NCBI RefSeq assembly: GCF_025244665.1
Contig: NZ_CP104205.1
Span: 1,981,001-2,045,000, forward strand
DNA length: 64,000 bases
Direction: 5' to 3'
Source of the DNA: Maribacter litopenaei
Lineage (GTDB): Bacteria; Bacteroidota; Bacteroidia; Flavobacteriales; Flavobacteriaceae
A program made the position numbers and the translations under genes. The notes beneath the pieces are model-generated. The model had not been told where the DNA came from. It did not search any database and was given only the letters and a program-made list of their open reading frames with translations. Position 1 is the first letter of the stretch. Each line of letters starts with the position of its first letter. Shown in pieces: positions 1-64,000 of the stretch.

Positions 1-5
1 TTATA

Positions 6-680
6 ATGAGAATCGATATTATCACTGTACTGCCCGAACTACTTAAAAGTCCGTTCGAAGCATCGATCCTTAAAAGAGCCATTGACAAAGGTTTGGTGGA
101 AGTCCATCTACACAATTTGAGGGATTACACAGATAATAGTTATAATCAAGTAGACGATTATCAATTTGGTGGGGGAGCCGGAATGGTTATGATGATAGAG
201 CCGATTGACAAGTGCATATCAGAACTTTCATCGCAAAGAAAGTATGATGAGGTCATTTATATGACCCCGGATGGTAATACCCTAAATCAAAAAATCGCAA
301 ATACCCTGTCACTCTTAGAAAATATAATAATTCTTTGTGGTCATTACAAGGGGGTGAATCAACGCGTTAGGGATTTGTTTATCACCAAGGAAATCTCCAT
401 AGGGGATTATGTTTTGTCCGGAGGGGAATTAGGGGCTGCAGTCCTTTGTGACACCGTGATAAGGCTCCTACCTGGTGTTTTGAATGATGAGACTTCTGCC
501 CTTACCGATAGTTTTCAGGATGGATTGTTGGCACCTCCAGTCTATACGAGACCAGCGGAATACAAAGGAATAAAAGTTCCGGAAATTCTACTGAGTGGAA
601 ATTTTGGGAAAATAGAGGAATGGCGTGAAGAAAAGGCCCAGGAGAGAACACAAAAATTAAGACCTGATCTTTTACAATAA
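6..680 (+). CDS. trmD: tRNA (guanine-N1)-methyltransferase TrmD
   Basis: This enzyme methylates N1 of G37 next to the anticodon of tRNAs, using S-adenosylmethionine, and so prevents frameshifting during translation. The 224-residue protein has the usual family length. It begins [12 protein letters not shown], carries GGGAGMVM near residue 57, and has the trefoil-knot SAM-binding stretch [15 protein letters not shown] and [15 protein letters not shown] between residues about 110 and 145. The start ATG lies six bases inside the window, so its promoter is not visible. It is followed by rplS in the same direction, a conserved bacterial pairing. The reading frame is intact. Confidence 0.97.
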
Positions 681-697
681 AATTTGGTCCAAAATAT

Positions 698-727
698 TTG
701 TACATTTTAAATTTCGAAGTATTTTTG
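698..727 (+). promoter_or_regulatory. Bacteroidota-type promoter for rplS
   Basis: TTG at 698-700 is followed by a 19-base spacer and TATTTTTG at 720-727, matching the Bacteroidota TTG/TAnnTTTG promoter form. Transcription would start just after, near GCACC, giving a leader of about 65 bases before rplS. The match is seen directly; use as a promoter is inferred. Confidence 0.6.
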
Positions 728-798
728 CACCCTGTTAAATCAACCTCTGACGAAAATCGTGAACGTTGTTTTGATTTAATTCCAATATTAAAATAAAA

Positions 799-1150
799 AT
801 GGAATCATTAATAAAGTTTGTACAGGACGAATTCGTAGCTAAAAAGGAGTTTCCAAAATTTTCTGCTGGTGATACTATTACGGTATACTATGAAATTAAG
901 GAAGGTGAAAAAACACGTACCCAGTTTTTCAAAGGGGTGGTTATCCGAGAGAAGAGGAACAGGTGCTACCGAAACTTTTACAATACGTAAAATGTCAGGT
1001 ACAGTTGGTGTAGAACGTATATTCCCAATCAATCTTCCTGCACTTCAAAAAATAGAGGTTAACAAGAAAGGTAAAGTACGTAGATCACGTATTTACTACT
1101 TCAGAGGCCTAACAGGTAAAAAGGCAAGAATTAAAGAGGTAAGGTCTTAG
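799..1150 (+). CDS. rplS: 50S ribosomal protein L19 (frame broken by one base)
   Basis: L19 sits at the 30S-50S interface of the ribosome. The first frame reads [12 protein letters not shown] to FFKGVVI, and the second continues [17 protein letters not shown] to ARIKEVRS. Both halves are typical L19. The break is an extra G at 947: CCGAGAG stands where CCAGAG would encode the family sequence VVIQRRGTG. Removing it gives 116 residues, the normal length. L19 is normally essential, so the break is very unlikely to be real. The gene lies downstream of trmD and has its own promoter and a strong terminator. Confidence 0.95.
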
Positions 1151-1175
1151 TTCCAATACTCTGATTATACAGATA

Positions 1176-1206
1176 AAAACACCGAAATTCATTCGGTGTT
1201 TTTTTA
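1176..1206 (+). terminator. rho-independent terminator after rplS
   Basis: AAAACACCGAA and TTCGGTGTTTT form a GC-centred stem with a short ATTCA loop, followed by a T run. It ends the trmD-rplS unit. Confidence 0.85.
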
Positions 1207-1284
1207 TGAACATTTGTTAAAAAGCTAAGTTCATAAATTGTTCATTATTAATTGGTTGCAAAAAATGCCTTTGTATTCATTTTT

Positions 1285-1706
1285 TCATTATATTTAGGTG
1301 TGATTAAGGAAGAGAGCTGAGGTAAAAAGTAGTTACTTCCCATCACTATAAAGTTTACGTTCTTTATATTGTGGCCTAATCAAAGTAAGTGTTTTCTAGG
1401 GAAGCATTTGACTCGATGAGCATTAAGTTTAAAGGCTGTCGCTTTTAAAAATAATGTGGACAACTTTTTTTCAGATGATGGGAAGTTACCCAAAAATTGA
1501 AACAAAATTGTTAAGGCAACAAAAAAGAAATGTTTAGTAAATGCTCGATTATAGAATGGAGATTGAAATACATTTCAAACGTTGATATAGTGACGCAGAG
1601 GCAATCAAGGGTTGCAGTTTTAATTAACTTTAAAACAACATGTCTGTAAACTATTTCTAAAAAGCCATATCAAAGTATTAGTACGTTGATATGGCTTTTG
1701 TTATTT
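1285..1706 (+). ncRNA. candidate structured non-coding RNA in the rplS-icd gap
   Basis: The 600-base gap between rplS and icd has no credible reading frame but shows several complementary segments. GTTACTTCCCATCA near 1332-1345 can pair with TGATGGGAAGTTAC near 1476-1489, with one mismatch. TTAAAGGC and GCTTTTAA flank a tight loop near 1430-1449. GAGCATT near 1417 can pair with AATGCTC near 1547. The segment ends in a strong hairpin at 1660-1706. A TATATTTA element near 1289 could be a -7 box. I looked for tmRNA, RNase P and SRP RNA signature motifs and did not see them, and cannot assign a family. The RNA is an inference from pairing and terminator only. Confidence 0.35.
1660..1706 (+). terminator. 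strong hairpin terminator upstream of icd
   Basis: AAAAGCCATATCAA at 1660-1673 is the perfect inverted repeat of TTGATATGGCTTTT at 1686-1699, with a 12-base loop and a T-rich tail. No protein gene precedes it within 500 bases, which is the main reason to suspect a non-coding transcript. Confidence 0.7.
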
Positions 1707-1771
1707 CACAAAACTTCCCATAAGCCTTAAATATTAAGGCTAGACCTCACAATTTAGGCTGGATAAAATTG

Positions 1772-1779
1772 TATATTTG
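1772..1779 (+). promoter_or_regulatory. -7 promoter element for icd
   Basis: TATATTTG matches TAnnTTTG exactly and is followed by CACC, a common Bacteroidota start context, 27 bases before the icd ATG. The upstream TTG-like element is weak (TTTA near 1753). Confidence 0.55.
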
Positions 1780-1799
1780 CACCGCTTGAATTTAAATAA

Positions 1800-4029
<2,230 letters not shown>

Positions 4030-4043
4030 TATAAACTTATATA

Positions 4044-4084
4044 AAGTAAAAAGACCCCATCTTCTATGGGGCCTTTTTACTTTA
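4044..4084 (+). terminator. terminator after icd
   Basis: AAAGTAAAAAG-CCCCAT pairs with ATGGGG-CTTTTTACTTT around a short loop. The long symmetrical stem can act in both directions. Confidence 0.85.
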
Positions 4085-4141
4085 AATTATCGTTAACCTT
4101 AAAATTGATAAAGGATTTCTCTTTATTTTTAAAAAAATTCT

Positions 4142-6530
4142 ATGAAGAAGCCTCTTTGGCTATTCCTTTTTCTTTGCTTTTATTTTTCAAATGTGTCATC
4201 GCAGGAAAAATTTACACTAAGCGGGGTCATTACGGAAGCGTCAAGTAATGAAACCCTTATTGGCGTTACAATAGCATTTCCAAGCTTGGGAAGTGGTGCT
4301 ACCACCAACGAATATGGATTCTACTCTATTACCTTGCCAAAAGGCGAATACCAGGCTGTTGTAAGTTATCTTGGATTTAGGGATATCGTCCAAAACATCA
4401 CATTGGAAAAGGATATGAAAATGGACTTTCAACTTTCTGAAGAGGCCGAGCAACTTCAAGAGGTTATCGTCACGGAGAATGTAGAGAAACTGGATATTAG
4501 AAAACCACAGATGAGCGTAAATACGCTTTCTGTAGGAACTATAAAAAAAATACCGGTAATTACGGGAGAAGCCGATGTGATTAAGTCCATATTATTGTTG
4601 CCCGGCGTAACCAATGCTGGTGAGGGCGCGTCCGGTTTTAATGTAAGAGGTGGTTCGGCAGACCAAAACTTGATTCTTTTGGACGAGGCCATCATATTTA
4701 ATTCATCCCATTTATTCGGGTTCTTTTCGGTATTTAATCCGGATGCCATCAAGGATATCAAACTATATAAAGGTGGTATTCCTGCAAGATATGGTGGTCG
4801 GGTATCCTCTGTGTTGGATATTTTTCAAAAGGAAGGAAATAGCAAAGAATTTAAAATGAATGGAGGAATTGGTGCGGTAGCTAGTCGTTTATTGGTAGAA
4901 GGACCCATCAAAAAAGACCAAGCTGCCTTTCTTATAGGAGGTCGTGCCTCCTATGCCCATTTGTTCCTACCCCTATTTGATGTGGACAATACCGCCTATT
5001 TTTATGATTTAAATACAAAGCTTAATTACAAAATCAACGAAAGCAATAATATATATCTTTCTCGGATATTTTGGAAGGGACGTGTTTGGAATTAATGAAA
5101 GCTTCGTGAACACGTATGGAAATGCAGTAGGCAATTTTAGATGGAACCATCTATTTTCTGATAAACTCTTTTCCAATCTTTCCCTAATTTATTCAGATTA
5201 TTACTACGGCTTAAAATTGGACTTTGTTGGGTTCAACTGGAACTCAGGAATACGAAACTTCAACGTCAAATATGATTTAAAACATTATGTGAACGATAAA
5301 CTTCAGGTCAACTATGGCCTCAATAATATTTATTACCAATTCAATCCGGGGAAAATAGAACCTAGCAATGAAAATTCCGGAATCATCGAAGAACAACTGA
5401 TTCAGAAATATGCCAATGAATTTGCGGCATACCTAGATTTTGAGCATCGTCTTACGGAAAAGCTAAGTTTAGGCTACGGACTTCGGTTCAGTTATTTTAA
5501 TAGGTTGGGCCAAGATGAATTGAATGTCTACGCAAATAATAACCCGGTGAATTTTAACCCGCTATTGTATATATACCAAGAGGCCGAACCTATTTCTATT
5601 GCTACATCCGGCAGAAATGAAAGTTTAGCCAAATTTACCAATTGGGAGCCACGGCTTTCCCTTTCCTATACTTTAACGGACGATAGCTCCATTAAATCAA
5701 GCTATACGAGGTTGGCACAATACCTACACCTACTTTCCAACACTAGCTCCCCTACTCCATTGGATGTCCGGACACCTAGCGATGCATTTGTAAAACCACA
5801 ATTATTAGATCAATATGCTCTTGGATATTTTAAAAGTTTCAATAATGACGATTATAGTCTAGAAACGGAAGTATTTTACAAGGATGTCCAAAATAGAATA
5901 GACTATATTGATGGGGCGAACCTAATTGCCAACAATTCCATTGAACAGGTTATTTTAAATGGCGAAGCTAGGGCTTATGGTCTAGAGCTTTTATTTCGTA
6001 AAAATGAAGGGAAATTTCAAGGATGGTTGTCATACACTCTATCCAAATCGGAACAGCGTACACCAGGTAGGTTTATTAATGGAACCAATACTTTGGAGAC
6101 AGGGATTAATAACGGGAATTGGTATAACACCCCATATGACAAGACCCACGATATTTCTTTGTTTGCCAGCTATGATTTAAATGAAAAATGGAGTTTTAAT
6201 ACGAATTTTGTGTATCAAACGGGGCAACCCACTAATTATCCCATCGGCCAATTCGAGTTTCAAGGGCTCGCTGTTCCCTATTACGGATTAAGAAATGAAC
6301 AAAGGCTACCTGCTTACAACAGATTGGATATATCAGCAAGTCTAACTCCAAGAAAGAATAAGAACAGAAAAATTAAGGGGGAATGGGTATTTAGTATTTA
6401 TAATGTGTACAACAAGCGAAATGCCGCCTCCATTAACTTTAGAAGGAATGACGATACAGGTGCCAATGAAGCGGTAAGAACGAGCATTTTTGGTATTGTC
6501 CCAGCGGTAACCTATAATTTTAAGTTATAA
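4142..6530 (+). CDS. TonB-dependent outer-membrane receptor with N-terminal carboxypeptidase-like domain (one frame break)
   Basis: The protein starts with a signal peptide (MKKPLWLFLFLCFYFSNVSSQ). Next comes a carboxypeptidase-regulatory-like beta domain (residues about 25-110, GVTIAFPSLGSGATTNEYGFYSI), a plug domain (about 120-225, LLLPGVTNAGEGASGFNVRGG) and a beta-barrel ending in aromatic-rich NFKL. The frame breaks at 5063, where TCTCGG replaces TCTGG. Repair gives YLSGYFGRDVFG and about 795 residues. The DUF4249 lipoprotein starts three bases after it, and that pairing is recurrent in Bacteroidota. The ligand is unknown. Confidence 0.9.
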
Positions 6531-6533
6531 GTA

Positions 6534-7389
6534 ATGAAAAATCTGCTTTATTGCTTACTAATCATATTACTTGCCTCTTCCTGTGAAGATGTCATAGAAG
6601 TTGATTTACCAACCGAATCCCCACGCCTATCGGTAGACGCGGTGATAAGAATGGATACTTCTCTGGCCATGACCACTGCAGGAATTAAATTAAATTTGAC
6701 CAGTTCATTTTTTGATAACAACAATTCTTTATCAGATGCAGATGTCGTTATTCGGAATCTTGATTTCGTATCCGATAATCCTTCTGAAAGCGATGAAATC
6801 ACCTTTGAAGAGGTTTCACCTGGTATGTATGAAGCGATCGGAAGCACATCCTTTTTTACAACTGGACAGTTGGCACTCTTCATAAACTTCAATGGTGAGC
6901 AATATTATGCCAAAACAAGATTTGTGCCCACCTCACCCATTGAAACATTGGAACAAGGAGAGCAAACACTTTTCACGGGTGAGGAAACGGAAGTAATTCT
7001 GAGTTTTACGGACAATGGAGGACGTAACGATTTTTATATTTTTGATTTTGGATTCAATGAATTTCACGGTTACCGAGGACGAATTCTATCAAGGGCAGCG
7101 TTTTGAGTTTTCTTATTTCTATGAAGATATTGAGCCAGGGCAGGAACTAACCATTAGTATATTGGGGGCGGATGAATCTTTCTTTAATTATATGAATCAA
7201 ATAATCGTCCAAGCTGGTGGCGACCAAGGTCCCTTTCAAACTCCTGCCGCCACAGTACGAGGAAATATTTTTAACGTTACGGGCATCCCTAATCCGGAAG
7301 ACCTGGAGTCCATTGAACAGACGGAAGATTTTCCCCTAGGTTATTTTGCGGTCGTTCAGGAATATCAAAGTAACATTACTATAGAATAA
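6534..7389 (+). CDS. DUF4249 outer-membrane-associated lipoprotein (one frame break)
   Basis: The N-terminus has a lipoprotein signal with lipobox LASSC (residues about 14-18), so the protein is probably anchored to a membrane by a lipidated cysteine. The rest resembles DUF4249 proteins (YFIxxFGFNEF-like NDFYIFDFGFNEF, then EDEFYQGQRFEFSYFYED). The frame breaks at 7066-7067, where TTCACGG stands for TTCTGG; repair gives NEFLVTEDEFY and 284 residues. It is translationally close to the TonB receptor and probably forms a receptor complex with it, in the way SusD-like lipoproteins pair with SusC. The function is inferred from the pairing only. Confidence 0.85.
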
Positions 7390-7390
7390 T

Positions 7391-7630
7391 ATGAGGACAG
7401 ATAAGGAAATGATGGTAAAAGGTATCAAAAAATTGGCCTTTACCATTTTACTCATGTTTTTGGCCCCTGTGGTCATTTGGCAAGCATTTAAGAATGAAGG
7501 GCATCCCCTTTATTGGCCTGTTTTGATTCTAGGTCTTCTGTTGGCCTTTTATGCCATTTATTCAGGATTTAAAGGTATTCAAACTGTAGTGGACTCACTA
7601 TTTGGGGGTAAAAGCAAACCGAAAAATTAA
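7391..7630 (+). CDS. small two-helix membrane protein (DUF6095-like)
   Basis: A 79-residue protein with two predicted membrane segments (LAFTILLMFLAPVVIWQAF and VLILGLLLAFYAIYSGF) and a basic C-terminus GGKSKPKN. It resembles small flavobacterial proteins grouped as DUF6095; I am fairly but not fully sure of that assignment. It starts two bases after the DUF4249 gene and may be cotranscribed. Its last 33 bases overlap the convergent DUF4294 gene. No function is known. Confidence 0.7.
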   Translation: MRTDKEMMVKGIKKLAFTILLMFLAPVVIWQAFKNEGHPLYWPVLILGLLLAFYAIYSGFKGIQTVVDSLFGGKSKPKN

Positions 7631-8327
7631 TTGCCGAGACACTTTATTTCGGGCCGGCTTTTTCCACTTATTGTAGAGCTTGCCATAATCGTAGTCCAAC
7701 ACCGTTTCCTGTCGTTCCAACTGTCCAGCTGCAAAGGCACGCTGTAAAATATCCTCTATGAGATAATCCTCTTCGATTTCATCGGGATGAAATTCTTCTT
7801 TTATACTTATCTTGAATAGTTTGGCAGTGGTATTGTACCGAGAAAGCCCGCCATCCATTCCTAAGTTCCTTTACCAAGTCGAATGCTGTGGTACCCGTTT
7901 GCCGGTATATCAGTTTTACCAAAATCTGCCCCTCCGTTCTAGTCAATTTCTTTAATTCTTCCGAGAATTCTTCCTCAATATACTTTTGAACCTTCTCGGT
8001 ATATTTTTTACGCTTTCTAGTTTTGGTGATTTTGGTAAGGCTGTCATTAAGTTCCACCAAACGTTCCGCGGCCAATTTGGCATAAGGATAGACCTTATGG
8101 GTCTTACGCCTTAAAATATAATAACGGAGCTTGTCCTCGTAAGAAGAAAACTCCAGCTCACCAAAGACATAGGCCTCATCCAAGGAAATGGAACTCTGAA
8201 CAATGGAATCCCCTGCAAGGATAATCATCTTCTCGGATAGAGAGTCCAATTCCTGTTCGGCCACCTGCCCAATGGATTTTGTTTGGGATATCAGGAAAAC
8301 AAGCAATAAAAAACTAATTCTCAGCAT
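7598..8327 (-). CDS. DUF4294 secreted protein (one frame break)
   Basis: A 242-residue exported protein with signal peptide MLRISFLLLVFLISQTKSIGQ. The body carries the DUF4294 pattern (YYILRRKTHKVYPYAKLAAERL, then GQILVKLIYRQTGTTAFDLVKELRNGW). The frame breaks at 7840 (extra G on the + strand). Restoring TCTGG on the coding strand gives GWRAFWYNTTAKLFKIS, which joins the two halves. The gene is convergent with, and overlaps, the preceding small membrane gene, and is divergent from the M42 peptidase. The biochemical role is unknown. Confidence 0.85.
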
Positions 8328-8522
8328 AGTACTATTCGTGCAAAAGCCCTGCCAAAATTAACGATAATTGATTCAGCATATTATTAAAAACAAGTGAATA
8401 TTGCTAAGTTTGTATTCAACATAATAAAGCAAGACTTGCGAATAATTTAAGTGACTCATTCAAAAGTTTCCCGCACATCTTGGAATATTTAAATCTCGAT
8501 CATAGAATTAAACAAATAATGC

Positions 8523-9612
8523 ATGGCTAACAAAAACATCATCAATAAAAAATCCCTCGATTTTTTGGAAAAATACTTGAACAATGCGTCTCCTACCGGT
8601 TATGAATGGGAAGGACAAAAGCTCGGATGGAGTATTTAAAACCTTATGTGGACACCTTTATTACCGATACATATGGGAGTGCCGTAGGTGTTATTAACCC
8701 GGATGCAAAATACAAGGTAGTAATTGAGGGACATTCTGATGAAATTTCATGGTATGTAAATTACATAACGGAGAATGGACTTCTATATGTAATTAGAAAT
8801 GGCGGGAGCGACCACCAAATCGCACCTAGTAAGTGGGTGAACATACATACCAAAAATGGTATTGTAAAAGGGGTTTTTGGTTGGCCTGCTATACATACCA
8901 GGAAAAAATGATAAGGAGGAACCTCCAAAACTGGACAACATATTTATTGACATTGGTGCCAAGAATAAGGAAGAAGTAGAGAAAATGGGGGTGCACGTAG
9001 GTTGTGTTATTACATACCCGGATACATTTCAAGTTTTGAACGGTGATAAATATGTTTGCAGGGCGATTGATAACCGTGCTGGTGGGTTTATGGTTGCGGA
9101 AGTGGCCCGACTATTACACGAAAACAAAAAAAAGTTGCCATTTGGTCTATACATTACCAATTCGGTCCAAGAGGAAATTGGACTTCGCGGTGCGGAAATG
9201 ATAACCCGAGACGATAAAACCAAATGTTGCCATCGTTACCGATGTTTGCCATGACACCACGACCCCGATGATTGAGAAAAAGACCCAGGGTCACACAGAA
9301 ATTGGGGCCGGATCCGTCATCTCCTATGCGCCTGCCGTACAAAATAAACTTAGGGAGCGAATTATTGAAACGGCTGAAGCCAAAAAAATTCCATTCCAAA
9401 GAATGGCGGCCTCCCGTATGACAGGAACAGATACGGATGCCTTTGCCTACAGCAATGGTGGTGTTGCCTCAGCATTGATTTCATTGCCTTTGCGCTACAT
9501 GCATACTACTGTTGAAATGGTTCATAAAGACGATGTTGAAAACGTTATACGATTGATTTACGAAACACTATTAAATATCAAAGAAGGGGAAACCTTCAGT
9601 TATTTTGACTAA
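8523..9612 (+). CDS. M42 family metallopeptidase (three frame breaks)
   Basis: A glutamyl-aminopeptidase/endoglucanase-type M42 peptidase, a cytosolic two-metal aminopeptidase. Metal and catalytic motifs are VVIEGHSDEISW (His, Asp), AIDNRAGGFM (bridging Asp), VQEEIGLRGAEM (Glu-Glu), VTDVCHDTT (Asp) and RYMHTTVEMVH (His). The frame breaks near 8624 (lost T), 8901 (extra G) and 9208 (extra G). Each lies in a TCTGG or CCAGA word, and repair gives GQKLWMEYLKPYV, HTRKNDKEEPP and MITQTIKPNVAI. The start ATG at 8523 gives MANKNIINKKSLDF, and the restored length is 362 residues, normal for M42. Confidence 0.92.
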
Positions 9613-9618
9613 ATTGTA

Positions 9619-9646
9619 GACCCGCCTATAGGCGGGTTTCTTTTTT
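9619..9646 (+). terminator. terminator after M42 peptidase
   Basis: ACCCGCC-TATA-GGCGGGT hairpin followed by TTCTTTTTT. The T run ends directly at the ATG of the next gene (9647), so the terminator occupies the leader of that gene. Confidence 0.85.
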
Positions 9647-10204
9647 ATGGACGAACTTATAGACATTTTGGATGCCGAGGGAAATCCTAAAGGGATATCC
9701 CTTATGAAATCGGAAGCGCACCGAAAAGGACTTTTTCATGCTACCGTTCATATTTGGTTTTATACGTCCAACAGTGAAGTACTACTTCAACAAAGAGGTA
9801 AGGATAAAGATACCCACCCCTTACTTTGGGATGTTTCCGTAGCCGGACATGTTGGGGCTGGTGAAATAATTGAGACCTCTGCGGTCCGTGAGGTATCCGA
9901 GGAAATTGGTCTAAAAATTAGCCCATCGGATTTATTAAAAATCGGTGCGTTTAAATCAGTTCAAAAGCATTCAGAGGATCTGGTTGATTGTGAATTCCAT
10001 CACACCTATATATGTCGGTTACATGTACCATTGGAAGACTTGAAAAAACAGGAGAGCGAGGTAGAAAGTCTAGCGTTGGTTCCTATCGATCAATTCAGAA
10101 ATGAACTCTTGGCTGAAAAATCAAATAGGTATGTACCCCATAGCCATGACTACTATAGGACAATAATTAAAGCGCTTGAAAAAGGCATTAAAGCGAATCT
10201 ATAA
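9647..10204 (+). CDS. NUDIX hydrolase, isopentenyl-isomerase-like
   Basis: A 185-residue NUDIX protein. The Nudix box is GHVGAGEIIETSAV followed by REVSEEIGL (residues about 66-88), matching Gx5Ex7REUxEExGU. The N-terminus DELIDILDAEGNPKG and the segment HATVHIWFYTSNSEVLLQQRGKDKDTHP place it with the YfcD/isopentenyl-diphosphate-isomerase-like branch. Members of that branch include true IPP isomerases and uncharacterised hydrolases, so the substrate is open. The start lies at the end of the previous terminator and no Shine-Dalgarno is evident, which is normal for flavobacteria. The 3' end overlaps convergent hisS by 17 bases. Confidence 0.88.
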   Translation: MDELIDILDAEGNPKGISLMKSEAHRKGLFHATVHIWFYTSNSEVLLQQRGKDKDTHPLLWDVSVAGHVGAGEIIETSAVREVSEEIGLKISPSDLLKIGAFKSVQKHSEDLVDCEFHHTYICRLHVPLEDLKKQESEVESLALVPIDQFRNELLAEKSNRYVPHSHDYYRTIIKALEKGIKANL

Positions 10205-11931
10205 ATTTTTGGGTATCCGCCAAGCTGTACGTTCTTTGTTCACCACTCTGCATGTTCTTCACCACAAACGAACTATTGTTCAGCTCTTTCTCGCCCAAAA
10301 AAATTACATAGGGTACATTCCGATTATTGGCGTATTTCAACTGTTTATTAAGTTTTGCATCCGAAGGGTAGATGTCCGCCTTAACACCATGTTTTCTTAA
10401 CACCGTTGTTAGCTTTAAGGCGGCTAAACCCTCTTTAGTTCCAAAGTTGAAGCATAACACATCCAAAGAACGGTCTATGGCCTCCGGAAATAGGTCCAAT
10501 TCCTCTAGGGATCAAATAAATTCTGTCCAAACCAAAAGAGATGCCCACACCACTGACATCATTTAATCCAAAGATCCCAGTTAAGTCATCATATCTACCG
10601 CCACCACCTATGGAACCCATAGAGACACCCTCCGGAGCAGCTACTTCAAAAATGGCCCCTGTATAATAATTCAATCCTCTCGCCAAAGTGACATCAATGA
10701 CCAATTTGGCGGACTGTAATCCCAAATTGGAAATGGTTTCCAAAATAAAACGCAGTTCCTTAACCCCTTTACTTCCTTCCTCTGAGGATTTTAATAATTG
10801 CTCTAATATCTGTAACTGGTCCGTATTACTGCCATCCAAATTGAACAGGGGGGCAGCTTTTTCAATGGCGGTTTCCGAAATCCCTTTAGAGAGCATTTCT
10901 TTTTTAACGCCCTCCTCCCCTATCTTATCCAATTTATCCAAGGCTACTGTAAAATCGATCAGCAAATCCTTTGCCCCGATGACTTCGGCGATACCTGCGA
11001 GAATTTTACGGTTGTTCAATTTAATGGTGACACCTTCCAGTTTTAAATCGGAAAACACTGTATCGTACAATTGTATAAGCTCTACTTCTTGTAAAAGCGA
11101 ATCGGAACCTACGACATCCGCATCACATTGATAGAATTCCCTAAAACGTCCTTTTTGAGGCCTATCAGCACGCCATACCGGCTGAATTTGATATCGCTTA
11201 AAGGGAAAATCCAATTCATTCTGATGCATGACGACATAACGGGCAAAGGGAACCGTTAAATCATATCTTAGGGCCTTCTCAGAAATAAATGGGGTAAGAT
11301 TTCCGGAATCAAGATTTTTAATTACCTGAACATACAAAGCGTCTAATGGTAATTCAGACAAATCATCACTAAAAATATTCTCGGATGAGAAATCCATAGA
11401 AGAGTTATCTTGTTTGGATTTATTTTTAACTATAGTAAAAACCCATTTAAGTAAATATTCTTTATAGGACTTTATAGCTTTAAAATAAATATCACTAAAT
11501 CTATTATTATAATCATCTTTGAAATTGTGTAGATGAAAATTGAATATTCTTACTATATTTTCATTTCTCAAATATTCACTAAGAATGATGTTTTTATTTC
11601 GAATGTCCTCTCCAAATTCTTGGTCAACACTGGAACATATCTTTTTAAGTCGATCAGTCATTACTAATCTAAAACTCTTTGACTCCAAAATATCTCCAGC
11701 AAATTTTTCGAAATAATCCCCTGAATTTAAGATCTTGAAAATCAAACGGTCACCTTCGTCCCCATATTTGCCCATCAAGGTTTCTGAATTTTCAAAGGAT
11801 GGAGTTTCAATAGGCTGAAATCCAAACGTTTGAAAATGCTTTTTAACTACATCAAAAATATAGTTTCGTTTTACTACTTCGGCGGGTGTAAAATCGCGGG
11901 TTCCTTTAGGTATAGAGGGTTTTTGTGCCAT
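10188..11931 (-). CDS. hisS: histidyl-tRNA synthetase with large insertion (one frame break)
   Basis: Class II synthetase that charges tRNA-His. The N-terminus is [15 protein letters not shown]; motif 2 is in [12 protein letters not shown] and [23 protein letters not shown]; the histidine loop is [13 protein letters not shown]; motif 3 is [11 protein letters not shown]; an anticodon-binding domain follows. Residues about 73-205 form an extra block of roughly 125 residues between ILNSGDY and [10 protein letters not shown], where relatives known to me have about 20. The restored protein is about 580 residues rather than about 455. The frame breaks near 10508-10511; repair gives a normal RIYLIL(V)EELDLFPE join. 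This lesion is not at CCAGA. Confidence 0.93.
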
Positions 11932-11992
11932 TACATATATTTTGTAAAAAGGTCCTTTTCTTCAGTCACTTTTAAGTGCGACAAATATCGTG

Positions 11993-12463
11993 TTATCCTA
12001 TAACTTTATCAAACCACTGGTACAATTCTCCCTTGGTGATGACAGCACCTTGTTTTATAAGTTCAAATTTATCCTGGTTAGGGTCATCCGTATAAGCTTT
12101 CGAAGCCGTCATATAATCCACGAAGTCGGATTGCCAGTTCTTTCTGAACCAATCAAAACCTACCTTGGTCGTCAAATCGATTTCCGGATTCATTATTTTC
12201 ACTGCGATGAGTTTCATTTCTTTGTCGGTCAAATGAAAAAGGTGCATTTGCTGCTCCGAAATATTCTCAAGGAATTCCACCTTGGTCAAAACCCCTTCCC
12301 ATACCAAATCACTGAAAACATCCAATTCCTCTTCCGCCACTTCGGGCTTGCTTTTCTTTATTTCGTCCCATTCATTCTTATCAATCGACTGTGTCGCTAG
12401 AAAATTAATGAACTCAGGGTGAAGTTCTTCCAATTGCTCCTTTGTAAGTCTTGTGTATTTCAT
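11993..12463 (-). CDS. DUF6495 family hypothetical protein
   Basis: A 156-residue acidic cytosolic protein (MKYTRLTKEQLEELHPEFINFLA) with no signal peptide or membrane segment. It resembles flavobacterial proteins filed as DUF6495. It lies between hisS and rplI on the same strand, with its own gap on both sides. Tryptophan-rich C-terminal stretches (FDWFRKNWQSDF, YQWFDKVIG) suggest a folded domain. No function is known to me. Confidence 0.7.
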   Translation of the reverse strand: MKYTRLTKEQLEELHPEFINFLATQSIDKNEWDEIKKSKPEVAEEELDVFSDLVWEGVLTKVEFLENISEQQMHLFHLTDKEMKLIAVKIMNPEIDLTTKVGFDWFRKNWQSDFVDYMTASKAYTDDPNQDKFELIKQGAVITKGELYQWFDKVIG

Positions 12464-12489
12464 TCGTTTATTTGTAGGTATGAAACAAA

Positions 12490-12516
12490 TAAGCCTTTCA
12501 GTTTCCTGAAAGGCTT
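12490..12516 (-). terminator. terminator of the rpsF-rpsR-rplI operon
   Basis: AAGCCTTTCA and TGAAAGGCTT form a perfect 10-bp stem with a 6-base loop just after rplI on the minus strand. T-rich sequence lies on both sides, so it may also act on the plus strand. Confidence 0.75.
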
Positions 12517-12538
12517 ACATTTTTTATGTATAATCAGA

Positions 12539-12992
12539 TTAGTTCTGCTCTGCTACCACCTCAAAAGGAAAATCTACAACTACCTCTCTGTGAAGTCTTA
12601 TCTGCGCATTGTAAGGACTCTGTTCTTTTTACGGAACCACCTTGGATGCTGATAAACTTCTTATCGATAGTATGACCTTCTTTTTCAATGGCATCCGCCA
12701 AATCACCATTGGTAACGGAACCAAACAATTTGTCTCCTGCTCCAGCTTTGGCAGCAATTTTCAATTCCAAAGCCTTCAGAGCTTCAGCTGTTTTTTTAGC
12801 GGCATCCACAACTTTCTTTTCTTTGTGGGCCCTTTGCTTTAAGGTTTCGGCCAAAACTTTCTTAGCCGATGGTGTTGCCATGGTCGCCAAGCCTTGTGGA
12901 ATAAGGTAATTTCTACCATATCCGTTCTTAACGCTTACCAAGTCATCTTTAAAACCTAAATTTTCTACGTCTTCCTTTAATATAAGCTCCAT
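12539..12992 (-). CDS. rplI: 50S ribosomal protein L9 (one frame break)
   Basis: L9 binds 23S rRNA at the base of the L1 stalk. MELILKEDVENLGFKDDLVSVKNGYGRNYLIP is the conserved N-terminal RNA-binding domain. A long helix and a C-terminal domain follow, ending IRLHREVVVDFPFEVVAEQN after repair. The frame breaks near 12615-12620: the coding strand reads ACAGAGTCCTTAC where ACAGGTCCTTAC would give RTGPYNAQIRLHRE. This lesion is at a GGACC/GGTCC word rather than CCAGA. The restored length is 150 residues. The gene is last in the rpsF-rpsR-rplI operon. Confidence 0.95.
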
Positions 12993-13004
12993 GATTCTTT
13001 TCTT

Positions 13005-13301
13005 TTATTTTAATAAATCACCAACATAAGGCATTAATGCCAAATGACGAGCTCTTTTTACCGCTTGGGCTACTTTTCTCTGATACTTTAAGGAAGTACC
13101 TGTAAGTCTTCTTGGTAACAACTTACCTTGCTCGTTTACCAATTTCATCAAAAAGTCTGCATCCTTATAATCGACATATTTAATACCGGATTTTTTAAAC
13201 CTACAGTACTTCTTTTTTGTGTTGGTCTCAATGTTCAATGGGGTAAGATATCTTATTTCCCCATCTTTTTTACCTTTTGCCTGTTGTTGCAATGTTGCCA
13301 T
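13005..13301 (-). CDS. rpsR: 30S ribosomal protein S18
   Basis: S18 pairs with S6 on the platform of the small subunit. The 98-residue protein has the family core [23 protein letters not shown] (in two parts), [33 protein letters not shown]. The N-terminal extension [21 protein letters not shown] is usual for Bacteroidota. The gene starts five bases after rpsF ends and is intact. Confidence 0.97.
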
Positions 13302-13306
13302 AATAC

Positions 13307-13648
13307 TTAAGCTTTAGCGGTTTTGTTTCTTGTTCTTCTCTTTTCTGCCCACGCGATTGCATGTTTGTCCAATTTAACGGTCAAAAACCGCATAACGCGT
13401 TCATCTCTCCTGAATTCCTGCTCGTAAGGCATAACAACCTCACCTGTGCTAGTGAATTCGAACAAGTGGTAAAAACCACTTTTTTTGTTTTGGATCGGGT
13501 ACGCCAATTTCTTTAGGCCCCAATTTTCCTTGGCTACCATTTTGGCGCCATTGTTAATTAAGAAATCCTCGAATTTCTTAACTGTTTCCTCTATCTGAAC
13601 ATCAGATAGAACGGGATTTAAAATGAAAACAGTTTCGTAATGGTTCAT
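13307..13648 (-). CDS. rpsF: 30S ribosomal protein S6
   Basis: S6 forms a heterodimer with S18 in the 30S platform. The 113-residue protein shows [39 protein letters not shown] and [18 protein letters not shown], all typical of S6. It is first in the rpsF-rpsR-rplI operon, with a -7-like element 25 bases upstream. The frame is intact. Confidence 0.97.
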
Positions 13649-13672
13649 ATTATATTTATTTAAAAGGAGTGC

Positions 13673-13680
13673 AAAAATAG
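13673..13680 (-). promoter_or_regulatory. -7 promoter element of the rpsF operon
   Basis: On the minus strand the sequence reads CTATTTTTGCACTCC, containing TATTTTTG followed by GCAC, the same form as the rplS promoter. No clear TTG lies 19 bases upstream. Confidence 0.45.
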
Positions 13681-13883
13681 ATACTTTTTTTAAATAATTA
13701 TAAGAAATGAAGAAATTCTTCGTTATAGCTAGGAAGAAATATTTAAAACGTATAAACCAAATCTTAATAACCTATGATCATTGCCATCTATACAATAAGA
13801 AAAGCATTGTTTACATCTTTTGTTGCAGTTGAACGTGTTTTTTCGGTAATTTGTCGATGATTTAACCCCACAAATCAGCCCTT

Positions 13884-14576
13884 ATGAAATTAAGAAGTAT
13901 TATCGTTGACGATTCGTCCATGCAGCGCATGGCAGTCGCCAAGTTGGTAAACAACCACCCAAACCTTGCTATGGTGGCAGAGTACAGCAATGCCATCGAA
14001 GCCAAAAACGGCATCAAGAACAACGAAATCGATTTAATCTTTTTAGATGTTGAAATGCCCATCATTACAGGATTCGACCTACTTGAATCCCTAGACAACA
14101 GTCCTCAGGTGATTTTGATCACGGGTAAACCGGATTACGCTCTTAAGGCTTTTGATTACGACGTAACGGATTATCTGCACAAACCCATTACCATGGCTCG
14201 TTTTGATGCCTCTGTAAAAAGAGCGGTCGCCAAATATGAGCAGATGCACAGGGTAAATGAAGACGAAGAGCATATTTTCGTAAAAAGTAACCTTAAGAAA
14301 AGAAAGGTTATCCTTAATGACATCAAATGGATAGAGGCTTTGGGAGACTACATCAAATTGGTCACGGATGAAGCCAACATCGTAATTTTATCAACAATGA
14401 AATCTTTTGAAAAGCAATTGCCGGAAGATAAATTCCTTAGAATTCACAAATCCTATATTGTGAACTTGGAAAAAGTTGAAAAATTCAATAGTAAAAACGT
14501 CGAAGTAAGTGGCCGTTCTATTCCTTTGAGTAGAAACAAGAAAACGGAATTGGCCGAAGCTCTAAGCAATGTATAA
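13884..14576 (+). CDS. LytTR-family response regulator
   Basis: A two-component regulator of 230 residues. The receiver domain (residues 1-115) has IIVDDSS with the acidic pair, phosphoacceptor Asp in LIFLDVEMP, and the conserved Lys in DYLHKPI. The C-terminal LytTR DNA-binding domain (residues about 130-228) reads DIKWIEALGDYIKLVT, STMKSFEKQLP and FLRIHKSYIVNLEKVE. No histidine kinase lies next to it. Such orphan LytTR regulators are common in flavobacteria and usually pair with LytS-like kinases elsewhere. It is followed by its own terminator. Confidence 0.93.
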   Translation: MKLRSIIVDDSSMQRMAVAKLVNNHPNLAMVAEYSNAIEAKNGIKNNEIDLIFLDVEMPIITGFDLLESLDNSPQVILITGKPDYALKAFDYDVTDYLHKPITMARFDASVKRAVAKYEQMHRVNEDEEHIFVKSNLKKRKVILNDIKWIEALGDYIKLVTDEANIVILSTMKSFEKQLPEDKFLRIHKSYIVNLEKVEKFNSKNVEVSGRSIPLSRNKKTELAEALSNV

Positions 14577-14601
14577 GTTGCTTATGAAAAAGACTACTTT
14601 A

Positions 14602-14632
14602 ACAAAAACCGCCTTTTAGGCGGTTTTTGTCT
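14602..14632 (+). terminator. terminator between LytTR gene and priA
   Basis: ACAAAAACCGCC-TTTTA-GGCGGTTTTTGT is a near-perfect hairpin with flanking A and T runs. It serves both convergent genes. Confidence 0.85.
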
Positions 14633-17086
14633 TATATATGGTCTACATTATAGATGACCCTTACACTCCTAAACTTACTCGCCGAATTAAAGGACTTCTC
14701 AATTCTTTTTATATTCTTTTTGGTTCTTCCCAAAGATTCGGATTTACCTATTTTCACTAATACATTTTTTAGGTACTGATTCCGTATCCTAGAAACGGGT
14801 GGAAATTCTGGTTCTAAAACCGTACCACCAAAATTAGTCCTTAACGCTTCACTAAACCATTCCGCAGCTTCGTTGAGGGTGTTATAGTTTTTATGCTTAA
14901 AGGTTATTTTAATGATTCGATTGATAGGCGGATACTTATATTGTTCCCTTTCGTACACCTGTTCTTGAAACATCAAATCATAATCTCCGGTAGTTACTTG
15001 TTTTAAAATTTGATGGTATGGGTTGTAACTCCGGATGATGACCTTTCCCCTTTTGCGGGTACGCCCTGCCCTACCCGCAACTTGGGTCAGCATTTGAAAT
15101 GTTCGTTCATGGGCTCGGTAATCCGGAAAATTTAGGAGCGAATCGGCGTTCATAACGCCTACCAAACTTACATTTCTAAAATCAAGCCCTTTTGTTAGCA
15201 TTTGTGTTCCCACCGAATATCGAGTTCGTGTTGTTCAAAAGAAGTAATGATTTTTTCGTAAGCATGTTTCCCTCTAGTGGTATCCAAATCCATTCTTCCT
15301 ACTTTGGCTTTCGGAAATAGCTTTTTGATCTCCTCCTCTATCTGTTCCGTTCCGAATCCCTTAGTGTCCAATTCCGGGCTGCCACATGCTGCACAACTTT
15401 CAGGAAGCGCAGTGTGAAAACCACAATAATGGCATCTTAATTGATTCTTATATTGATGGTAAGTTAGGGTAACATCACAATTGGAACATTGGGGAGTATG
15501 CCCGCAGGTTAAACACTCCAATAATGGGGCAAATCCGCGTCGGTTCTGAAATAGTATGATTTGCTCACCATTCCCTAAACTTTCCTCAATCTCATCCAAT
15601 AGTCGTTCGGAAAAATGCCCTTTTACCTTCTTTTTTACGAAGTGCCTCCTTAAAATCCACCAACTCCATATCCGGCATGAGCACGTTGCCAAAGCGCCTG
15701 TTTATTTCAGCATAGCCATATTTCGATTGTTTCACATTGTAATAACTTTCGATACTTGGTGTAGCAGAACCAAGGAGAATATTTGCATCATGCAAGTTTG
15801 CCAAGACAATGGCCGCGTCCCTGGCATGATATCTTGGCGCAGGGTCGAATTGCTTGAAAGAATTTTCATGTTCTTCGTCCACAATAATCAACCCTAAATT
15901 ATCAAATGGCAAAAACAATGAAGACCTTGCCCCTATTATTATTTGGGCCTTTTCCATACCTTTCAATACATTGTTCCATACCTCTACCCTTTCTTGAATA
16001 TTATATTTAGAATGAAAAACGGATATACGTTCACCAAAATAGTCCTGTAGTCTTGATATCAACTGGGTCGTTAGGGCAATTTACGGGAGTAGGTAAAGAA
16101 CCTGTTTTCCGGTTACCAGATATTCACTGATCAATTTTACATATACTTCAGTTTTTCCAGGAGGATGTAACCCCTTTTAAAAGAGTAACCTTACCTTCGC
16201 TAAAGGAGGTTTTTATATCCGTCAATGCCTGCAATTGATATTCATTGAGACTTTTTATTTCAGAATTTTCCTCTCCGTCAAAGCTCACACGGTCCTTTCT
16301 GATATAATATTCTTCCAAAATTCCCTTTTCAACTAAAGAGCCGATTACCGATTTGGAAACATTGCCGAATTTTTCCAAATCCGCTACGGATATGGGTTTC
16401 TTGGTGCTACTTTGTAATTGAAATAAAGAAAGAACTACTTGACTCTGCTTGGGGGCTCGGAAAGATTTTCTAATAAGGTCTCGAGTGCTTCGTCGGAAAG
16501 ATACTCTTTACCCAGCTTTACATATTTTACCAATTTTGGCTTATACTGTTCATAAACCTCTTCCTTCAGGTAAATTATATTCTTTTCCGTGAAGTCGGTT
16601 TAGTACCGGCAGCACGTTTTTTCGATTCACAATTACCGAAACTTCATGAACCTTTAAGGTCGATTGATGTTGTAAGGCCTCAAAAACCAAGAACTCATCG
16701 TCCTGTAATTGGGACTCATCAACATCGGCCTCATTATTTTTTAATATCAGGGTTTCGCTTTCCAATAAAAAGGCCGAAGGTAGGGCACTTCGCATAACTT
16801 CGCCCATCGTGCACATGTAGTAATTGGAAATCCACTCCCAGTGTTTGAGTTGTATTAAATTGACCAAAGGAACTTCATCCAAAATCTGGTCTATTTCCTT
16901 TGCCTCATACACTTCGGGAGGTTTGTTATGCACTTTTATTACAAGTGCCGTGTATATTTTTGATTTTCCAAACGGTACTGCCACTCGCATGCCAGGCCTC
17001 AAAAATTCCGCTTCATTAGGAGTAATGCTGTAGGTAAAGTGGCGCTCTAGGGGAATAGGCAAAACAACGTTGACAAAATACTCCAT
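14632..17086 (-). CDS. priA: primosomal replication restart helicase PriA (six lesions)
   Basis: PriA reloads the replisome at stalled forks. The N-terminal 3'-end-binding domain begins MEYFVNVVLPIPLERHFTY. The helicase core has Walker A GVTSSGKTEVY (after repair), DEEHENSFKQ and GSATPSIESY. Paired zinc-binding cysteines follow (CLTCGHTPQCSNCD, CHYCGF, CAACGS), then LVGTQMLTKGLDF and AGRAGR. Lesions lie near 15214, 15624-15636, 16083-16084, 16160, 16458 and 16589-16590. Five of them sit on CCAGA/TCTGG; 15624-15636 does not. The lesion at 16083 is length-neutral but creates a TAA stop where LLPEIALTTQ is expected. The restored length is 817 residues, normal for the family. Confidence 0.93.
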
Positions 17087-17091
17087 AAATT

Positions 17092-17532
17092 TTATCCCCC
17101 TACCCTAATCCAAGTTTGGGTCCTATAGAGAAATGCCAAATAACCGCGGACCTTTAATTCATCCTTGTTGTCCGGGTTTAACCAGATTTTAAACCTGAAG
17201 GTCATGGCCTGTTCCGGATCGAAAAGATGCTTTCCTTTCCATTCCCCGTCATCATTTTTTTCACCTTCCTTTATAATCTCCATGCCCACTATGGGTTCGT
17301 CTTTCAACTCTCCATCGCATTTTATACAAACTGCATCTTCCTTACCTTCTTCAAGGATTTTTTCTACATAGCCATATAGCTGGCCATTCCTCTTGACAAT
17401 ATTGATAATTCCCTTGGGTTTTCCGGTTCTGTCGTCAATCGTCTTCCATTTACCGAATACGGTTTGGGCAGACAAGAAGTGTATTCCGCTTACAAAAAAT
17501 AGGAATATGAGTACTATTCTTAACTGTATCAT
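17092..17532 (-). CDS. DUF2147 secreted protein
   Basis: A 146-residue exported protein: signal peptide MIQLRIVLIFLFFVSGIHFLSAQ, then the DUF2147 pattern VFGKWKTIDDRTGKPKGI, NGQLYGYVEKIL and an ending LKVRGYLAFLYRTQTWIRV. DUF2147 is a lipocalin-like periplasmic or extracellular family of unknown ligand. CIKCDGE in the middle is a possible disulphide or metal pair. It lies 5 bases from priA and overlaps the YihY gene by 4 bases, so a three-gene transcript is likely. Confidence 0.85.
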   Translation of the reverse strand: MIQLRIVLIFLFFVSGIHFLSAQTVFGKWKTIDDRTGKPKGIINIVKRNGQLYGYVEKILEEGKEDAVCIKCDGELKDEPIVGMEIIKEGEKNDDGEWKGKHLFDPEQAMTFRFKIWLNPDNKDELKVRGYLAFLYRTQTWIRVGG

Positions 17533-18497
17533 TCTTGCTTACTTATTTTACGTAGGGAATTTAAAGAAGCATTCAATTCGAATCCTAAAAGCAATATATT
17601 GGAATTTAGCCAAATGTAGACCATTAAAATCAACAATCCCCCTAACGCACCATAGAGTTCATTATACCTAGCGAATTTTTCAACATAGATTCCGAACAAA
17701 TAGGATGTCAATAAAAACAAAATAGTTGTAACTAATGCCCCGATTGAAAAAAAACGTGCCTGTTTACCTTCCTTGGTTCCAAAATAATACAGAATTGCCG
17801 TGGTGAAATAAGATAGAAGAATAAAAAACAACACTTTGGCTATTTGTACACCAATAATCTCGTCCTCGTCCAGTACATAACCTCCCTGTCTTGCCGCAAA
17901 CTCCGTAAGATATCCCAAAACATAAAATTCAAAATATACATAGGCCACAAAACCTACAATGATAAGTATGGCAAGGATGAGACCAACCAATAAGGCATAC
18001 AGGTATTGCCTGAAAAAATTACGTTTTAACTCTATGTGGTAGCTGGTTTCAAACCCTCCAAAAATGGAATTGACTCCGTTGGCTACCAAAAATATGGACA
18101 GTAAAAAAGCTGAGGACAATAAACCCCCACGTTTCTGATCTTTTATTTGCCTAAAAATATCCCCAAAATAATCTCCAGTGGCATTTGGCAAGAAGGACTC
18201 TAAGAAAAGTTGAAACTGCAGTTCGAAATTTTCATTTTGTATGCTGATATAATCTACCAAAAAAGGCACCAATGTCACCATAAAAATCAATAGTGGAAAA
18301 AGTGCCATAAAGAGACTAAAAGAAATGGCACTTGCACGTGAAGACAAAGCACCTTGTACAATTCCATTGATATACATTTCCAATAAATCGTAAAGGGATA
18401 AACCTTCAAGCCCAGGTAATTTGATGGTCTTTAACAATCGTACTACCTTATTGAGTATGGGAACCTTATCAAGTTTTTCTTCAATCTCTAGAGACAT
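17529..18497 (-). CDS. YihY/BrkB family inner-membrane protein
   Basis: A 322-residue protein with about six membrane helices (for example LFMALFPLLIFMVTLVPFLV and YALLVGLILAILIIVGFVAYV). The family signature SRASAISFSLFMALFPLLIF lies near residue 60, and LGALGGLL-type YGALGGLLILMVYIWLNSNILLLGFELNA at the end. The family was once called ribonuclease BN by mistake; its true role, perhaps transport, is not settled. It follows nadC by two bases and overlaps the DUF2147 gene. Confidence 0.9.
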   Translation of the reverse strand: MSLEIEEKLDKVPILNKVVRLLKTIKLPGLEGLSLYDLLEMYINGIVQGALSSRASAISFSLFMALFPLLIFMVTLVPFLVDYISIQNENFELQFQLFLESFLPNATGDYFGDIFRQIKDQKRGGLLSSAFLLSIFLVANGVNSIFGGFETSYHIELKRNFFRQYLYALLVGLILAILIIVGFVAYVYFEFYVLGYLTEFAARQGGYVLDEDEIIGVQIAKVLFFILLSYFTTAILYYFGTKEGKQARFFSIGALVTTILFLLTSYLFGIYVEKFARYNELYGALGGLLILMVYIWLNSNILLLGFELNASLNSLRKISKQE

Positions 18498-19355
18498 CTA
18501 CACGGCTTTTAAACTTAAGTCCATGTTGTAGACAGAATGCGTAAGTGCGCCGGAGGATATATAGTTCACACCACATTCCGCATAATTTCGGATGGTTTCC
18601 TCGGTAATTCCGCCTGAGGACTCCGTTAGACATTTATCACCAATCAGCCTAACGGCTTCCCGAGTATCCTCATAATTGAAATTGTCAATAAGGATACGGT
18701 AAACACCGTCGGATTTCAGAATTTCCTTTATTTCGTCCAAGTCCCGAGCCTCAACTATAATTTTAAGGTCCCTACCAGTTTCCTTTAAATAGGCCTTTGT
18801 CTTATCGATCGCCTTAGTGATTCCACCTGCAAAATCGATATGGTTATCCTTTAGCATAATCATATCGTACAACGCAAACCTGTGATTTTCACCTCCCCCA
18901 ATCTTAACGGCCCATTTCTCCAAAGCCCTGATTCCCGGTGTTGTTTTACGAGTATCCAAAATCTTTGTACCTGTTCCTTCCAAGAGATTTACAAATACCT
19001 TTGTTTTGGTGGCAATGGCACTCATACGTTGCATGGCATTCAACACCAAGCGTTCTGCCTGTAAGATACTCCTAGAACTTCCCTTTACGTAAAAGGCAAT
19101 ATCTCCATATTTTACTTCGGCACCATCTTCCAAGACCCTTTCAAACACAATATCATTATCCACGTATTCAAAGACCATTTTAGCAAATTCCACTCCTGCA
19201 ATGATTCCATCGTCCTTGACCAGTAATTTTGCCTTGCCTTGGGCATCGGAAGGTATACAGGCCAAAGAGCTATGATTCCCGTCACCCACATCTTCCCTGA
19301 TAGCATTGGTTATTATTAAATCCAACTCCTTTTCGAACTGTGCTCCTGAAATCAT
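18498..19355 (-). CDS. nadC: nicotinate-nucleotide pyrophosphorylase (carboxylating)
   Basis: NadC converts quinolinate and PRPP to nicotinate mononucleotide in de novo NAD synthesis. The 285-residue protein shows EDVGDGNHSSLACIP, LNAMQRMSAIATKT, DTRKTTPGIRALEKWAVKIGGGENHRF (Arg, Lys and His of the quinolinate site), LKDNHIDFAGG and the phosphate-binding ISSGALTHSV. It is first of a minus-strand group with the YihY and DUF2147 genes and is divergent from rlmH. The frame is intact. Confidence 0.96.
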   Translation of the reverse strand: MISGAQFEKELDLIITNAIREDVGDGNHSSLACIPSDAQGKAKLLVKDDGIIAGVEFAKMVFEYVDNDIVFERVLEDGAEVKYGDIAFYVKGSSRSILQAERLVLNAMQRMSAIATKTKVFVNLLEGTGTKILDTRKTTPGIRALEKWAVKIGGGENHRFALYDMIMLKDNHIDFAGGITKAIDKTKAYLKETGRDLKIIVEARDLDEIKEILKSDGVYRILIDNFNYEDTREAVRLIGDKCLTESSGGITEETIRNYAECGVNYISSGALTHSVYNMDLSLKAV

Positions 19356-19418
19356 ATGTATCTTTTGCTAGATGCTAAAATACGAATCCATTTTGGGAAT
19401 TTGATTTACTTTTGAATA

Positions 19419-19892
19419 ATGACGATAAAACTACTGGCCATAGGAAAAACGGATAGTAAGGAACTTGAAAAGTTAATCACTGTCTACCAACAAAGGCTCG
19501 GTCACTACATCAGGTTTGAGTTGGAAATCGTTCCGGACCTTAAAAAGACTAAAAATCTATCAGAGGAACAACAAAAAATCAAGGAAGGCGAATTGATTTT
19601 AAAATCAATTTCCAATACTGATGTTCTTGTATTGTTGGATGAAAATGGCAAACAATTTTCATCTATAGAATTTTCCGATTACTTGCAGAAGAAAATGAAT
19701 TCAGGACTGAAGCAACTCGTTTTTTTAATTGGGGGGCCTTATGGGTTTAGCGAGGAAATTTACAAAAAGGCATCCGGCAAAGTTAGCCTTTCCAAAATGA
19801 CTTTTTCTCATCAAATGGTACGGCTCTTTGTTGTAGAGCAACTTTATAGGGCATTCACTATATTAAGGAATGAACCCTATCATCACCAATAG
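19419..19892 (+). CDS. rlmH: 23S rRNA pseudouridine-1915 N3-methyltransferase RlmH
   Basis: RlmH methylates pseudouridine 1915 in helix 69 of 23S rRNA using SAM. The 157-residue protein has LLDENGKQFSSIEFSDYL, the SAM-binding FLIGGPYGFSEEI and the C-terminal knot KMTFSHQMVRLFVVEQLYRAFTILRNEPYHH. A -7-like TACTTTTG ends five bases before the ATG, so the message may be nearly leaderless. The gene is divergent from nadC. Confidence 0.96.
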   Translation: MTIKLLAIGKTDSKELEKLITVYQQRLGHYIRFELEIVPDLKKTKNLSEEQQKIKEGELILKSISNTDVLVLLDENGKQFSSIEFSDYLQKKMNSGLKQLVFLIGGPYGFSEEIYKKASGKVSLSKMTFSHQMVRLFVVEQLYRAFTILRNEPYHHQ

Positions 19893-19907
19893 TCTAATGA
19901 ATGGGCC

Positions 19908-21799
19908 TTAGTAAAGAACCCTAAATTTTATAGTGTTTTCAACCTTTTTTAAGGCCTTGATAACATCCTTATTGTATTCTTTGTCCAAGTCAGTAATCAC
20001 ATAACCCACTTCACTATCCGTGGATAAATATTGGCTGGAGATATTTAGCTCATACTTTGCCAAAACCTTGTTGATTTTTGCCATGATTCCCGGAACATTC
20101 TTATGAATGTGCAAGAAGCGATGAACATTCTTTTGTTTGGGCAACCTTATATTTGGGAAATTTACCGCATCTACGGTATTTCCGAATTTATATAATCCAT
20201 GATTTTGTTCGGAACAAAATCGGCGATATCCCTTTGGGCCTCTTCTGTACTTCCTCCTACGTGCGGTGTTAAAATGACATTAGGGAATCCTTGTAACCTT
20301 GTATTAAAATCACCGTTACCACTAGGTTCCTCGGGATAAACATCCACAGCAGCTCCACCAATCTTACCACTTTCCAATCCATCCGCCAAGGCATCGATAT
20401 CCACTACGAAACCTCTAGAAAGATTTATAAGCATTGCCCCTTTCTTCATTTGGTTGATTTCGCGTTCCCCGATGAAATTTTTGTTGGCTTTATTATCATC
20501 TACATGTAGTGTCACCACATCAGAAATACTTAGCAAATCCTCTAGTGAGCTACATTTAACGGCATTCCCAAGGGCCAATTGATCGTTAACATCGTAATAG
20601 TATACCTTCATACCCATGGCCTCAGCTAACACGGAAAGTTGCTTACCTATATTTCCGTAACCGACAATACCTAGGTTTTTTCCACGAACCTCTCTTGATC
20701 CTGCAGCAGTTTTCTGCCATTGGCCTTTATGTATTTCCGAGCTTCTAGCGAAAACGCTACGCATCAACATGATAATTTCACCTATGGCGAGTTCAACTAC
20801 GGATCGGGTATTACTGTAAGGCGCATTGAAAACGACTATACCTTTTTTCTTGGCATGGTCCAAATCAATTTGGGTCGTACCGATACAAAATGCTCCCACC
20901 ACCAATAATTTTTCAGCAGCGTCCAAAACCTTTTGGGTTACCTGGGTCTTAGAACGTATCCCCAGCACGTGTACATCCTTAATTTTTTCAACTAGCTCTT
21001 CCTCAGATAAGCTGTGTTTTAAAAGTTCGACCGAAAACCCTTCGCTCGAAAGGCTATCAAAGGCATCGGTATGGACATTTTCCAATAAAAGGATTTTAAT
21101 TCTGTTCTTGGGGTAAGATATATTTCTTGGCAAATCGTTCACAAATAAAAATTCATCTAAATTAGGTGTAACGTGGTCGGCATTTTTAGCGGCCTTTTCT
21201 CTATGTACATTTTCGGTGTACGCAAAGAACTTATGTGCAATTCCGGCTTCCCGCATTACGTAATCACTATAACCATCACCTATGACCTGAACCTCTCCTT
21301 CCAAGTTCATCTGTTTCAGGCATTCTATTTTTCCATTGTGTTGCGAGAGTACATTTTTCTCATCGAACCCAACGATATTTCCATTTTCATCAAACCTAAA
21401 AGTATTTGCATACACTCGGTCAGAAGGTATATTGTATTCCTTTACTATGGGATCTATAAACTCCTTAAATCCACAGGAAATCACATAGATGTCATCGGAA
21501 TATTTCTCAAAAAACTCTTTGTTTGCCGCAATGGACTTTGAAATTTTCTGTCGTAGCTCGTCCACAAGTTTTTCAAGGTCTTCCTTATTTGCATCCAAAA
21601 GTTTCAATCGGCGTTCCAAAGATTCCGTAAACGAAATATCTCCATCGATACCCAAATTGGTAATCCGCTGAATTTCACTAACAATTTCCTCCCTATTGGA
21701 TTTACCTTCCAGGGTCATCTCCGCCAACACGTCCAGTGCCTCGACCCGTGTCAAGGTACTATCAAAATCAAAAACATATTTTCTACCCGTTGCAACCAT
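19908..21799 (-). CDS. serA: SerB-SerA-ACT fusion: phosphoserine phosphatase-like plus 3-phosphoglycerate dehydrogenase (one frame break)
   Basis: A fusion of about 630 residues. Residues 1-215 are a HAD phosphatase of SerB type (FDFDSTLTRVEALD nucleophile motif, VISCGFKEF, VIGDGYSDYVM). Residues about 235-540 are a D-isomer 2-hydroxyacid dehydrogenase of SerA type (NAD site VGYGNIGKQ, catalytic Arg in NLSRGFVVD, His in LTPHVGGST). The C-terminus is an ACT domain (HKNVPGIMAKINKVL). Together these cover two steps of serine synthesis. A lost base near 20183 cuts off the ACT domain; restoring TTCTGG gives DYINSGNTVDAVNFP. Confidence 0.93.
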
Positions 21800-21953
21800 T
21801 TTCAGAAGCTTTCTAAGCTATAAAGAAGTACTTCGAATCAAGTGGCAAAAGTAAAAATTAAATCCGTTGTTTTTAAGGCTTGATTAAAATTAAACAAAAA
21901 GAACCTGTAATGAGCTAATTGTAAAACTCCGCCTCTTTGCTTCTCTGATTTCA

Positions 21954-22733
21954 TTACAGGAACTTAAGTATCTCATCTGAAAATTCCTGGGTTTTCCAAG
22001 TACCATTATGCTCACCGGGCACTATAGCAAGCTTTGCCTTTTTAAATACGTTGCTTAGAGCTATCGGATCTCCATTATCCATATCATCTTCACCTGCAAT
22101 GACCAAAATCTTTATCCCCAATGTACGCAGTTCATCTACTGGGGTGGAAGGCTGATACTTCTGTTGTAAGTAAAGGGACCTTAAATCGGCATCAATGGAC
22201 TTCGCATAATCCACCGCACCCTGGGTCATTTCCGTTACTTTCCCATTGAACGCACCCGCAAAGGCTAAACGCCTATCCCATTGAGGATCGGTAAAGTCAA
22301 TTCCCATACCCCCTAAAACAGCTTTCTTTATTCTTGCATCCTCTGTTAGGAGCTCCGCCAAAATTATACTCCCTCTAGAATAGCCAATGGCATTATAGCT
22401 TTTTGCGTGCAAATGGGTCATTAGGAGCTTAATGTCCTTTACTTCGGCATTATCTTGATAAAACTTTTCTTCTTGGGGTTTATCGGACTGACCATTGCCT
22501 CTCAAATCGGGAGCTATGACCCTATATCCTTTTTCTAGCAAATCCTTCTTTAATTTGGTGTTGTCCCATGACTTTCCGGAGCTTAAAAACCCGTGCAAAA
22601 GCAGTACCGTCTCCCCAAACCCTTCATCGGTATACGTAATATGGGTTCCATCAAAGGAAACAAAGTAATTAACTTGTGCGGTCGAGACCTTATGAAGTAT
22701 AAAAAATAAAAGAATATAGGCTGCTTTTTTCAT
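21954..22733 (-). CDS. secreted alpha/beta hydrolase
   Basis: A 259-residue exported hydrolase with signal peptide MKKAAYILLFFILHKVSTAQ. It has an oxyanion-hole segment LLLHGFLSSGKSW, a nucleophile elbow IGYSRGSI (Ser about residue 116), an acidic residue in VIAGEDDMDNGD and a final His in VPGEHNG. The substrate cannot be deduced. It lies 6 bases from the DUF3307 gene on the same strand. Confidence 0.85.
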   Translation of the reverse strand: MKKAAYILLFFILHKVSTAQVNYFVSFDGTHITYTDEGFGETVLLLHGFLSSGKSWDNTKLKKDLLEKGYRVIAPDLRGNGQSDKPQEEKFYQDNAEVKDIKLLMTHLHAKSYNAIGYSRGSIILAELLTEDARIKKAVLGGMGIDFTDPQWDRRLAFAGAFNGKVTEMTQGAVDYAKSIDADLRSLYLQQKYQPSTPVDELRTLGIKILVIAGEDDMDNGDPIALSNVFKKAKLAIVPGEHNGTWKTQEFSDEILKFL

Positions 22734-22739
22734 TTTGAA

Positions 22740-23444
22740 TTAGTTCCAGTTTACGTATAACAGCCCGGTTACAATGGCCAAACCAAAGCTAACCAAGGTG
22801 CCTATTAAAATATACTCAGTTAGTTTTCTGCTATTACTTTCCTTTAGGTCATTAAATCTAAAAACGGATTTTGCGGTAATCAAAAGCCCAATCGCTTCCC
22901 ACCTACCAATGATAATAAATGTCAGAACAAATAATCTTTCTATAATACCTATGTATTTACCTGCATTAGGCAATGATTTGTGATCCGTATTGATTTGATT
23001 GGACATACCTTCCAAAAATTTGCCCATGATTATAGCCGATGGAGTGGTAACAAATACAATTGCCAAAACTAGTGGCCAATCCAGTCTAATAAATAGGGCC
23101 ATGGTATGTTCATAAAGATTTTGATAGTACATACAAACGTATATGACTAATAGATGCAATAATTGGTCAAGAAAAAATGGGATGCTTTTGTTTTTGAACA
23201 GCGGATTTACGTAAAGTTTGGCCATATCAATAAAAAGATGGCTTATTGCCAAAATAGAGGCAATCCACCACTTTTGGATATCCCATAGCATAATCATGTA
23301 TAAGCCAAAATGAATTAGGGCATGTAGATATAGATATCTCGATGCCGCTTTGTTCGCTTCTTTATGAACTACCCATTTCGTGGGTTGCAACATAAAGTCA
23401 CCAAGGAGGTGTGCCAAAACTAATTTCGCAAATAGTTGCATCAT
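22740..23444 (-). CDS. DUF3307 membrane protein
   Basis: A 234-residue membrane protein. It opens KLVLAHLLGDFMLQPTKWV, the DUF3307 signature with an HLLGDF motif, and has at least five further hydrophobic segments. The stop overlaps the start of the adjoining SatD gene by one base, which indicates coupled translation. DUF3307 and SatD genes are commonly adjacent in bacteria; the joint function is not known. Confidence 0.9.
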   Translation of the reverse strand: MMQLFAKLVLAHLLGDFMLQPTKWVVHKEANKAASRYLYLHALIHFGLYMIMLWDIQKWWIASILAISHLFIDMAKLYVNPLFKNKSIPFFLDQLLHLLVIYVCMYYQNLYEHTMALFIRLDWPLVLAIVFVTTPSAIIMGKFLEGMSNQINTDHKSLPNAGKYIGIIERLFVLTFIIIGRWEAIGLLITAKSVFRFNDLKESNSRKLTEYILIGTLVSFGLAIVTGLLYVNWN

Positions 23445-24049
23445 TAAATTTCTTTAATTACCTGTTCATAATAGTCCAACAAGTCCAAAACCAAATCCAA
23501 TCGTGCTCTTTTTAACCGTTGGCTTACCGCCGATTGTTTTATGCCCAATTTTTTGGCAATCTCTTTACGGGACGCCTTTGGATCATCCAAGACCAAGACC
23601 ATAATCTCTGCCGATACAACACTCCAGTTATCCATAAAATCCAAGGATAATTGTAGCATTAAATTTAGGATCCGGTCATAAAATTCGTTTCCAGTAGCGA
23701 TACTAAGGTTTACCTTTCCATCTTTTATGGACTCCAGTTTACGACCCGAGCGTTGATAGGCAGGACCATTTGATTCACTTACACCGGACCCAATATAGGT
23801 TTCCAGTCCTATACCTATGCCCATACGTACATCTAAATCCTTTATCGATTTTATCAAGGCCTTTATGATTATTGCCGTTATCAAGGCATTTTCTTGTGTG
23901 ACCTTTAACTGGAACTCGTCACCTCTATAAATTTCCCAATTCATGGGTGACGGGCCAAAACGTGAAAAATATTGTTTTAGGGTATCAATCCATTCTGAGG
24001 CGTGGTGCCCTTCCGAATTTATAATATCTCCCGTGATAATCGCAATCAT
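23444..24049 (-). CDS. SatD family protein with C-terminal helix-turn-helix
   Basis: A 201-residue cytosolic protein. IITGDIINS at the N-terminus, RGDEFQLKV and MGIGIGLE are the SatD pattern, which resembles a nucleotide-cyclase-like fold. Residues about 160-195 (SRKEIAKKLGIKQSAVSQRLKRARL) look like a winged or sigma-type helix-turn-helix, so it may regulate the coupled DUF3307 gene. It is first in the two-gene unit. SatD was named for acid tolerance in streptococci, but its molecular role is unclear. Confidence 0.85.
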   Translation of the reverse strand: MIAIITGDIINSEGHHASEWIDTLKQYFSRFGPSPMNWEIYRGDEFQLKVTQENALITAIIIKALIKSIKDLDVRMGIGIGLETYIGSGVSESNGPAYQRSGRKLESIKDGKVNLSIATGNEFYDRILNLMLQLSLDFMDNWSVVSAEIMVLVLDDPKASRKEIAKKLGIKQSAVSQRLKRARLDLVLDLLDYYEQVIKEI

Positions 24050-24140
24050 AATTTATTATTTAAAAAGCTAATATATTAATTTATAAGCTAAATAGATAAT
24101 ATTTTTAAATATTAATTATTCTGATAATAGAACAAACCGA

Positions 24141-24594
24141 TTAAAACCACCGCCTTGTTGCGGTTAAATAGGTTTTATATTCCTTTCCGAATTTATCAAA
24201 GAGAATCCTTTCTTCCGGGATGATCTGAAAGCGATTCATATATGCCACAAAACCTGCAGCAACCAAGGTATTGAAGGCATTACCTAAATAAAGTCCGAAA
24301 CCGAGCAAAACCAACAACAAGGCCAAATACATAGGATTTCACGGAATACTTGTACAGGCCAGCGGTTACTAATTGATTCACTTTTTCGGGATGCAAAGGA
24401 TCCACAGAAGTTTTTCTTTTAAAAAACTGGAATAACGAGACCAACCCAATCATACAGGCCAAAATTAAAAGTGCTTTCGCTAGAAGTAAACGTCCAAAAA
24501 AATCGAAAAAACCTACTGGCAAAAACAAAATAACCAGATACATTACCAATGCAAAAAACAAAAAAACCAATACGGGCGGCACTTTTAACTCCAT
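24141..24594 (-). CDS. isoprenylcysteine carboxyl methyltransferase-like membrane protein (one frame break)
   Basis: A 150-residue protein with about four membrane helices. The C-terminal half carries the ICMT/PEMT signature: after repair YSRNPMYLALLLVLLGFGLYLG, then IIPEERILFDKFGKEYKTYLTATRRWF. The frame breaks at 24341-24342, where CCGTGAA on the coding strand replaces CCAGAA and destroys SRNPMY. Bacterial members methylate small or lipid substrates that are mostly unknown. It is divergent from rdgB. Confidence 0.85.
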
Positions 24595-24607
24595 TGTATA
24601 AAATTAC

Positions 24608-24615
24608 TATTTTTG
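24608..24615 (+). promoter_or_regulatory. -7 promoter element for rdgB
   Basis: TATTTTTG followed by ACG, 40 bases upstream of the rdgB ATG. It matches TAnnTTTG; the partner element is not clear. Confidence 0.45.
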
Positions 24616-24655
24616 ACGCTCATTACCCCATAATTAATATGGTTAATAAACAAGA

Positions 24656-25243
24656 ATGAAACTTGTTTTCGCTACGCACAATCAAAATAAAGTTAGGGAA
24701 GTACAGCAGTTACTACCTGATGGAATACAATTGATTTCGCTTAACGATTTAGGCATCAATGAGGCTATTCCAGAAACAGCAAAAACACTGGAAGGCAACG
24801 CAAAACTAAAGGCGGACTTTGTATACCATAAATATAAAGTGCCTTGCTTTGCAGATGATACGGGATTACTGGTTAACGCTTTAAATGGTGAACCTGGAGT
24901 TTATTCAGCAAGATATGCTGGCGAGGAAAACGACTCCAATGCCAATATGAACAAACTATTGGGAAACCTAAAGGATAAAGAAGATCGCTCAGCTTATTTT
25001 AAAACGGTAATAGCATTAAACTTAAGTGAAGAAACTATATTTTTTGAGGGTAAAGTTCAAGGCCGGATTACCAGTTCCAAAAAAGGTACAAAGGGTTTTG
25101 GATATGACCCCATATTTAGACCAAATGGGTATAAAGAAACGTTTGCGGAACTGCCTCTTGATATAAAAAATGAAATAGGACACAGAGGAAAAGCCTTCTC
25201 TGAACTTATAACCTACCTAAAGAACAATCATGTTACAGGATAA
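24656..25243 (+). CDS. rdgB: non-canonical purine NTP pyrophosphatase (RdgB/HAM1)
   Basis: RdgB hydrolyses ITP, dITP and XTP to monophosphates and so keeps deaminated purines out of nucleic acids. The 195-residue protein shows FATHNQNKVREVQQLLP (nucleotide binding), FADDTGLLVNALNGEPGVYSARYAG and GFGYDPIFRP, then EIGHRGKAFSEL. It overlaps the DUF4337 start by 14 bases. It contains an unaltered CCAGA at 24770, a useful counter-example to the lesions found elsewhere. Confidence 0.97.
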   Translation: MKLVFATHNQNKVREVQQLLPDGIQLISLNDLGINEAIPETAKTLEGNAKLKADFVYHKYKVPCFADDTGLLVNALNGEPGVYSARYAGEENDSNANMNKLLGNLKDKEDRSAYFKTVIALNLSEETIFFEGKVQGRITSSKKGTKGFGYDPIFRPNGYKETFAELPLDIKNEIGHRGKAFSELITYLKNNHVTG

Positions 25244-25875
25244 AAAAAACACGGATACCGTCGAGGTTTCGGTAGCTTCTGAAAGAGCTGAAGCGGTTGG
25301 CGGGGTTCTAATCGCTTTTTTTGCCGCCTTAATGGCCATATCCCAAATGATAAACGGTGAATTGGAAGAGGAAATGATGATTGCCCACAATAAGGTCGTG
25401 AACTATTCCAGCTGGTACCAATCCAAAAGCATCAAGGAAAGCTTAAAGGAAAGCGAGCTGGATTATTTGCAGGCGTTATTGGAAACAGGCATCGTACATG
25501 AGGAAAAAGTAGGTGCCATACAGGAAAAAATTGAGAACGTTAAAGGCCGAGATAAAGAAATATGAAACCGAAAAAAATGAAATCTTGGTAGGATCAGCGA
25601 ATATTCAACAAGAAGCTTGGGCACAGGACTTAGATGGGGAAATGGGTAAGATTGTTGGCATCAACGAGTGGGAAGTCCTTGCAGATGAATATGATTTTGC
25701 TACCAAAAAGTTTGATTTGGGCATGCTGTTTTTTCAGATAAGCATTGTTTTAGGTGCCGTATGTATTATCATCTATGATAATCCCAAGTTGCAAAAGGCT
25801 TTTATCATTTCCATGGTGATATTTGGTATCATTGGTATTCTATTGTCCATTTATGGGTACACCCTTGCACCTTAA
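25230..25875 (+). CDS. DUF4337-like membrane protein (one frame break)
   Basis: A 214-residue protein with three membrane segments: one near the N-terminus (VGGVLIAFFAALMAISQMI) and two at the end (MLFFQISIVLGAVCIII, AFIISMVIFGIIGILLSIYG). Between them is a charged helical region (HNKVVNYSSWYQSKSIKESL) typical of DUF4337. The frame breaks at 25549 (CCGAGA for CCAGA); repair gives ENVKGQIKKYETEK. It overlaps rdgB and is probably cotranscribed. Function unknown. Confidence 0.8.
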
Positions 25876-25916
25876 AACTGTATAAATAATTATTATTCCA
25901 TCTCATTAATTAGCAG

Positions 25917-25924
25917 TACCTTTG
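25917..25924 (+). promoter_or_regulatory. -7 promoter element upstream of the DEAD-box helicase
   Basis: TACCTTTG matches TAnnTTTG and is followed by CCGC. It would give a leader of about 110 bases before the helicase ATG, room for the cold-responsive leader control known in some DEAD-box genes; that control is speculative here. Confidence 0.45.
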
Positions 25925-26037
25925 CCGCTTTAAATAACGCCGCTAGTATAGCATGTGTTGCGCCGAGTCTAAATAGGTTATATAGGATAATCCCTCTAAG
26001 CAGCATTCTTATTTGCGATTAAGTATATAACGTAATT

Positions 26038-27833
26038 ATGACAAAGTTTGAAGCATTGGGACTTGAGAAGTCCCTATTGAATGCTGTCTCGGATATGGGT
26101 TTTGAATCCCCATCCGAAGTACAGGAAAAAGCAATCCCTATTTTATTGGAAAGTGACACGGACCTTGTGGCCTTGGCACAAACTGGAACAGGAAAAACGG
26201 CAGCCTTCGGTTTTCCCCTTATTCAGAAAATAGATAGCAATAGCAGAACTACCCAGGGACTTATATTGTCTCCGACTAGGGAACTATGCTTACAAATCAC
26301 AAATGAGCTGCAACTATATTCCAAGTATGAAAAGAATATTAGTGTAGTGGCCATTTATGGAGGTGCAAGTATTACCGAGCAGGCTAGGCAGATTAAAAGA
26401 GGCGCCCAAATTGTAGTGGCCACCCCTGGTCGAATGAAAGATATGATCAGTCGTGGACTTGTAGATATTACAAAAATCGACTATTGCGTATTGGACGAAG
26501 CCGATGAAATGCTCAATATGGGCTTTTTTGAGGATATACAGGATATCCTATCCAACACACCAAATGAAAAATCAACTTGGTTATTCTCTGCAACCATGCC
26601 AAAAGAGGTTGCGATAATCGCTAAAAAGTTCATGCATTCCCCAAAGGAAATAACAGTAGGTGCAAAAAATTACGGGGCAACAACGGTACAACATGAATAT
26701 TATCTAGTAAGTGGTAGGGATCGTTATCCTGCCCTAAAAAGACTTGCGGATACCAACCCGGATATATTCTCCGTGGTTTTTTGTCGTACAAAAAGGGATA
26801 CCCAGAAAGTGGCCGAAAAACTAATCGAGGATGGTTACAACGCCGGTGCATTGCACGGAGACCTCAGCCGAGAATCAACGTGATTTGGTCATGAACGCTT
26901 TTAGGAAAAAACAGATCCGGATGTTGGTTGCAACAGATGTGGCCGCCGAGAGGAATTGATGTGGATGACATTACCCATGTTATCAACTACCAGTTACCCG
27001 ATGAAATTGAGACCTATACCCATAGAAGTGGAAGAACAGGTAGAGCCGGAAAATCCGGTGTATCAATGGTAATTATTACCCGTAGCGAACTGCGTAAGAT
27101 AAAGACCATAGAGAATATCATTAAGCAGGATTTTATTCAAAAGGACATTCCAACGGGAATGGAAATTTGTGAAATCCAACTATATCACCTTGCCAATAAA
27201 ATCAAGGAGACAAAAATCAACAATGAGGTAGATCCCTTTTTACCAGCCATCAATGATGTATTGAAAGGAATTGATAGGGAGGAGCTTATCAAAAAAATCG
27301 TTTCCGTAGAGTTTACAAGGTTCTACAATTATTACAACAAGACCAAGGATTTAAATGTTTCCCAATCCAATTCCAATGACTCCGGTAGATCTACTGCTTC
27401 CTTCAACAGCAATGGTTCTGTCCGCTATTTTATAAATGTTGGCGAAAAAGACGGGTACGATTGGATGTCCCTTAAGGATTTTATTAGGGATACCGTTGGG
27501 CTTGGGAAAGAAGACGTATATAAAGTAGATGTAAAGGAAAGCTTTTCTTTTTTTAATACCGATGGGGAAGTTACGGAACAAATTCTAGGCACATTTAAAG
27601 ACTTTAAAGTAGATGGACGCTTTGTGAATGTGGAGATTTCCAACAATCCAGGTGGCGGTGGCAGTAGCAGTGGTAAACGCCGAGGAAAAGGCAACAAGGA
27701 TAATGGAAAAAGAAGAAAGGGCTCTAGAAATGATGAAGGGGGGCGTTCCAAGGGCAGGGACCGCGGACAAGGAAAAAGTCCCAATTCGGTAAAAGACGTA
27801 GTAGAAAGAAAAAGGGCGATTTCTTTTAGTTAA
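26038..27833 (+). CDS. DEAD-box RNA helicase, DeaD/DbpA type (two frame breaks)
   Basis: ATP-dependent RNA helicase for ribosome assembly or mRNA unwinding. Motif I AQTGTGKT, Ia [32 protein letters not shown] (after repair) and [12 protein letters not shown] are all present. Residues about 440-540 resemble the DbpA RNA-binding domain, and the tail is rich in Gly, Lys and Arg ([19 protein letters not shown]). The frame breaks at 26870 and 26948, both CCGAGA for CCAGA; repair gives LHGDLSQNQRDLV and VAARGIDVDD. The restored length is 597 residues, typical of Bacteroidota CsdA-like helicases. Confidence 0.94.
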
Positions 27834-27843
27834 TTGTATATTA

Positions 27844-27868
27844 AAAAGTACGCTTCGGCGTATTTTTT
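27844..27868 (+). terminator. terminator after DEAD-box helicase
   Basis: AAAAGTACGC-TTCG-GCGTATTTTTTT is a stable tetraloop hairpin with a T run. Confidence 0.85.
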
Positions 27869-27907
27869 TATTTTGTTTGTACCTTTAAAATTTCAGGAGA
27901 CAGGTTT

Positions 27908-28678
27908 ATGCGCATTTTTTTTATAGGACTATTTTGTTTATTTAGCCTGATTGGACTTGCTCAAGAGGATGCTGAAACCAATAAAGTAAAAGCGATCGTA
28001 AAAAATGCCCGGACCAATGAACCTATGGAGAGCGTCCATGTGGTAAATCTAAATCAGGTTGTGGGGACGATTACTGATGAGGACGGGGAATTTTCAATAT
28101 CCGCAGCTGTAAACGATACCTTGTATTTCACTTATCTAGGATTTAAATCTCAAAAAATAAGGGTCACCAATGACATGTTCAGGTTTGGAAACACGGAGAT
28201 TGCCCTTACTGAATTGGCCTATGCCTTGGAAGAGGTAATCGTAAGACCTTATCAGTTAACAGGTTATTTGGAAATTGATGTAAAAAATCTTCCTATCAAC
28301 AATGCTTATCAATATAGTATATCGGGACTATCTGTAGGCTACGAGGGAGGAAATAAAAACCCCAGTGCCGTAACCAAAGTGTTAGGCGCTATATTGAATC
28401 CAGCGGATCTGCTCAGAAACCTATTTGGCAAAAGACCCAACCAAATGCGGAAACTCAGACAGATGAAAGAGGATGATAGAATTCGGGATTTGTTAGCTTC
28501 AAAATTTGATCGCGAAACATTGACGGAGCTTTTACAATTGGACAAAATGGATATACAGGATATTCTCAATAATTGTAATTACTCCCAGTCCTTTATTACA
28601 ACTGCCAACGATCTTCAGATTCTGGACGCCATCAGTAGTTGCTATGAAGAATTCAAGGTCCTAAATAGGAAAAAATAA
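27908..28678 (+). CDS. secreted carboxypeptidase-regulatory-like domain protein
   Basis: A 256-residue protein: signal peptide MRIFFIGLFCLFSLIGLAQ, then one carboxypeptidase-regulatory-like beta domain (residues about 28-105, VKNARTNEPMESVHVVNLNQ, GTITDEDGEFSIS, LYFTYLGFKSQKIRV). The remainder is helical (LRNLFGKRPNQMRKLRQMKEDD) and not recognised. Such proteins are common flavobacterial envelope proteins of unknown role. It stands alone between the helicase terminator and the amylase gene. Confidence 0.8.
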   Translation: MRIFFIGLFCLFSLIGLAQEDAETNKVKAIVKNARTNEPMESVHVVNLNQVVGTITDEDGEFSISAAVNDTLYFTYLGFKSQKIRVTNDMFRFGNTEIALTELAYALEEVIVRPYQLTGYLEIDVKNLPINNAYQYSISGLSVGYEGGNKNPSAVTKVLGAILNPADLLRNLFGKRPNQMRKLRQMKEDDRIRDLLASKFDRETLTELLQLDKMDIQDILNNCNYSQSFITTANDLQILDAISSCYEEFKVLNRKK

Positions 28679-28729
28679 ATTTTAGCCTTCCATCTGCATT
28701 TTATAGCTTTAACGAAACTCAAAATGCAA

Positions 28730-30419
28730 ATGAGATACTCCAAAATTATTCTTGTTTTTTTAATACTTCTTGTGCTTTCCTGCAAGTTGGAAAGGAAGGA
28801 AGAGATTATGGAACCGTGAAATTGAAAGGGACAGCATTTCCAACAAAGACCTACCCTTTGCATGGGAAGGTGCCAATGTCTACTTTTTATTGACCGATAG
28901 ATTCAATAATGCCAATCCTGATAACGATATTAATTTCGATAGGGACAATCCAACCGGGAAACTAAGAGGCTTCATGGGCGGGGACATTCAGGGTATATCA
29001 GAAAAAATAGAGGAAGGATATTTTGATGAGTTAGGCATCAATGCAATTTGGTTTACCCCTGTTGTAGAGCAAATTCACGGTGACACAGATGAGGGTACTG
29101 GAAACACTTATGGATACCATGGGTACTGGGCCAAGGACTGGACGGCCCTTGACCCTAACTTCGGTACGAAACAGGATTTAGCCAAATTGGTAAAAACGGC
29201 TCACGAGCATGGTATTCGGATTTTAATGGACGTGGTATTAAATCATACGGGATCTATCACAGAAGAAGATCCAGTATGGCCGGAGGAATGGGTGATTACA
29301 GAACCTATCTGTCAGTTCACCAATTATGAAAATACCACGAATTGTACCCTAGTTAATAATTTACCTGATGTAAAAACACTTTCCAATGAATCCGTTGAGC
29401 TACCGGACCATCTTCCGGCAAAATGGAAAAAAGAAGGAAGACTAAGTACAGAACTGGACGAGCTTCAATTATATTTTGAAAGAACAGGGTATCCTAGGGC
29501 CCCAAGATTTTATATTATAAAATGGCTTACCGACTATATTCATGAATTGGGAATCGATGGTTTTAGGGTAGATACGGTAAAACATGTAAATGAAAATGCC
29601 TGGGCTGAATTGCAGAAAGAAGCATCCTATGCCTTTGAAACATGGAAGAGAAAACATCCAAACGCCGTTTTGGACGATACGCCCTTCTATCCGGTAGGTG
29701 AAGTGTATGGCTATGGTATCTCCGGGGGAAGGGAATATGATTTTGGAGATAAAAAAGTAGATTATTTTGATAACGGTTTTAAAGGTCTTATCAATTTTGA
29801 ATTAAAGATTGATGCCGCCAAGGAATATGACTCCATATTTTCTAAATACAGTAGGCTTTTACGCACTAGTCTAAAGGGTAAAAGTGTCATGAATTATCTC
29901 ACATCACATGATGATGGCAGCCCTTTCGATAAGGAAAGAAAGGAGCCTAAAAGAGCGGCAAATGTATTACTGCTTACTCCAGGAGCATCCCAAATTTATT
30001 ATGGTGACGAAACGGCAAGAAATTTAGTTATCGACAGCACACAAGGAGACGCTACTTTGCGTTCGTTTATGAACTGGAAAGAGCTGGACTCCTTACAACA
30101 AACCAAAGAAATTCCGGAACATTGGAGAAAATTGGGAAAATTTAGACGGGAGCATTTGGCAGTTGGGGCCGGTAGACATAGAAGATTGTCAAAATCACCT
30201 TATACCTTTGGAAGAACGTATATGAACGGTGATGTCAAAGATAAAATTGTCGTTGCATTGGATCTACCGGATGGAAAAAAATCCATCCGGGTGAAAGGTT
30301 TCTTTGGGGATGGCACAAAACTGTTCGACACCTATTCCCAAACCGATGTTACCGTACAAAATGGAAAAGTACTATTGGAAAATGACTACGATGTTGCACT
30401 TTTGGAATTAAAAGAGTAA
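28730..30419 (+). CDS. alpha-amylase family (GH13) lipoprotein (one frame break)
   Basis: A glycoside hydrolase family 13 enzyme of about 562 residues acting on alpha-glucans. The N-terminus is a lipoprotein signal with lipobox LVLSC. GH13 regions are DVVLNHTG, GFRVDTVKHVN (nucleophile Asp), VGEVYGYG (acid/base Glu) and YLTSHDD (transition-state Asp). The frame breaks at 28816-28817: CCGTGAAATT replaces CCAGAAATT and creates a stop right after the lipobox region. Repair gives EEIMEPEIERDSIS. An alternative in-frame ATG lies at 28724. No susCD pair is adjacent. Confidence 0.92.
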
Positions 30420-30451
30420 CTATCCCAATAATCGGATTTGCAGGAGGATTA

Positions 30452-31273
30452 ATGAAAAGAAGGACATTTTTTAAAAGGCTTTTCACATCTATAGTAGGTT
30501 TTATTGGTCTTATTACTTTTGATGCCTTTTGGTTTGAGAAACACATTATTCAATGGACAGATTTTGATCTATCAGATGGTGTTAAAGAAAAAATCAAACT
30601 AGTACAACTATCAGACTTACATCTTAGGGACATACATTCCGGCCTAACTTCCATAGTTGAAAAAGTAAAAGAATTAAGGCCGGACGCTCTGATTTTTACG
30701 GGAGATACTATCACAAGAAAAAGCCGTTTGGGCCTTCTTGACGAGTATCTACATCTGTTTGATGACTCCATTCCAAAAATCTTTATCTATGGTAACAAAG
30801 AACACAGCGGAAAGGTGCCTATGGATGAATTTAGAAATGTTGTGGGAAATCATAATGGTATTCTTCTTATCAATGAAAGTTACAAACTAACCAAGGGAAG
30901 AAGAGCTATAGAAATATTGGGAATCGATGATTTCATCGCTGGCGATGCCAATTATAACGATGCTATCCGGACAATGGGAAATAGCGATTCGGAGACTATT
31001 GTTTTGAACCATTGCCCTGAATATAGTGACACCATTGGCGTACTAAATTTATCGGTTAAATTGAACATAAAATGTATTCTCTCCGGACATACCCATGGTG
31101 GTCAGATAACTTTTTTTGGAAAGGAACTTTTTAAGCCGGATGGAAGCGGTAAATATTTAAAAGGTTGGTACAAAACAAGTGATTTGCCCATGTACGTTTC
31201 CAAAGGAATAGGTACTACAATATTGCCTGTAAGGTTTTGGGCACGTGCCGAAGCCTCTGTTTTTTATGTATAG
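30452..31273 (+). CDS. membrane-anchored metallophosphoesterase
   Basis: A 273-residue calcineurin-like phosphoesterase of the YaeI/YkuE type. An N-terminal Arg-rich start and hydrophobic segment (MKRRTFFKRLFTSIVGFIGLITF) anchor it. Metal-binding motifs are LSDLHL, FTGDTI, a YGNKEH variant of GNHE, a lone NHCPEY His and SGHTHGGQI. The substrate is unknown; relatives act on lipid A precursors or nucleotides. It follows the amylase gene by 32 bases. Confidence 0.88.
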   Translation: MKRRTFFKRLFTSIVGFIGLITFDAFWFEKHIIQWTDFDLSDGVKEKIKLVQLSDLHLRDIHSGLTSIVEKVKELRPDALIFTGDTITRKSRLGLLDEYLHLFDDSIPKIFIYGNKEHSGKVPMDEFRNVVGNHNGILLINESYKLTKGRRAIEILGIDDFIAGDANYNDAIRTMGNSDSETIVLNHCPEYSDTIGVLNLSVKLNIKCILSGHTHGGQITFFGKELFKPDGSGKYLKGWYKTSDLPMYVSKGIGTTILPVRFWARAEASVFYV

Positions 31274-31281
31274 AAATCGAT

Positions 31282-31807
31282 TCAGCTTTCTATTTTGGCT
31301 TTAAGCATCTGAAGGCCCTCTTCAAAATCTTTACCCACCATCTTATCCATACTGGTGAACAACATCATAATACTAAAAGGAAAAGCACTTTTACCCTTAA
31401 ATCCCCAAGTTACCTTACTTTCGGTTGGTGATTTTTCTTCAAGAACCAAATAACAGTCGGATTTCGATTTCATAGGCTTGAGGAAACGGAGCTCACCATC
31501 TGCCCTTTCACCCTCTACAATATTCGTGATTTCCTGTTCACCTTCCCCTACCTGCTTATTGCCATTCCAATAACTTATCGCACCAACCTCACCGTCGGTT
31601 CCCGTAAGTTTGGTATCCATATTCGGCCCTTTTTGCCCATGGGAATCCATTCCCGTTGTTTCTCCAAATATTTTAGGTAGGGCCATATTTTTTCTTTTGT
31701 GCCATTAATTTCCACACTTCGGAAACATCATAGGTTTTTGGTGCAATTGCCGCAAGAAAAATGATTAATACAATTATGGCAGCCAAGATATAAACTAAGG
31801 TAGTCAT
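31282..31807 (-). CDS. membrane-anchored SRPBCC-domain protein (two frame breaks)
   Basis: The gene is longer than any single reading frame suggests. From the ATG at 31807 it encodes an N-terminal membrane helix (TTLVYILAAIIVLIIFLA), then a polyketide-cyclase-like SRPBCC domain. Two bases are missing, near 31720 and 31624. Restoring TCTGG at both (CCAGA on the coding strand) gives YDVSRSVEINGTKEKIWPYL and GKKGQNMDTKLTGTDG, and a 175-residue protein. SRPBCC domains bind hydrophobic ligands in a helix-grip fold. It is convergent with the phosphoesterase and follows trmH. Confidence 0.82.
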
Positions 31808-31851
31808 TTGATTTTTAATTAGTTGGTCATACCCCTAATGTACTAAAAAAT

Positions 31852-32507
31852 CTATTTTGGCTGGTAAAATCTTATCAGAATTTCCTCGATACTCTTAATG
31901 GATTTCTTGATCCAATCCAGTCTTTTTTCCGAATTTCGGCTTCAGTCAATGGCCATGGTAGGTTACTTTTTCTAAGTTTCGTGGTCAAATCTTGGAGAAT
32001 AATTGCCGCGGAAACAGAGATGTTTAGGCTTTCCGTAAATCCTACCATAGGAATTTTTAAAAACATATCGGCCTTTTCCATAACCTCTTGACTCAGACCT
32101 TCCTTTTCGGTTCCAAAAAAGAGGGCTATTGGGGTCTCCAATTTGAAGTCGGACAAGAGTGAACTATTTGCATGGGGGCTTGTGGCAACAATTTTATATC
32201 CCTGCTCCTTTAAAGTTGAAATAGCTTCAGTAGAAGTGGAATACCTATGTATATCTACCCATTGCTGCGCTCCCATAGCAATTTTTTTATCCAATCGTTT
32301 ACCGAACCTTCCCTCTATTAAATGCGCTTTTTGAACCCCAAAGGACTCACAACTACGAATTACCGCGCTTGTATTATGCATCCGGTATACGTCTTCGATG
32401 GCGACCGAAATAAAGTTGGTGCGGTTTTCAAGAATTGATATAAATCGTTCCTTTCTTTCTTCGGAAATGAAATTTTCCAAATAATCCAAAAGTTCCTTTT
32501 CTTCCAT
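31852..32507 (-). CDS. SpoU-type tRNA/rRNA 2'-O-methyltransferase, TrmH-like (one frame break)
   Basis: SAM-dependent methyltransferase of the SPOUT class. Motif 1 is VYRMHNTSAVIRSCESFGV; motifs 2 and 3 are ALFFGTEKEGLSQ and IPMVGFTESLNISVSAAIILQ. This arrangement fits TrmH, which forms Gm18 in tRNA. A base is missing near 31922-31928 in an A run (coding strand CGGAAAAAAGACTGG). Adding one A changes the ending to RKKRLDWIKKSIKSIEEILIRFYQPK and a length of 218, normal for the family. This lesion is a homopolymer error, not a CCAGA one. Confidence 0.88.
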
Positions 32508-32552
32508 AAAACCAAGATAATAAAAAGTATATTTTTGAAATAAAGCGATTAC

Positions 32553-33245
32553 ATGAAGAAAGTAGTGGTATTAACAGGTGCCGGAATGAGTGCCGAAAGT
32601 GGATTAAAAACCTTTAGGGATGCCGATGGACTTTGGGAAGGTCACGATGTCATGGAGGTTGCCACCCCACAGGCCTTTGAACAAAATCCGGAACTTGTTT
32701 TAGAGTTCTATAATCAGCGAAGAAGACAGTTGCTTACGGTTGAACCCAACGAAGCCCATAAATCATTGGCAAGATTAGAGGGTCATTTTAGCGTAGAGAT
32801 AGTTACACAAAATGTGGACGACCTACATGAAAGGGCCGGCAGTTCAAATGTTCTGCATTTACATGGAGAACTCTTAAAGGCAAGAAGTTTGGGTAATGAA
32901 TCGGATATAATGACGATAAAAGAAGACATTTCATTAGGGGACCTTTGTAAAAATGGATATCAATTAAGACCCCATATTGTTTGGTTCAGGGAGGCGGTTC
33001 CATTATTGGACACGGCAATAAATATTACCCGAAATGCAGATATCCTCATTATTATTGGCACCTCTATGCAAGTGTATCCAGCCGCTAGCCTTATCAATTT
33101 CATTAGTGATGGCACCCCTATTTATTTTATAGACCCTAGACCTTCAATAAAAGAGAAAAGTATACCAAACCTAACAATTATGGCTAAAACTGCCGTGGAT
33201 GGTGTTCCTACTTTGGTAGATTCCCTAATTGATAAAGTGACCTAG
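32553..33245 (+). CDS. cobB: sirtuin-type NAD-dependent deacylase
   Basis: A 230-residue sirtuin that removes acyl groups from lysines using NAD. It shows LTGAGMSAESGLKTFRDADGLW, TQNVDDLHERAG, LHLHGE with the catalytic His, and GTSMQVYPAASL. The usual zinc ribbon of four cysteines is absent; only one Cys is found between LHGE and RPHIVWF. The conserved WFGE motif reads WFREAVP here, a Gly-to-Arg change that would come from one base. A TATTTTTG element lies at 32530-32537. Its 3' end overlaps the convergent haem-binding gene. Confidence 0.9.
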   Translation: MKKVVVLTGAGMSAESGLKTFRDADGLWEGHDVMEVATPQAFEQNPELVLEFYNQRRRQLLTVEPNEAHKSLARLEGHFSVEIVTQNVDDLHERAGSSNVLHLHGELLKARSLGNESDIMTIKEDISLGDLCKNGYQLRPHIVWFREAVPLLDTAINITRNADILIIIGTSMQVYPAASLINFISDGTPIYFIDPRPSIKEKSIPNLTIMAKTAVDGVPTLVDSLIDKVT

Positions 33246-33681
33246 TATCCTTTGCCCATTTAACAACTGCTTCGATTTCCTTCTCACTTAGTTTGGCCTC
33301 CTCATGGATCCAGGTATATTCATTAAGCGGCATGGATTTACGCTCTACTTCCTCATAAAGTTCTTCTAACTTGTGGTCCTTTTTCTTCTCAGAATAATTC
33401 TGCCAATCAGAAAAATTTAATTCAGATTTTCCCTCCTCAATATGATCCGCTAACCAAAAAGAAACGGGTGCTATATTATTGTACCACGGGTATATAGTGT
33501 TATTACTGTGGCAGTCAAAACAGGCATTTTTAAGAATGACCCGCACTTCTTCGGGGGGATTTGTTTCTTGCATGAATGCCACCGTATCGTTTTCTTTAGA
33601 AATATTCTTTTCCGGTCGATAGAACTGAACCGCAATGAAAATTATTAACAACCCGATCAATATTTTTTTTAATAGTTTCAT
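33208..33681 (-). CDS. haem-binding domain protein (c-type cytochrome-like)
   Basis: A 157-residue protein with an N-terminal membrane anchor (LLKKILIGLLIIFIAVQF) and a single c-type haem site CFDCHS (CxxCH, residues about 54-58), then TIYPWYNNIAPVSFWLADHI. This is the flavobacterial haem-bd family; the domain faces the periplasm and may shuttle electrons. It is convergent with the sirtuin gene, overlapping 38 bases, and divergent from the next gene. Confidence 0.85.
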   Translation of the reverse strand: MKLLKKILIGLLIIFIAVQFYRPEKNISKENDTVAFMQETNPPEEVRVILKNACFDCHSNNTIYPWYNNIAPVSFWLADHIEEGKSELNFSDWQNYSEKKKDHKLEELYEEVERKSMPLNEYTWIHEEAKLSEKEIEAVVKWAKDTRSLYQLGNLPK

Positions 33682-33707
33682 CTGTTATCTTTAGTATTTT
33701 TAAGTCC

Positions 33708-34269
33708 ATGACTCAGCAAGAACTATATGAATCCTTGGACTATGTTGACCACTCCAGGGACAAAAGAACTCAAATGGCCAATATGGTCTTTTCGAATCCA
33801 ACAATAATATTGCCCTTATTGGAAGTTATAAAGCTAACAAAAGACCCTATCTCTTGCAAGGCCGCTTGGATTTTAGAAGTTGTAGCACGTAAAAAATTAG
33901 ATGCTATTTTTCCCTATCTCGATACATTTGTGGAAGTTTTGGGACAAGTTGAATTGGAATCGGCCGTGCGTCCGATTGCCAAAGTGTGCGAACTTCTAAC
34001 AGAAAGTTATTTTTCCGAAGAAAATGATCTTATCAAACAACGAATAAGCGATTCTCATCTAGAAAAAATGACTTCGGCCTGTTTCGATTGGCTCATTGGA
34101 GAGCATAAGGTGGCAGCAAAGGCGTATTCTATGACAAGTTTGTATTTGTTAGGTACAAAATATAGCTGGATTCATCCTGAGCTCAAAATGGTTCTCGGAG
34201 CAAAATTATTCACTAGGAAGTGCGGCGTATCAAGCAAGGGCTAGGATGGTTCTTAAAAAACTAAAATAA
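33708..34269 (+). CDS. HEAT-like repeat protein upstream of purB (one frame break)
   Basis: A 186-residue all-helical protein (QELYESLDYVDHSRDKRTQMANMV, then CKAAWILEVVARKKLDAIFPYLDTFVEVL). Helix pairs suggest a HEAT-like fold. In flavobacteria such a gene is often found just before purB. The frame breaks at 34196 (TCTCGG for TCTGG); repair gives MVLEQNYSLGSAAYQARARMVLKKLK. It is known to me only as a neighbour of purB; no function is assigned. Confidence 0.75.
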
Positions 34270-34352
34270 ATGTTCCATTACGTTCAAATTCAGGGTCTTA
34301 AATTTGCTGAATTTTAGTTCAAAGAACAGTTTTAAACTCTAGTACTATTCGG

Positions 34353-34360
34353 TATCTTTG
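34353..34360 (+). promoter_or_regulatory. -7 promoter element for purB
   Basis: TATCTTTG matches TAnnTTTG, with TTT at 34331-34333 and a 19-base spacer. It gives a leader of about 20 bases. Confidence 0.55.
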
Positions 34361-34384
34361 CCGTTTTCAATTAAGATAATTATT

Positions 34385-35725
<1,341 letters not shown>

Positions 35726-35728
<3 letters not shown>

Positions 35729-35760
35729 AAAAAGGGCCGAAAATCATCGGCCCTTTTTGT
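35726..35760 (+). terminator. terminator between purB and mscS
   Basis: AAAAAAAGGGCCGA and TCGGCCCTTTTTGTT form a strong stem directly after the purB stop. It also ends mscS on the opposite strand. Confidence 0.85.
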
Positions 35761-36562
35761 TATTTGTTTATTTGCACTTCATGTGGATATGGAATTTCAA
35801 TTCCAGCTTTGTCCAATGCTGCTTTGGTTCCTTCTATAGTGCCAAAATAGACATCCCAATAGTCTTCCGGTTTGCAATATGGCCTTACGACCGCATTTAC
35901 AGAACTATCCGCCAATTCCGATACGTTTACGGATGGGGCAGGTTCTTTCAAGACTTTTGGATTTGCTTTGAGCATATCCAATAAAACCTCCTTCGTCCTT
36001 TTGATATCCGAGCCATAATCAACACCCACCACGGTATCCACTCGCATTTTACCTTCAGCGGTATAATTGATGATATTTCCATTGGCAATGGCCCCATTGG
36101 GTATAATGGCCAATTTATTTTGTGGTGTTACCAGCTTGGTAGTAAAGATTTCTATTTCTTTTACCGAACCCAGCACATCCTGCGCCTCAATAAGGTCTCC
36201 AATTTTATAGGGTTTGAAAATCATAATAAGGACTCCTCCTGCAAAATTGGACAGGACCCTTGCAGGGCAAGACCCACAGCTAAACCGGCGGCTGCTATTA
36301 CGGCTGCCGGACTGGTAGTCTCCACCCCAAGAGTAGATATCACGGTAATTATCAAGAAAATCTTTAGCCCCCAGGAAACTAGGTTTACCAAAAATTTCTG
36401 TAGGGACTCATCATACGTGCCCTTTGCAAACATTTTTCTTACCGCCTTGATAATTTTTTTTATTACCCAGGCACCAAGAATATAAATTAAAATTGCCTTT
36501 AATAAAGGTACACCATAGGTTTCTACATAACCCATAATAGCATCCATAGATAAATTTTCCAT
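35760..36562 (-). CDS. mscS: small-conductance mechanosensitive channel MscS family (one frame break)
   Basis: A 267-residue channel that releases solutes during osmotic downshock. Membrane helices lie in VPLLKAILIYILGAWVI and LKIFLIITVISTLGV, and the pore helix TM3 (AAAGLAVGLALQGSLSNFAGGVLIM) reads through after repair. A cytoplasmic domain follows (GDLIEAQDVLGSVKEIEIFTT, IPNGAIANGNIINYT). A base is missing near 36254: the + strand reads CAGGACCC where CAGGGACCC is expected. This lesion is at a GGGACCC word, not at CCAGA. Confidence 0.92.
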
Positions 36563-36661
36563 AATAGTTTTCAGGTTTAATGGTTGATACTCTACTTATG
36601 ATATGACCCTAATATACGTAGAAGGTCACAAATTTTTTAGGCTAAACCCCTAAAAAACAGA

Positions 36662-36694
36662 AAGTCCCATCTAATTTTACTAAGAAGGGACTTC
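36662..36694 (-). terminator. hairpin terminator downstream of the DUF4252 operon
   Basis: AAGTCCC and GGGACTT are perfect inverted repeats, followed on the minus strand by TCTGTTTTTT. It lies 23 bases past the last gene of the minus-strand operon. Confidence 0.6.
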
Positions 36695-36716
36695 AATTGT
36701 TTGGTAAGTTTTTTAC

Positions 36717-37256
36717 CTAGCCTTTTAGAAAATCTCCAAGTGCGCCAAGACCTTCTCCTTTATAATCGGATTTCTGAACTGCCTGCAAAAGTTGCATAAA
36801 ATGAGCTGGATTCATATCATTTCCCAATACTCGAATAAGTGCAAATCCCCTTTCGTCGTTATCACCATAAATGATCACCTCGTCAATGGCGTCATCATCA
36901 CCTAAATATTTAATGGTCGCCCTACCAAATTCCGTATTCATCTTCATAAGTTCCGAATATACGTCATTGGAAAGTATGGCTTTGACCTGCTGCTTCTCAG
37001 CTTTATATTGAGTAGTATTTTCCTCGGTCTTCTTAAAGGCCAAAATATTCAGTTTTCTCAAAGACGACAAAGCCGTTCTTTGTGACTCCGTAAGACTGGC
37101 TTCGTCCAATTTTAATATACTGGTAGGCACATCCAAATGCAGGAAATTTGGATTTTCTGTATTATCAATATAATACTCCTGTAAACTCCGGGTTGAAGAA
37201 CAAGAGCTGAGTAGAACTACCATTAAAATCGCCAGTATATTTTTTATTTTTTTCAT
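36717..37256 (-). CDS. DUF4252 lipoprotein
   Basis: The preferred start is MKKIKNILAILMVVLLSSC at 37256, giving a lipobox LLSSC; an upstream in-frame ATG at 37289 adds 11 residues that are not signal-like. The body shows LRKLNILAFKKT and DEVIIYGDNDERGFALIRVLGNDMNP, as in DUF4252. It is the most divergent of three paralogues in this operon and the only clear lipoprotein. Role unknown; the operon context is given under the sigma factor. Confidence 0.82.
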   Translation of the reverse strand: MKKIKNILAILMVVLLSSCSSTRSLQEYYIDNTENPNFLHLDVPTSILKLDEASLTESQRTALSSLRKLNILAFKKTEENTTQYKAEKQQVKAILSNDVYSELMKMNTEFGRATIKYLGDDDAIDEVIIYGDNDERGFALIRVLGNDMNPAHFMQLLQAVQKSDYKGEGLGALGDFLKG

Positions 37257-37324
37257 ATCATTTCCTTTAAATGGGTACAGGCAAACCATTCAATTTGCCT
37301 ATACCTTTTCTAAAATTAAATACC

Positions 37325-37870
37325 TTACTTACTTCCACCGGCTTTGTTCAAGTCTTTAGGAAGATCCATTTTATTTGTTAGGGAACCTATTTTATTAAGG
37401 TCTATATCTCCTGTAAGACTCACCAATACCGTTTCCAATTTTCTTCCATTATGGCCAATTTCGACATTCTCCATACCGGAAACGAACATAAGCAATTCCG
37501 TTACATGGTTTTCGTTCTTTCCATTTTTAACGTAGAACTTAACGTTGACGTCCTTATCCTTTACTCGCATCAATTCCTCCAATTTAGAGCTTTTTAAATA
37601 TTGTTTTACGGTTTTGGACATATCCATGGATACGCTTTCATCCTCGGTCATAAAGACCTTTACTCCCTGTAACCCTTTTGCTACCTCTACAAACTCTCTT
37701 GTTTCCTTGTCATTGTCCAGTTCTCCTATTTTGGAAACCAAATCTATCATTCCCTTGTTTACGATTACAGAACCTACATTGTCCATATCCTCGTACTTGT
37801 CAAAGATGGATTGTGAAAAGCCTAATGACGGTACAATAGCTACTAATAATATTACTACTAATTTTTTCAT
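37325..37870 (-). CDS. DUF4252 exported protein (second paralogue)
   Basis: A 181-residue protein with signal peptide MKKLVVILLVAIVPSLGFSQ, then SIFDKYEDMDNVGSVIVNKGMIDLVSKIG. It shares LEELMRVKDKDVNVKFYVKNGKNENHVTELLMFVSGM with the next gene, so the two arose by tandem duplication. DUF4252 proteins are periplasmic or envelope proteins of unknown function. Confidence 0.85.
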   Translation of the reverse strand: MKKLVVILLVAIVPSLGFSQSIFDKYEDMDNVGSVIVNKGMIDLVSKIGELDNDKETREFVEVAKGLQGVKVFMTEDESVSMDMSKTVKQYLKSSKLEELMRVKDKDVNVKFYVKNGKNENHVTELLMFVSGMENVEIGHNGRKLETVLVSLTGDIDLNKIGSLTNKMDLPKDLNKAGGSK

Positions 37871-37914
37871 GACTGTTGTTTTTTGATTGTTAATGATGAA
37901 TTATTGATTTTTGA

Positions 37915-38469
37915 TTAATTACTTTTTTTGCTGGCCTTGCCCAATTGATCCCCTCCTGGTAAATCCATTTTATCAGTAAGTTTTGATACCGATCTAAGAT
38001 TAATGTCTCCGGTCAAGGAAAGCAAAACCGTTTCCAATTTTTTGCCATTGATGTCTATATCCATATCCTTCATTCCGGTAACGAACATCAATAATTCCTT
38101 TACATGATCATCATCCTTTCCTTCCTTTACATAGAATTTTACGTTGCTATCTCCATCCCTTACGCGCATCAGTTCTTCAAAAGAGGAACTTTTTAGTCTA
38201 TTGGCTACCCAACCATCCACATCTTTAGATATTGCGGGATCATCCGTGGTGATTACCTTGAAACTCGTAATAGAGTTTACTAGTTCAAAGAATTCCTTAG
38301 CTTCCGGGTCGTCAGAGTTTACACTCATTTTTCCGAGCATTTGGAACATTTTAGGCTGCATGGCCACAAAGGTCACCTTGTCGTTGTCCTCGTACTTGTC
38401 AAAAATATCCTGGGCAACTGAAAAATAAGGTGCCAAGGCCAAGACTACTATAAATACTATCTTTTTCAT
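37915..38469 (-). CDS. DUF4252 exported protein (first paralogue)
   Basis: A 184-residue protein with signal peptide MKKIVFIVVLALAPYFSVAQ, then DIFDKYEDNDKVTFVAMQPKMFQMLGKM. Like its neighbour it has FEELMRVRDGDSNVKFYVKEGKDDDHVKELLMFVTGM and a LETVLLSLTGDINL strand near the end. It lies 45 bases upstream of the second paralogue and 70 bases after the TM protein, in one minus-strand operon. Confidence 0.85.
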   Translation of the reverse strand: MKKIVFIVVLALAPYFSVAQDIFDKYEDNDKVTFVAMQPKMFQMLGKMSVNSDDPEAKEFFELVNSITSFKVITTDDPAISKDVDGWVANRLKSSSFEELMRVRDGDSNVKFYVKEGKDDDHVKELLMFVTGMKDMDIDINGKKLETVLLSLTGDINLRSVSKLTDKMDLPGGDQLGKASKKSN

Positions 38470-38538
38470 GTTTTTGTTTATTATTCTTGTTATTAAAATT
38501 TAACCTAACTCGTTTTACTATTTCCTTTTAAATTATAA

Positions 38539-38988
38539 TTACTCTTTCGTTAAAAATTTGCTGGTATTCTTTTCAAATTCTTCCAAATGGTACAATTGCT
38601 CTGTTCCCTTGTTAAAGTTCATGGCCAGTAAGGCAAGTGCTTCCTGAGCGGAGGCAATCTCCTCTTGTGTATATTCATCTGCTAAGGAAATGGGCTTTGG
38701 AGTTGGATTATAAAAGTACAGACCGATGGTAAAAACCGCCACTGCTGCAATCGATGCCCATTTATAAAAATTGCCTCTAATACCTTTTGATTCTTGTGTC
38801 AAGGCCAGCTGTTTGGTAAAACGCTCTTCCTTGGCAGAGGCAAAATATTGGAACATAGGGGCATATTGCTCTAAATGTGCCGGGATATCCTCCCTTAAAA
38901 AATATTCCCTTAGCATTTTTTCCTCAGCCACCGTGGTGGTTGCTGTGAAATACTTTTCTACCAATTTTTCTATCTTATCCAATTCCAT
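38539..38988 (-). CDS. single-pass membrane protein, possible anti-sigma factor
   Basis: A 149-residue protein with an N-terminal cytosolic helical part (MELDKIEKLVEKYFTATTTVAEEKMLREYF) and one membrane helix near residues 72-92 (ASIAAVAVFTIGLYFYNP). It overlaps the ECF sigma gene by 14 bases. Size, topology and position are those of an anti-sigma factor, but no zinc-binding HxxxCxxC is present, so that role is inferred from context. Confidence 0.7.
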   Translation of the reverse strand: MELDKIEKLVEKYFTATTTVAEEKMLREYFLREDIPAHLEQYAPMFQYFASAKEERFTKQLALTQESKGIRGNFYKWASIAAVAVFTIGLYFYNPTPKPISLADEYTQEEIASAQEALALLAMNFNKGTEQLYHLEEFEKNTSKFLTKE

Positions 38989-39487
38989 AACTATGTTTTT
39001 GAATTAATTTTTCTCTAACTGTTTTTCTTGCTCTTGAAAGCGCTACACGTATTGCAGTTGGTTTCATTCCCAAAAGCTCCTCTATCTCCTCGTACTCATA
39101 TTGCTCCACATCCCTTAACTGAAGTACCATTTTTTGTTGTTCCGGTAACTCATCCATTATCCTTTCCACCCAACTAAGACTGTCCCTTGCCTCGACCTGT
39201 TTTTGCAGGGAAGAACTCCCTTCATCTCCATAATTACTGTGTACCAGTTTCAAGTTGCTTGCCTGTTTCGATTTTAATCGATCCAAACAAAAATTCTTTG
39301 TCATGGTCATGGCAAAAGCTTCTACGTTGTTGTAAGACTCCATTGCCTTTTTCTTAGACCAAAGCTTTAGCAAAATCTCCTGGGTGGCGTCCTCAGCTTC
39401 TTCGCTGGATACCAAAAGGCGTTTGGCCAATCGGTACAACTTATCCTTAAAGGGCATTACCACATTTAAAAATTCAGCTTGTTTCAT
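38975..39487 (-). CDS. RNA polymerase ECF sigma factor
   Basis: A 170-residue sigma-70 family factor. Region 2 is EEAEDATQEILLKLW and AFAMTMTKNFCLDRL; region 4 is LPEQQKMVLQLRDVEQYEYEEIEELLGMKPTAIRVALSRARKTVRE, including the helix-turn-helix. It is first of a five-gene minus-strand operon: sigma factor, TM protein and three DUF4252 proteins. This recurrent arrangement in flavobacteria suggests an envelope-responsive regulon; the signal is unknown. Confidence 0.92.
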   Translation of the reverse strand: MKQAEFLNVVMPFKDKLYRLAKRLLVSSEEAEDATQEILLKLWSKKKAMESYNNVEAFAMTMTKNFCLDRLKSKQASNLKLVHSNYGDEGSSSLQKQVEARDSLSWVERIMDELPEQQKMVLQLRDVEQYEYEEIEELLGMKPTAIRVALSRARKTVREKLIQKHSYGIG

Positions 39488-39693
39488 TTCCGGTTTAGTT
39501 GTTCAAAATACCTTATCAAGGCTTTCTATATGGAAGACGACATTCAACGATTTTTGTTACAATTAATTTTTTTTTCGTCGCTATGTAAGTAAATTTAGGG
39601 GCTTTAGACTTATTTCTAAAAATTGCTATTATGTTCGCTGGTTCCATGTAGGCTATTGGTATGGTAGTTGCGACATCTTAAAAAAACCTTGTT

Positions 39694-41215
39694 ATGAAAA
39701 AATATTTGCTTTTATTCCTATTCATAGGAATTCTAACCCAATCTTGTAAAAAAAATGACGACAACCCTATCATTGAAGAAGAGGTAGTTGAAGAGGAGGA
39801 GATTATTGAAGAGGATGTCGATATACAAGTACAAGACTTCTTGTGGCAAACTTTGAATGCCTATTATTTTTGGCAGGCGGACGTCCCTGTTTTGTCTGAT
39901 GACCGTTTCGCAACCCAAGTGGAATATGAAACATTCTTAAAAGCAAATCCGGACCCGGAGAACTTTTTATTGGATGAGCTTATTTTTTCTGAGGACCGGT
40001 TCACATTTTACAGTGATGATTATAAGGAACTCGCCAATTTTGTCGCTGGAGTTTCAAAAAGTAACGGACTAGAGTTCGGGTTGGCTAGAATTGGAGATTC
40101 AGATGATGTTTTTGGTTTTGTTGAATATATAGTCAAGAACTCGGATGCATCCACAAAAGATATAAAAAGAGGAGACTTTTTTATAGGCGTTAATGGTACA
40201 AGGCTTAATGTTAACAACTATATAGATTTACTTTTTGGTGATAGTGACACATATACCCTCAATATGGCGGATGTTGAAAACAATACGATTTCAGAAAACG
40301 GCAAAGAGGTTACTTTAACAAAACAGGAAGGACTGGTAGAGGATCCCATTCTAGTGAACACGATCCTTAATATAGGTGATAGGCGAATTGGGTACTTAAT
40401 GTATAATTTCTTTACACTGGACTCTGGTGATGCATTAAACCAAGTGTTCGCCGATTTCAAAAATCAAAACATTACAGATTTGGTTTTGGATCTAAGATAC
40501 AACCCAGGTGGCAGAGGTTCTACCGCGGTAATATTGGCAAGTTTAATTCATGGATCAAATACCGACCAACTCTTTTTTAAAACTACTTATAATGCTAAGA
40601 TAGAGGCGCAGTTTGAGCCAGGAGAATTGGAAAATAATTTTGTAAGCACTACAGGAACCGCCAATGGTGGCATGAATGCCATGTTGAACTCATTAAATCT
40701 AAATCAACTGTATGTTTTGGCTACTGGAGCTTCCGCATCGGCAAGTGAGCTAATACTTGTGGGCTTGGAGCCTTATTTGGATGTAGTACATATTGGAACG
40801 ACCACAGTAGGCAAAAACCAAGGTTCCATACTTTTTGTGGATGATCCAGAAAATGGAAATTTTTATGACCCGGAGAGGACGAACCAGATAAACCCGGATA
40901 ACCAATGGGGGCTTCAACCAATTGTTAGCCAAGTTGAAAACAGTGCTGGATTTTCTGATTATGCAGATGGGTTAATTCCGAGACATTGAATTAGAAGAAG
41001 ACGTTACCAACCTTGGTACATTAGGTGACCCAAATGAACCATTACTGGCAAGAGCCATTCAAGAAATTACTGGTGTTGGTGCCAAAAGAAGTTTTGAGGT
41101 GGCTATGCCTGCAAATCTTATCTCAAGCTCCAAACTCTTTGATGATCGTAGGAGTGCTCTCATCCTGAATAATTTAAAGGGTGCGCCAAAAAATATAGTA
41201 AAGGAAATAAATTGA
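39694..41215 (+). CDS. S41 family peptidase lipoprotein, first of a tandem pair (one frame break)
   Basis: A 506-residue C-terminal-processing-type serine protease. The N-terminus is a lipoprotein signal (LFIGILTQSC), then an acidic linker (IIEEEVVEEEEIIEED). A PDZ-like segment lies near KDIKRGDFFIGVNG, and the S41 domain has LVLDLRYNPGG and the serine motif TGASASASELI. The frame breaks at 40980 (CCGAGA for CCAGA). Repair gives DGLIPDIELEEDVTNLG and adds a C-terminal region (LGDPNEPLLARAIQEITG) shared with the next gene. Confidence 0.9.
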
Positions 41216-41237
41216 GATATTTCTAGTTCTTCCTTAT

Positions 41238-42711
41238 ATGAGAATTAAAAAGTTTTTGCCCCTGATTTTTGCTGTCGTGATAATTTCCTGTTCCAAGGAC
41301 GAGGAATTAACCGTACCAAAAACAATAGACCCCCTACCCTCGGCAAACGTTCCCGTACAGGATTTTATGTGGAAAGCCATGAATTTTTGGTATTTCCGGC
41401 AGGCCGATGTCCCCGATTTGGGAGATAACCGGTTTTCAGATTCGGAGAGCTATACTTCGTTTTTGCAATCTGAAAATGACCCAGGGGCGTTTTTCGACAA
41501 TAAATTATTGTATATCCAAGATAGATTTAGCTTTTATAATTCCGATTATAGGGAATTGACCAATTCCCTAGCTGGAATATCAAGAAGCAATGGACTTGAA
41601 TTTGGACTGGTTAGAAAAGCCAATAGTGAAGAAGTGTTTGGTTATGTACGGTATATTATTCCAAATTCTGATGCCGCCACCAAAGATATTGAACGCGGAG
41701 ACCTGTTTACAGGTGTCGATGGAACAACATTGACCATAAATAATTATGTGGATTTACTTTTTGGGGAAAACAATACGTATGTACTGAACATGGCCGATTT
41801 TGTCAATGGAGACATCATACAGAATGAAATTGAGGTATCCTTGACCAAAGAGGAAGCCCTTGCAGAAAATCCTGTATACATTTCCAAATCCTTTGAAATA
41901 AACGGAATCACAATTGGATATCTCATGTACAACCAATTTACTAATGAATATGATGATGACCTCTACGAAGCTGTTTTGGGACTTAAAAATTTGGGAATTA
42001 CCGAATTGGTAATCGATTTACGATATAACCCCGGCGGATCTGTAAATACTACACGTGCATTGGCAAGTATGATTTATGATACTAATACGGACAATCTGTT
42101 TCTTAAAAAGAGGTATAATGATAAAATACAGGATCAATTAACAGAAAGCCAGTTGGAGGTTTATTTTACCAATAGGGTTGGGAGCACCACCATAGAGCCT
42201 GCGGGGCTTAGTAAACTTTATGTCCTTACCTCGGCAAGTTCGGCTTCTGCCAGTGAATTGCTCATAAACAGTCTTGAACCTTATATAGATGTGGTACAAA
42301 TTGGGGATGTTACTAGGGGAAAAAATGAATTTTCTACTACTTTGGTTGATGATCGTGAAAATTCCTATTTGTACACTCCTACAAGGGTAAATAAAATTAA
42401 CGCCAACAATCAATGGGCCATACAGCCACTTTTGGGAAGAAATGAAAATGCGGACGGTTTTTATCAGTATACGGATGGTTTGGTTCCGAGATATAACGTT
42501 AAAAGAGGATTATGGAAACTTAGGGATTTTGGGTGACCTCAACGAACCTCTTCTCGCAAGGGCCATTCAAGAGATAACGGGTGCCACCGGCAAAAGGGAT
42601 TTTACAGTAGAGCATCCTATAGATATTATGACCAGTTCTAAAATGTTCGATCCTTTCAAGGATAAAATGATTGACGATACTGTTTATGAATTGCATTTAT
42701 CCCTTGATTAA
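41238..42711 (+). CDS. S41 family peptidase lipoprotein, second of a tandem pair (one frame break)
   Basis: A 490-residue paralogue of the preceding gene, starting 22 bases after it. Lipobox region is FAVVIISC. The PDZ-like part has KDIERGDLFTGVDG, and the protease part has LVIDLRYNPGG and the serine motif TSASSASASELL. The frame breaks at 42488 (CCGAGA for CCAGA); repair gives DGLVPDITLKEDYGNLG and LGDLNEPLLARAIQEITG. Both copies carry the lesion at the same homologous codon, which fits a shared sequence word rather than chance decay. Confidence 0.9.
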
Positions 42712-42728
42712 GGAATTACAAAAAGAGT

Positions 42729-42758
42729 AAAAAAGGCGGCTTAATAGCCGCCTTTTTT
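42729..42758 (+). terminator. bidirectional terminator between S41 genes and btuB
   Basis: AAAAAAGGCGGCT-TAAT-AGCCGCCTTTTTT is a near-perfect palindrome between two convergent genes, with A and T runs on both sides. Confidence 0.88.
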
Positions 42759-42759
42759 A

Positions 42760-44658
42760 TTACAGTTTTAAACTCATACCTATCCTAAAATTCCTTCCCC
42801 TCGTGGTATAATTTAATATTTCGGTATAACCCTCATTCCATAAATTATCTATAGAGCACATTAGGCTAAAACGGTTATTTAGTTGATGTTTGACATATAA
42901 GTTAAAAAGTCCGTATGGCTCCAAATCCACATTCGCAAACGTATTAAAATCTGTATCCTGGCGCTTAGACAGGTGCTGATAGTGTACGGACACATAAGTC
43001 TTTTTAAACCATGTATATGCTACCTGGGCATTCCATTTATGTTTGGGAATCCGTAAGGCCAAATCGGTATCAGAAGCCGCAATTGTGTAGTTTGCCGCCA
43101 CTAGAAAATCTTTTATGGGGGTGGCTTCAATCTCTACTTCTACCCCATCTATTTTTATGGATTCCTCCAAATTTTGATACTGACTTTCAAAAGTCTCGGG
43201 ATTAATCACCACATAACCTATTCTTCCTTCCTCTTTTCGATTAAAATAAACGGTGCTGAACCGTAATATATCCGATACTTTGTATTCAAGACCACCTTCC
43301 AAAGTGGTGTTTTCTTCTCGTTCAAGTCTTGTATTGGCCCCAAAAGGCCCATATAGCTGGGACAAATTTGGTGCAATATAAGAAGTGGCAAAGGAGCCCA
43401 GGAATTTTAGATACCCGCTTTTTGTTTGCAACCTATATGATGGATTAAAGTTATAGATCCAATGATTGCCATACTCGCTGTGGTTGTTTATTCGTGCACC
43501 AGCGTTTACATTGAATCCAAAATCACTTACATAGACGACATTCAAATAAGGATCAATGTTTTTGGCCTTAACCGCTTGGGTAAATTCTGTTTGGCTATTG
43601 ACCATATTTAAGCCAACGATAGTATAGAAAGAATCATTAAAGGTGTATTTGTTGAAAAAATCAACCACAAAGGACTTGGAATCATATAAATTGGGAAAAT
43701 CCGAGATGAATTCCCTTGTTACTTGATTAAAGGCGGAATTAAAGTGTACACTTCCGTTTTTATAAGAAAAGGTAGTGGCCAAACCAAATCGGGATTGTTC
43801 GCTATTAAAATGAAAGTCGGCATCTTCAACAGGGTATCCATTATCATAATCGGACTTTAATTTATTGTAATAAGCCGAAGCTTCCATTTTGAATCTTTTT
43901 GAATACTCGTAACCGACCTTAAAATTTCCATCAATTCGTGAAAATGCATCCGATTCCTCCCCGATGGCCGCGGAAAGTCCATCTGTGAATTGATTTCCCC
44001 CGGAAGCCAAAAAAGTAAGGCCCCTTTTTTTACTTGTAATAGTAATATTGTTGGAAATATCAGAAATTTCATTACTCCGATTCGTTTGGTCTTGGTTGGT
44101 TCCCCAAGTGGAAACAGCTTCCAAATGAATACCATCTTTCTTTGCTTTCTTTGTGGTTATGTTTATTACGGCCGTTGCTGCCGAATTCCCATACAGCGTG
44201 CTGGAGGCACCTTTGATAATCTCAATATTTTCAATTTGGGAAAGGTTGAGCAAACGCAGGTCATATTCCGCATTTACGTTAGACGGATCTGATACTTGTA
44301 TACCATCTATTATGACTAACACTTGCCGGTTGTTACCACCTCTCGCAAAGACAGAAAGGTTTTGTCCAGCAAAACTTCGGACTCCATTAATTTCCAGGCC
44401 GCTTTTAGTGTTGATGATTTCGGCAATAGTACGTCCTTGATTTCTCTCTAATTCGGCTGCCGAAATTTTAACGACCGTTTTTCCCGAGTTTTCCCGTTTC
44501 AATGAAAAACGGGAATCACTTACCACAACCTCATCCAGTTCCTGTAGTTGAATGGAGTCTGTTTTAATCTGACCCATGTCAGAATTTTGCCCTTCTTGAG
44601 CAATCATTTTAGTGCATAGCAAAGCCAAAGCACCAAAACCTACCAAATTTTTGTACAT
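42760..44658 (-). CDS. btuB: BtuB-like TonB-dependent vitamin B12 receptor
   Basis: A 632-residue outer-membrane receptor: signal peptide ending MIAQE, TonB-box region LQELDEVVVSDSRFS, plug domain (GRTIAEIINTKSGLEINGVRSFAGQNLSVFARGGNNRQVLVIIDGIQ in pieces) and a barrel ending FRIGMSLKL. The corrinoid assignment rests on the cobalamin riboswitch in its leader and on the divergent BtuF-BtuC-BtuD-like genes. It has no N-terminal carboxypeptidase-like domain, as in BtuB. The frame is intact. Confidence 0.9.
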   Translation of the reverse strand: MYKNLVGFGALALLCTKMIAQEGQNSDMGQIKTDSIQLQELDEVVVSDSRFSLKRENSGKTVVKISAAELERNQGRTIAEIINTKSGLEINGVRSFAGQNLSVFARGGNNRQVLVIIDGIQVSDPSNVNAEYDLRLLNLSQIENIEIIKGASSTLYGNSAATAVINITTKKAKKDGIHLEAVSTWGTNQDQTNRSNEISDISNNITITSKKRGLTFLASGGNQFTDGLSAAIGEESDAFSRIDGNFKVGYEYSKRFKMEASAYYNKLKSDYDNGYPVEDADFHFNSEQSRFGLATTFSYKNGSVHFNSAFNQVTREFISDFPNLYDSKSFVVDFFNKYTFNDSFYTIVGLNMVNSQTEFTQAVKAKNIDPYLNVVYVSDFGFNVNAGARINNHSEYGNHWIYNFNPSYRLQTKSGYLKFLGSFATSYIAPNLSQLYGPFGANTRLEREENTTLEGGLEYKVSDILRFSTVYFNRKEEGRIGYVVINPETFESQYQNLEESIKIDGVEVEIEATPIKDFLVAANYTIAASDTDLALRIPKHKWNAQVAYTWFKKTYVSVHYQHLSKRQDTDFNTFANVDLEPYGLFNLYVKHQLNNRFSLMCSIDNLWNEGYTEILNYTTRGRNFRIGMSLKL

Positions 44659-44741
44659 TTTTTAATCTCTTATTCGAGCGAATAGTATGTCTGTCCCCAT
44701 ACGTAAACCTTTATCCCGAAAGTTTAACAATAGTTGTTTGA

Positions 44742-44925
44742 ATATGGCAGGTCTCCTGACTTACATCTTGTTGTGTACCTTCCCGTTCCAAAAGTTATGG
44801 AACAGTGGTCTCGTAGATTACAACAAGTACCGATGACTCGGCTTAGTTTACAGTTGCGGGAACAGTTCCGGAATTTCACCGGATTCCCTTTTAATCAATG
44901 GGCCTCTTAAAATGGCCAATTGAAC
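44742..44925 (-). promoter_or_regulatory. cobalamin riboswitch controlling btuB
   Basis: The minus strand carries the conserved adenosylcobalamin aptamer elements in order: GAATCCGGTGAAATTCCGG, GGAACTGTTCCCGCAACTGT, CGAGTC, CCACTG, GGGAAGG and the B12 box AGTCAGGAGACCTGCC (44747-44762). The closing stem pairs GGCC with GGCC near 44907-44925. It lies about 80 bases upstream of the btuB start. Binding of B12 is expected to switch off btuB. Confidence 0.95.
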
Positions 44926-44957
44926 CAAAATTCAGAACGAAAGTAAGATTAATTTAA

Positions 44958-45071
44958 TTAATCATGCTTTTTCTTACCCATTTTAATTGCCAACCAAATA
45001 AAACCGATAATAAAATGTAGTAACACAATGCCGGCAATGATGTAAATAAGAAGATTTGAATTACCGCGCAT
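44958..45071 (-). CDS. 37-residue single-helix membrane peptide upstream of the riboswitch
   Basis: An ATG at 45071 opens a short frame encoding MRGNSNLLIYIIAGIVLLHF, then IIGFIWLAIKMGKKKHD. One membrane helix is followed by a basic tail, the shape of a real small membrane protein. It sits on the btuB strand just upstream of the riboswitch and may share a transcript with it, or be the last gene of a short unit. No known family comes to mind; coding status is inferred from composition and topology. Confidence 0.5.
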   Translation of the reverse strand: MRGNSNLLIYIIAGIVLLHFIIGFIWLAIKMGKKKHD

Positions 45072-45171
45072 GGATTGAATTTTCTTTAAAGCTAGGTACT
45101 GAATTGTAAATAGAAAGTGACTTTTGTTACCTTGCGGGGATTAAATGATTCTCAAGTCCATCTCAACAGTA

Positions 45172-46317
45172 ATGTCGACAAAAATTAGATTCCTCGTTTT
45201 ATTAGTTTGCCTCGTAAATTGTAAGGATGTTCCTAAATCAAATGGAAGCAATGGTATTGACCGAATCGTTCCTATTCAATATGCAAAGGGCTTTACTGTA
45301 GAAAAGTCGGCTTCTGATATAACGGTAATTAAAATTACATCACCTTGGCCCAATGCCGAAACTGAATATACATACGCTTTGGTTCCCAAAGAAAAACTAC
45401 CAACCATAACGTTGGATAATAATGGATATGATGCCATCATTGGGACTCCGGTTGAAAGCATAGTAGTAACCTCAACCACGCACATTCCTGCACTGGAATC
45501 TTTAGGGGTACTTGATAAACTTATTGGTTTTCCGGATACACAATACATTTCCTCAAAAAGTGCCGGAAGACTCATAGATGAAGGGAAAATAAAAGAATTG
45601 GGCAGCAATGAAACCTTGAATACCGAAATGGTGCTGGCACTTCAGCCGGAATTGGTTATAGGTTTTAGCATTAATGCCCGTAACAAATCCTATGAAAATA
45701 TTCAGCAATCCAATATACCCGTGGTATTCAATGGGGATTGGACTGAAAAAAGCCCGCTTGGGAAGGCGGAATGGATTAAGTTTTTCGCTCCATTTTTTCA
45801 TAAGGAAACCGTGGCCGAACAAATTTTTACAAAGATTGTAAACGACTACACTGAGGCTGTGGAAATTGCGAAAAAAGCCGAAACTACCCCAACCGTTATA
45901 AGTGGCGCCATGTATAAGGATGTGTGGTATCTACCCGGTGGTGAAAGTTGGGCCGCCCAGTTCATCGAGGACGCAAATGCAAACTATTTATGGTCAAACA
46001 CCTTAGAAACTGGCAGTCTTTCCCTAAGCTGGGAAAGTGTCCTGGAAAAGGGACAAAATGCCGATTTTTGGATTGCTCCGGCCCAATTTACCAGTTATCG
46101 GGAGTTAGAAAAGGCAAGTGGCCATTATATGCAATTCAACGCATTTAAAAACAGGAAAGTGTATACGTTTTCAAAAGCCAAGGGTGAAACAGGAGGGCTG
46201 CTCTATTATGAGTTGGCACCCCAAAGACCTGACCTAGTGCTTAAAGACATTATCCATATATTTCATCCAAATTTATTAGAGGAACACAAACCCTTTTTCT
46301 TTACCCCATTGGAATAA
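45172..46317 (+). CDS. btuF: ABC transporter substrate-binding lipoprotein, BtuF-like
   Basis: A cobalamin or metallophore-binding protein of about 380 residues. The start MSTKIRFLVLLVCLVNC at 45172 gives a lipobox LVNC; an ATG at 45145 would place nine extra residues before it. The fold signature of the BtuF/FhuD group is present: RIVPIQYAKGFTVEKS, VESIVVTSTTHIPALESLGVLDKLIGF, ALQPELVIGF, and NAFKNRKVYTF. It is first of a btuF-btuC-btuD operon divergent from btuB, so B12 is the likely cargo. Confidence 0.85.
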   Translation: MSTKIRFLVLLVCLVNCKDVPKSNGSNGIDRIVPIQYAKGFTVEKSASDITVIKITSPWPNAETEYTYALVPKEKLPTITLDNNGYDAIIGTPVESIVVTSTTHIPALESLGVLDKLIGFPDTQYISSKSAGRLIDEGKIKELGSNETLNTEMVLALQPELVIGFSINARNKSYENIQQSNIPVVFNGDWTEKSPLGKAEWIKFFAPFFHKETVAEQIFTKIVNDYTEAVEIAKKAETTPTVISGAMYKDVWYLPGGESWAAQFIEDANANYLWSNTLETGSLSLSWESVLEKGQNADFWIAPAQFTSYRELEKASGHYMQFNAFKNRKVYTFSKAKGETGGLLYYELAPQRPDLVLKDIIHIFHPNLLEEHKPFFFTPLE

Positions 46318-46318
46318 T

Positions 46319-47353
46319 TTGAGAACCACTCATACCCCATATCAACTATATTTTACGCTCTTGACAATTCTGTTGTTTTTGTGCTTTATGGTAAACATAA
46401 GTTTTGGTTCGGTCAGTATTTCTTTTTTGGATACTCTTAAAGCTTTATTTGGCTCGGAACTAACAAATCAGTCCTGGGAATATATAATTTGGAATTATAG
46501 GGTTCCAAAGGCAATCACGGCCATTTTGGCTGGAGCTGGGTTGGCCCTAAGTGGTTTATTGATGCAAACCCTCTTTCGAAACCCATTGGCTGGGCCTTTT
46601 GTCCTTGGCATCAGTTCTGGAGCAAGTTTGGGAGCTGCTATTCTTATCATGGGCTTTTCCCTTTTTACGGGCCTATTGACCTCATCACTAATAAATGACG
46701 TTTCCATTGCCATTGCTTCTAGCATAGGGAGTTTTGTGGTGTTGTTCCTGGTCATTGGTATAGCGAGCAGAATTAAGGATACCATGGCCCTGTTGATTAT
46801 TGGGTTAATGTTCGGCAGCATCACCGCAGCTATAGTAAGTGTGCTTTCCTATTTTACGAATGCAGAAAGTTTGCAGCAGTATGTGTATTGGACCTTTGGA
46901 AGTGTGGGAGGTCTTACGTGGACACAATTAATAATCTTAAGTTCCATGATTTTATTAGGCATCCTTTTGAGCGTCCTTGCCATTAAATCATTAAATGGAT
47001 ATTTACTGGGTGAAAATTATGCACGAAGTTTAGGGGTGAATCTCAAAAAATCACGCTTTATCATTATTATTTCTACCGGAATATTGGCCGGAAGTATTAC
47101 CGCTTTCACAGGACCTATTGCCTTTATTGGATTGGCCGTGCCTCATTTAACCCGGCAAATTTTCAATACCACCAATCATAAAATATTGGTTCCAGCGGTA
47201 CTTATATTTGGGAGTTGTATTTTATTGCTCTGTGATTTAGTTGCTCAACTACCTGGTCAAGCAACGGTTTTGCCCATAAATGCCATCACAAGTATCATTG
47301 GCGCACCAGTAGTCATTTGGCTTTTGATGCGAAAAAGAAAAATGATCTTTTAA
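46319..47353 (+). CDS. btuC: FecCD/BtuC-type ABC transporter permease
   Basis: A 344-residue permease with about ten membrane helices. Signature segments are PKAITAILAGAGLALSGLLMQTLFRNPLAGPFVLGISSGASLGAA, and near the end FTGPIAFIGLAVPHLTRQIF and LPINAITSIIGAPVVIWLLMRKR (quoted in short parts of the family pattern). Translation appears to start at TTG 46319, one base after the btuF stop, because no suitable ATG precedes the first helix. It forms the channel for the BtuF-like binding protein. Confidence 0.9.
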   Translation: MRTTHTPYQLYFTLLTILLFLCFMVNISFGSVSISFLDTLKALFGSELTNQSWEYIIWNYRVPKAITAILAGAGLALSGLLMQTLFRNPLAGPFVLGISSGASLGAAILIMGFSLFTGLLTSSLINDVSIAIASSIGSFVVLFLVIGIASRIKDTMALLIIGLMFGSITAAIVSVLSYFTNAESLQQYVYWTFGSVGGLTWTQLIILSSMILLGILLSVLAIKSLNGYLLGENYARSLGVNLKKSRFIIIISTGILAGSITAFTGPIAFIGLAVPHLTRQIFNTTNHKILVPAVLIFGSCILLLCDLVAQLPGQATVLPINAITSIIGAPVVIWLLMRKRKMIF

Positions 47354-47393
47354 ACTAGAAGTTATCAAAAATACGAGGGAAGAACATAGCGTT

Positions 47394-48149
47394 TTGGAAG
47401 TCAAAGGTTTAAATATTGGCTATGGCAAAAAGATAGTTTGTCCCAATATCTCCTTTTCAGTAGACAAAGGAGAATGCACGGCTATTGTGGGGATTAACGG
47501 AGTCGGAAAGTCCACTTTGCTACGAACTGTTGGGAATCTACAATCTTCCTTGGGGGGAATCCTTCATATCGATGGCAAATCGGTTCGGGAGATGAAACCC
47601 CATCAGCTAGCCAAAAAAATTAGTTTGGTACTTACGGAACCTGTAGCTTCCAAGAACATGACTGTCCAAGAATTGGTAGCCTTGGGAAGGCAACCCTATA
47701 CCAACTGGATTGGCAGTTTAAGCACGGTAGACAAGAAGAAAATAGTGGATGCCATAGAGGTATTGGAACTAAAGGAGCTAAAGAACTATAAATGTTTTGA
47801 ATTGAGCGATGGACAATTGCAACGGGTGATGGTTGCCCGTGCCTTGGCTCAAGACACCGACATTATTTTGCTTGATGAGCCAACGACACATTTAGACCTT
47901 TTTCATAAGGTTCAAATTTTGAAACTGCTGAAATCGATTGCCCATCAAACAAAAAAAACAATTCTGTTTACCAGCCATGAGATTGAAATGGCCATTCAGA
48001 TTTGTGATAAAATTTTGATACTCGACGGAGTGGAAAATCCTTTTGACGAACCTTGTAAACTCATTGAAAATAAGTCCTTTGAAAGCTTATTCCCTTCTGA
48101 AACTGTTCAATTTGATGGCACTACTGGTACTTTCCGTATTCAGAAGTAA
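47394..48149 (+). CDS. btuD: ABC transporter ATP-binding protein, BtuD-like
   Basis: A 251-residue ATPase: Walker A GINGVGKSTLL, Q-loop VLTEPVAS, signature FELSDGQLQRVMVARALAQ, Walker B ILLDEPTTHLDL and H-loop FTSHEIEMA. The start is a TTG at 47394; no in-frame ATG or GTG lies between the upstream stop and the Walker A region. The signature motif is LSDGQ instead of LSGGQ, a tolerated change. It completes the B12 uptake operon. Confidence 0.9.
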   Translation: MEVKGLNIGYGKKIVCPNISFSVDKGECTAIVGINGVGKSTLLRTVGNLQSSLGGILHIDGKSVREMKPHQLAKKISLVLTEPVASKNMTVQELVALGRQPYTNWIGSLSTVDKKKIVDAIEVLELKELKNYKCFELSDGQLQRVMVARALAQDTDIILLDEPTTHLDLFHKVQILKLLKSIAHQTKKTILFTSHEIEMAIQICDKILILDGVENPFDEPCKLIENKSFESLFPSETVQFDGTTGTFRIQK

Positions 48150-48179
48150 CGTGTATCTTTACTTGAGTATTTAATAAAC

Positions 48180-49531
48180 ATGAACGAGACACTACTATAT
48201 ATCATCATAACCGTACTTTGTTTGGGAATAGGCTTCTTTTTAGGCCATTATATTCAAATCCTAAAGACCAAGTCAAGCCAAAGTAAACTGGAAGAAGAAA
48301 ATCGTCAGTTAGCACTTATACGGACCCAACTGGAAAATAAGAATTTGACCCTTGAAAACGAGCGGGAGGATATTCGTTTAGAGAAGGAGCGATTGGGAAA
48401 TCAAATTGTTAGATATCAGGCAGATTTGGAAAACCTACAGTCGAAAAATTCGGAACAAAAAGAGGAAGTAGAAAAACTTCAGGAAAAATTCACCAAGGAA
48501 TTTGAGAATCTTGCCAATAAAATTTTAGAGGAAAAAAGTCTGAAATTTACGGAACGCAACGAGAAGAACATCAAGAATATACTAAGCCCCCTAAACGAAA
48601 AAATACAACTATTCGAAAAGAAGGTGGAGGAAAGTCAAAAGGAAAACATCAGTATTCATTCTGCACTCAAGGAGCAATTACTGAACCTACAGACCCAAAA
48701 CCTAAAGATCACCCAAGAAGCGGAAAACCTTACCAAGGCCCTTAAGGGAGATAGTAAAATGCAAGGAAACTGGGGCGAGTTGGTCTTGGAACGCGTTCGG
48801 AGAAATCAGGCTTGGAAAAGGACCGTGAGTATAGCGTGCAGCAAAGCTTCACAAGGGAAGATGGTTCTAGGGTGATGCCGGATGTCATCATCAACCTGCC
48901 CGATGGTAAGAAAATGATTGTGGACTCCAAGGTATCCCTTACGGACTATGAGCGTTATATAAATGCCGAAGAAGAATTCCAGGAAAAGTTTCTAAACGAC
49001 CATATCAACTCATTGCGCAGGCACGTTGATCAATTATCCTCTAAAAAATATGAGGACCTGTATGAAATGGAAAGCCCGGATTTTGTACTTATGTTCGTTC
49101 CTATTGAACCAGCTTTTGCCATCGCTATAAACAACGATAATTCTCTATACAACAAAGCTTTTGAGCAAAATATTGTCATTGTTACGCCGTCTACCCTACT
49201 TGCTACGCTACGTACTATAGACAGCATGTGGAACAACGAAAAACAACAACGAAACGCCATAGAAATTGCCAAGCAGGCCGGGGCATTATACGATAAGTTC
49301 GAAGGATTTGTATCTGACTTGACCAAAGTAGGGAAAAAGATGGACGAGGCAAAGACGGAATACAAAGGTGCCATGAATAAATTGTTCGATGGTCGCGGCA
49401 ATATTATCACTAGTATTGAAAAGTTGAAAAAAATGGGTGCCAAGGCCAAAAAATCGCTACCTGAACCCATTCTTAAAAGGGCCAAGGAAGATGATTTTGA
49501 GGAAGAACAGGAACCTAGATTAAATTTATAA
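48180..49531 (+). CDS. rmuC: DNA recombination protein RmuC homologue (one frame break)
   Basis: A 450-residue protein with an N-terminal membrane helix (LLYIIITVLCLGIGFFLGHYI), a long coiled coil (residues about 35-180, rich in Glu, Lys and Leu) and the RmuC nuclease-like domain (QGNWGELVLERVLEKSGL after repair, PDGKKMIVDSKVSLTDYERY, FVPIEPAFAIAI, ATLRTIDSMW). The frame breaks near 48798, where TTCGG replaces TTCTGG. RmuC limits inversions at short repeats in E. coli; its exact activity is unknown. Confidence 0.92.
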
Positions 49532-49534
49532 CCC

Positions 49535-49899
49535 ATGAAAAGAATTCTATTCCTTTTTCTTGGCGGTTGCGCGGTGCTACTGGCCTTGATTTATGCCTTT
49601 ATCTATTATGTGCCCTATAGTGAAGGTGTACGTTACGGGAACTTATTAAAATAAGTAACAAGGGAGTATTGGTCAAAACATGGGAAGGTGAAATAAGCCA
49701 AGGAATTTCGGGAGCTCAGATCTTTTCTTTCTCAGTTTTGGATAAAGATAAGGAGGTAATACAAAAACTACAGGACTACCAAGGGCAATACGTTAAGGTA
49801 AATTACACGGAGCGCTATGCCACCTTTTTTTGGTTGGGAGATACCAAGTATTTTATTACCCAAGTAGAGAAGGAACAATCCCCTCATTTTAGAAATTGA
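49535..49899 (+). CDS. small membrane-anchored protein of unknown function (one probable frame break)
   Basis: The first frame gives a membrane helix (RILFLFLGGCAVLLALIYAFIYYV) and stops at 49652. The second, joined near 49634, continues ELIKISNKGVLVKTWEGEISQG, SFSVLDKDKEVIQKLQ, ending YFITQVEKEQSPHFRN. CGTTACGGGAAC probably stands for a word containing TTCTGGGG, giving GVRSGELIKISNKG and 121 residues. The C-terminal half resembles small flavobacterial proteins often beside a thioesterase gene. Its stop TGA overlaps the next ATG. Confidence 0.72.
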
Positions 49900-50446
49900 T
49901 GCAAGAATTTAAAAGTGTAAAGGATTCCCAGGTTTCCATAACAGAGCTAATGCTTCCCTCCCACTCCAATTTTGGTGGAAAAGTGCATGGTGGCCATATT
50001 TTAAACTTGATGGATCAAATCGCTTTTGCGTGCGCGTCCAAACATTCACAACGATATTGCGTAACAGCTTCCGTTAATCGAGTGGATTTTTTGAATCCTA
50101 TCGATGTTGGGGAATTGGTTACATTAAGGGCTTCCATCAATTATACAGGTAAAACTTCTATGGTAGTGGGAGTTCGTGTGGATTCTGAAAATATCACTAC
50201 AGGAAGAAAAAGACATTGCAACTCATCTTATTTCACGATGGTAGCCAAAGATGAAAATGGTAAAAGTGTTTCTGTACCCGGATTGATAGTTACAGATAAA
50301 CAAGGGGTGAGACGATTCGCCGAAGCAAATATCGAAAATTGGAGGCCAAAGAGCGAGATACAAAATTCGAGTCCTATAAATTTAATCCCGACCAGTATCT
50401 TAAGGAATTAGAAAATGAAAACTGTAAAGTAGATCCGGGTTCTTAG
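49899..50446 (+). CDS. acyl-CoA thioesterase, hotdog fold (one frame break)
   Basis: A 182-residue acyl-CoA hydrolase of the YciA/BACH type. The active-site segment is SHSNFGGKVHGGHILNLMDQIAFACA, followed by VTASVNRVDFLNPIDVGELVTLRA and GKTSMVVGVRV. The start ATG at 49899 overlaps the previous TGA, indicating coupling. A base is lost near 50331 (CCGAA for CCAGAA); repair gives VRRFARSKYRKLEAKERDTKF and a tail ending CKVDPGS. The end overlaps the convergent pgl gene by four bases. Confidence 0.9.
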
Positions 50447-51157
50447 GATATTTCAGAAGCTGCATCTTGATCCAAAAACCATACTAATTCTTTAGACGTT
50501 GGGTTTACCAATGATGCCGGATACTTTTCGCTCCCTGATTCATTTTGGGTAATTATCCGTACTTTTTCAGATTTACCAGCTCCAGTCACCAAAAATGCCA
50601 CCACTTTGGCATTATTAATAACCCTTCCGGTTATGGTTACCCTTCGTTGACCTGATTCTCGGATGTAATGCTACCTCACAATTCGCATCGGAATTCCACA
50701 AATGGATTTCATGTGGAAAAATGGAAGCCGTGTGACCGTCATCTCCCATTCCTAAAATGACCAAATCAAACTGGGGTACCCCTTCTACCATGGGAAGTTT
50801 CTTTTCCAATAAGCTAGCGTAGCTTTTTGCTTCTTTCTCGGGATCTTCCTCACCTTTAACCCTATGAATATTCCTTTGGGGAATATCAATTTTTGATAAT
50901 AAATGAACTACCGTCATCTTATAGTTGCTCTCATCATCTGTAGGTGGTACGCAACGTTCGTCACCCCAATAGAAATGAACTTTTTCCCAATCAATTTCAT
51001 CTTTAAAGGAGGTAGCCAATTCATCAAAAACGATTTTTGGTGTACTTCCTCCGAGAAGAGCAATGTGAACCGTTTTACTTTCGCCAATAAAGTCCGCCAA
51101 ATATTTAGAAAAAGCTATGGCCACTTCCTGCTTATCCTTATATATCTTCAATTCCAT
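50443..51157 (-). CDS. pgl: 6-phosphogluconolactonase (one frame break)
   Basis: The second step of the oxidative pentose-phosphate pathway. The 237-residue protein of the DevB/SOL family shows IALLGGSTPKIVFDEL, HFYWGDERCVPPTDDESNYKM, LVILGMGDDGHTASIFP and, after repair, ALHPESGQRRVTITGRVINN. The frame breaks at 50660 on the + strand (TCTCGG for TCTGG). It starts nine bases after zwf on the same strand. Confidence 0.95.
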
Positions 51158-51166
51158 AAAAAGTGC

Positions 51167-52699
51167 TTAACAAAGTATACAATAGCTCTCATCGTCCGTA
51201 AGTTGCTCTCCAGGATTTCGCCAGTATCCATCCCCCTCTATCAAATCATCAGAGTTTCTATAGTCCCCAAGTACCGGAAGGATAACCATACATACGTACG
51301 TCTTTACCCTTTTGCCAATAGTCCAAAATAGGATCTACAAATTCCCAAGCGGCCTCCACCTCATCAGCCCTTGCATATAGGGTGGCATCGCCTTGCATAG
51401 CATCCAATAAAAGTCGTTCATAGGCCTCCATGACATGTGTCTCCATCAAACTGGAATAGTAAAAGTCCGATTTGCGCGTTCCACCTTAAAACCTTGACCA
51501 GGCACCTTTACACCAAACTTTACCAGTATTCCTTCATCAGGTTGTATTCTGATAATCAATTTGTTATCCTTATTATGAATACCTGATTCTTTAAATATTT
51601 GATGATGTGGCGTTTTAAAGTGGATCACCACCTCTGTTACTTTTGTAGGCATTCTTTTGGCAGTTCTTACGTAAAACGGAACATCCTTCCATCGCCAATT
51701 ATCCACAAAGAACTTAATGGCGGCAAAGGTCTCGGTCGTAGATTCCGGATTCACATCTTCTTCCTGTCTATACCCTTTTATGGTTTTACCCTGAATATCG
51801 GATTCCATATATTGCGCCCTAATCGTATTGTCATGCAAGGTCTTTTCATCGCGCATGACCCTCAAGGATTTTAGTGCCTTTACCTTTTCGTCTCTAATTT
51901 CCTCCTGGCTTATCCCCTATGGGCGGTTCCATTACAATAAGGGAAACTATTTGGAGTAAATGATTCTGGAACATATCTCTTAGGGCACCTGACTTATCGT
52001 AATAGCCACCACGTTTTTCCACGCCCACACTTTCGGCATTGGTAATCTCTATGTGTTTAATATAATTCCTGTTCCATAAAGGTTCAAAAATGCTATTCGC
52101 AAAACGGGTCACCAATACATTTTGTACCGTCTCCTTTCCAAGGTAGTGATCAATTCTATAAATGCGGGACTCTTTAAAATAGTTTTGAATTCCATTGTTC
52201 AAAGCCTTGGCGGTTTCCAAACTGTATCCAAAGGGCTTCTCTACGATCAAGCGCTTCCACCCATTATTCGGGCACTAAGACCTGAATCGGCCAAATTTTT
52301 GGCAATAGTCTCATACAAGGTCGGAGGGGTTGACAGATAGTACATAATGTTTCCCTGTGTTCCTTTTTCCTTATTTAAATCCCCTACTCTTTCTCTTAGC
52401 GATTCATAGTCCACATCATAGGATTTTCCTAGGTCATGATAATAAAAGATATCGGCAAATTTTCGTATTCCCTCTTCATTCTTTTTCTTCAATTTATCCT
52501 TTAAATAGGCACTTTCCAGTACCGTTCTATTTCGAAAATCCTCATCCGTCATATCACTCCTACTAGTTCCCAAAACAACAAAATGCTCGGGCAATTGGCC
52601 CGCCTCAAATAGGTTGTAAAGAGCGGGCACCAACTTTCTTGCGGTTAAATCTCCTGATGCCCCAAAAATGACTAGCATTTGATTCTCTGTTTTCTTCAT
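51167..52699 (-). CDS. zwf: glucose-6-phosphate 1-dehydrogenase (four frame breaks)
   Basis: Zwf oxidises glucose-6-phosphate with NADP, the entry to the oxidative pentose-phosphate pathway. Motifs are [13 protein letters not shown] (NADP site), [13 protein letters not shown] (active-site His), [14 protein letters not shown] and [17 protein letters not shown]. Breaks lie near 52269 (lost base), 51904 (extra base), 51468 (lost base) and 51257-51263 (complex, in a GGACCAGA word). All fall on CCAGA or TCTGG; repair gives [41 protein letters not shown] and GTWGPENSDD. The restored length is 510 residues from the Met at 52699. It heads zwf-pgl and is divergent from gnd. Confidence 0.95.
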
Positions 52700-52836
52700 A
52701 TGTGTCAACCAAAATTTATGTCCCTAAAAGTATCGAAAACTATCGCCAATACCAATGTGTTGAGCTGTCGATATGGGAGAATTGTAGATATTTTCACTTA
52801 CTTTTGAAACTTACGATATTATGGAAAAAGCTTTTT

Positions 52837-54249
52837 ATGAAAATGAAATATGATTTTGGAATGGTTGGGCTTGGTGTTATGGGCCGTAACTTTATACTAA
52901 ATGTAGCGGATAATGGTTTTACCGCAATTGGTAACGACTTGGACGATGAGAAAGTAAACGCCCTAATCGAGGAAGGTGGAGATACCAAAAAGGTCAATGC
53001 TACTACGGACAGTAAAACTTTCTTGGATTCTCTTTCCACCCCAAGAAAAATAATGCTATTGGTACCTGCCGGAAAAATTGTGGACATTGTTATAGAAGGA
53101 CTATTGCCCGACTTGGATGAAGGAGATTTGATTATTGATGGCGGAAACTCTTTTTATACCGATACAGACCGGAGGGAGGCGTATCTTTCCAAAAAAGGAA
53201 TAAATTTCTTTGGGGCAGGCGTTTCAGGGGGTGCGAAAGGAGCACGAAAGGGACCGAGTATCATGCCAGGTGGAAACAGGGAAGCCTATCAACATGTAAA
53301 ACCTATTTTTGAAGCGGTTGCTGCAAAATATCAAGGTGAACCCTGTGTTGCTTATTTAGGACCAAAATCAGCCGGAAACTATGTGAAGATGGTCCATAAC
53401 GGCATAGAATATGGATTGATGCAATTGACATCGGAAATCTATGACGTACTCAAAAAAGGAGCCTCTTACAGCAACGATGAACTTCATAGTACGTTTCACC
53501 AGTGGAACGAGGGAAGATTACAGTCTTTCTTGGTAGAAATAACTTCCGAAATCTTTGAACAAGAGGACGATTTGGGCGATGGGAGATTGGTCGATCAAAT
53601 TCTGGACAAGGCAAAGCAAAAAGGTACTGGTAAATGGATCAGTCAGAATGCGATGGATTTGGGAATTCCTGTTCCCTCCATAGATATTGCGGTAAGCATG
53701 CGGGAAATATCCGCCCTAAAAGAGGAGCGAATATACGCCGATGACTTATATGATCGCCCCGAAGTGGAGCAACTAGACAAGAAAAAAATAGAAAAATTGA
53801 CCGAAGAAGCACTGTATTTCTCCTTCATCATTACATACGCCCAAGGATTACATCAATTGGCAGATGCTTCGAAAGAATATGGATACGAATTGGATATCGC
53901 TGAAATCGCCAAGATTTGGCGTGCAGGGTGCATCATTCGAGCGGGTTTATTGGCAGACATTACCAATGCTTTCAAAGCCGACCCAGCTCTTCCAAACTTA
54001 TTATTATCTCCTACTTTTGTTGAAAAAGTACAGGGCACGGTGGATTCAGCCAGGGAATTGGTCGCTTTTGGTGCCGGAAATGGAATTCCATTACCCGGAC
54101 TTTCCAATTCACTCACCTATTTTGACGCCTATACCTCAAGCAGGTTACCCTTAAACTTAATTCAGGCGCAGCGTGATTATTTTGGTTCACACACCTATGA
54201 GCGATTGGATAGGCAAGGTATTTTCCATACCGAATGGGAAAAGGAGTAA
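52837..54249 (+). CDS. gnd: 6-phosphogluconate dehydrogenase, decarboxylating
   Basis: The third oxidative pentose-phosphate enzyme, giving ribulose-5-phosphate and NADPH. MKMKYDFGMVGLGVMGRNFILN is the NADP-binding start at 52837, chosen over a long non-conserved upstream extension. Later motifs are GVSGGAKGARKGPSIMPGG, GNYVKMVHNGIEYGLMQL (catalytic Lys), KGTGKWISQNAMDLGIPVPSI and the final HTYERLDRQGIFHTEW. A TACTTTTG element at 52799-52806 may be its -7 box. The frame is intact. Confidence 0.96.
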   Translation: MKMKYDFGMVGLGVMGRNFILNVADNGFTAIGNDLDDEKVNALIEEGGDTKKVNATTDSKTFLDSLSTPRKIMLLVPAGKIVDIVIEGLLPDLDEGDLIIDGGNSFYTDTDRREAYLSKKGINFFGAGVSGGAKGARKGPSIMPGGNREAYQHVKPIFEAVAAKYQGEPCVAYLGPKSAGNYVKMVHNGIEYGLMQLTSEIYDVLKKGASYSNDELHSTFHQWNEGRLQSFLVEITSEIFEQEDDLGDGRLVDQILDKAKQKGTGKWISQNAMDLGIPVPSIDIAVSMREISALKEERIYADDLYDRPEVEQLDKKKIEKLTEEALYFSFIITYAQGLHQLADASKEYGYELDIAEIAKIWRAGCIIRAGLLADITNAFKADPALPNLLLSPTFVEKVQGTVDSARELVAFGAGNGIPLPGLSNSLTYFDAYTSSRLPLNLIQAQRDYFGSHTYERLDRQGIFHTEWEKE

Positions 54250-54255
54250 TTCACG

Positions 54256-54606
54256 TTGTCGAATATGCCCTACAGTATCTACGTAGTAGAACTTCATAAA
54301 AAGGTTTTTACTGAACATAGAAAATTCCGTGAAGCCAATCCCCAATTCAATGGAGTACTGGAGTGTTTATATGTGGGAATGACCAGCAAAACGCCCAAAG
54401 AGCGATTTGAACAGCACAAAAAAGGTGTATTGAGCAAAAAAGGTGTAGATATCTCTTCCAGTATCGTCAAGAAGTACGGCCTATATTTAAGGGGTAGCCT
54501 ATATAACCATATAAAACCCTTGGCTACAAGGGATGAGGCGTTAATCATGGAACGTATTCTTGCCTTGGAATTAAGGAGAAAAAAATATGCGGTTTGGTTC
54601 AACTAA
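54256..54606 (+). CDS. GIY-YIG-like small protein
   Basis: A protein of about 113-116 residues (TTG at 54256 or ATG at 54265). YSIYVVEL and CLYVGMTSKTPKERFEQHKKG recall the GIY-YIG nuclease core, with the GIY part degenerate (SIY) and the second part YVG. The catalytic Arg (ERF) is present, and a Glu is found in LIMERILALELRRKKYAVWFN. It could be a nuclease or an inactive relative. It lies six bases after gnd and ends in a bidirectional terminator shared with carB. Confidence 0.65.
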   Translation: MSNMPYSIYVVELHKKVFTEHRKFREANPQFNGVLECLYVGMTSKTPKERFEQHKKGVLSKKGVDISSSIVKKYGLYLRGSLYNHIKPLATRDEALIMERILALELRRKKYAVWFN

Positions 54607-54609
54607 AAC

Positions 54610-54638
54610 AAAAAAGCACCCATTTAGGGTGCTTTTTT
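54610..54638 (+). terminator. bidirectional terminator between the GIY-YIG-like gene and carB
   Basis: AAAAAAGCACCC-ATTTA-GGGTGCTTTTTT is a perfect palindromic stem between convergent genes. Confidence 0.88.
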
Positions 54639-54655
54639 AAATGTTAACTTAAGCT

Positions 54656-57508
54656 TTATTTGCTCAAATACATTTTCCTTCTCGCATACAGATTATAGAA
54701 CTCGTCATCCTTCAGGCTGTCGATAAATAGTATGCTTTCTCCCGTACTTTTCATTTCAGGTCCAAGGTTCTTGTTCACATTAGGGAACTTATTAAAGGAA
54801 AAAACCGGTTGCTTAATAGCGTACCCTTCTAAGTGGGGCTTAAAATCAAAATCCTTGATTTTCTTTTCGCCCAACATCACCTTTGTGGCATAATTCACGT
54901 AGGGTTCCTTATAAGCTTTTGCAATAAAAGGAACGGTTCTCGGATGCACGTGGATTCGCCTCAATTATATATACGATGTCATCCTTAATCGCAAATTGTA
55001 TATTTATCAGACCGACTGTATTAAGGGCCAAAGCAATTTTTTTGGTATGATCCTTTATTTGCTGCATCACAAACTCCCCTAGGTTGAAAGGTGGTAAGGT
55101 TGCGTTGGAATCCCCGAGTGAATTCCACAAGGTTCTATATGCTCCATGATACCTATTATATAGACATCTTTACCATCGCAAATAGCATCCGCTTCCGCTT
55201 CTATTGCCCCATCCAAATAGTGGTCTAGAAGAAGTTTGTTGTTCGGGATTTTTCTTAAAAGGTCCACTACATGTTCTTCCAATTCCTCTTTATTGATTAC
55301 GATTTTCATTCCCTGTCCACCCAATACATAAGACGGCCGTACCAATAATGGGAAATCCAACTCATCCGCCAAGGCCAAGGCTTCATCGGCTGTTTCCGCA
55401 ACACCAAATCTAGGATACGGAATATCATTCTTTTTTAATAGGTCAGAAAAGCTTCCCCTATCCTCTGCCAAATCCAAGGATTCGAAACTGGTACCCAAAA
55501 TCTTAATACCATACTTGGAAAGCTTTTCTGCCAATTTAAGGGCAGTCTGGCCTCCTAGCTGTACAATAACCCCTTCCGGATTTTCATGTCTAATAATATC
55601 ATAGATGTGCTCCCGTAAGACAGGTTCAAAATATAGTTTGTCTGCTGTATCAAAATCAGTTGAAACTGTTTCAGGGTTACAATTGATCATAATCGTTTCA
55701 TAACCACATTCTGCAGCTGCCAATACCCCGTGAACACAGCAATAATCAAACTCTATCCCTTGCCCAATTCGGTTAGGATCGGAACCAAGAACAACTATTT
55801 TCTTTCTATCGGTTACCACACTATCGTTCTCCACATATCTGGTACCGTCCGGCTTTTCAATTTCTTCTTCAAAGGTGGAATAGTAATACGGTGTCATAGC
55901 CTTAAATTCGGCCGCACAGGTATCTACCAATTTGTAGACTCTGTTTACATTGAGTTCCGTACGCTTATTGTAAACCTCGCTCTCGTAGCAATCCAGCATA
56001 TGGGCAATTTGCCTATCTGCAAAACCTTTTTGCTTCGCTTCCAACAATAATTCCTTGGATAAGGTTGCTATGGTGTATTTAGATATTTCCTTTTCCAACT
56101 GATATAATTCCTCGTACTGCTTCAGGAACCACATATCTATTTTGGTAATTTCATGAATCCTGCTCAGCGGAATCCCCATTTGTATGGCATCGTAAATCAC
56201 AAATACCCTGTCCCAACTTGGAATGGTCAACTTGCTAATGATCTGATCATAGTTTTTATAACCCTTTCCATCGGCACCTAAACCATTTCGTTTGATTTCT
56301 AAGGATTGTGTTGCCTTATGCAGTGCCTCTTGGAAAGAACGACCAATTCCCATTACCTCACCTACGGATTTCATTTGTAATCCCAATGTACGGTCAGAAC
56401 CCTCAAACTTATCAAAATTCCATCTTGGTATTTTTACGATGACGTAATCCAAAGTCGGCTCGAACAAGGCGGAAGTGGATTTGGTAATCTGATTCTCCAA
56501 TTCGTCCAAGCTATAACCTATGGCCAGTTTCGTAGCCACTTTTGCTATTGGATATCCCGTTGCCTTTGAGGCCAATGCGGAGGATCTTGAAACCCTGGGG
56601 TTGATTTCGATAGCGATAATATCTTCCTTTTCATCTGGACTCACTGCAAACTGCACGTTACAACCACCCTCGAAATCCCCAATACTGCGCATCATTTTGA
56701 TGGCCATATCCCTCATCCTTTGGAAAGTCCTATCGGATAAGGTCATGGCAGGTGCGACGGTAATGGAATCACCGGTATGGATACCCATAGGATCCATATT
56801 CTCAATGGTACAAATAATAACTACGTTATCATTCTTGTCACGTAACAGCTCTAATTCATATTCCTTCCATCCCATCAAGGCCTTATCGATCATCACTTCA
56901 TGGATTGGGGAAATTTCCAATCCATGGCTCAATAAAGCATCAAAATCCTCGGGTTTGTAAACGATAGAGGCTCCTGCTCCACCTAAAGTATAAGAAGCCC
57001 TAATAACTAATGGAAAGCCAAATTCCTGGGCAATTTCCTTTCCCTTTAAAAATGATGTTGCCGTTGCCTGTGGTGCCATTCCCACACCTATTTTCAACAT
57101 CAATTCACGGAACTGTTCTCGATCCTCAGTAATATTGATAGCATCAATATCCACACCTATAAGTTCCACTCCAAAATCCTCCCAAATTCCCTTTTTATCA
57201 GCTTCAATACAAAGATTCAAAGCGGTCTGACCACCCATGGTAGGCAGTACTGCGTCGATTTGTGGGTGTGCCTTTAAGATTTCTACAATTGATTTAGTGG
57301 TCAGGGGTTTTAAATACACATGATCCGCCATAGAAGGGTCGGTCATAATGGTTGCGGGATTACTATTGATCAAAATAGTTTCTATCCCATCTTCCCTCAA
57401 GGAGCGAAGAGACTGACTTCCTGCATAATCGAACTCACAAGCCTGACCAATAATAATTGATCCGGAACCAATAATCAAAATTGAATTTAAATCTTTTCTT
57501 TTAGGCAT
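54656..57508 (-). CDS. carB: carbamoyl-phosphate synthase large subunit (two frame breaks)
   Basis: CarB makes carbamoyl phosphate for pyrimidine and arginine synthesis. Two ATP-grasp halves are seen: the first with IIGQACEFDYAGSQ, VIRASYTLGGAG and EINPRVSRSSALASKATGYPIA; the second with GQGIEFDYCCVHG, VRPSYVLGGQGM and EANPRASRTVPF (after repair). The frame breaks near 55115 (lost base; repair gives GIHSGDSNATLPPFNL) and near 54941 (extra base). Both lie on CCAGA/TCTGG. The restored length is 950 residues, normal for flavobacteria. No carA is adjacent. Confidence 0.95.
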
Positions 57509-57551
57509 TCCAATAATAGTTTCTCGTTATCTAAAATTTCAAAATTAGGTC

Positions 57552-57591
57552 AAAAAAAGGTGCTGAACTTAAAGAAGCAGCACCTTTTTTT
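57552..57591 (-). terminator. terminator of rpmH
   Basis: AAAAAAAGGTGCT and AGCACCTTTTTTT flank a short internal loop, about 20 bases past the rpmH stop on the minus strand and just upstream of carB. Confidence 0.8.
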
Positions 57592-57610
57592 AAAAGTTAT
57601 CTACAAGTCA

Positions 57611-57772
57611 TTATTTTTTGTGACGTGGCTCAGAGGAAACAGTTAGCTTTTTTCTACCTTTAGCTCTTCTTCTAGCAAGAACTTTTCTTCCATTAACGGA
57701 TGCCATACGCTCACGGAATCCGTGCTTGTTTTTTCTTTTTCTCTTAGATGGTTGAAATGTTCTCTTACTCAT
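57611..57772 (-). CDS. rpmH: 50S ribosomal protein L34
   Basis: A 53-residue basic protein: [19 protein letters not shown], then [23 protein letters not shown] (in overlapping parts), ending SSEPRHKK. This is L34, a structural protein of the 50S subunit. It is not next to rnpA or dnaA here, which differs from the layout in many bacteria but is usual in Bacteroidota. The frame is intact. Confidence 0.97.
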
Positions 57773-58017
57773 CGCCTATATTTTTAATCTAAAATGTATC
57801 TCTTTTGAATTTCCTATTCATGGATAGGTAAAACCGGGTGCAAATATACAAAGAGTTTTGTCTTTGGCAAGAGGTATCGAAAAAAATATTTTAATAATTC
57901 CTTTCTTTCCAAAAGCTAGGTTTTCCCTAATTTTGCCCGAACAATTTTTTATCGGTATGCTGCCATTAAATGAATGGGTTTTAAAGGCGACCGACTCTAT
58001 CTAAATCAAATCAAATT

Positions 58018-58533
58018 ATGTTCAACAAGAATATAAAGTTGGTCATCGCTGGTCTAATAATCGCTTATGCGGTGTACCAATTCATTGAGGGCAATATTGG
58101 CAATGGAATTTTTTTAATTCTTTTATCGTTAATTTTCATATTCCTCTATTTTAGAAACGAAATTATCCTATTGGCATTCTTAAGAATGCGAAAGCAGGAT
58201 CTTGCCGGAACGGAGAAATGGCTTTCCAAAATAAAAAACCCGGAAAGTGCCTTAATAACCAAACAGCAAGGCTACTATAACTACCTTTATGGTATTATAC
58301 ACTCCCAAACAAACCTCACAAAGGCAGAAAAATATTTTAGAAGAGCTTTAAAGTTGGGCTTAACAATGGACTACGATGTGGCTATGGCAAAATTGAGCCT
58401 TGCCGGAATTTCCATGCAAAAAAGAAGAAAAAGGGAAGCCACTATCTTATTGAACGAAGCCAAAAAACTGGATAAAAACAATATGCTCACCGAACAAATA
58501 CGGATGATGCAGCAGCAGATGAAGAAAATCTAG
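58018..58533 (+). CDS. membrane protein with TPR-like helical repeats
   Basis: A 171-residue protein with two membrane helices near the N-terminus (IKLVIAGLIIAYAVYQFI, IFLILLSLIFIFLYF) and a cytosolic helical part. That part has repeated TPR-like helices (YNYLYGIIHSQTNLTKAEKYFRRALKLGL, KREATILLNEAKKLDKNN). It is probably a scaffold protein; no function is assigned. It stands between rpmH and the MltD-like gene, convergent with the latter. Confidence 0.7.
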   Translation: MFNKNIKLVIAGLIIAYAVYQFIEGNIGNGIFLILLSLIFIFLYFRNEIILLAFLRMRKQDLAGTEKWLSKIKNPESALITKQQGYYNYLYGIIHSQTNLTKAEKYFRRALKLGLTMDYDVAMAKLSLAGISMQKRRKREATILLNEAKKLDKNNMLTEQIRMMQQQMKKI

Positions 58534-58548
58534 TTTGACTTCTTTTCC

Positions 58549-59517
58549 CTATTTGGACGTTTCTTTATAATATCCCTTGTTAGGTATTTCAATCGCATAT
58601 TTCTTGCGAGAGCTATTGTTCAGATGAGGCTCACGAAGCCATGGATTGTGGCGCTTAAGAATCTTGTAATTGATTTCATATTGTTGAGCAAAATCCGCGA
58701 AACTGGTAACAGGTTCATCAATTTCAACGGTAAAGGTCGGTACTGCGGTATAGTAGTCCTCCTCATCTATATGAAACCCATATTTCTCCGGGTTGGAAAG
58801 TATTTCCTTAATGGCAAGAATTCTGAATACATATCTACCTGTTTCATCACCAAGTAGTAAGTCCCAATAATTGTCTACCTGTTGAATGCCCATATATTTA
58901 TTTATGGAACCAGGATATGCATTGTAAGCGGCTGCAGTTAAAGACCAACTACCATAACGGTCCTTCCATTTGTTTAGATATTCACAAGCCACTTCGGTAG
59001 ACTTTTCCGGATGATACCGTTCATCTACGTTTGAATTGACCTCTAAACCATATTCCCTACCTGTTTCCCTCATAATCTGCCGGAAACCAGTGGCACCGGC
59101 CGGGGATACCACATTGGTAAGTCCGCTTTCTGCTACAGCCGGATATTTAAAATCATCCGGTATACCGTTTTTTGCCAAAATGGGTTCTATTATAGGAAAG
59201 TACTTATGGGCCCTTTTCATTAAAAGCAATGCGTTTGACTGCCAATAAGTGTTCACTAAGAATTCCCTGTCCACACGCTCCATAATCTCCGGGTCCTCTT
59301 GAGGAACCATTTCTCCTGCAAAATTTAAATCCTCCGGGATATCTATGGATGAAATACGATATTCGGCCGCTACATTCTTCTCAATGGTATCCTTGGCAAC
59401 CACCTGTTTTTGATTACTAGTGGGGAATTCATTGGATTTAGTTGCAAAAACCAGGGTGCCAATGATAAAAAGGACACCACAAAACATCAAGACATTTTTT
59501 ATAAGTTTCATAGCCAT
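58549..59517 (-). CDS. lytic transglycosylase, MltD/SLT type with LysM-like end
   Basis: A 322-residue murein hydrolase. An N-terminal hydrophobic segment (LIKNVLMFCGVLFIIGTLVF) anchors or exports it. The SLT domain has the catalytic Glu in PAVAESGLTNVVSPAGATGFRQIM and the downstream LTAAAYNAYPGSINKYM. The C-terminus (VTSFADFAQQYEINYKILKRHNPWL) resembles a LysM-like peptidoglycan-binding repeat. It cleaves glycan strands with formation of 1,6-anhydro ends and acts in the periplasm. Confidence 0.9.
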   Translation of the reverse strand: MAMKLIKNVLMFCGVLFIIGTLVFATKSNEFPTSNQKQVVAKDTIEKNVAAEYRISSIDIPEDLNFAGEMVPQEDPEIMERVDREFLVNTYWQSNALLLMKRAHKYFPIIEPILAKNGIPDDFKYPAVAESGLTNVVSPAGATGFRQIMRETGREYGLEVNSNVDERYHPEKSTEVACEYLNKWKDRYGSWSLTAAAYNAYPGSINKYMGIQQVDNYWDLLLGDETGRYVFRILAIKEILSNPEKYGFHIDEEDYYTAVPTFTVEIDEPVTSFADFAQQYEINYKILKRHNPWLREPHLNNSSRKKYAIEIPNKGYYKETSK

Positions 59518-59557
59518 AGAAGATTATTATACCATCAAAGGTATAAATAGAACTATC

Positions 59558-60219
59558 TTAATCCAAAATAATTGTAGGGAGGTGTTCATTAAACCATTTT
59601 GCCCTGTGAATAATCATTGTATGGGTTCCGTTTTTTACTACTGTACAATCTGATATGTTTGCAATAGGGAAAACGGTATCCTTATCTCCATGAATATGTA
59701 CCAAATTATAGGGATATGTTGTTTGATTCCAATTCACCATTTGATGGATGCACCAATCTATATAATATTTATCCCGTATCGATAGGTACTTTTCATAAAG
59801 TTCCAATCTTTTGACAACAGTTTCTCCAAAAGCATATTTTGCCAAAAGTTCCACATTGTTCACCAAACCTGTGGGTAATAATTTATGGATCTTTGTATAA
59901 CGCGCAAAAAGCATTCGTTTTGGTAGTTCCTTTTTTAATTTGACACTGGAAACAATGATTATTTTCTGAACCGAAATCTGTTTTGCCATCTCCTGAACCA
60001 AGATTCCGCCCAATGATACACCAATAAGTACAGGGTTGGGATGCTTAATTTTCGCAATCATCTTAGTGGCGTATGATTCTAGTGACTGCCCTTTTTCAGG
60101 AATAAACCAATTTAAAAAATGTAGGGTGAAAATTTCTTCGGTAGTCTGATATATTCGAAAATAGAATGGCTTGCTGCCATTCCTGGCATGAAATAGACAT
60201 GGGTTTTAGAATCCTGCAT
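59558..60219 (-). CDS. alpha/beta hydrolase (one frame break)
   Basis: A 220-residue hydrolase starting MQDSKTHVYFMPGMAASHSIF at 60219. A base is missing near 60139 (CCGAA for CCAGAA on the coding strand); repair gives IRLPEEIFTLHFLNWFIPEKGQSLESYATKM. The nucleophile elbow is LIGVSLGGILV, an acidic residue lies in IHGDKDTVFP, and a His in VKNGTHTMIIHRA. The substrate is unknown. No signal peptide is seen. Confidence 0.82.
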
Positions 60220-60384
60220 AGAAAGCAAATGTCATAAAAACTAGGAATTTAGCTAAATTTTTGCTAGTTTTGAACAACGATTGTTGATAAGTTGTATCAA
60301 CAACTCGGTCGAGAAAAATGGATTTAATTACGATTGGGGAACATCGTAATTTTTTTATCTAAACCAAACACAAAAATCAACTAT

Positions 60385-60678
60385 ATGAACAATGTTATCA
60401 TTAAGGACAATGCTTTCTTGCGCCAATTTGAAACAACTATTAATGGTCAACTCGCGAAAATTGAGTATTCCTCTCAAGAAAGAAAGGTCTTTTTAACCAA
60501 GCTCGTGCATTCCGTAGCCGTGGACCAAGAAGACTTTAAAGAAAACTTTATTAAATCCGTTCTCCATCATATCCAGGAACAGAATTTAAGGGTAGTCCCC
60601 ACAAGTCCTCAAATAGCAGGATTTTTAAGAAAAAATAGACAGTACAAAGAAATGTTGCCCGTAGGCATTAGAATCTAA
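60385..60678 (+). CDS. small GNAT-like acetyltransferase domain protein
   Basis: A 97-residue protein starting MNNVIIKDNAFLRQFETTINGQ at 60385; an upstream in-frame ATG at 60334 lacks conservation. The ending FLRKNRQYKEMLPVGIRI and length fit the short GNAT-like family (COG2388 type), which resembles YidJ. Family members share an acetyl-CoA-binding fold; substrates are unknown. It is followed by a terminator. Confidence 0.65.
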   Translation: MNNVIIKDNAFLRQFETTINGQLAKIEYSSQERKVFLTKLVHSVAVDQEDFKENFIKSVLHHIQEQNLRVVPTSPQIAGFLRKNRQYKEMLPVGIRI

Positions 60679-60709
60679 TAAAAAGCTCCTTTTCCAGGAG
60701 CTTTTTTTA
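60679..60709 (+). terminator. bidirectional terminator between the GNAT-like gene and mtaB
   Basis: AAAAGCTCC-TTTTCC-GGAGCTTTTTTT hairpin overlapping the stop region of convergent mtaB. Confidence 0.85.
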
Positions 60710-62035
60710 TACGACAGCTTCGGCATTGATAAATTCGATTGTAACTATACCATCCTCTGCAATATCCTTTAATCTTATTTTGTGAAGTGTGTTTACCAAT
60801 TCAGGATTCCAAGGCGATTTTACCTTGACATAGTTCTCTGTAAAGCCATGGATATAGCCTTCCTTGTTTTCTCCCTCAAAAAGAACTTCCAGCTCTTTAC
60901 CTAATTGACTCTCATAGAAGGCTCGTCTCTTTTTTACGGACAATGCCCTCAGCATTTTGCTTCTTTTATTTCTTACCTTCTGAGGAACCACTCCATGCAT
61001 TGATATGGCCTCTGTATTATCCCGTTCTGAATAGGTAAATACGTGTAAATAAGAGATATCCAGCTCATTCAAAAAATGATAGGTTTCCAAAAAGTGTTCA
61101 TCTGATTCACCAGGAAATCCTACGATTACATCCACTCCAATACAACAATTGGGAATAACCTCTTTTATTTTTTGCACTCGATTTACATATAGGTCGGTAA
61201 GATATCGACGCTTCATCCGTTTTAGCAATTCATCACTTCCGCTCTGTAACGGGATATGAAAATGTGGCACAAATGAATTACTTTGGGCTACAAAATCGAT
61301 AGTTTCGTTCTTTAAGAGGTTTGGCTCGATGGAAGAAATTCGCAACCTATGAATACCATCCACAGTATCCGGAGCCTTTACCAAATCCAGAAAAGTGTGT
61401 TCATGCCTTTTATTGCCAAACTCACCCTTTCCATAATCCCCTATATTGACCCCGGTCAAAACGATTTCCTTAATATCCTGTTCTGCAATTTCCTTTGCGT
61501 TGTTAAGCACATTTTCCAAGGAGTCGCTTCTAGATATTCCCCTTGCCAAAGGAATGGTGCAATAGGTACATTTGTAATCACATCCATCCTGAACCTTTAA
61601 AAATGCCCGGATCCTATCACCAATGGCATAACTCCCCACATAAAAATCAGCTTCCTGAATCTCACAGGAATGCACCTCACCCATATCATTTTTGGAAAGG
61701 TCGTTTACATAATCAGCAATATTGAATTTTTCTGTAGCCCCTAGCACCAAATCCACACCATCGACGGCAATAAGTTCTTCAGGTTTTAGCTGGGCGTAAC
61801 AGCCAACAGCTGCTATAAAAGCCTTTGGATTGGACTTTTGGGCCTGCTTAACTATGGTTTTGAATTTTTTGTCCGCATTTTCCGTTACCGAACAGGTATT
61901 GATAACATACATATCGGCCTTCTGGTCAAATTCCACTCTTTCAAAGCCCTCTTTCACCAAACCTCTAGCAATAGTAGAGGTTTCGGAAAAATTAAGCTTA
62001 CAGCCCAATGTATAAAATGCAACTTTCTTCTTCAT
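60707..62035 (-). CDS. mtaB: tRNA t6A37 methylthiotransferase MtaB
   Basis: A radical-SAM enzyme that converts t6A to ms2t6A at position 37 of tRNAs reading ANN codons. Three parts are seen in 442 residues: the UPF0004 domain with VAFYTLGCKLNFSET, VINTCSVTENADKK and AVGCYAQ; the radical-SAM cluster CDYKCTYCTIPLARG; and a TRAM-like end (LEVLFEGENKEGYIHGFTENYV). The KLN in place of KVN and the tRNA-type TCSVTE favour MtaB over MiaB or RimO. The frame is intact. Confidence 0.94.
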   Translation of the reverse strand: MKKKVAFYTLGCKLNFSETSTIARGLVKEGFERVEFDQKADMYVINTCSVTENADKKFKTIVKQAQKSNPKAFIAAVGCYAQLKPEELIAVDGVDLVLGATEKFNIADYVNDLSKNDMGEVHSCEIQEADFYVGSYAIGDRIRAFLKVQDGCDYKCTYCTIPLARGISRSDSLENVLNNAKEIAEQDIKEIVLTGVNIGDYGKGEFGNKRHEHTFLDLVKAPDTVDGIHRLRISSIEPNLLKNETIDFVAQSNSFVPHFHIPLQSGSDELLKRMKRRYLTDLYVNRVQKIKEVIPNCCIGVDVIVGFPGESDEHFLETYHFLNELDISYLHVFTYSERDNTEAISMHGVVPQKVRNKRSKMLRALSVKKRRAFYESQLGKELEVLFEGENKEGYIHGFTENYVKVKSPWNPELVNTLHKIRLKDIAEDGIVTIEFINAEAVV

Positions 62036-62069
62036 AACTCTAGGAGTTCTTTCTCCTTAATTTGCAAAT

Positions 62070-63245
62070 TTAGTAATTACGCCACTTCTTGGTTATTTCA
62101 AATACATGGTTCAGAATATCGGCATCGGCATCTGTGAATTCCACTCCTCTTCGGCCATCATTACTTTGGCTGCTTCAAATGCTTTCCGGGGCATATAGGC
62201 CGAAAAACCGGAAGCTCCACCCCAGCTAAAACTAGGCACAAAATTTCTTGGGAATCCTGGAACATAAATATTGGAATTCACCCCAATCACGGTACCCGTA
62301 TTAAACATCGTATTTATGGCAGTTTTACTATGGTCACCCATCATCAAACCACAAAATTGCAAGCCAGTCTGCTCAAATTTCTCGGTAGCGTAGTTCCATA
62401 AACGCACCTTGGCATAGTTGTTCTTGAGGTTGGAGTTATTGGAATCCGCACCAATATTACACCACTCGCCCAATACCGCATTTCCAAGGTATCCCTCATG
62501 TCCCTTACTGGAATATCCAAAAATCACAGAATTGCTTACCTCTCCACAAACCTTTGAATAAGGTCCTATTGTAGTAGCTCCATAGAGCTTACCCCCCATC
62601 TTAACTATGGCATGGTCACAAAGGGCCGGACCACCGCGGATAAGACTACCTTCCCAAATCTCGGCGTGTTTACCAATGTATATAGGCCCATCGGTTGCAT
62701 TTAAAATGCTGTATTCCACCTTTGCCCCTTCCTCTAAAAATATTCGTTCTGGGCAAATAAGATTATTGGTCTTTGATATTGGCTGACTTTTCCTACCCTT
62801 GGTCAAAAAATCGAAATCCTCCTGAAGTGCCCTTTCATTTTGTGAAAAAATATCCCAGGTATTCTTTATTTGAAATAGTTCATTATCATATATAACCACA
62901 CTGAACTTGCTCCATTCACCTTCGTGGTTTATTTCACCGAGACCGATAGGCAATTACAGTGTCATCTTTTTTTAAAACCTCCGAGGATTTTAGTGACTGG
63001 ACCTTAACCAATAAATTGGCATCGGGCAATATGCTGCCGTTTATGAAAATATTATCCTCTCCTAATTCCATAGGAAATTTAACACTCAGGTAGTCTTCCG
63101 TGTAAAAGCTTATCGATGCATTTAGGTAAGCCTCCCATTTTTCCTTTATCGTCATGATGCCTATCCTTACTTCGGCAACAGGACGAGTAAATGTAAACGG
63201 AAAAAGGTGTTCCCTTACAGGGCCATCAAAAAGAATACAGTTCAT
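62070..63245 (-). CDS. GlmU-family sugar nucleotidyltransferase/acyltransferase-like protein (two frame breaks)
   Basis: A 391-residue protein with an N-terminal nucleotidyltransferase-like part (MNCILFDGPVREHLFPFTFTRPVAEVRIGI) and a left-handed beta-helix (ARHAEIWEGS-like KHAEIWEGSLIRGG, VCGEVSNSVIFG, LGNAVLGEWCNIGADSNNSNL). The frame breaks at 62939 (TCTCGG for TCTGG; repair gives VIAYRSGEINHEGEWSKF) and near 62152 (lost base; repair gives MMARRGVEFTDADADILNHVFEITKKW). Without the second repair, the last 15 residues would be missed and replaced by a spurious tail. The product is likely a nucleotide-sugar enzyme; its substrate is not clear. Confidence 0.85.
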
Positions 63246-63335
63246 GGATATTTTTTGTCAAAATTAATCATTAGACTAGGACTAGTTATCCAATTCCTGC
63301 TTAAATACTTAAAAAATAGATGGTTTCCAATGAAA

Positions 63336-63361
63336 AACGCCCCCAAGAATGGAGGCGTTGA
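63336..63361 (-). terminator. terminator of rpmE2
   Basis: AACGCC-TCCATTCTTGGG-GGCGTT hairpin on the minus strand, followed by TTTCATTGG, just past the rpmE2 stop. Confidence 0.6.
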
Positions 63362-63384
63362 ATTTTTTAAGGATAAAAGATTTA

Positions 63385-63657
63385 CTATTCCTCTTCTTTC
63401 TTCTCTGTTTTTGAGAATTTCTTGTATTTGTTCTTGAACTTGTCAATTCTACCCGCAGTATCCAAAAATTTGGCCTTACCAGTATAGAAAGGATGGGAAG
63501 TTCTAGAAATCTCTAATTTTACCAATGGATATTCTACGCCATCAACCTCTAATGTCTCTTTTGTATCCGCTGTAGATTTGGTAAGAAAAACATCGTCGTT
63601 GGACATGTCCTTGAAAGCTACCAATCTATAATTTTACTGGTGTATTCCTTTTTTCAT
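63385..63657 (-). CDS. rpmE2: 50S ribosomal protein L31 type B (length-neutral lesion with stop)
   Basis: A 90-residue protein from ATG 63657: [21 protein letters not shown] (after repair), then [34 protein letters not shown] (typical L31B, no zinc cysteines). In the given sequence codon 8 is a TAA stop: CACCAGTAAAA stands for CACCCAGAAAA, again at CCAGA. The change is length-neutral, so the frame downstream is intact. The acidic-basic tail SKTEKKEEE is usual. It has its own terminator. Confidence 0.92.
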
Positions 63658-63836
63658 TTTTAAAATCGTTAACGCACCCATTCCAACGGGCACTTATTTT
63701 AAGGCTGCAAATTTAGTCATTTTATTAGAATGACCAATTTATTACTCAGAAAAAACAGAAAATAAATGTAGGCTTTTTTGTAACTTTTTTATTTATCCGC
63801 ATACTGATAAGGTAATCAACTTTTAAAACTATAAAA

Positions 63837-64000
63837 ATGGAAGAAAATAAACCGAAAACTGGGAAATTTGCATTGATTTACGGAGCCATACTTGGAGGGA
63901 TTAGTATGGTTTTTGGTTTAATGCTTTTTTCGGCGGATATGCATTATCAAGGCGGAATTGCAGTTATGCTCATCAGCCTTGCTCTATCGATTGCTGGCAT
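63837..64000 (+). CDS. DUF4199 family membrane protein, 5' part
   Basis: The gene runs off the window. The first 54 codons give MEENKPKTGKFALIYGAILGG, then ISMVFGLMLFSADMHYQGGIA and VMLISLALSIAG, with two membrane helices separated by a short loop. This is the start expected of DUF4199 proteins, about 170-residue membrane proteins common in Bacteroidota and often near glycosyltransferase genes. The rest is not visible. Confidence 0.7.
   Translation, partial: MEENKPKTGKFALIYGAILGGISMVFGLMLFSADMHYQGGIAVMLISLALSIAG

Follow-up and report, generated by a model that had tools for sequence, protein, structure and literature searches.

The word CCAGA (TCTGG on the other strand) is systematically altered in the deposited genome of Maribacter litopenaei (contig NZ_CP104205.1), and most frame breaks in the stretch we analyzed fall on its altered forms. 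This stretch of 64,000 nucleotides (positions 1,981,001 to 2,045,000) is referred to as the window. We consider it likely that a C5-cytosine DNA methyltransferase and an overlapping HNH nuclease gene, 26–29 kb upstream of the window, form a CCAGA restriction-modification system whose m5C mark confuses an untrained base-caller, and that the breaks are not in the organism's DNA. The errors would thereby probably point to the enzyme pair that makes the mark.

Frame breaks were called by frameshift-aware protein-to-DNA alignment against two relatives of the same genus (G005 and G007), with no motif assumed. The comparison with G005 gave 52 breaks (63 genes aligned) and that with G007 gave 49 (64 genes aligned). 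We counted a break as shared if it lay within 15 bases and had the same sign in both comparisons; 46 breaks, in 28 window genes, were shared, with one base gained in 28 and one base lost in 18. Nine unshared breaks (six G005, three G007), mostly at low local identity or gene ends, were left out of the count. One of these, at 40977 in the comparison with G005, has high local identity and reads CCGAGA.

A damaged form of CCAGA lies no more than 14 bases from 40 of the 46 shared breaks, and no more than 10 bases from 39. The corresponding share of random places with a damaged form within 10 bases is 2.8% for the gain forms and 9.3% for the loss form. The forms that replace CCAGA are CCGGA, CCGA, CCGAGA and CCGTGA, so that gains, losses and A-to-G changes all occur at one base. 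The remaining six lesions, at 12623, 15639, 35208, 36256, 49639 and 51266, do not fall on the word. When relatives were compared with each other, 3, 3 and 4 breaks were found in 93, 90 and 93 genes, none on a damaged form, while 11 of 12 breaks in other regions of the M. litopenaei genome were on damaged forms. A sequence-only reading of the window had placed 42 of 48 lesions, in thirty broken genes, on CCAGA; our results bear this out with slightly different counts. Its gene list lacked the hisS, rplI, SpoU-like and MscS-like genes, which are broken too. For several broken genes, intact G005 copies were used for Pfam matching. The features are listed below by window coordinates and strand.

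1..64000, no strand: CCAGA/TCTGG, lost word replaced by damaged forms; 24 seen against 64 expected (Markov model), 0 of 22 kept where G005 and G007 both have it
799..1147, +: ribosomal protein L19 gene; 1 break (942), on word
1806..4026, +: icd (label from the sequence-only reading, not profile-based); 4 breaks (2717, 3261, 3364, 3746), all on word
4129..6527, +: TonB-dependent receptor gene; 1 break (5059), on word
6531..7386, +: DUF4249 gene (label likewise from that reading; intact G005 copy without Pfam match); 1 break (7058), on word
7634..8327, -: DUF4294 gene; 1 break (7844), on word
8523..9609, +: M42 peptidase gene; 3 breaks (8624, 8899, 9203), all on word
10191..11628, -: histidyl-tRNA synthetase gene (hisS); 1 break (10512), on word
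12542..12992, -: ribosomal protein L9 gene (rplI); 1 break (12623), off word
14635..17086, -: priA; 5 breaks (15215, 15639, 16162, 16461, 16594), of which 15639 off word
19911..21799, -: serA-like gene with 2-hydroxyacid dehydrogenase domains; 1 break (20185), on word
24144..24594, -: PEMT/ICMT-like methyltransferase gene; 1 break (24342), on word
25230..25872, +: DUF4337 gene; 1 break (25538), on word within 14 bases
26038..27826, +: DEAD-box helicase gene; 3 breaks (26865, 26944, 27785), all on word
28724..30413, +: alpha-amylase family gene; 1 break (28810; local identity low), on word
31285..31807, -: Polyketide_cyc2/SRPBCC-type gene; 2 breaks (31628, 31723), on word
31855..32507, -: SpoU-type methylase gene; 1 break (31931), on word
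33675..34266, +: gene whose intact G005 copy has no Pfam match; 1 break (34193), on word
34385..35725, +: adenylosuccinate lyase gene (purB); 2 breaks, 34813 on word and 35208 off
35763..36653, -: MscS-type channel gene; 1 break (36256), off word
41238..42708, +: S41 peptidase gene; 1 break (42485), on word
48180..49528, +: rmuC; 1 break (48797), on word
49535..49896, +: gene whose intact G005 copy has no Pfam match; 1 break (49639), off word
49899..50443, +: 4HBT thioesterase gene; 1 break (50318), on word
50446..51182, -: 6-phosphogluconolactonase family gene (pgl); 1 break (50662), on word
51170..52702, -: glucose-6-phosphate dehydrogenase gene (zwf); 4 breaks, 51266 off word and 51469, 51908, 52270 on
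54659..57508, -: carB; 2 breaks (54944, 55117), on word
59561..60277, -: hydrolase gene (label from the sequence-only reading, not profile-based); 1 break (60138), on word
62073..63257, -: sugar nucleotidyl transferase (GlmU-like) gene; 2 breaks (62155, 62942), on word

As the damaged forms were picked after the lesions had been seen, tests blind to the word weigh more. Under the Markov model no 5-mer of the window is more depleted than CCAGA, and over 164 kb it again shows the strongest depletion relative to the relatives (64 against 297). Of 128 aligned occurrences M. litopenaei retains 5; between relatives the figure is 40 of 142, and none of the 504 five-base words tested is retained less. 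Where G005 and G007 both have CCAGA, none of the 22 occurrences is kept. Genome-wide, CCAGAA occurs 341 times, against 2,589–3,585 times in 13 members of the genus (an approximately nine-fold depletion) and 2,682 times for the reversed control, and a further 127 kb of the genome holds 42 CCAGA where 110.8 were expected.

An edit-count test initially favors CCGGA as the true word, explaining 37 of 46 lesions against 34 of 46 for CCAGA, with a background of 8.2 for CCAGA at random places and at most 21 for the best word at random. CCGGA scores high because one edit converts the damaged forms into either CCGGA or CCAGA. We rejected CCGGA since it is in excess in M. litopenaei (406 against 306) while CCAGA is lost, and since, at the 46 lesion sites, three relatives have CCAGA 6, 8 and 10 times (0.9 expected each) and CCGGA 5, 3 and 1 times. 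Homopolymer errors were also rejected, as just 3 of the 46 lesions have a run of four or more identical bases no more than 4 bases away. The second-ranked word loss is that of GGACC/GGTCC (5 of 82 kept, against 18 of 62 between relatives), and GGAC or GTCC occurs no more than 8 bases from three of the six off-word lesions, compared with 6.7% of random places.

The sequence-only reading had seen no candidate modification enzyme in the window, and this is true of the window itself, but a strong candidate lies 26–29 kb upstream of it. The genome has three C5-cytosine methyltransferase loci, of which the first adjoins a nuclease gene:

Genome 1952124-1953629: C5 enzyme 1, a C5-cytosine DNA methyltransferase carrying a helix-turn-helix domain at its N-terminus; PF00145 (E 3.2e-88) and TIGR00675 (317 bits, cut-off 100.65)
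Genome 1953622-1954719: HNH nuclease gene overlapping the C5 enzyme 1 gene; HNH_2 (E 1.7e-10)

The pair belongs to a methyltransferase-HNH family for which a one-genome-per-species collection yielded 160 relatives; among the 80 that we kept are Bacteroidota, Campylobacterota and Pseudomonadota. An HNH homologue begins within 400 bp of the methyltransferase in 68 of the 77 relative loci with room for one, and a Neisseriaceae metagenome assembly also carries the pair. Over the 80 relatives, the recognition-like region (residues 301-430, limits set by us) has a median conservation of 84%, against 77% for the catalytic part. This is weak evidence for one common target, given that the region itself contains two of the six search peptides. 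The flanks of these relatives contain 1,348 CCAGA against 1,407.6 expected; with no avoidance of the word, active restriction is not evident.

Other enzymes of the genome fit the word less well. C5 enzyme 2 (3681918-3683159), which 66 of the 397 genomes of the family carry (E ≤ 1e-60), was rejected since it has no match in the second damaged genome described below, where there is a single PF00145 match, and since 45 genomes that carry it, taken regardless of platform, keep CCAGAA. C5 enzyme 3 (3175056-3176109), whose gene is broken and adjoins a fragment matching EcoO109I, has no counterpart there either and was rejected as the CCAGA enzyme; it could instead target GGACC/GGTCC, a possible second modified word. 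The targets of type I (HsdM/HsdS) systems are bipartite. The two HsdM loci were therefore rejected: the lesion word is an uninterrupted pentamer, and its loss extends to every flanking context examined. PF01555 (N6_N4_Mtase, type III Mod) has no match in the genome at E ≤ 0.001 and PF02086 has none; with PF02384 or PF07669 no type IIG enzyme was seen, the only matches being the two HsdM loci and loci read as PrmC-like and TrmN6-like. Types IIS, IIG and III had been named from sequence; type III appears unlikely, and among restriction-modification types a type II C5-cytosine system fits best.

A homologue of C5 enzyme 1 (81% overall, 82% in the recognition-like region) is the sole PF00145 match of Lacinutrix neustonica HL-RS19, and an HNH gene adjoins it. 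This genome is damaged in the same way. CCAGA is its most depleted 5-mer, CCAGAA occurs 339 times against 1,785, CCGAGA reaches 23.0 per 100 kb (22.9 in M. litopenaei), and all eight filtered frameshifts fall on the same damaged forms; the damage was seen in 560 kb sampled from the record NZ_CP113088.1. Of 30 other genomes with a relative of C5 enzyme 1, 29 keep CCAGA, and the word is therefore not lost biologically. The enzyme is tied to the damage in two genomes only; of the 31 that carry it or a relative, 29 are undamaged. These 29 may have been sequenced with short reads, as the style of several record titles suggests.

Taken together, we envisage that the cell marks 5'-CCAGA-3' and that native DNA was most likely read by a nanopore base-caller not trained on the mark, without short-read correction. 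At the central A of a marked CCAGA the consensus would fail, the base being read as G, dropped or accompanied by an extra base, and the genes therefore look frameshifted. The marking enzyme would most likely be C5 enzyme 1, acting with its HNH partner as a two-gene restriction-modification system that was probably acquired horizontally, and the marked base is probably the second C, which adjoins the misread A. It is unusual for an asymmetric word to be served by a single C5 enzyme. We tentatively suggest that CCAGA is the common target of the methyltransferase-HNH family and that one C5 methyltransferase suffices to protect this asymmetric word. Either it would modify both strands, or it would mark only one of them and the HNH nuclease would require two sites. 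The latter logic operates in type III and MmeI-like systems, but to our knowledge has no precedent among C5/HNH pairs. Were this suggestion correct, a specificity would have been read out of the errors in two public assemblies.

CCAGA might instead be modified by another enzyme, for example by N6-methylation of the misread A, with the C5 pair a bystander in both genomes. The misread base is indeed the A itself, and where asymmetric five-base words are concerned, the most familiar Mod and type IIG enzymes methylate adenine. We nevertheless regard this as unlikely given the profile results above for M. litopenaei; moreover, published work describes m5C at CCAGA (PMC7973814) and consensus errors inside the Dcm word CCWGG, likewise caused by m5C (PMC6591954).

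Explanations that dispense with a modification fare worse. A general fault in one laboratory's base-calling or polishing, misreading CCAGA whatever the DNA, would agree with damage in two genomes only. Yet none of 65 other genomes compared, taken regardless of platform, shows it, no such fault was found among the literature matches listed for nanopore and CCAGA, judged by title, and the second damaged genome was reached by following the enzyme, not CCAGA alone; we think this very improbable. Least credible of all is that the lesions are real, the word having been lost by mutation or restriction avoidance, or the breaks being read through by programmed frameshifting. The deposited sequence does show the lesions, and restriction-modification systems can make genomes avoid words. 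Against this, the breaks affect ribosomal proteins, histidyl-tRNA synthetase, carB and, five times, priA; gains, losses and A-to-G changes meet at one base, whereas decay of m5C gives C-to-T; 29 genomes with relatives of the enzyme keep CCAGA; and L. neustonica has the same damaged forms. The view that the read-out is at fault through a DNA modification, already taken from the sequence alone, is supported by the several wrong forms at one base pair, the housekeeping genes hit, the intact relatives and the other carriers that keep the word. The wider genome search proposed with it yielded the three C5 loci, with CCAGA the putative target of enzyme 1.

Extrapolated from 46 breaks per 64 kb, the number of false frame breaks in the whole assembly would come to roughly 2,800, in keeping with its estimated completeness of 81.7%. 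Annotations, pseudogene counts and trees drawn from this assembly or that of L. neustonica (NZ_CP113088.1) are unsafe. The error pattern also serves as an indirect methylome assay: it suggests what a widespread methyltransferase-nuclease pair may target, and other genomes assembled from long reads alone can be searched for the same pattern.

Among known systems, Dcm has a palindromic word and is an orphan enzyme, unlike C5 enzyme 1 with its HNH partner. In Enterobacteriaceae, consensus errors concentrate at the Dcm word (CCWGG, m5C) when the base-caller is untrained on the mark, according to PMC6591954; here too a putative m5C in a word beginning CCAG would concentrate such errors. Word-specific nanopore errors caused by modification are described in three papers (PMC10687267, PMC6591954, PMC11610573), and we found no literature joining TCTGG, methylation and nanopore. 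Work on Listeria monocytogenes reports modification-mediated errors at GCAGC and GCTGG/CCAGC, removed by whole-genome amplification and due to a lineage-specific modification, with the modifying enzyme of the CCAGC strain left unclear by the authors (PMC10687267). The errors there are confined to pentanucleotides, much as they concentrate on one in M. litopenaei, but the words differ, and the Listeria errors are mainly mismatches while ours include many one-base gains and losses. The closest parallel in reported target is NEIS0771 (M.Nme15193ORF2725P) of Neisseria meningitidis, given in PMC7973814 and PMC7046676 as an m5C methyltransferase for CCAGA; its mark was missed by SMRT sequencing (PMC7973814), and the digestion signal, CCAGR, may mix two enzymes (PMC7046676). 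No nuclease partner of NEIS0771 was seen in these papers. Our case, with its proposed C5-cytosine methylation at the same asymmetric word, would add to known kinds, namely modification-caused nanopore errors and C5 restriction-modification systems, with m5C at CCAGA itself already published in the papers cited.

To locate frame breaks in the window without assuming a motif, the relatives' open reading frames were aligned as proteins to the DNA in three frames, with frameshift moves allowed. The M. litopenaei genome is one contig of 3.86 Mb with an estimated completeness of 81.68%, and the window (bases 1981001-2045000) is 74-83% identical in DNA to two same-genus relatives, G005 and G007, where the order is reversed, and 71-80% identical to a third, G002. 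This frameshift-aware alignment gave 52 breaks in 63 aligned genes against G005 and 49 in 64 against G007; 46 breaks (28 gains and 18 losses), spread over 28 genes, were common to both comparisons. As controls, relative-to-relative comparisons covering 93, 90 and 93 genes yielded 3, 3 and 4 breaks respectively, with no damaged CCAGA form at any of them. Pfam profiling of intact G005 copies covered 26 of the 28 broken genes, three without a Pfam match, and by profile these include L19, L9, histidyl-tRNA synthetase, PriA, adenylosuccinate lyase, glucose-6-phosphate dehydrogenase and carbamoyl-phosphate synthase; outside the profiled set are icd and a hydrolase, both labels from a sequence-only reading of the window.

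That reading had placed the breaks on CCAGA (TCTGG on the other strand), and the observation was confirmed. A damaged form of the word (CCGAGA, CCGTGA, CCAGGA or CCTAGA for gains, CCGA for losses) lies within 14 bases of 40 of the 46 shared breaks and within 10 bases of 39, against a background within 10 bases of random places of 2.8% (gain class) and 9.3% (loss class). Because these forms were picked after inspecting the lesions, tests blind to the word carry more weight, and they agree. CCAGA is the window's most depleted 5-mer (24 observed versus 64 expected), and 164 kb of M. litopenaei contain 64 copies versus 297 expected from two relatives, or 22%, the next word standing at 61%. Between conserved flanks it is retained at 5 of 128 places, versus 40 of 142 between relatives, the largest drop among 504 words; its rate of one-base length changes (10/128) exceeds that of every other word with 25 or more places. 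Of the 22 places at which CCAGA is present in both relatives, M. litopenaei has it at none, and the replacements cluster at the third base. The whole genome holds 341 copies of CCAGAA versus 2,682 of the reversed word, a ratio of 0.13, with 2,589-3,585 copies of CCAGAA per genome in 13 genus members and a ratio to control of at least 0.36 in all 65 other genomes counted.

A genome-wide methyltransferase search, also proposed in the sequence-only reading and run here by profiles, yielded a likely enzyme 26-29 kb outside the window. The N6_N4_Mtase and MethyltransfD12 profiles had no match in the genome; N6_Mtase and Eco57I matched two HsdM loci of type I systems, of which one is broken, and two further loci that appear from their sequences to be PrmC-like and TrmN6-like. 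The type I restriction-modification loci lie at 2872067-2876002 and 3611979-3615878; in the former, HsdM is split over two reading frames, and the same errors are the probable cause. The C5 profile found three enzymes, one in two pieces (genome positions, with the nuclease gene adjoining enzyme 1):

1952124-1953629, enzyme 1, C5 methyltransferase with a helix-turn-helix N-terminus
1953622-1954719, HNH_2 nuclease gene, overlapping the enzyme 1 gene
3681918-3683159, enzyme 2, C5 methyltransferase, in 66 of 397 family genomes
3175056-3176109, enzyme 3, broken C5 methyltransferase, next to a fragment that matches EcoO109I nuclease (PF14511)

Enzyme 1 is the likely source of a CCAGA mark. Its segment has 32.5% GC versus 39.5% around it and is flanked by blocks aligning to G005. 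The stretch holding the methyltransferase-HNH pair, 1952019-1954882, corresponds to about 2.8 kb of non-aligning DNA in G005, an arrangement resembling an exchange hot spot. The compared stretches of G002, G005 and G007 yielded no homologue, and few members of the family have the enzyme (3 of 397 genomes, M. litopenaei counted; E <= 1e-60). Scanning a one-genome-per-species collection turned up 160 relatives, and 80 of them were kept. Of the 77 loci long enough to show a neighbouring gene, 68 have an HNH homologue that starts no more than 400 bp past the methyltransferase, and a Neisseriaceae metagenome assembly also has the pair. The relatives' flanks show no avoidance of CCAGA (1,348 versus 1,407.6 expected).

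The varied misspellings of one base in housekeeping genes, the intact relatives and the low completeness fit reading errors, and real loss is contradicted more directly by genomes carrying the enzyme. With whole-genome counts for 30 of the 80 kept genomes, CCAGAA is retained (ratio to control 0.41 or more) in 29 of 31 genomes with enzyme 1 or a relative, M. litopenaei counted; two of these 29 are apparently G296 and G368 of the genome-wide count, given identical counts. The proposal that the lesions are read-out errors at a modified word is thus supported. This kind of effect is already known: published reports describe modification-dependent nanopore errors in Listeria that are restricted to five-base words and abolished by amplification (PMC10687267), errors at CCWGG, the m5C Dcm word (PMC6591954), and modification-dependent errors in other species (PMC11610573).

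Screening the flanks of enzyme 1 relatives (loci of at least 8 kb) for CCAGA loss, together with the whole-genome counts, revealed a second damaged genome, Lacinutrix neustonica HL-RS19 (NZ_CP113088.1), with 339 copies of CCAGAA versus 1,785 of the control. CCAGA is the most depleted 5-mer in 560 kb sampled, and CCGAGA occurs 23.0 times per 100 kb, versus 22.9 in M. litopenaei and 3.1 in Winogradskyella eximia (80 kb). Against sampled G007 proteins, 8 frameshifts in 14 genes passed filtering (coverage >0.85, local identity at least 0.6, terminal 15 residues excluded), and the same forms lie at all 8. With the proteins that G005, G007 and G002 encode in the window region as references, three breaks with damaged forms were concordant across references; the remaining breaks, which lack such forms, appeared with a single reference or lay in low-identity stretches at gene ends. 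The sole PF00145 match of L. neustonica is an enzyme 1 homologue (81% identical overall, 82% in the recognition-like region) with an adjoining HNH gene, so neither enzyme 2 nor enzyme 3 is common to both genomes. Together, the two damaged genomes make the link between enzyme 1 and CCAGA strong but not conclusive. The public record of NZ_CP113088.1 is titled a complete genome yet carries the same damage, and its genes need re-reading before use.

Enzymes 2 and 3 were considered as the CCAGA enzyme and rejected. Enzyme 2 is absent from L. neustonica and present in 45 counted genomes that keep the word; at the applied cut-offs, the two small genes after it in M. litopenaei (202 and 124 aa) matched nothing in Pfam, NCBIfam or PADLOC. 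Enzyme 3 has no counterpart in L. neustonica. A second modified word is possible, since GGACC/GGTCC comes second to CCAGA in word loss in M. litopenaei and GGAC or GTCC lies close to 3 of the 6 breaks (of 46) that fall off CCAGA; perhaps enzyme 3 modifies it.

m5C at CCAGA is already on record in one species. According to two methylome papers, N. meningitidis NEIS0771 is an m5C methyltransferase with target CCAGA (PMC7973814, PMC7046676). The former describes no signal by SMRT sequencing and confirmation of the word by MspJI cleavage; in the latter, digestion with MspJI and FspEI pointed to CCAGR, a signal that according to the authors may combine a CCWGG enzyme and a CCAGA enzyme. There is thus precedent for a C5 enzyme with this asymmetric target. 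FspEI requires CmC, which would put the mark on the second C of CCAGA, adjoining the base misread in M. litopenaei. The literature searched contained no link between the CCAGA target and the widespread HTH-C5/HNH pair; that link is drawn here from assembly errors in two genomes. Enzyme 1, like NEIS0771, has a C5 methyltransferase domain, and CCAGA is its likely target too.
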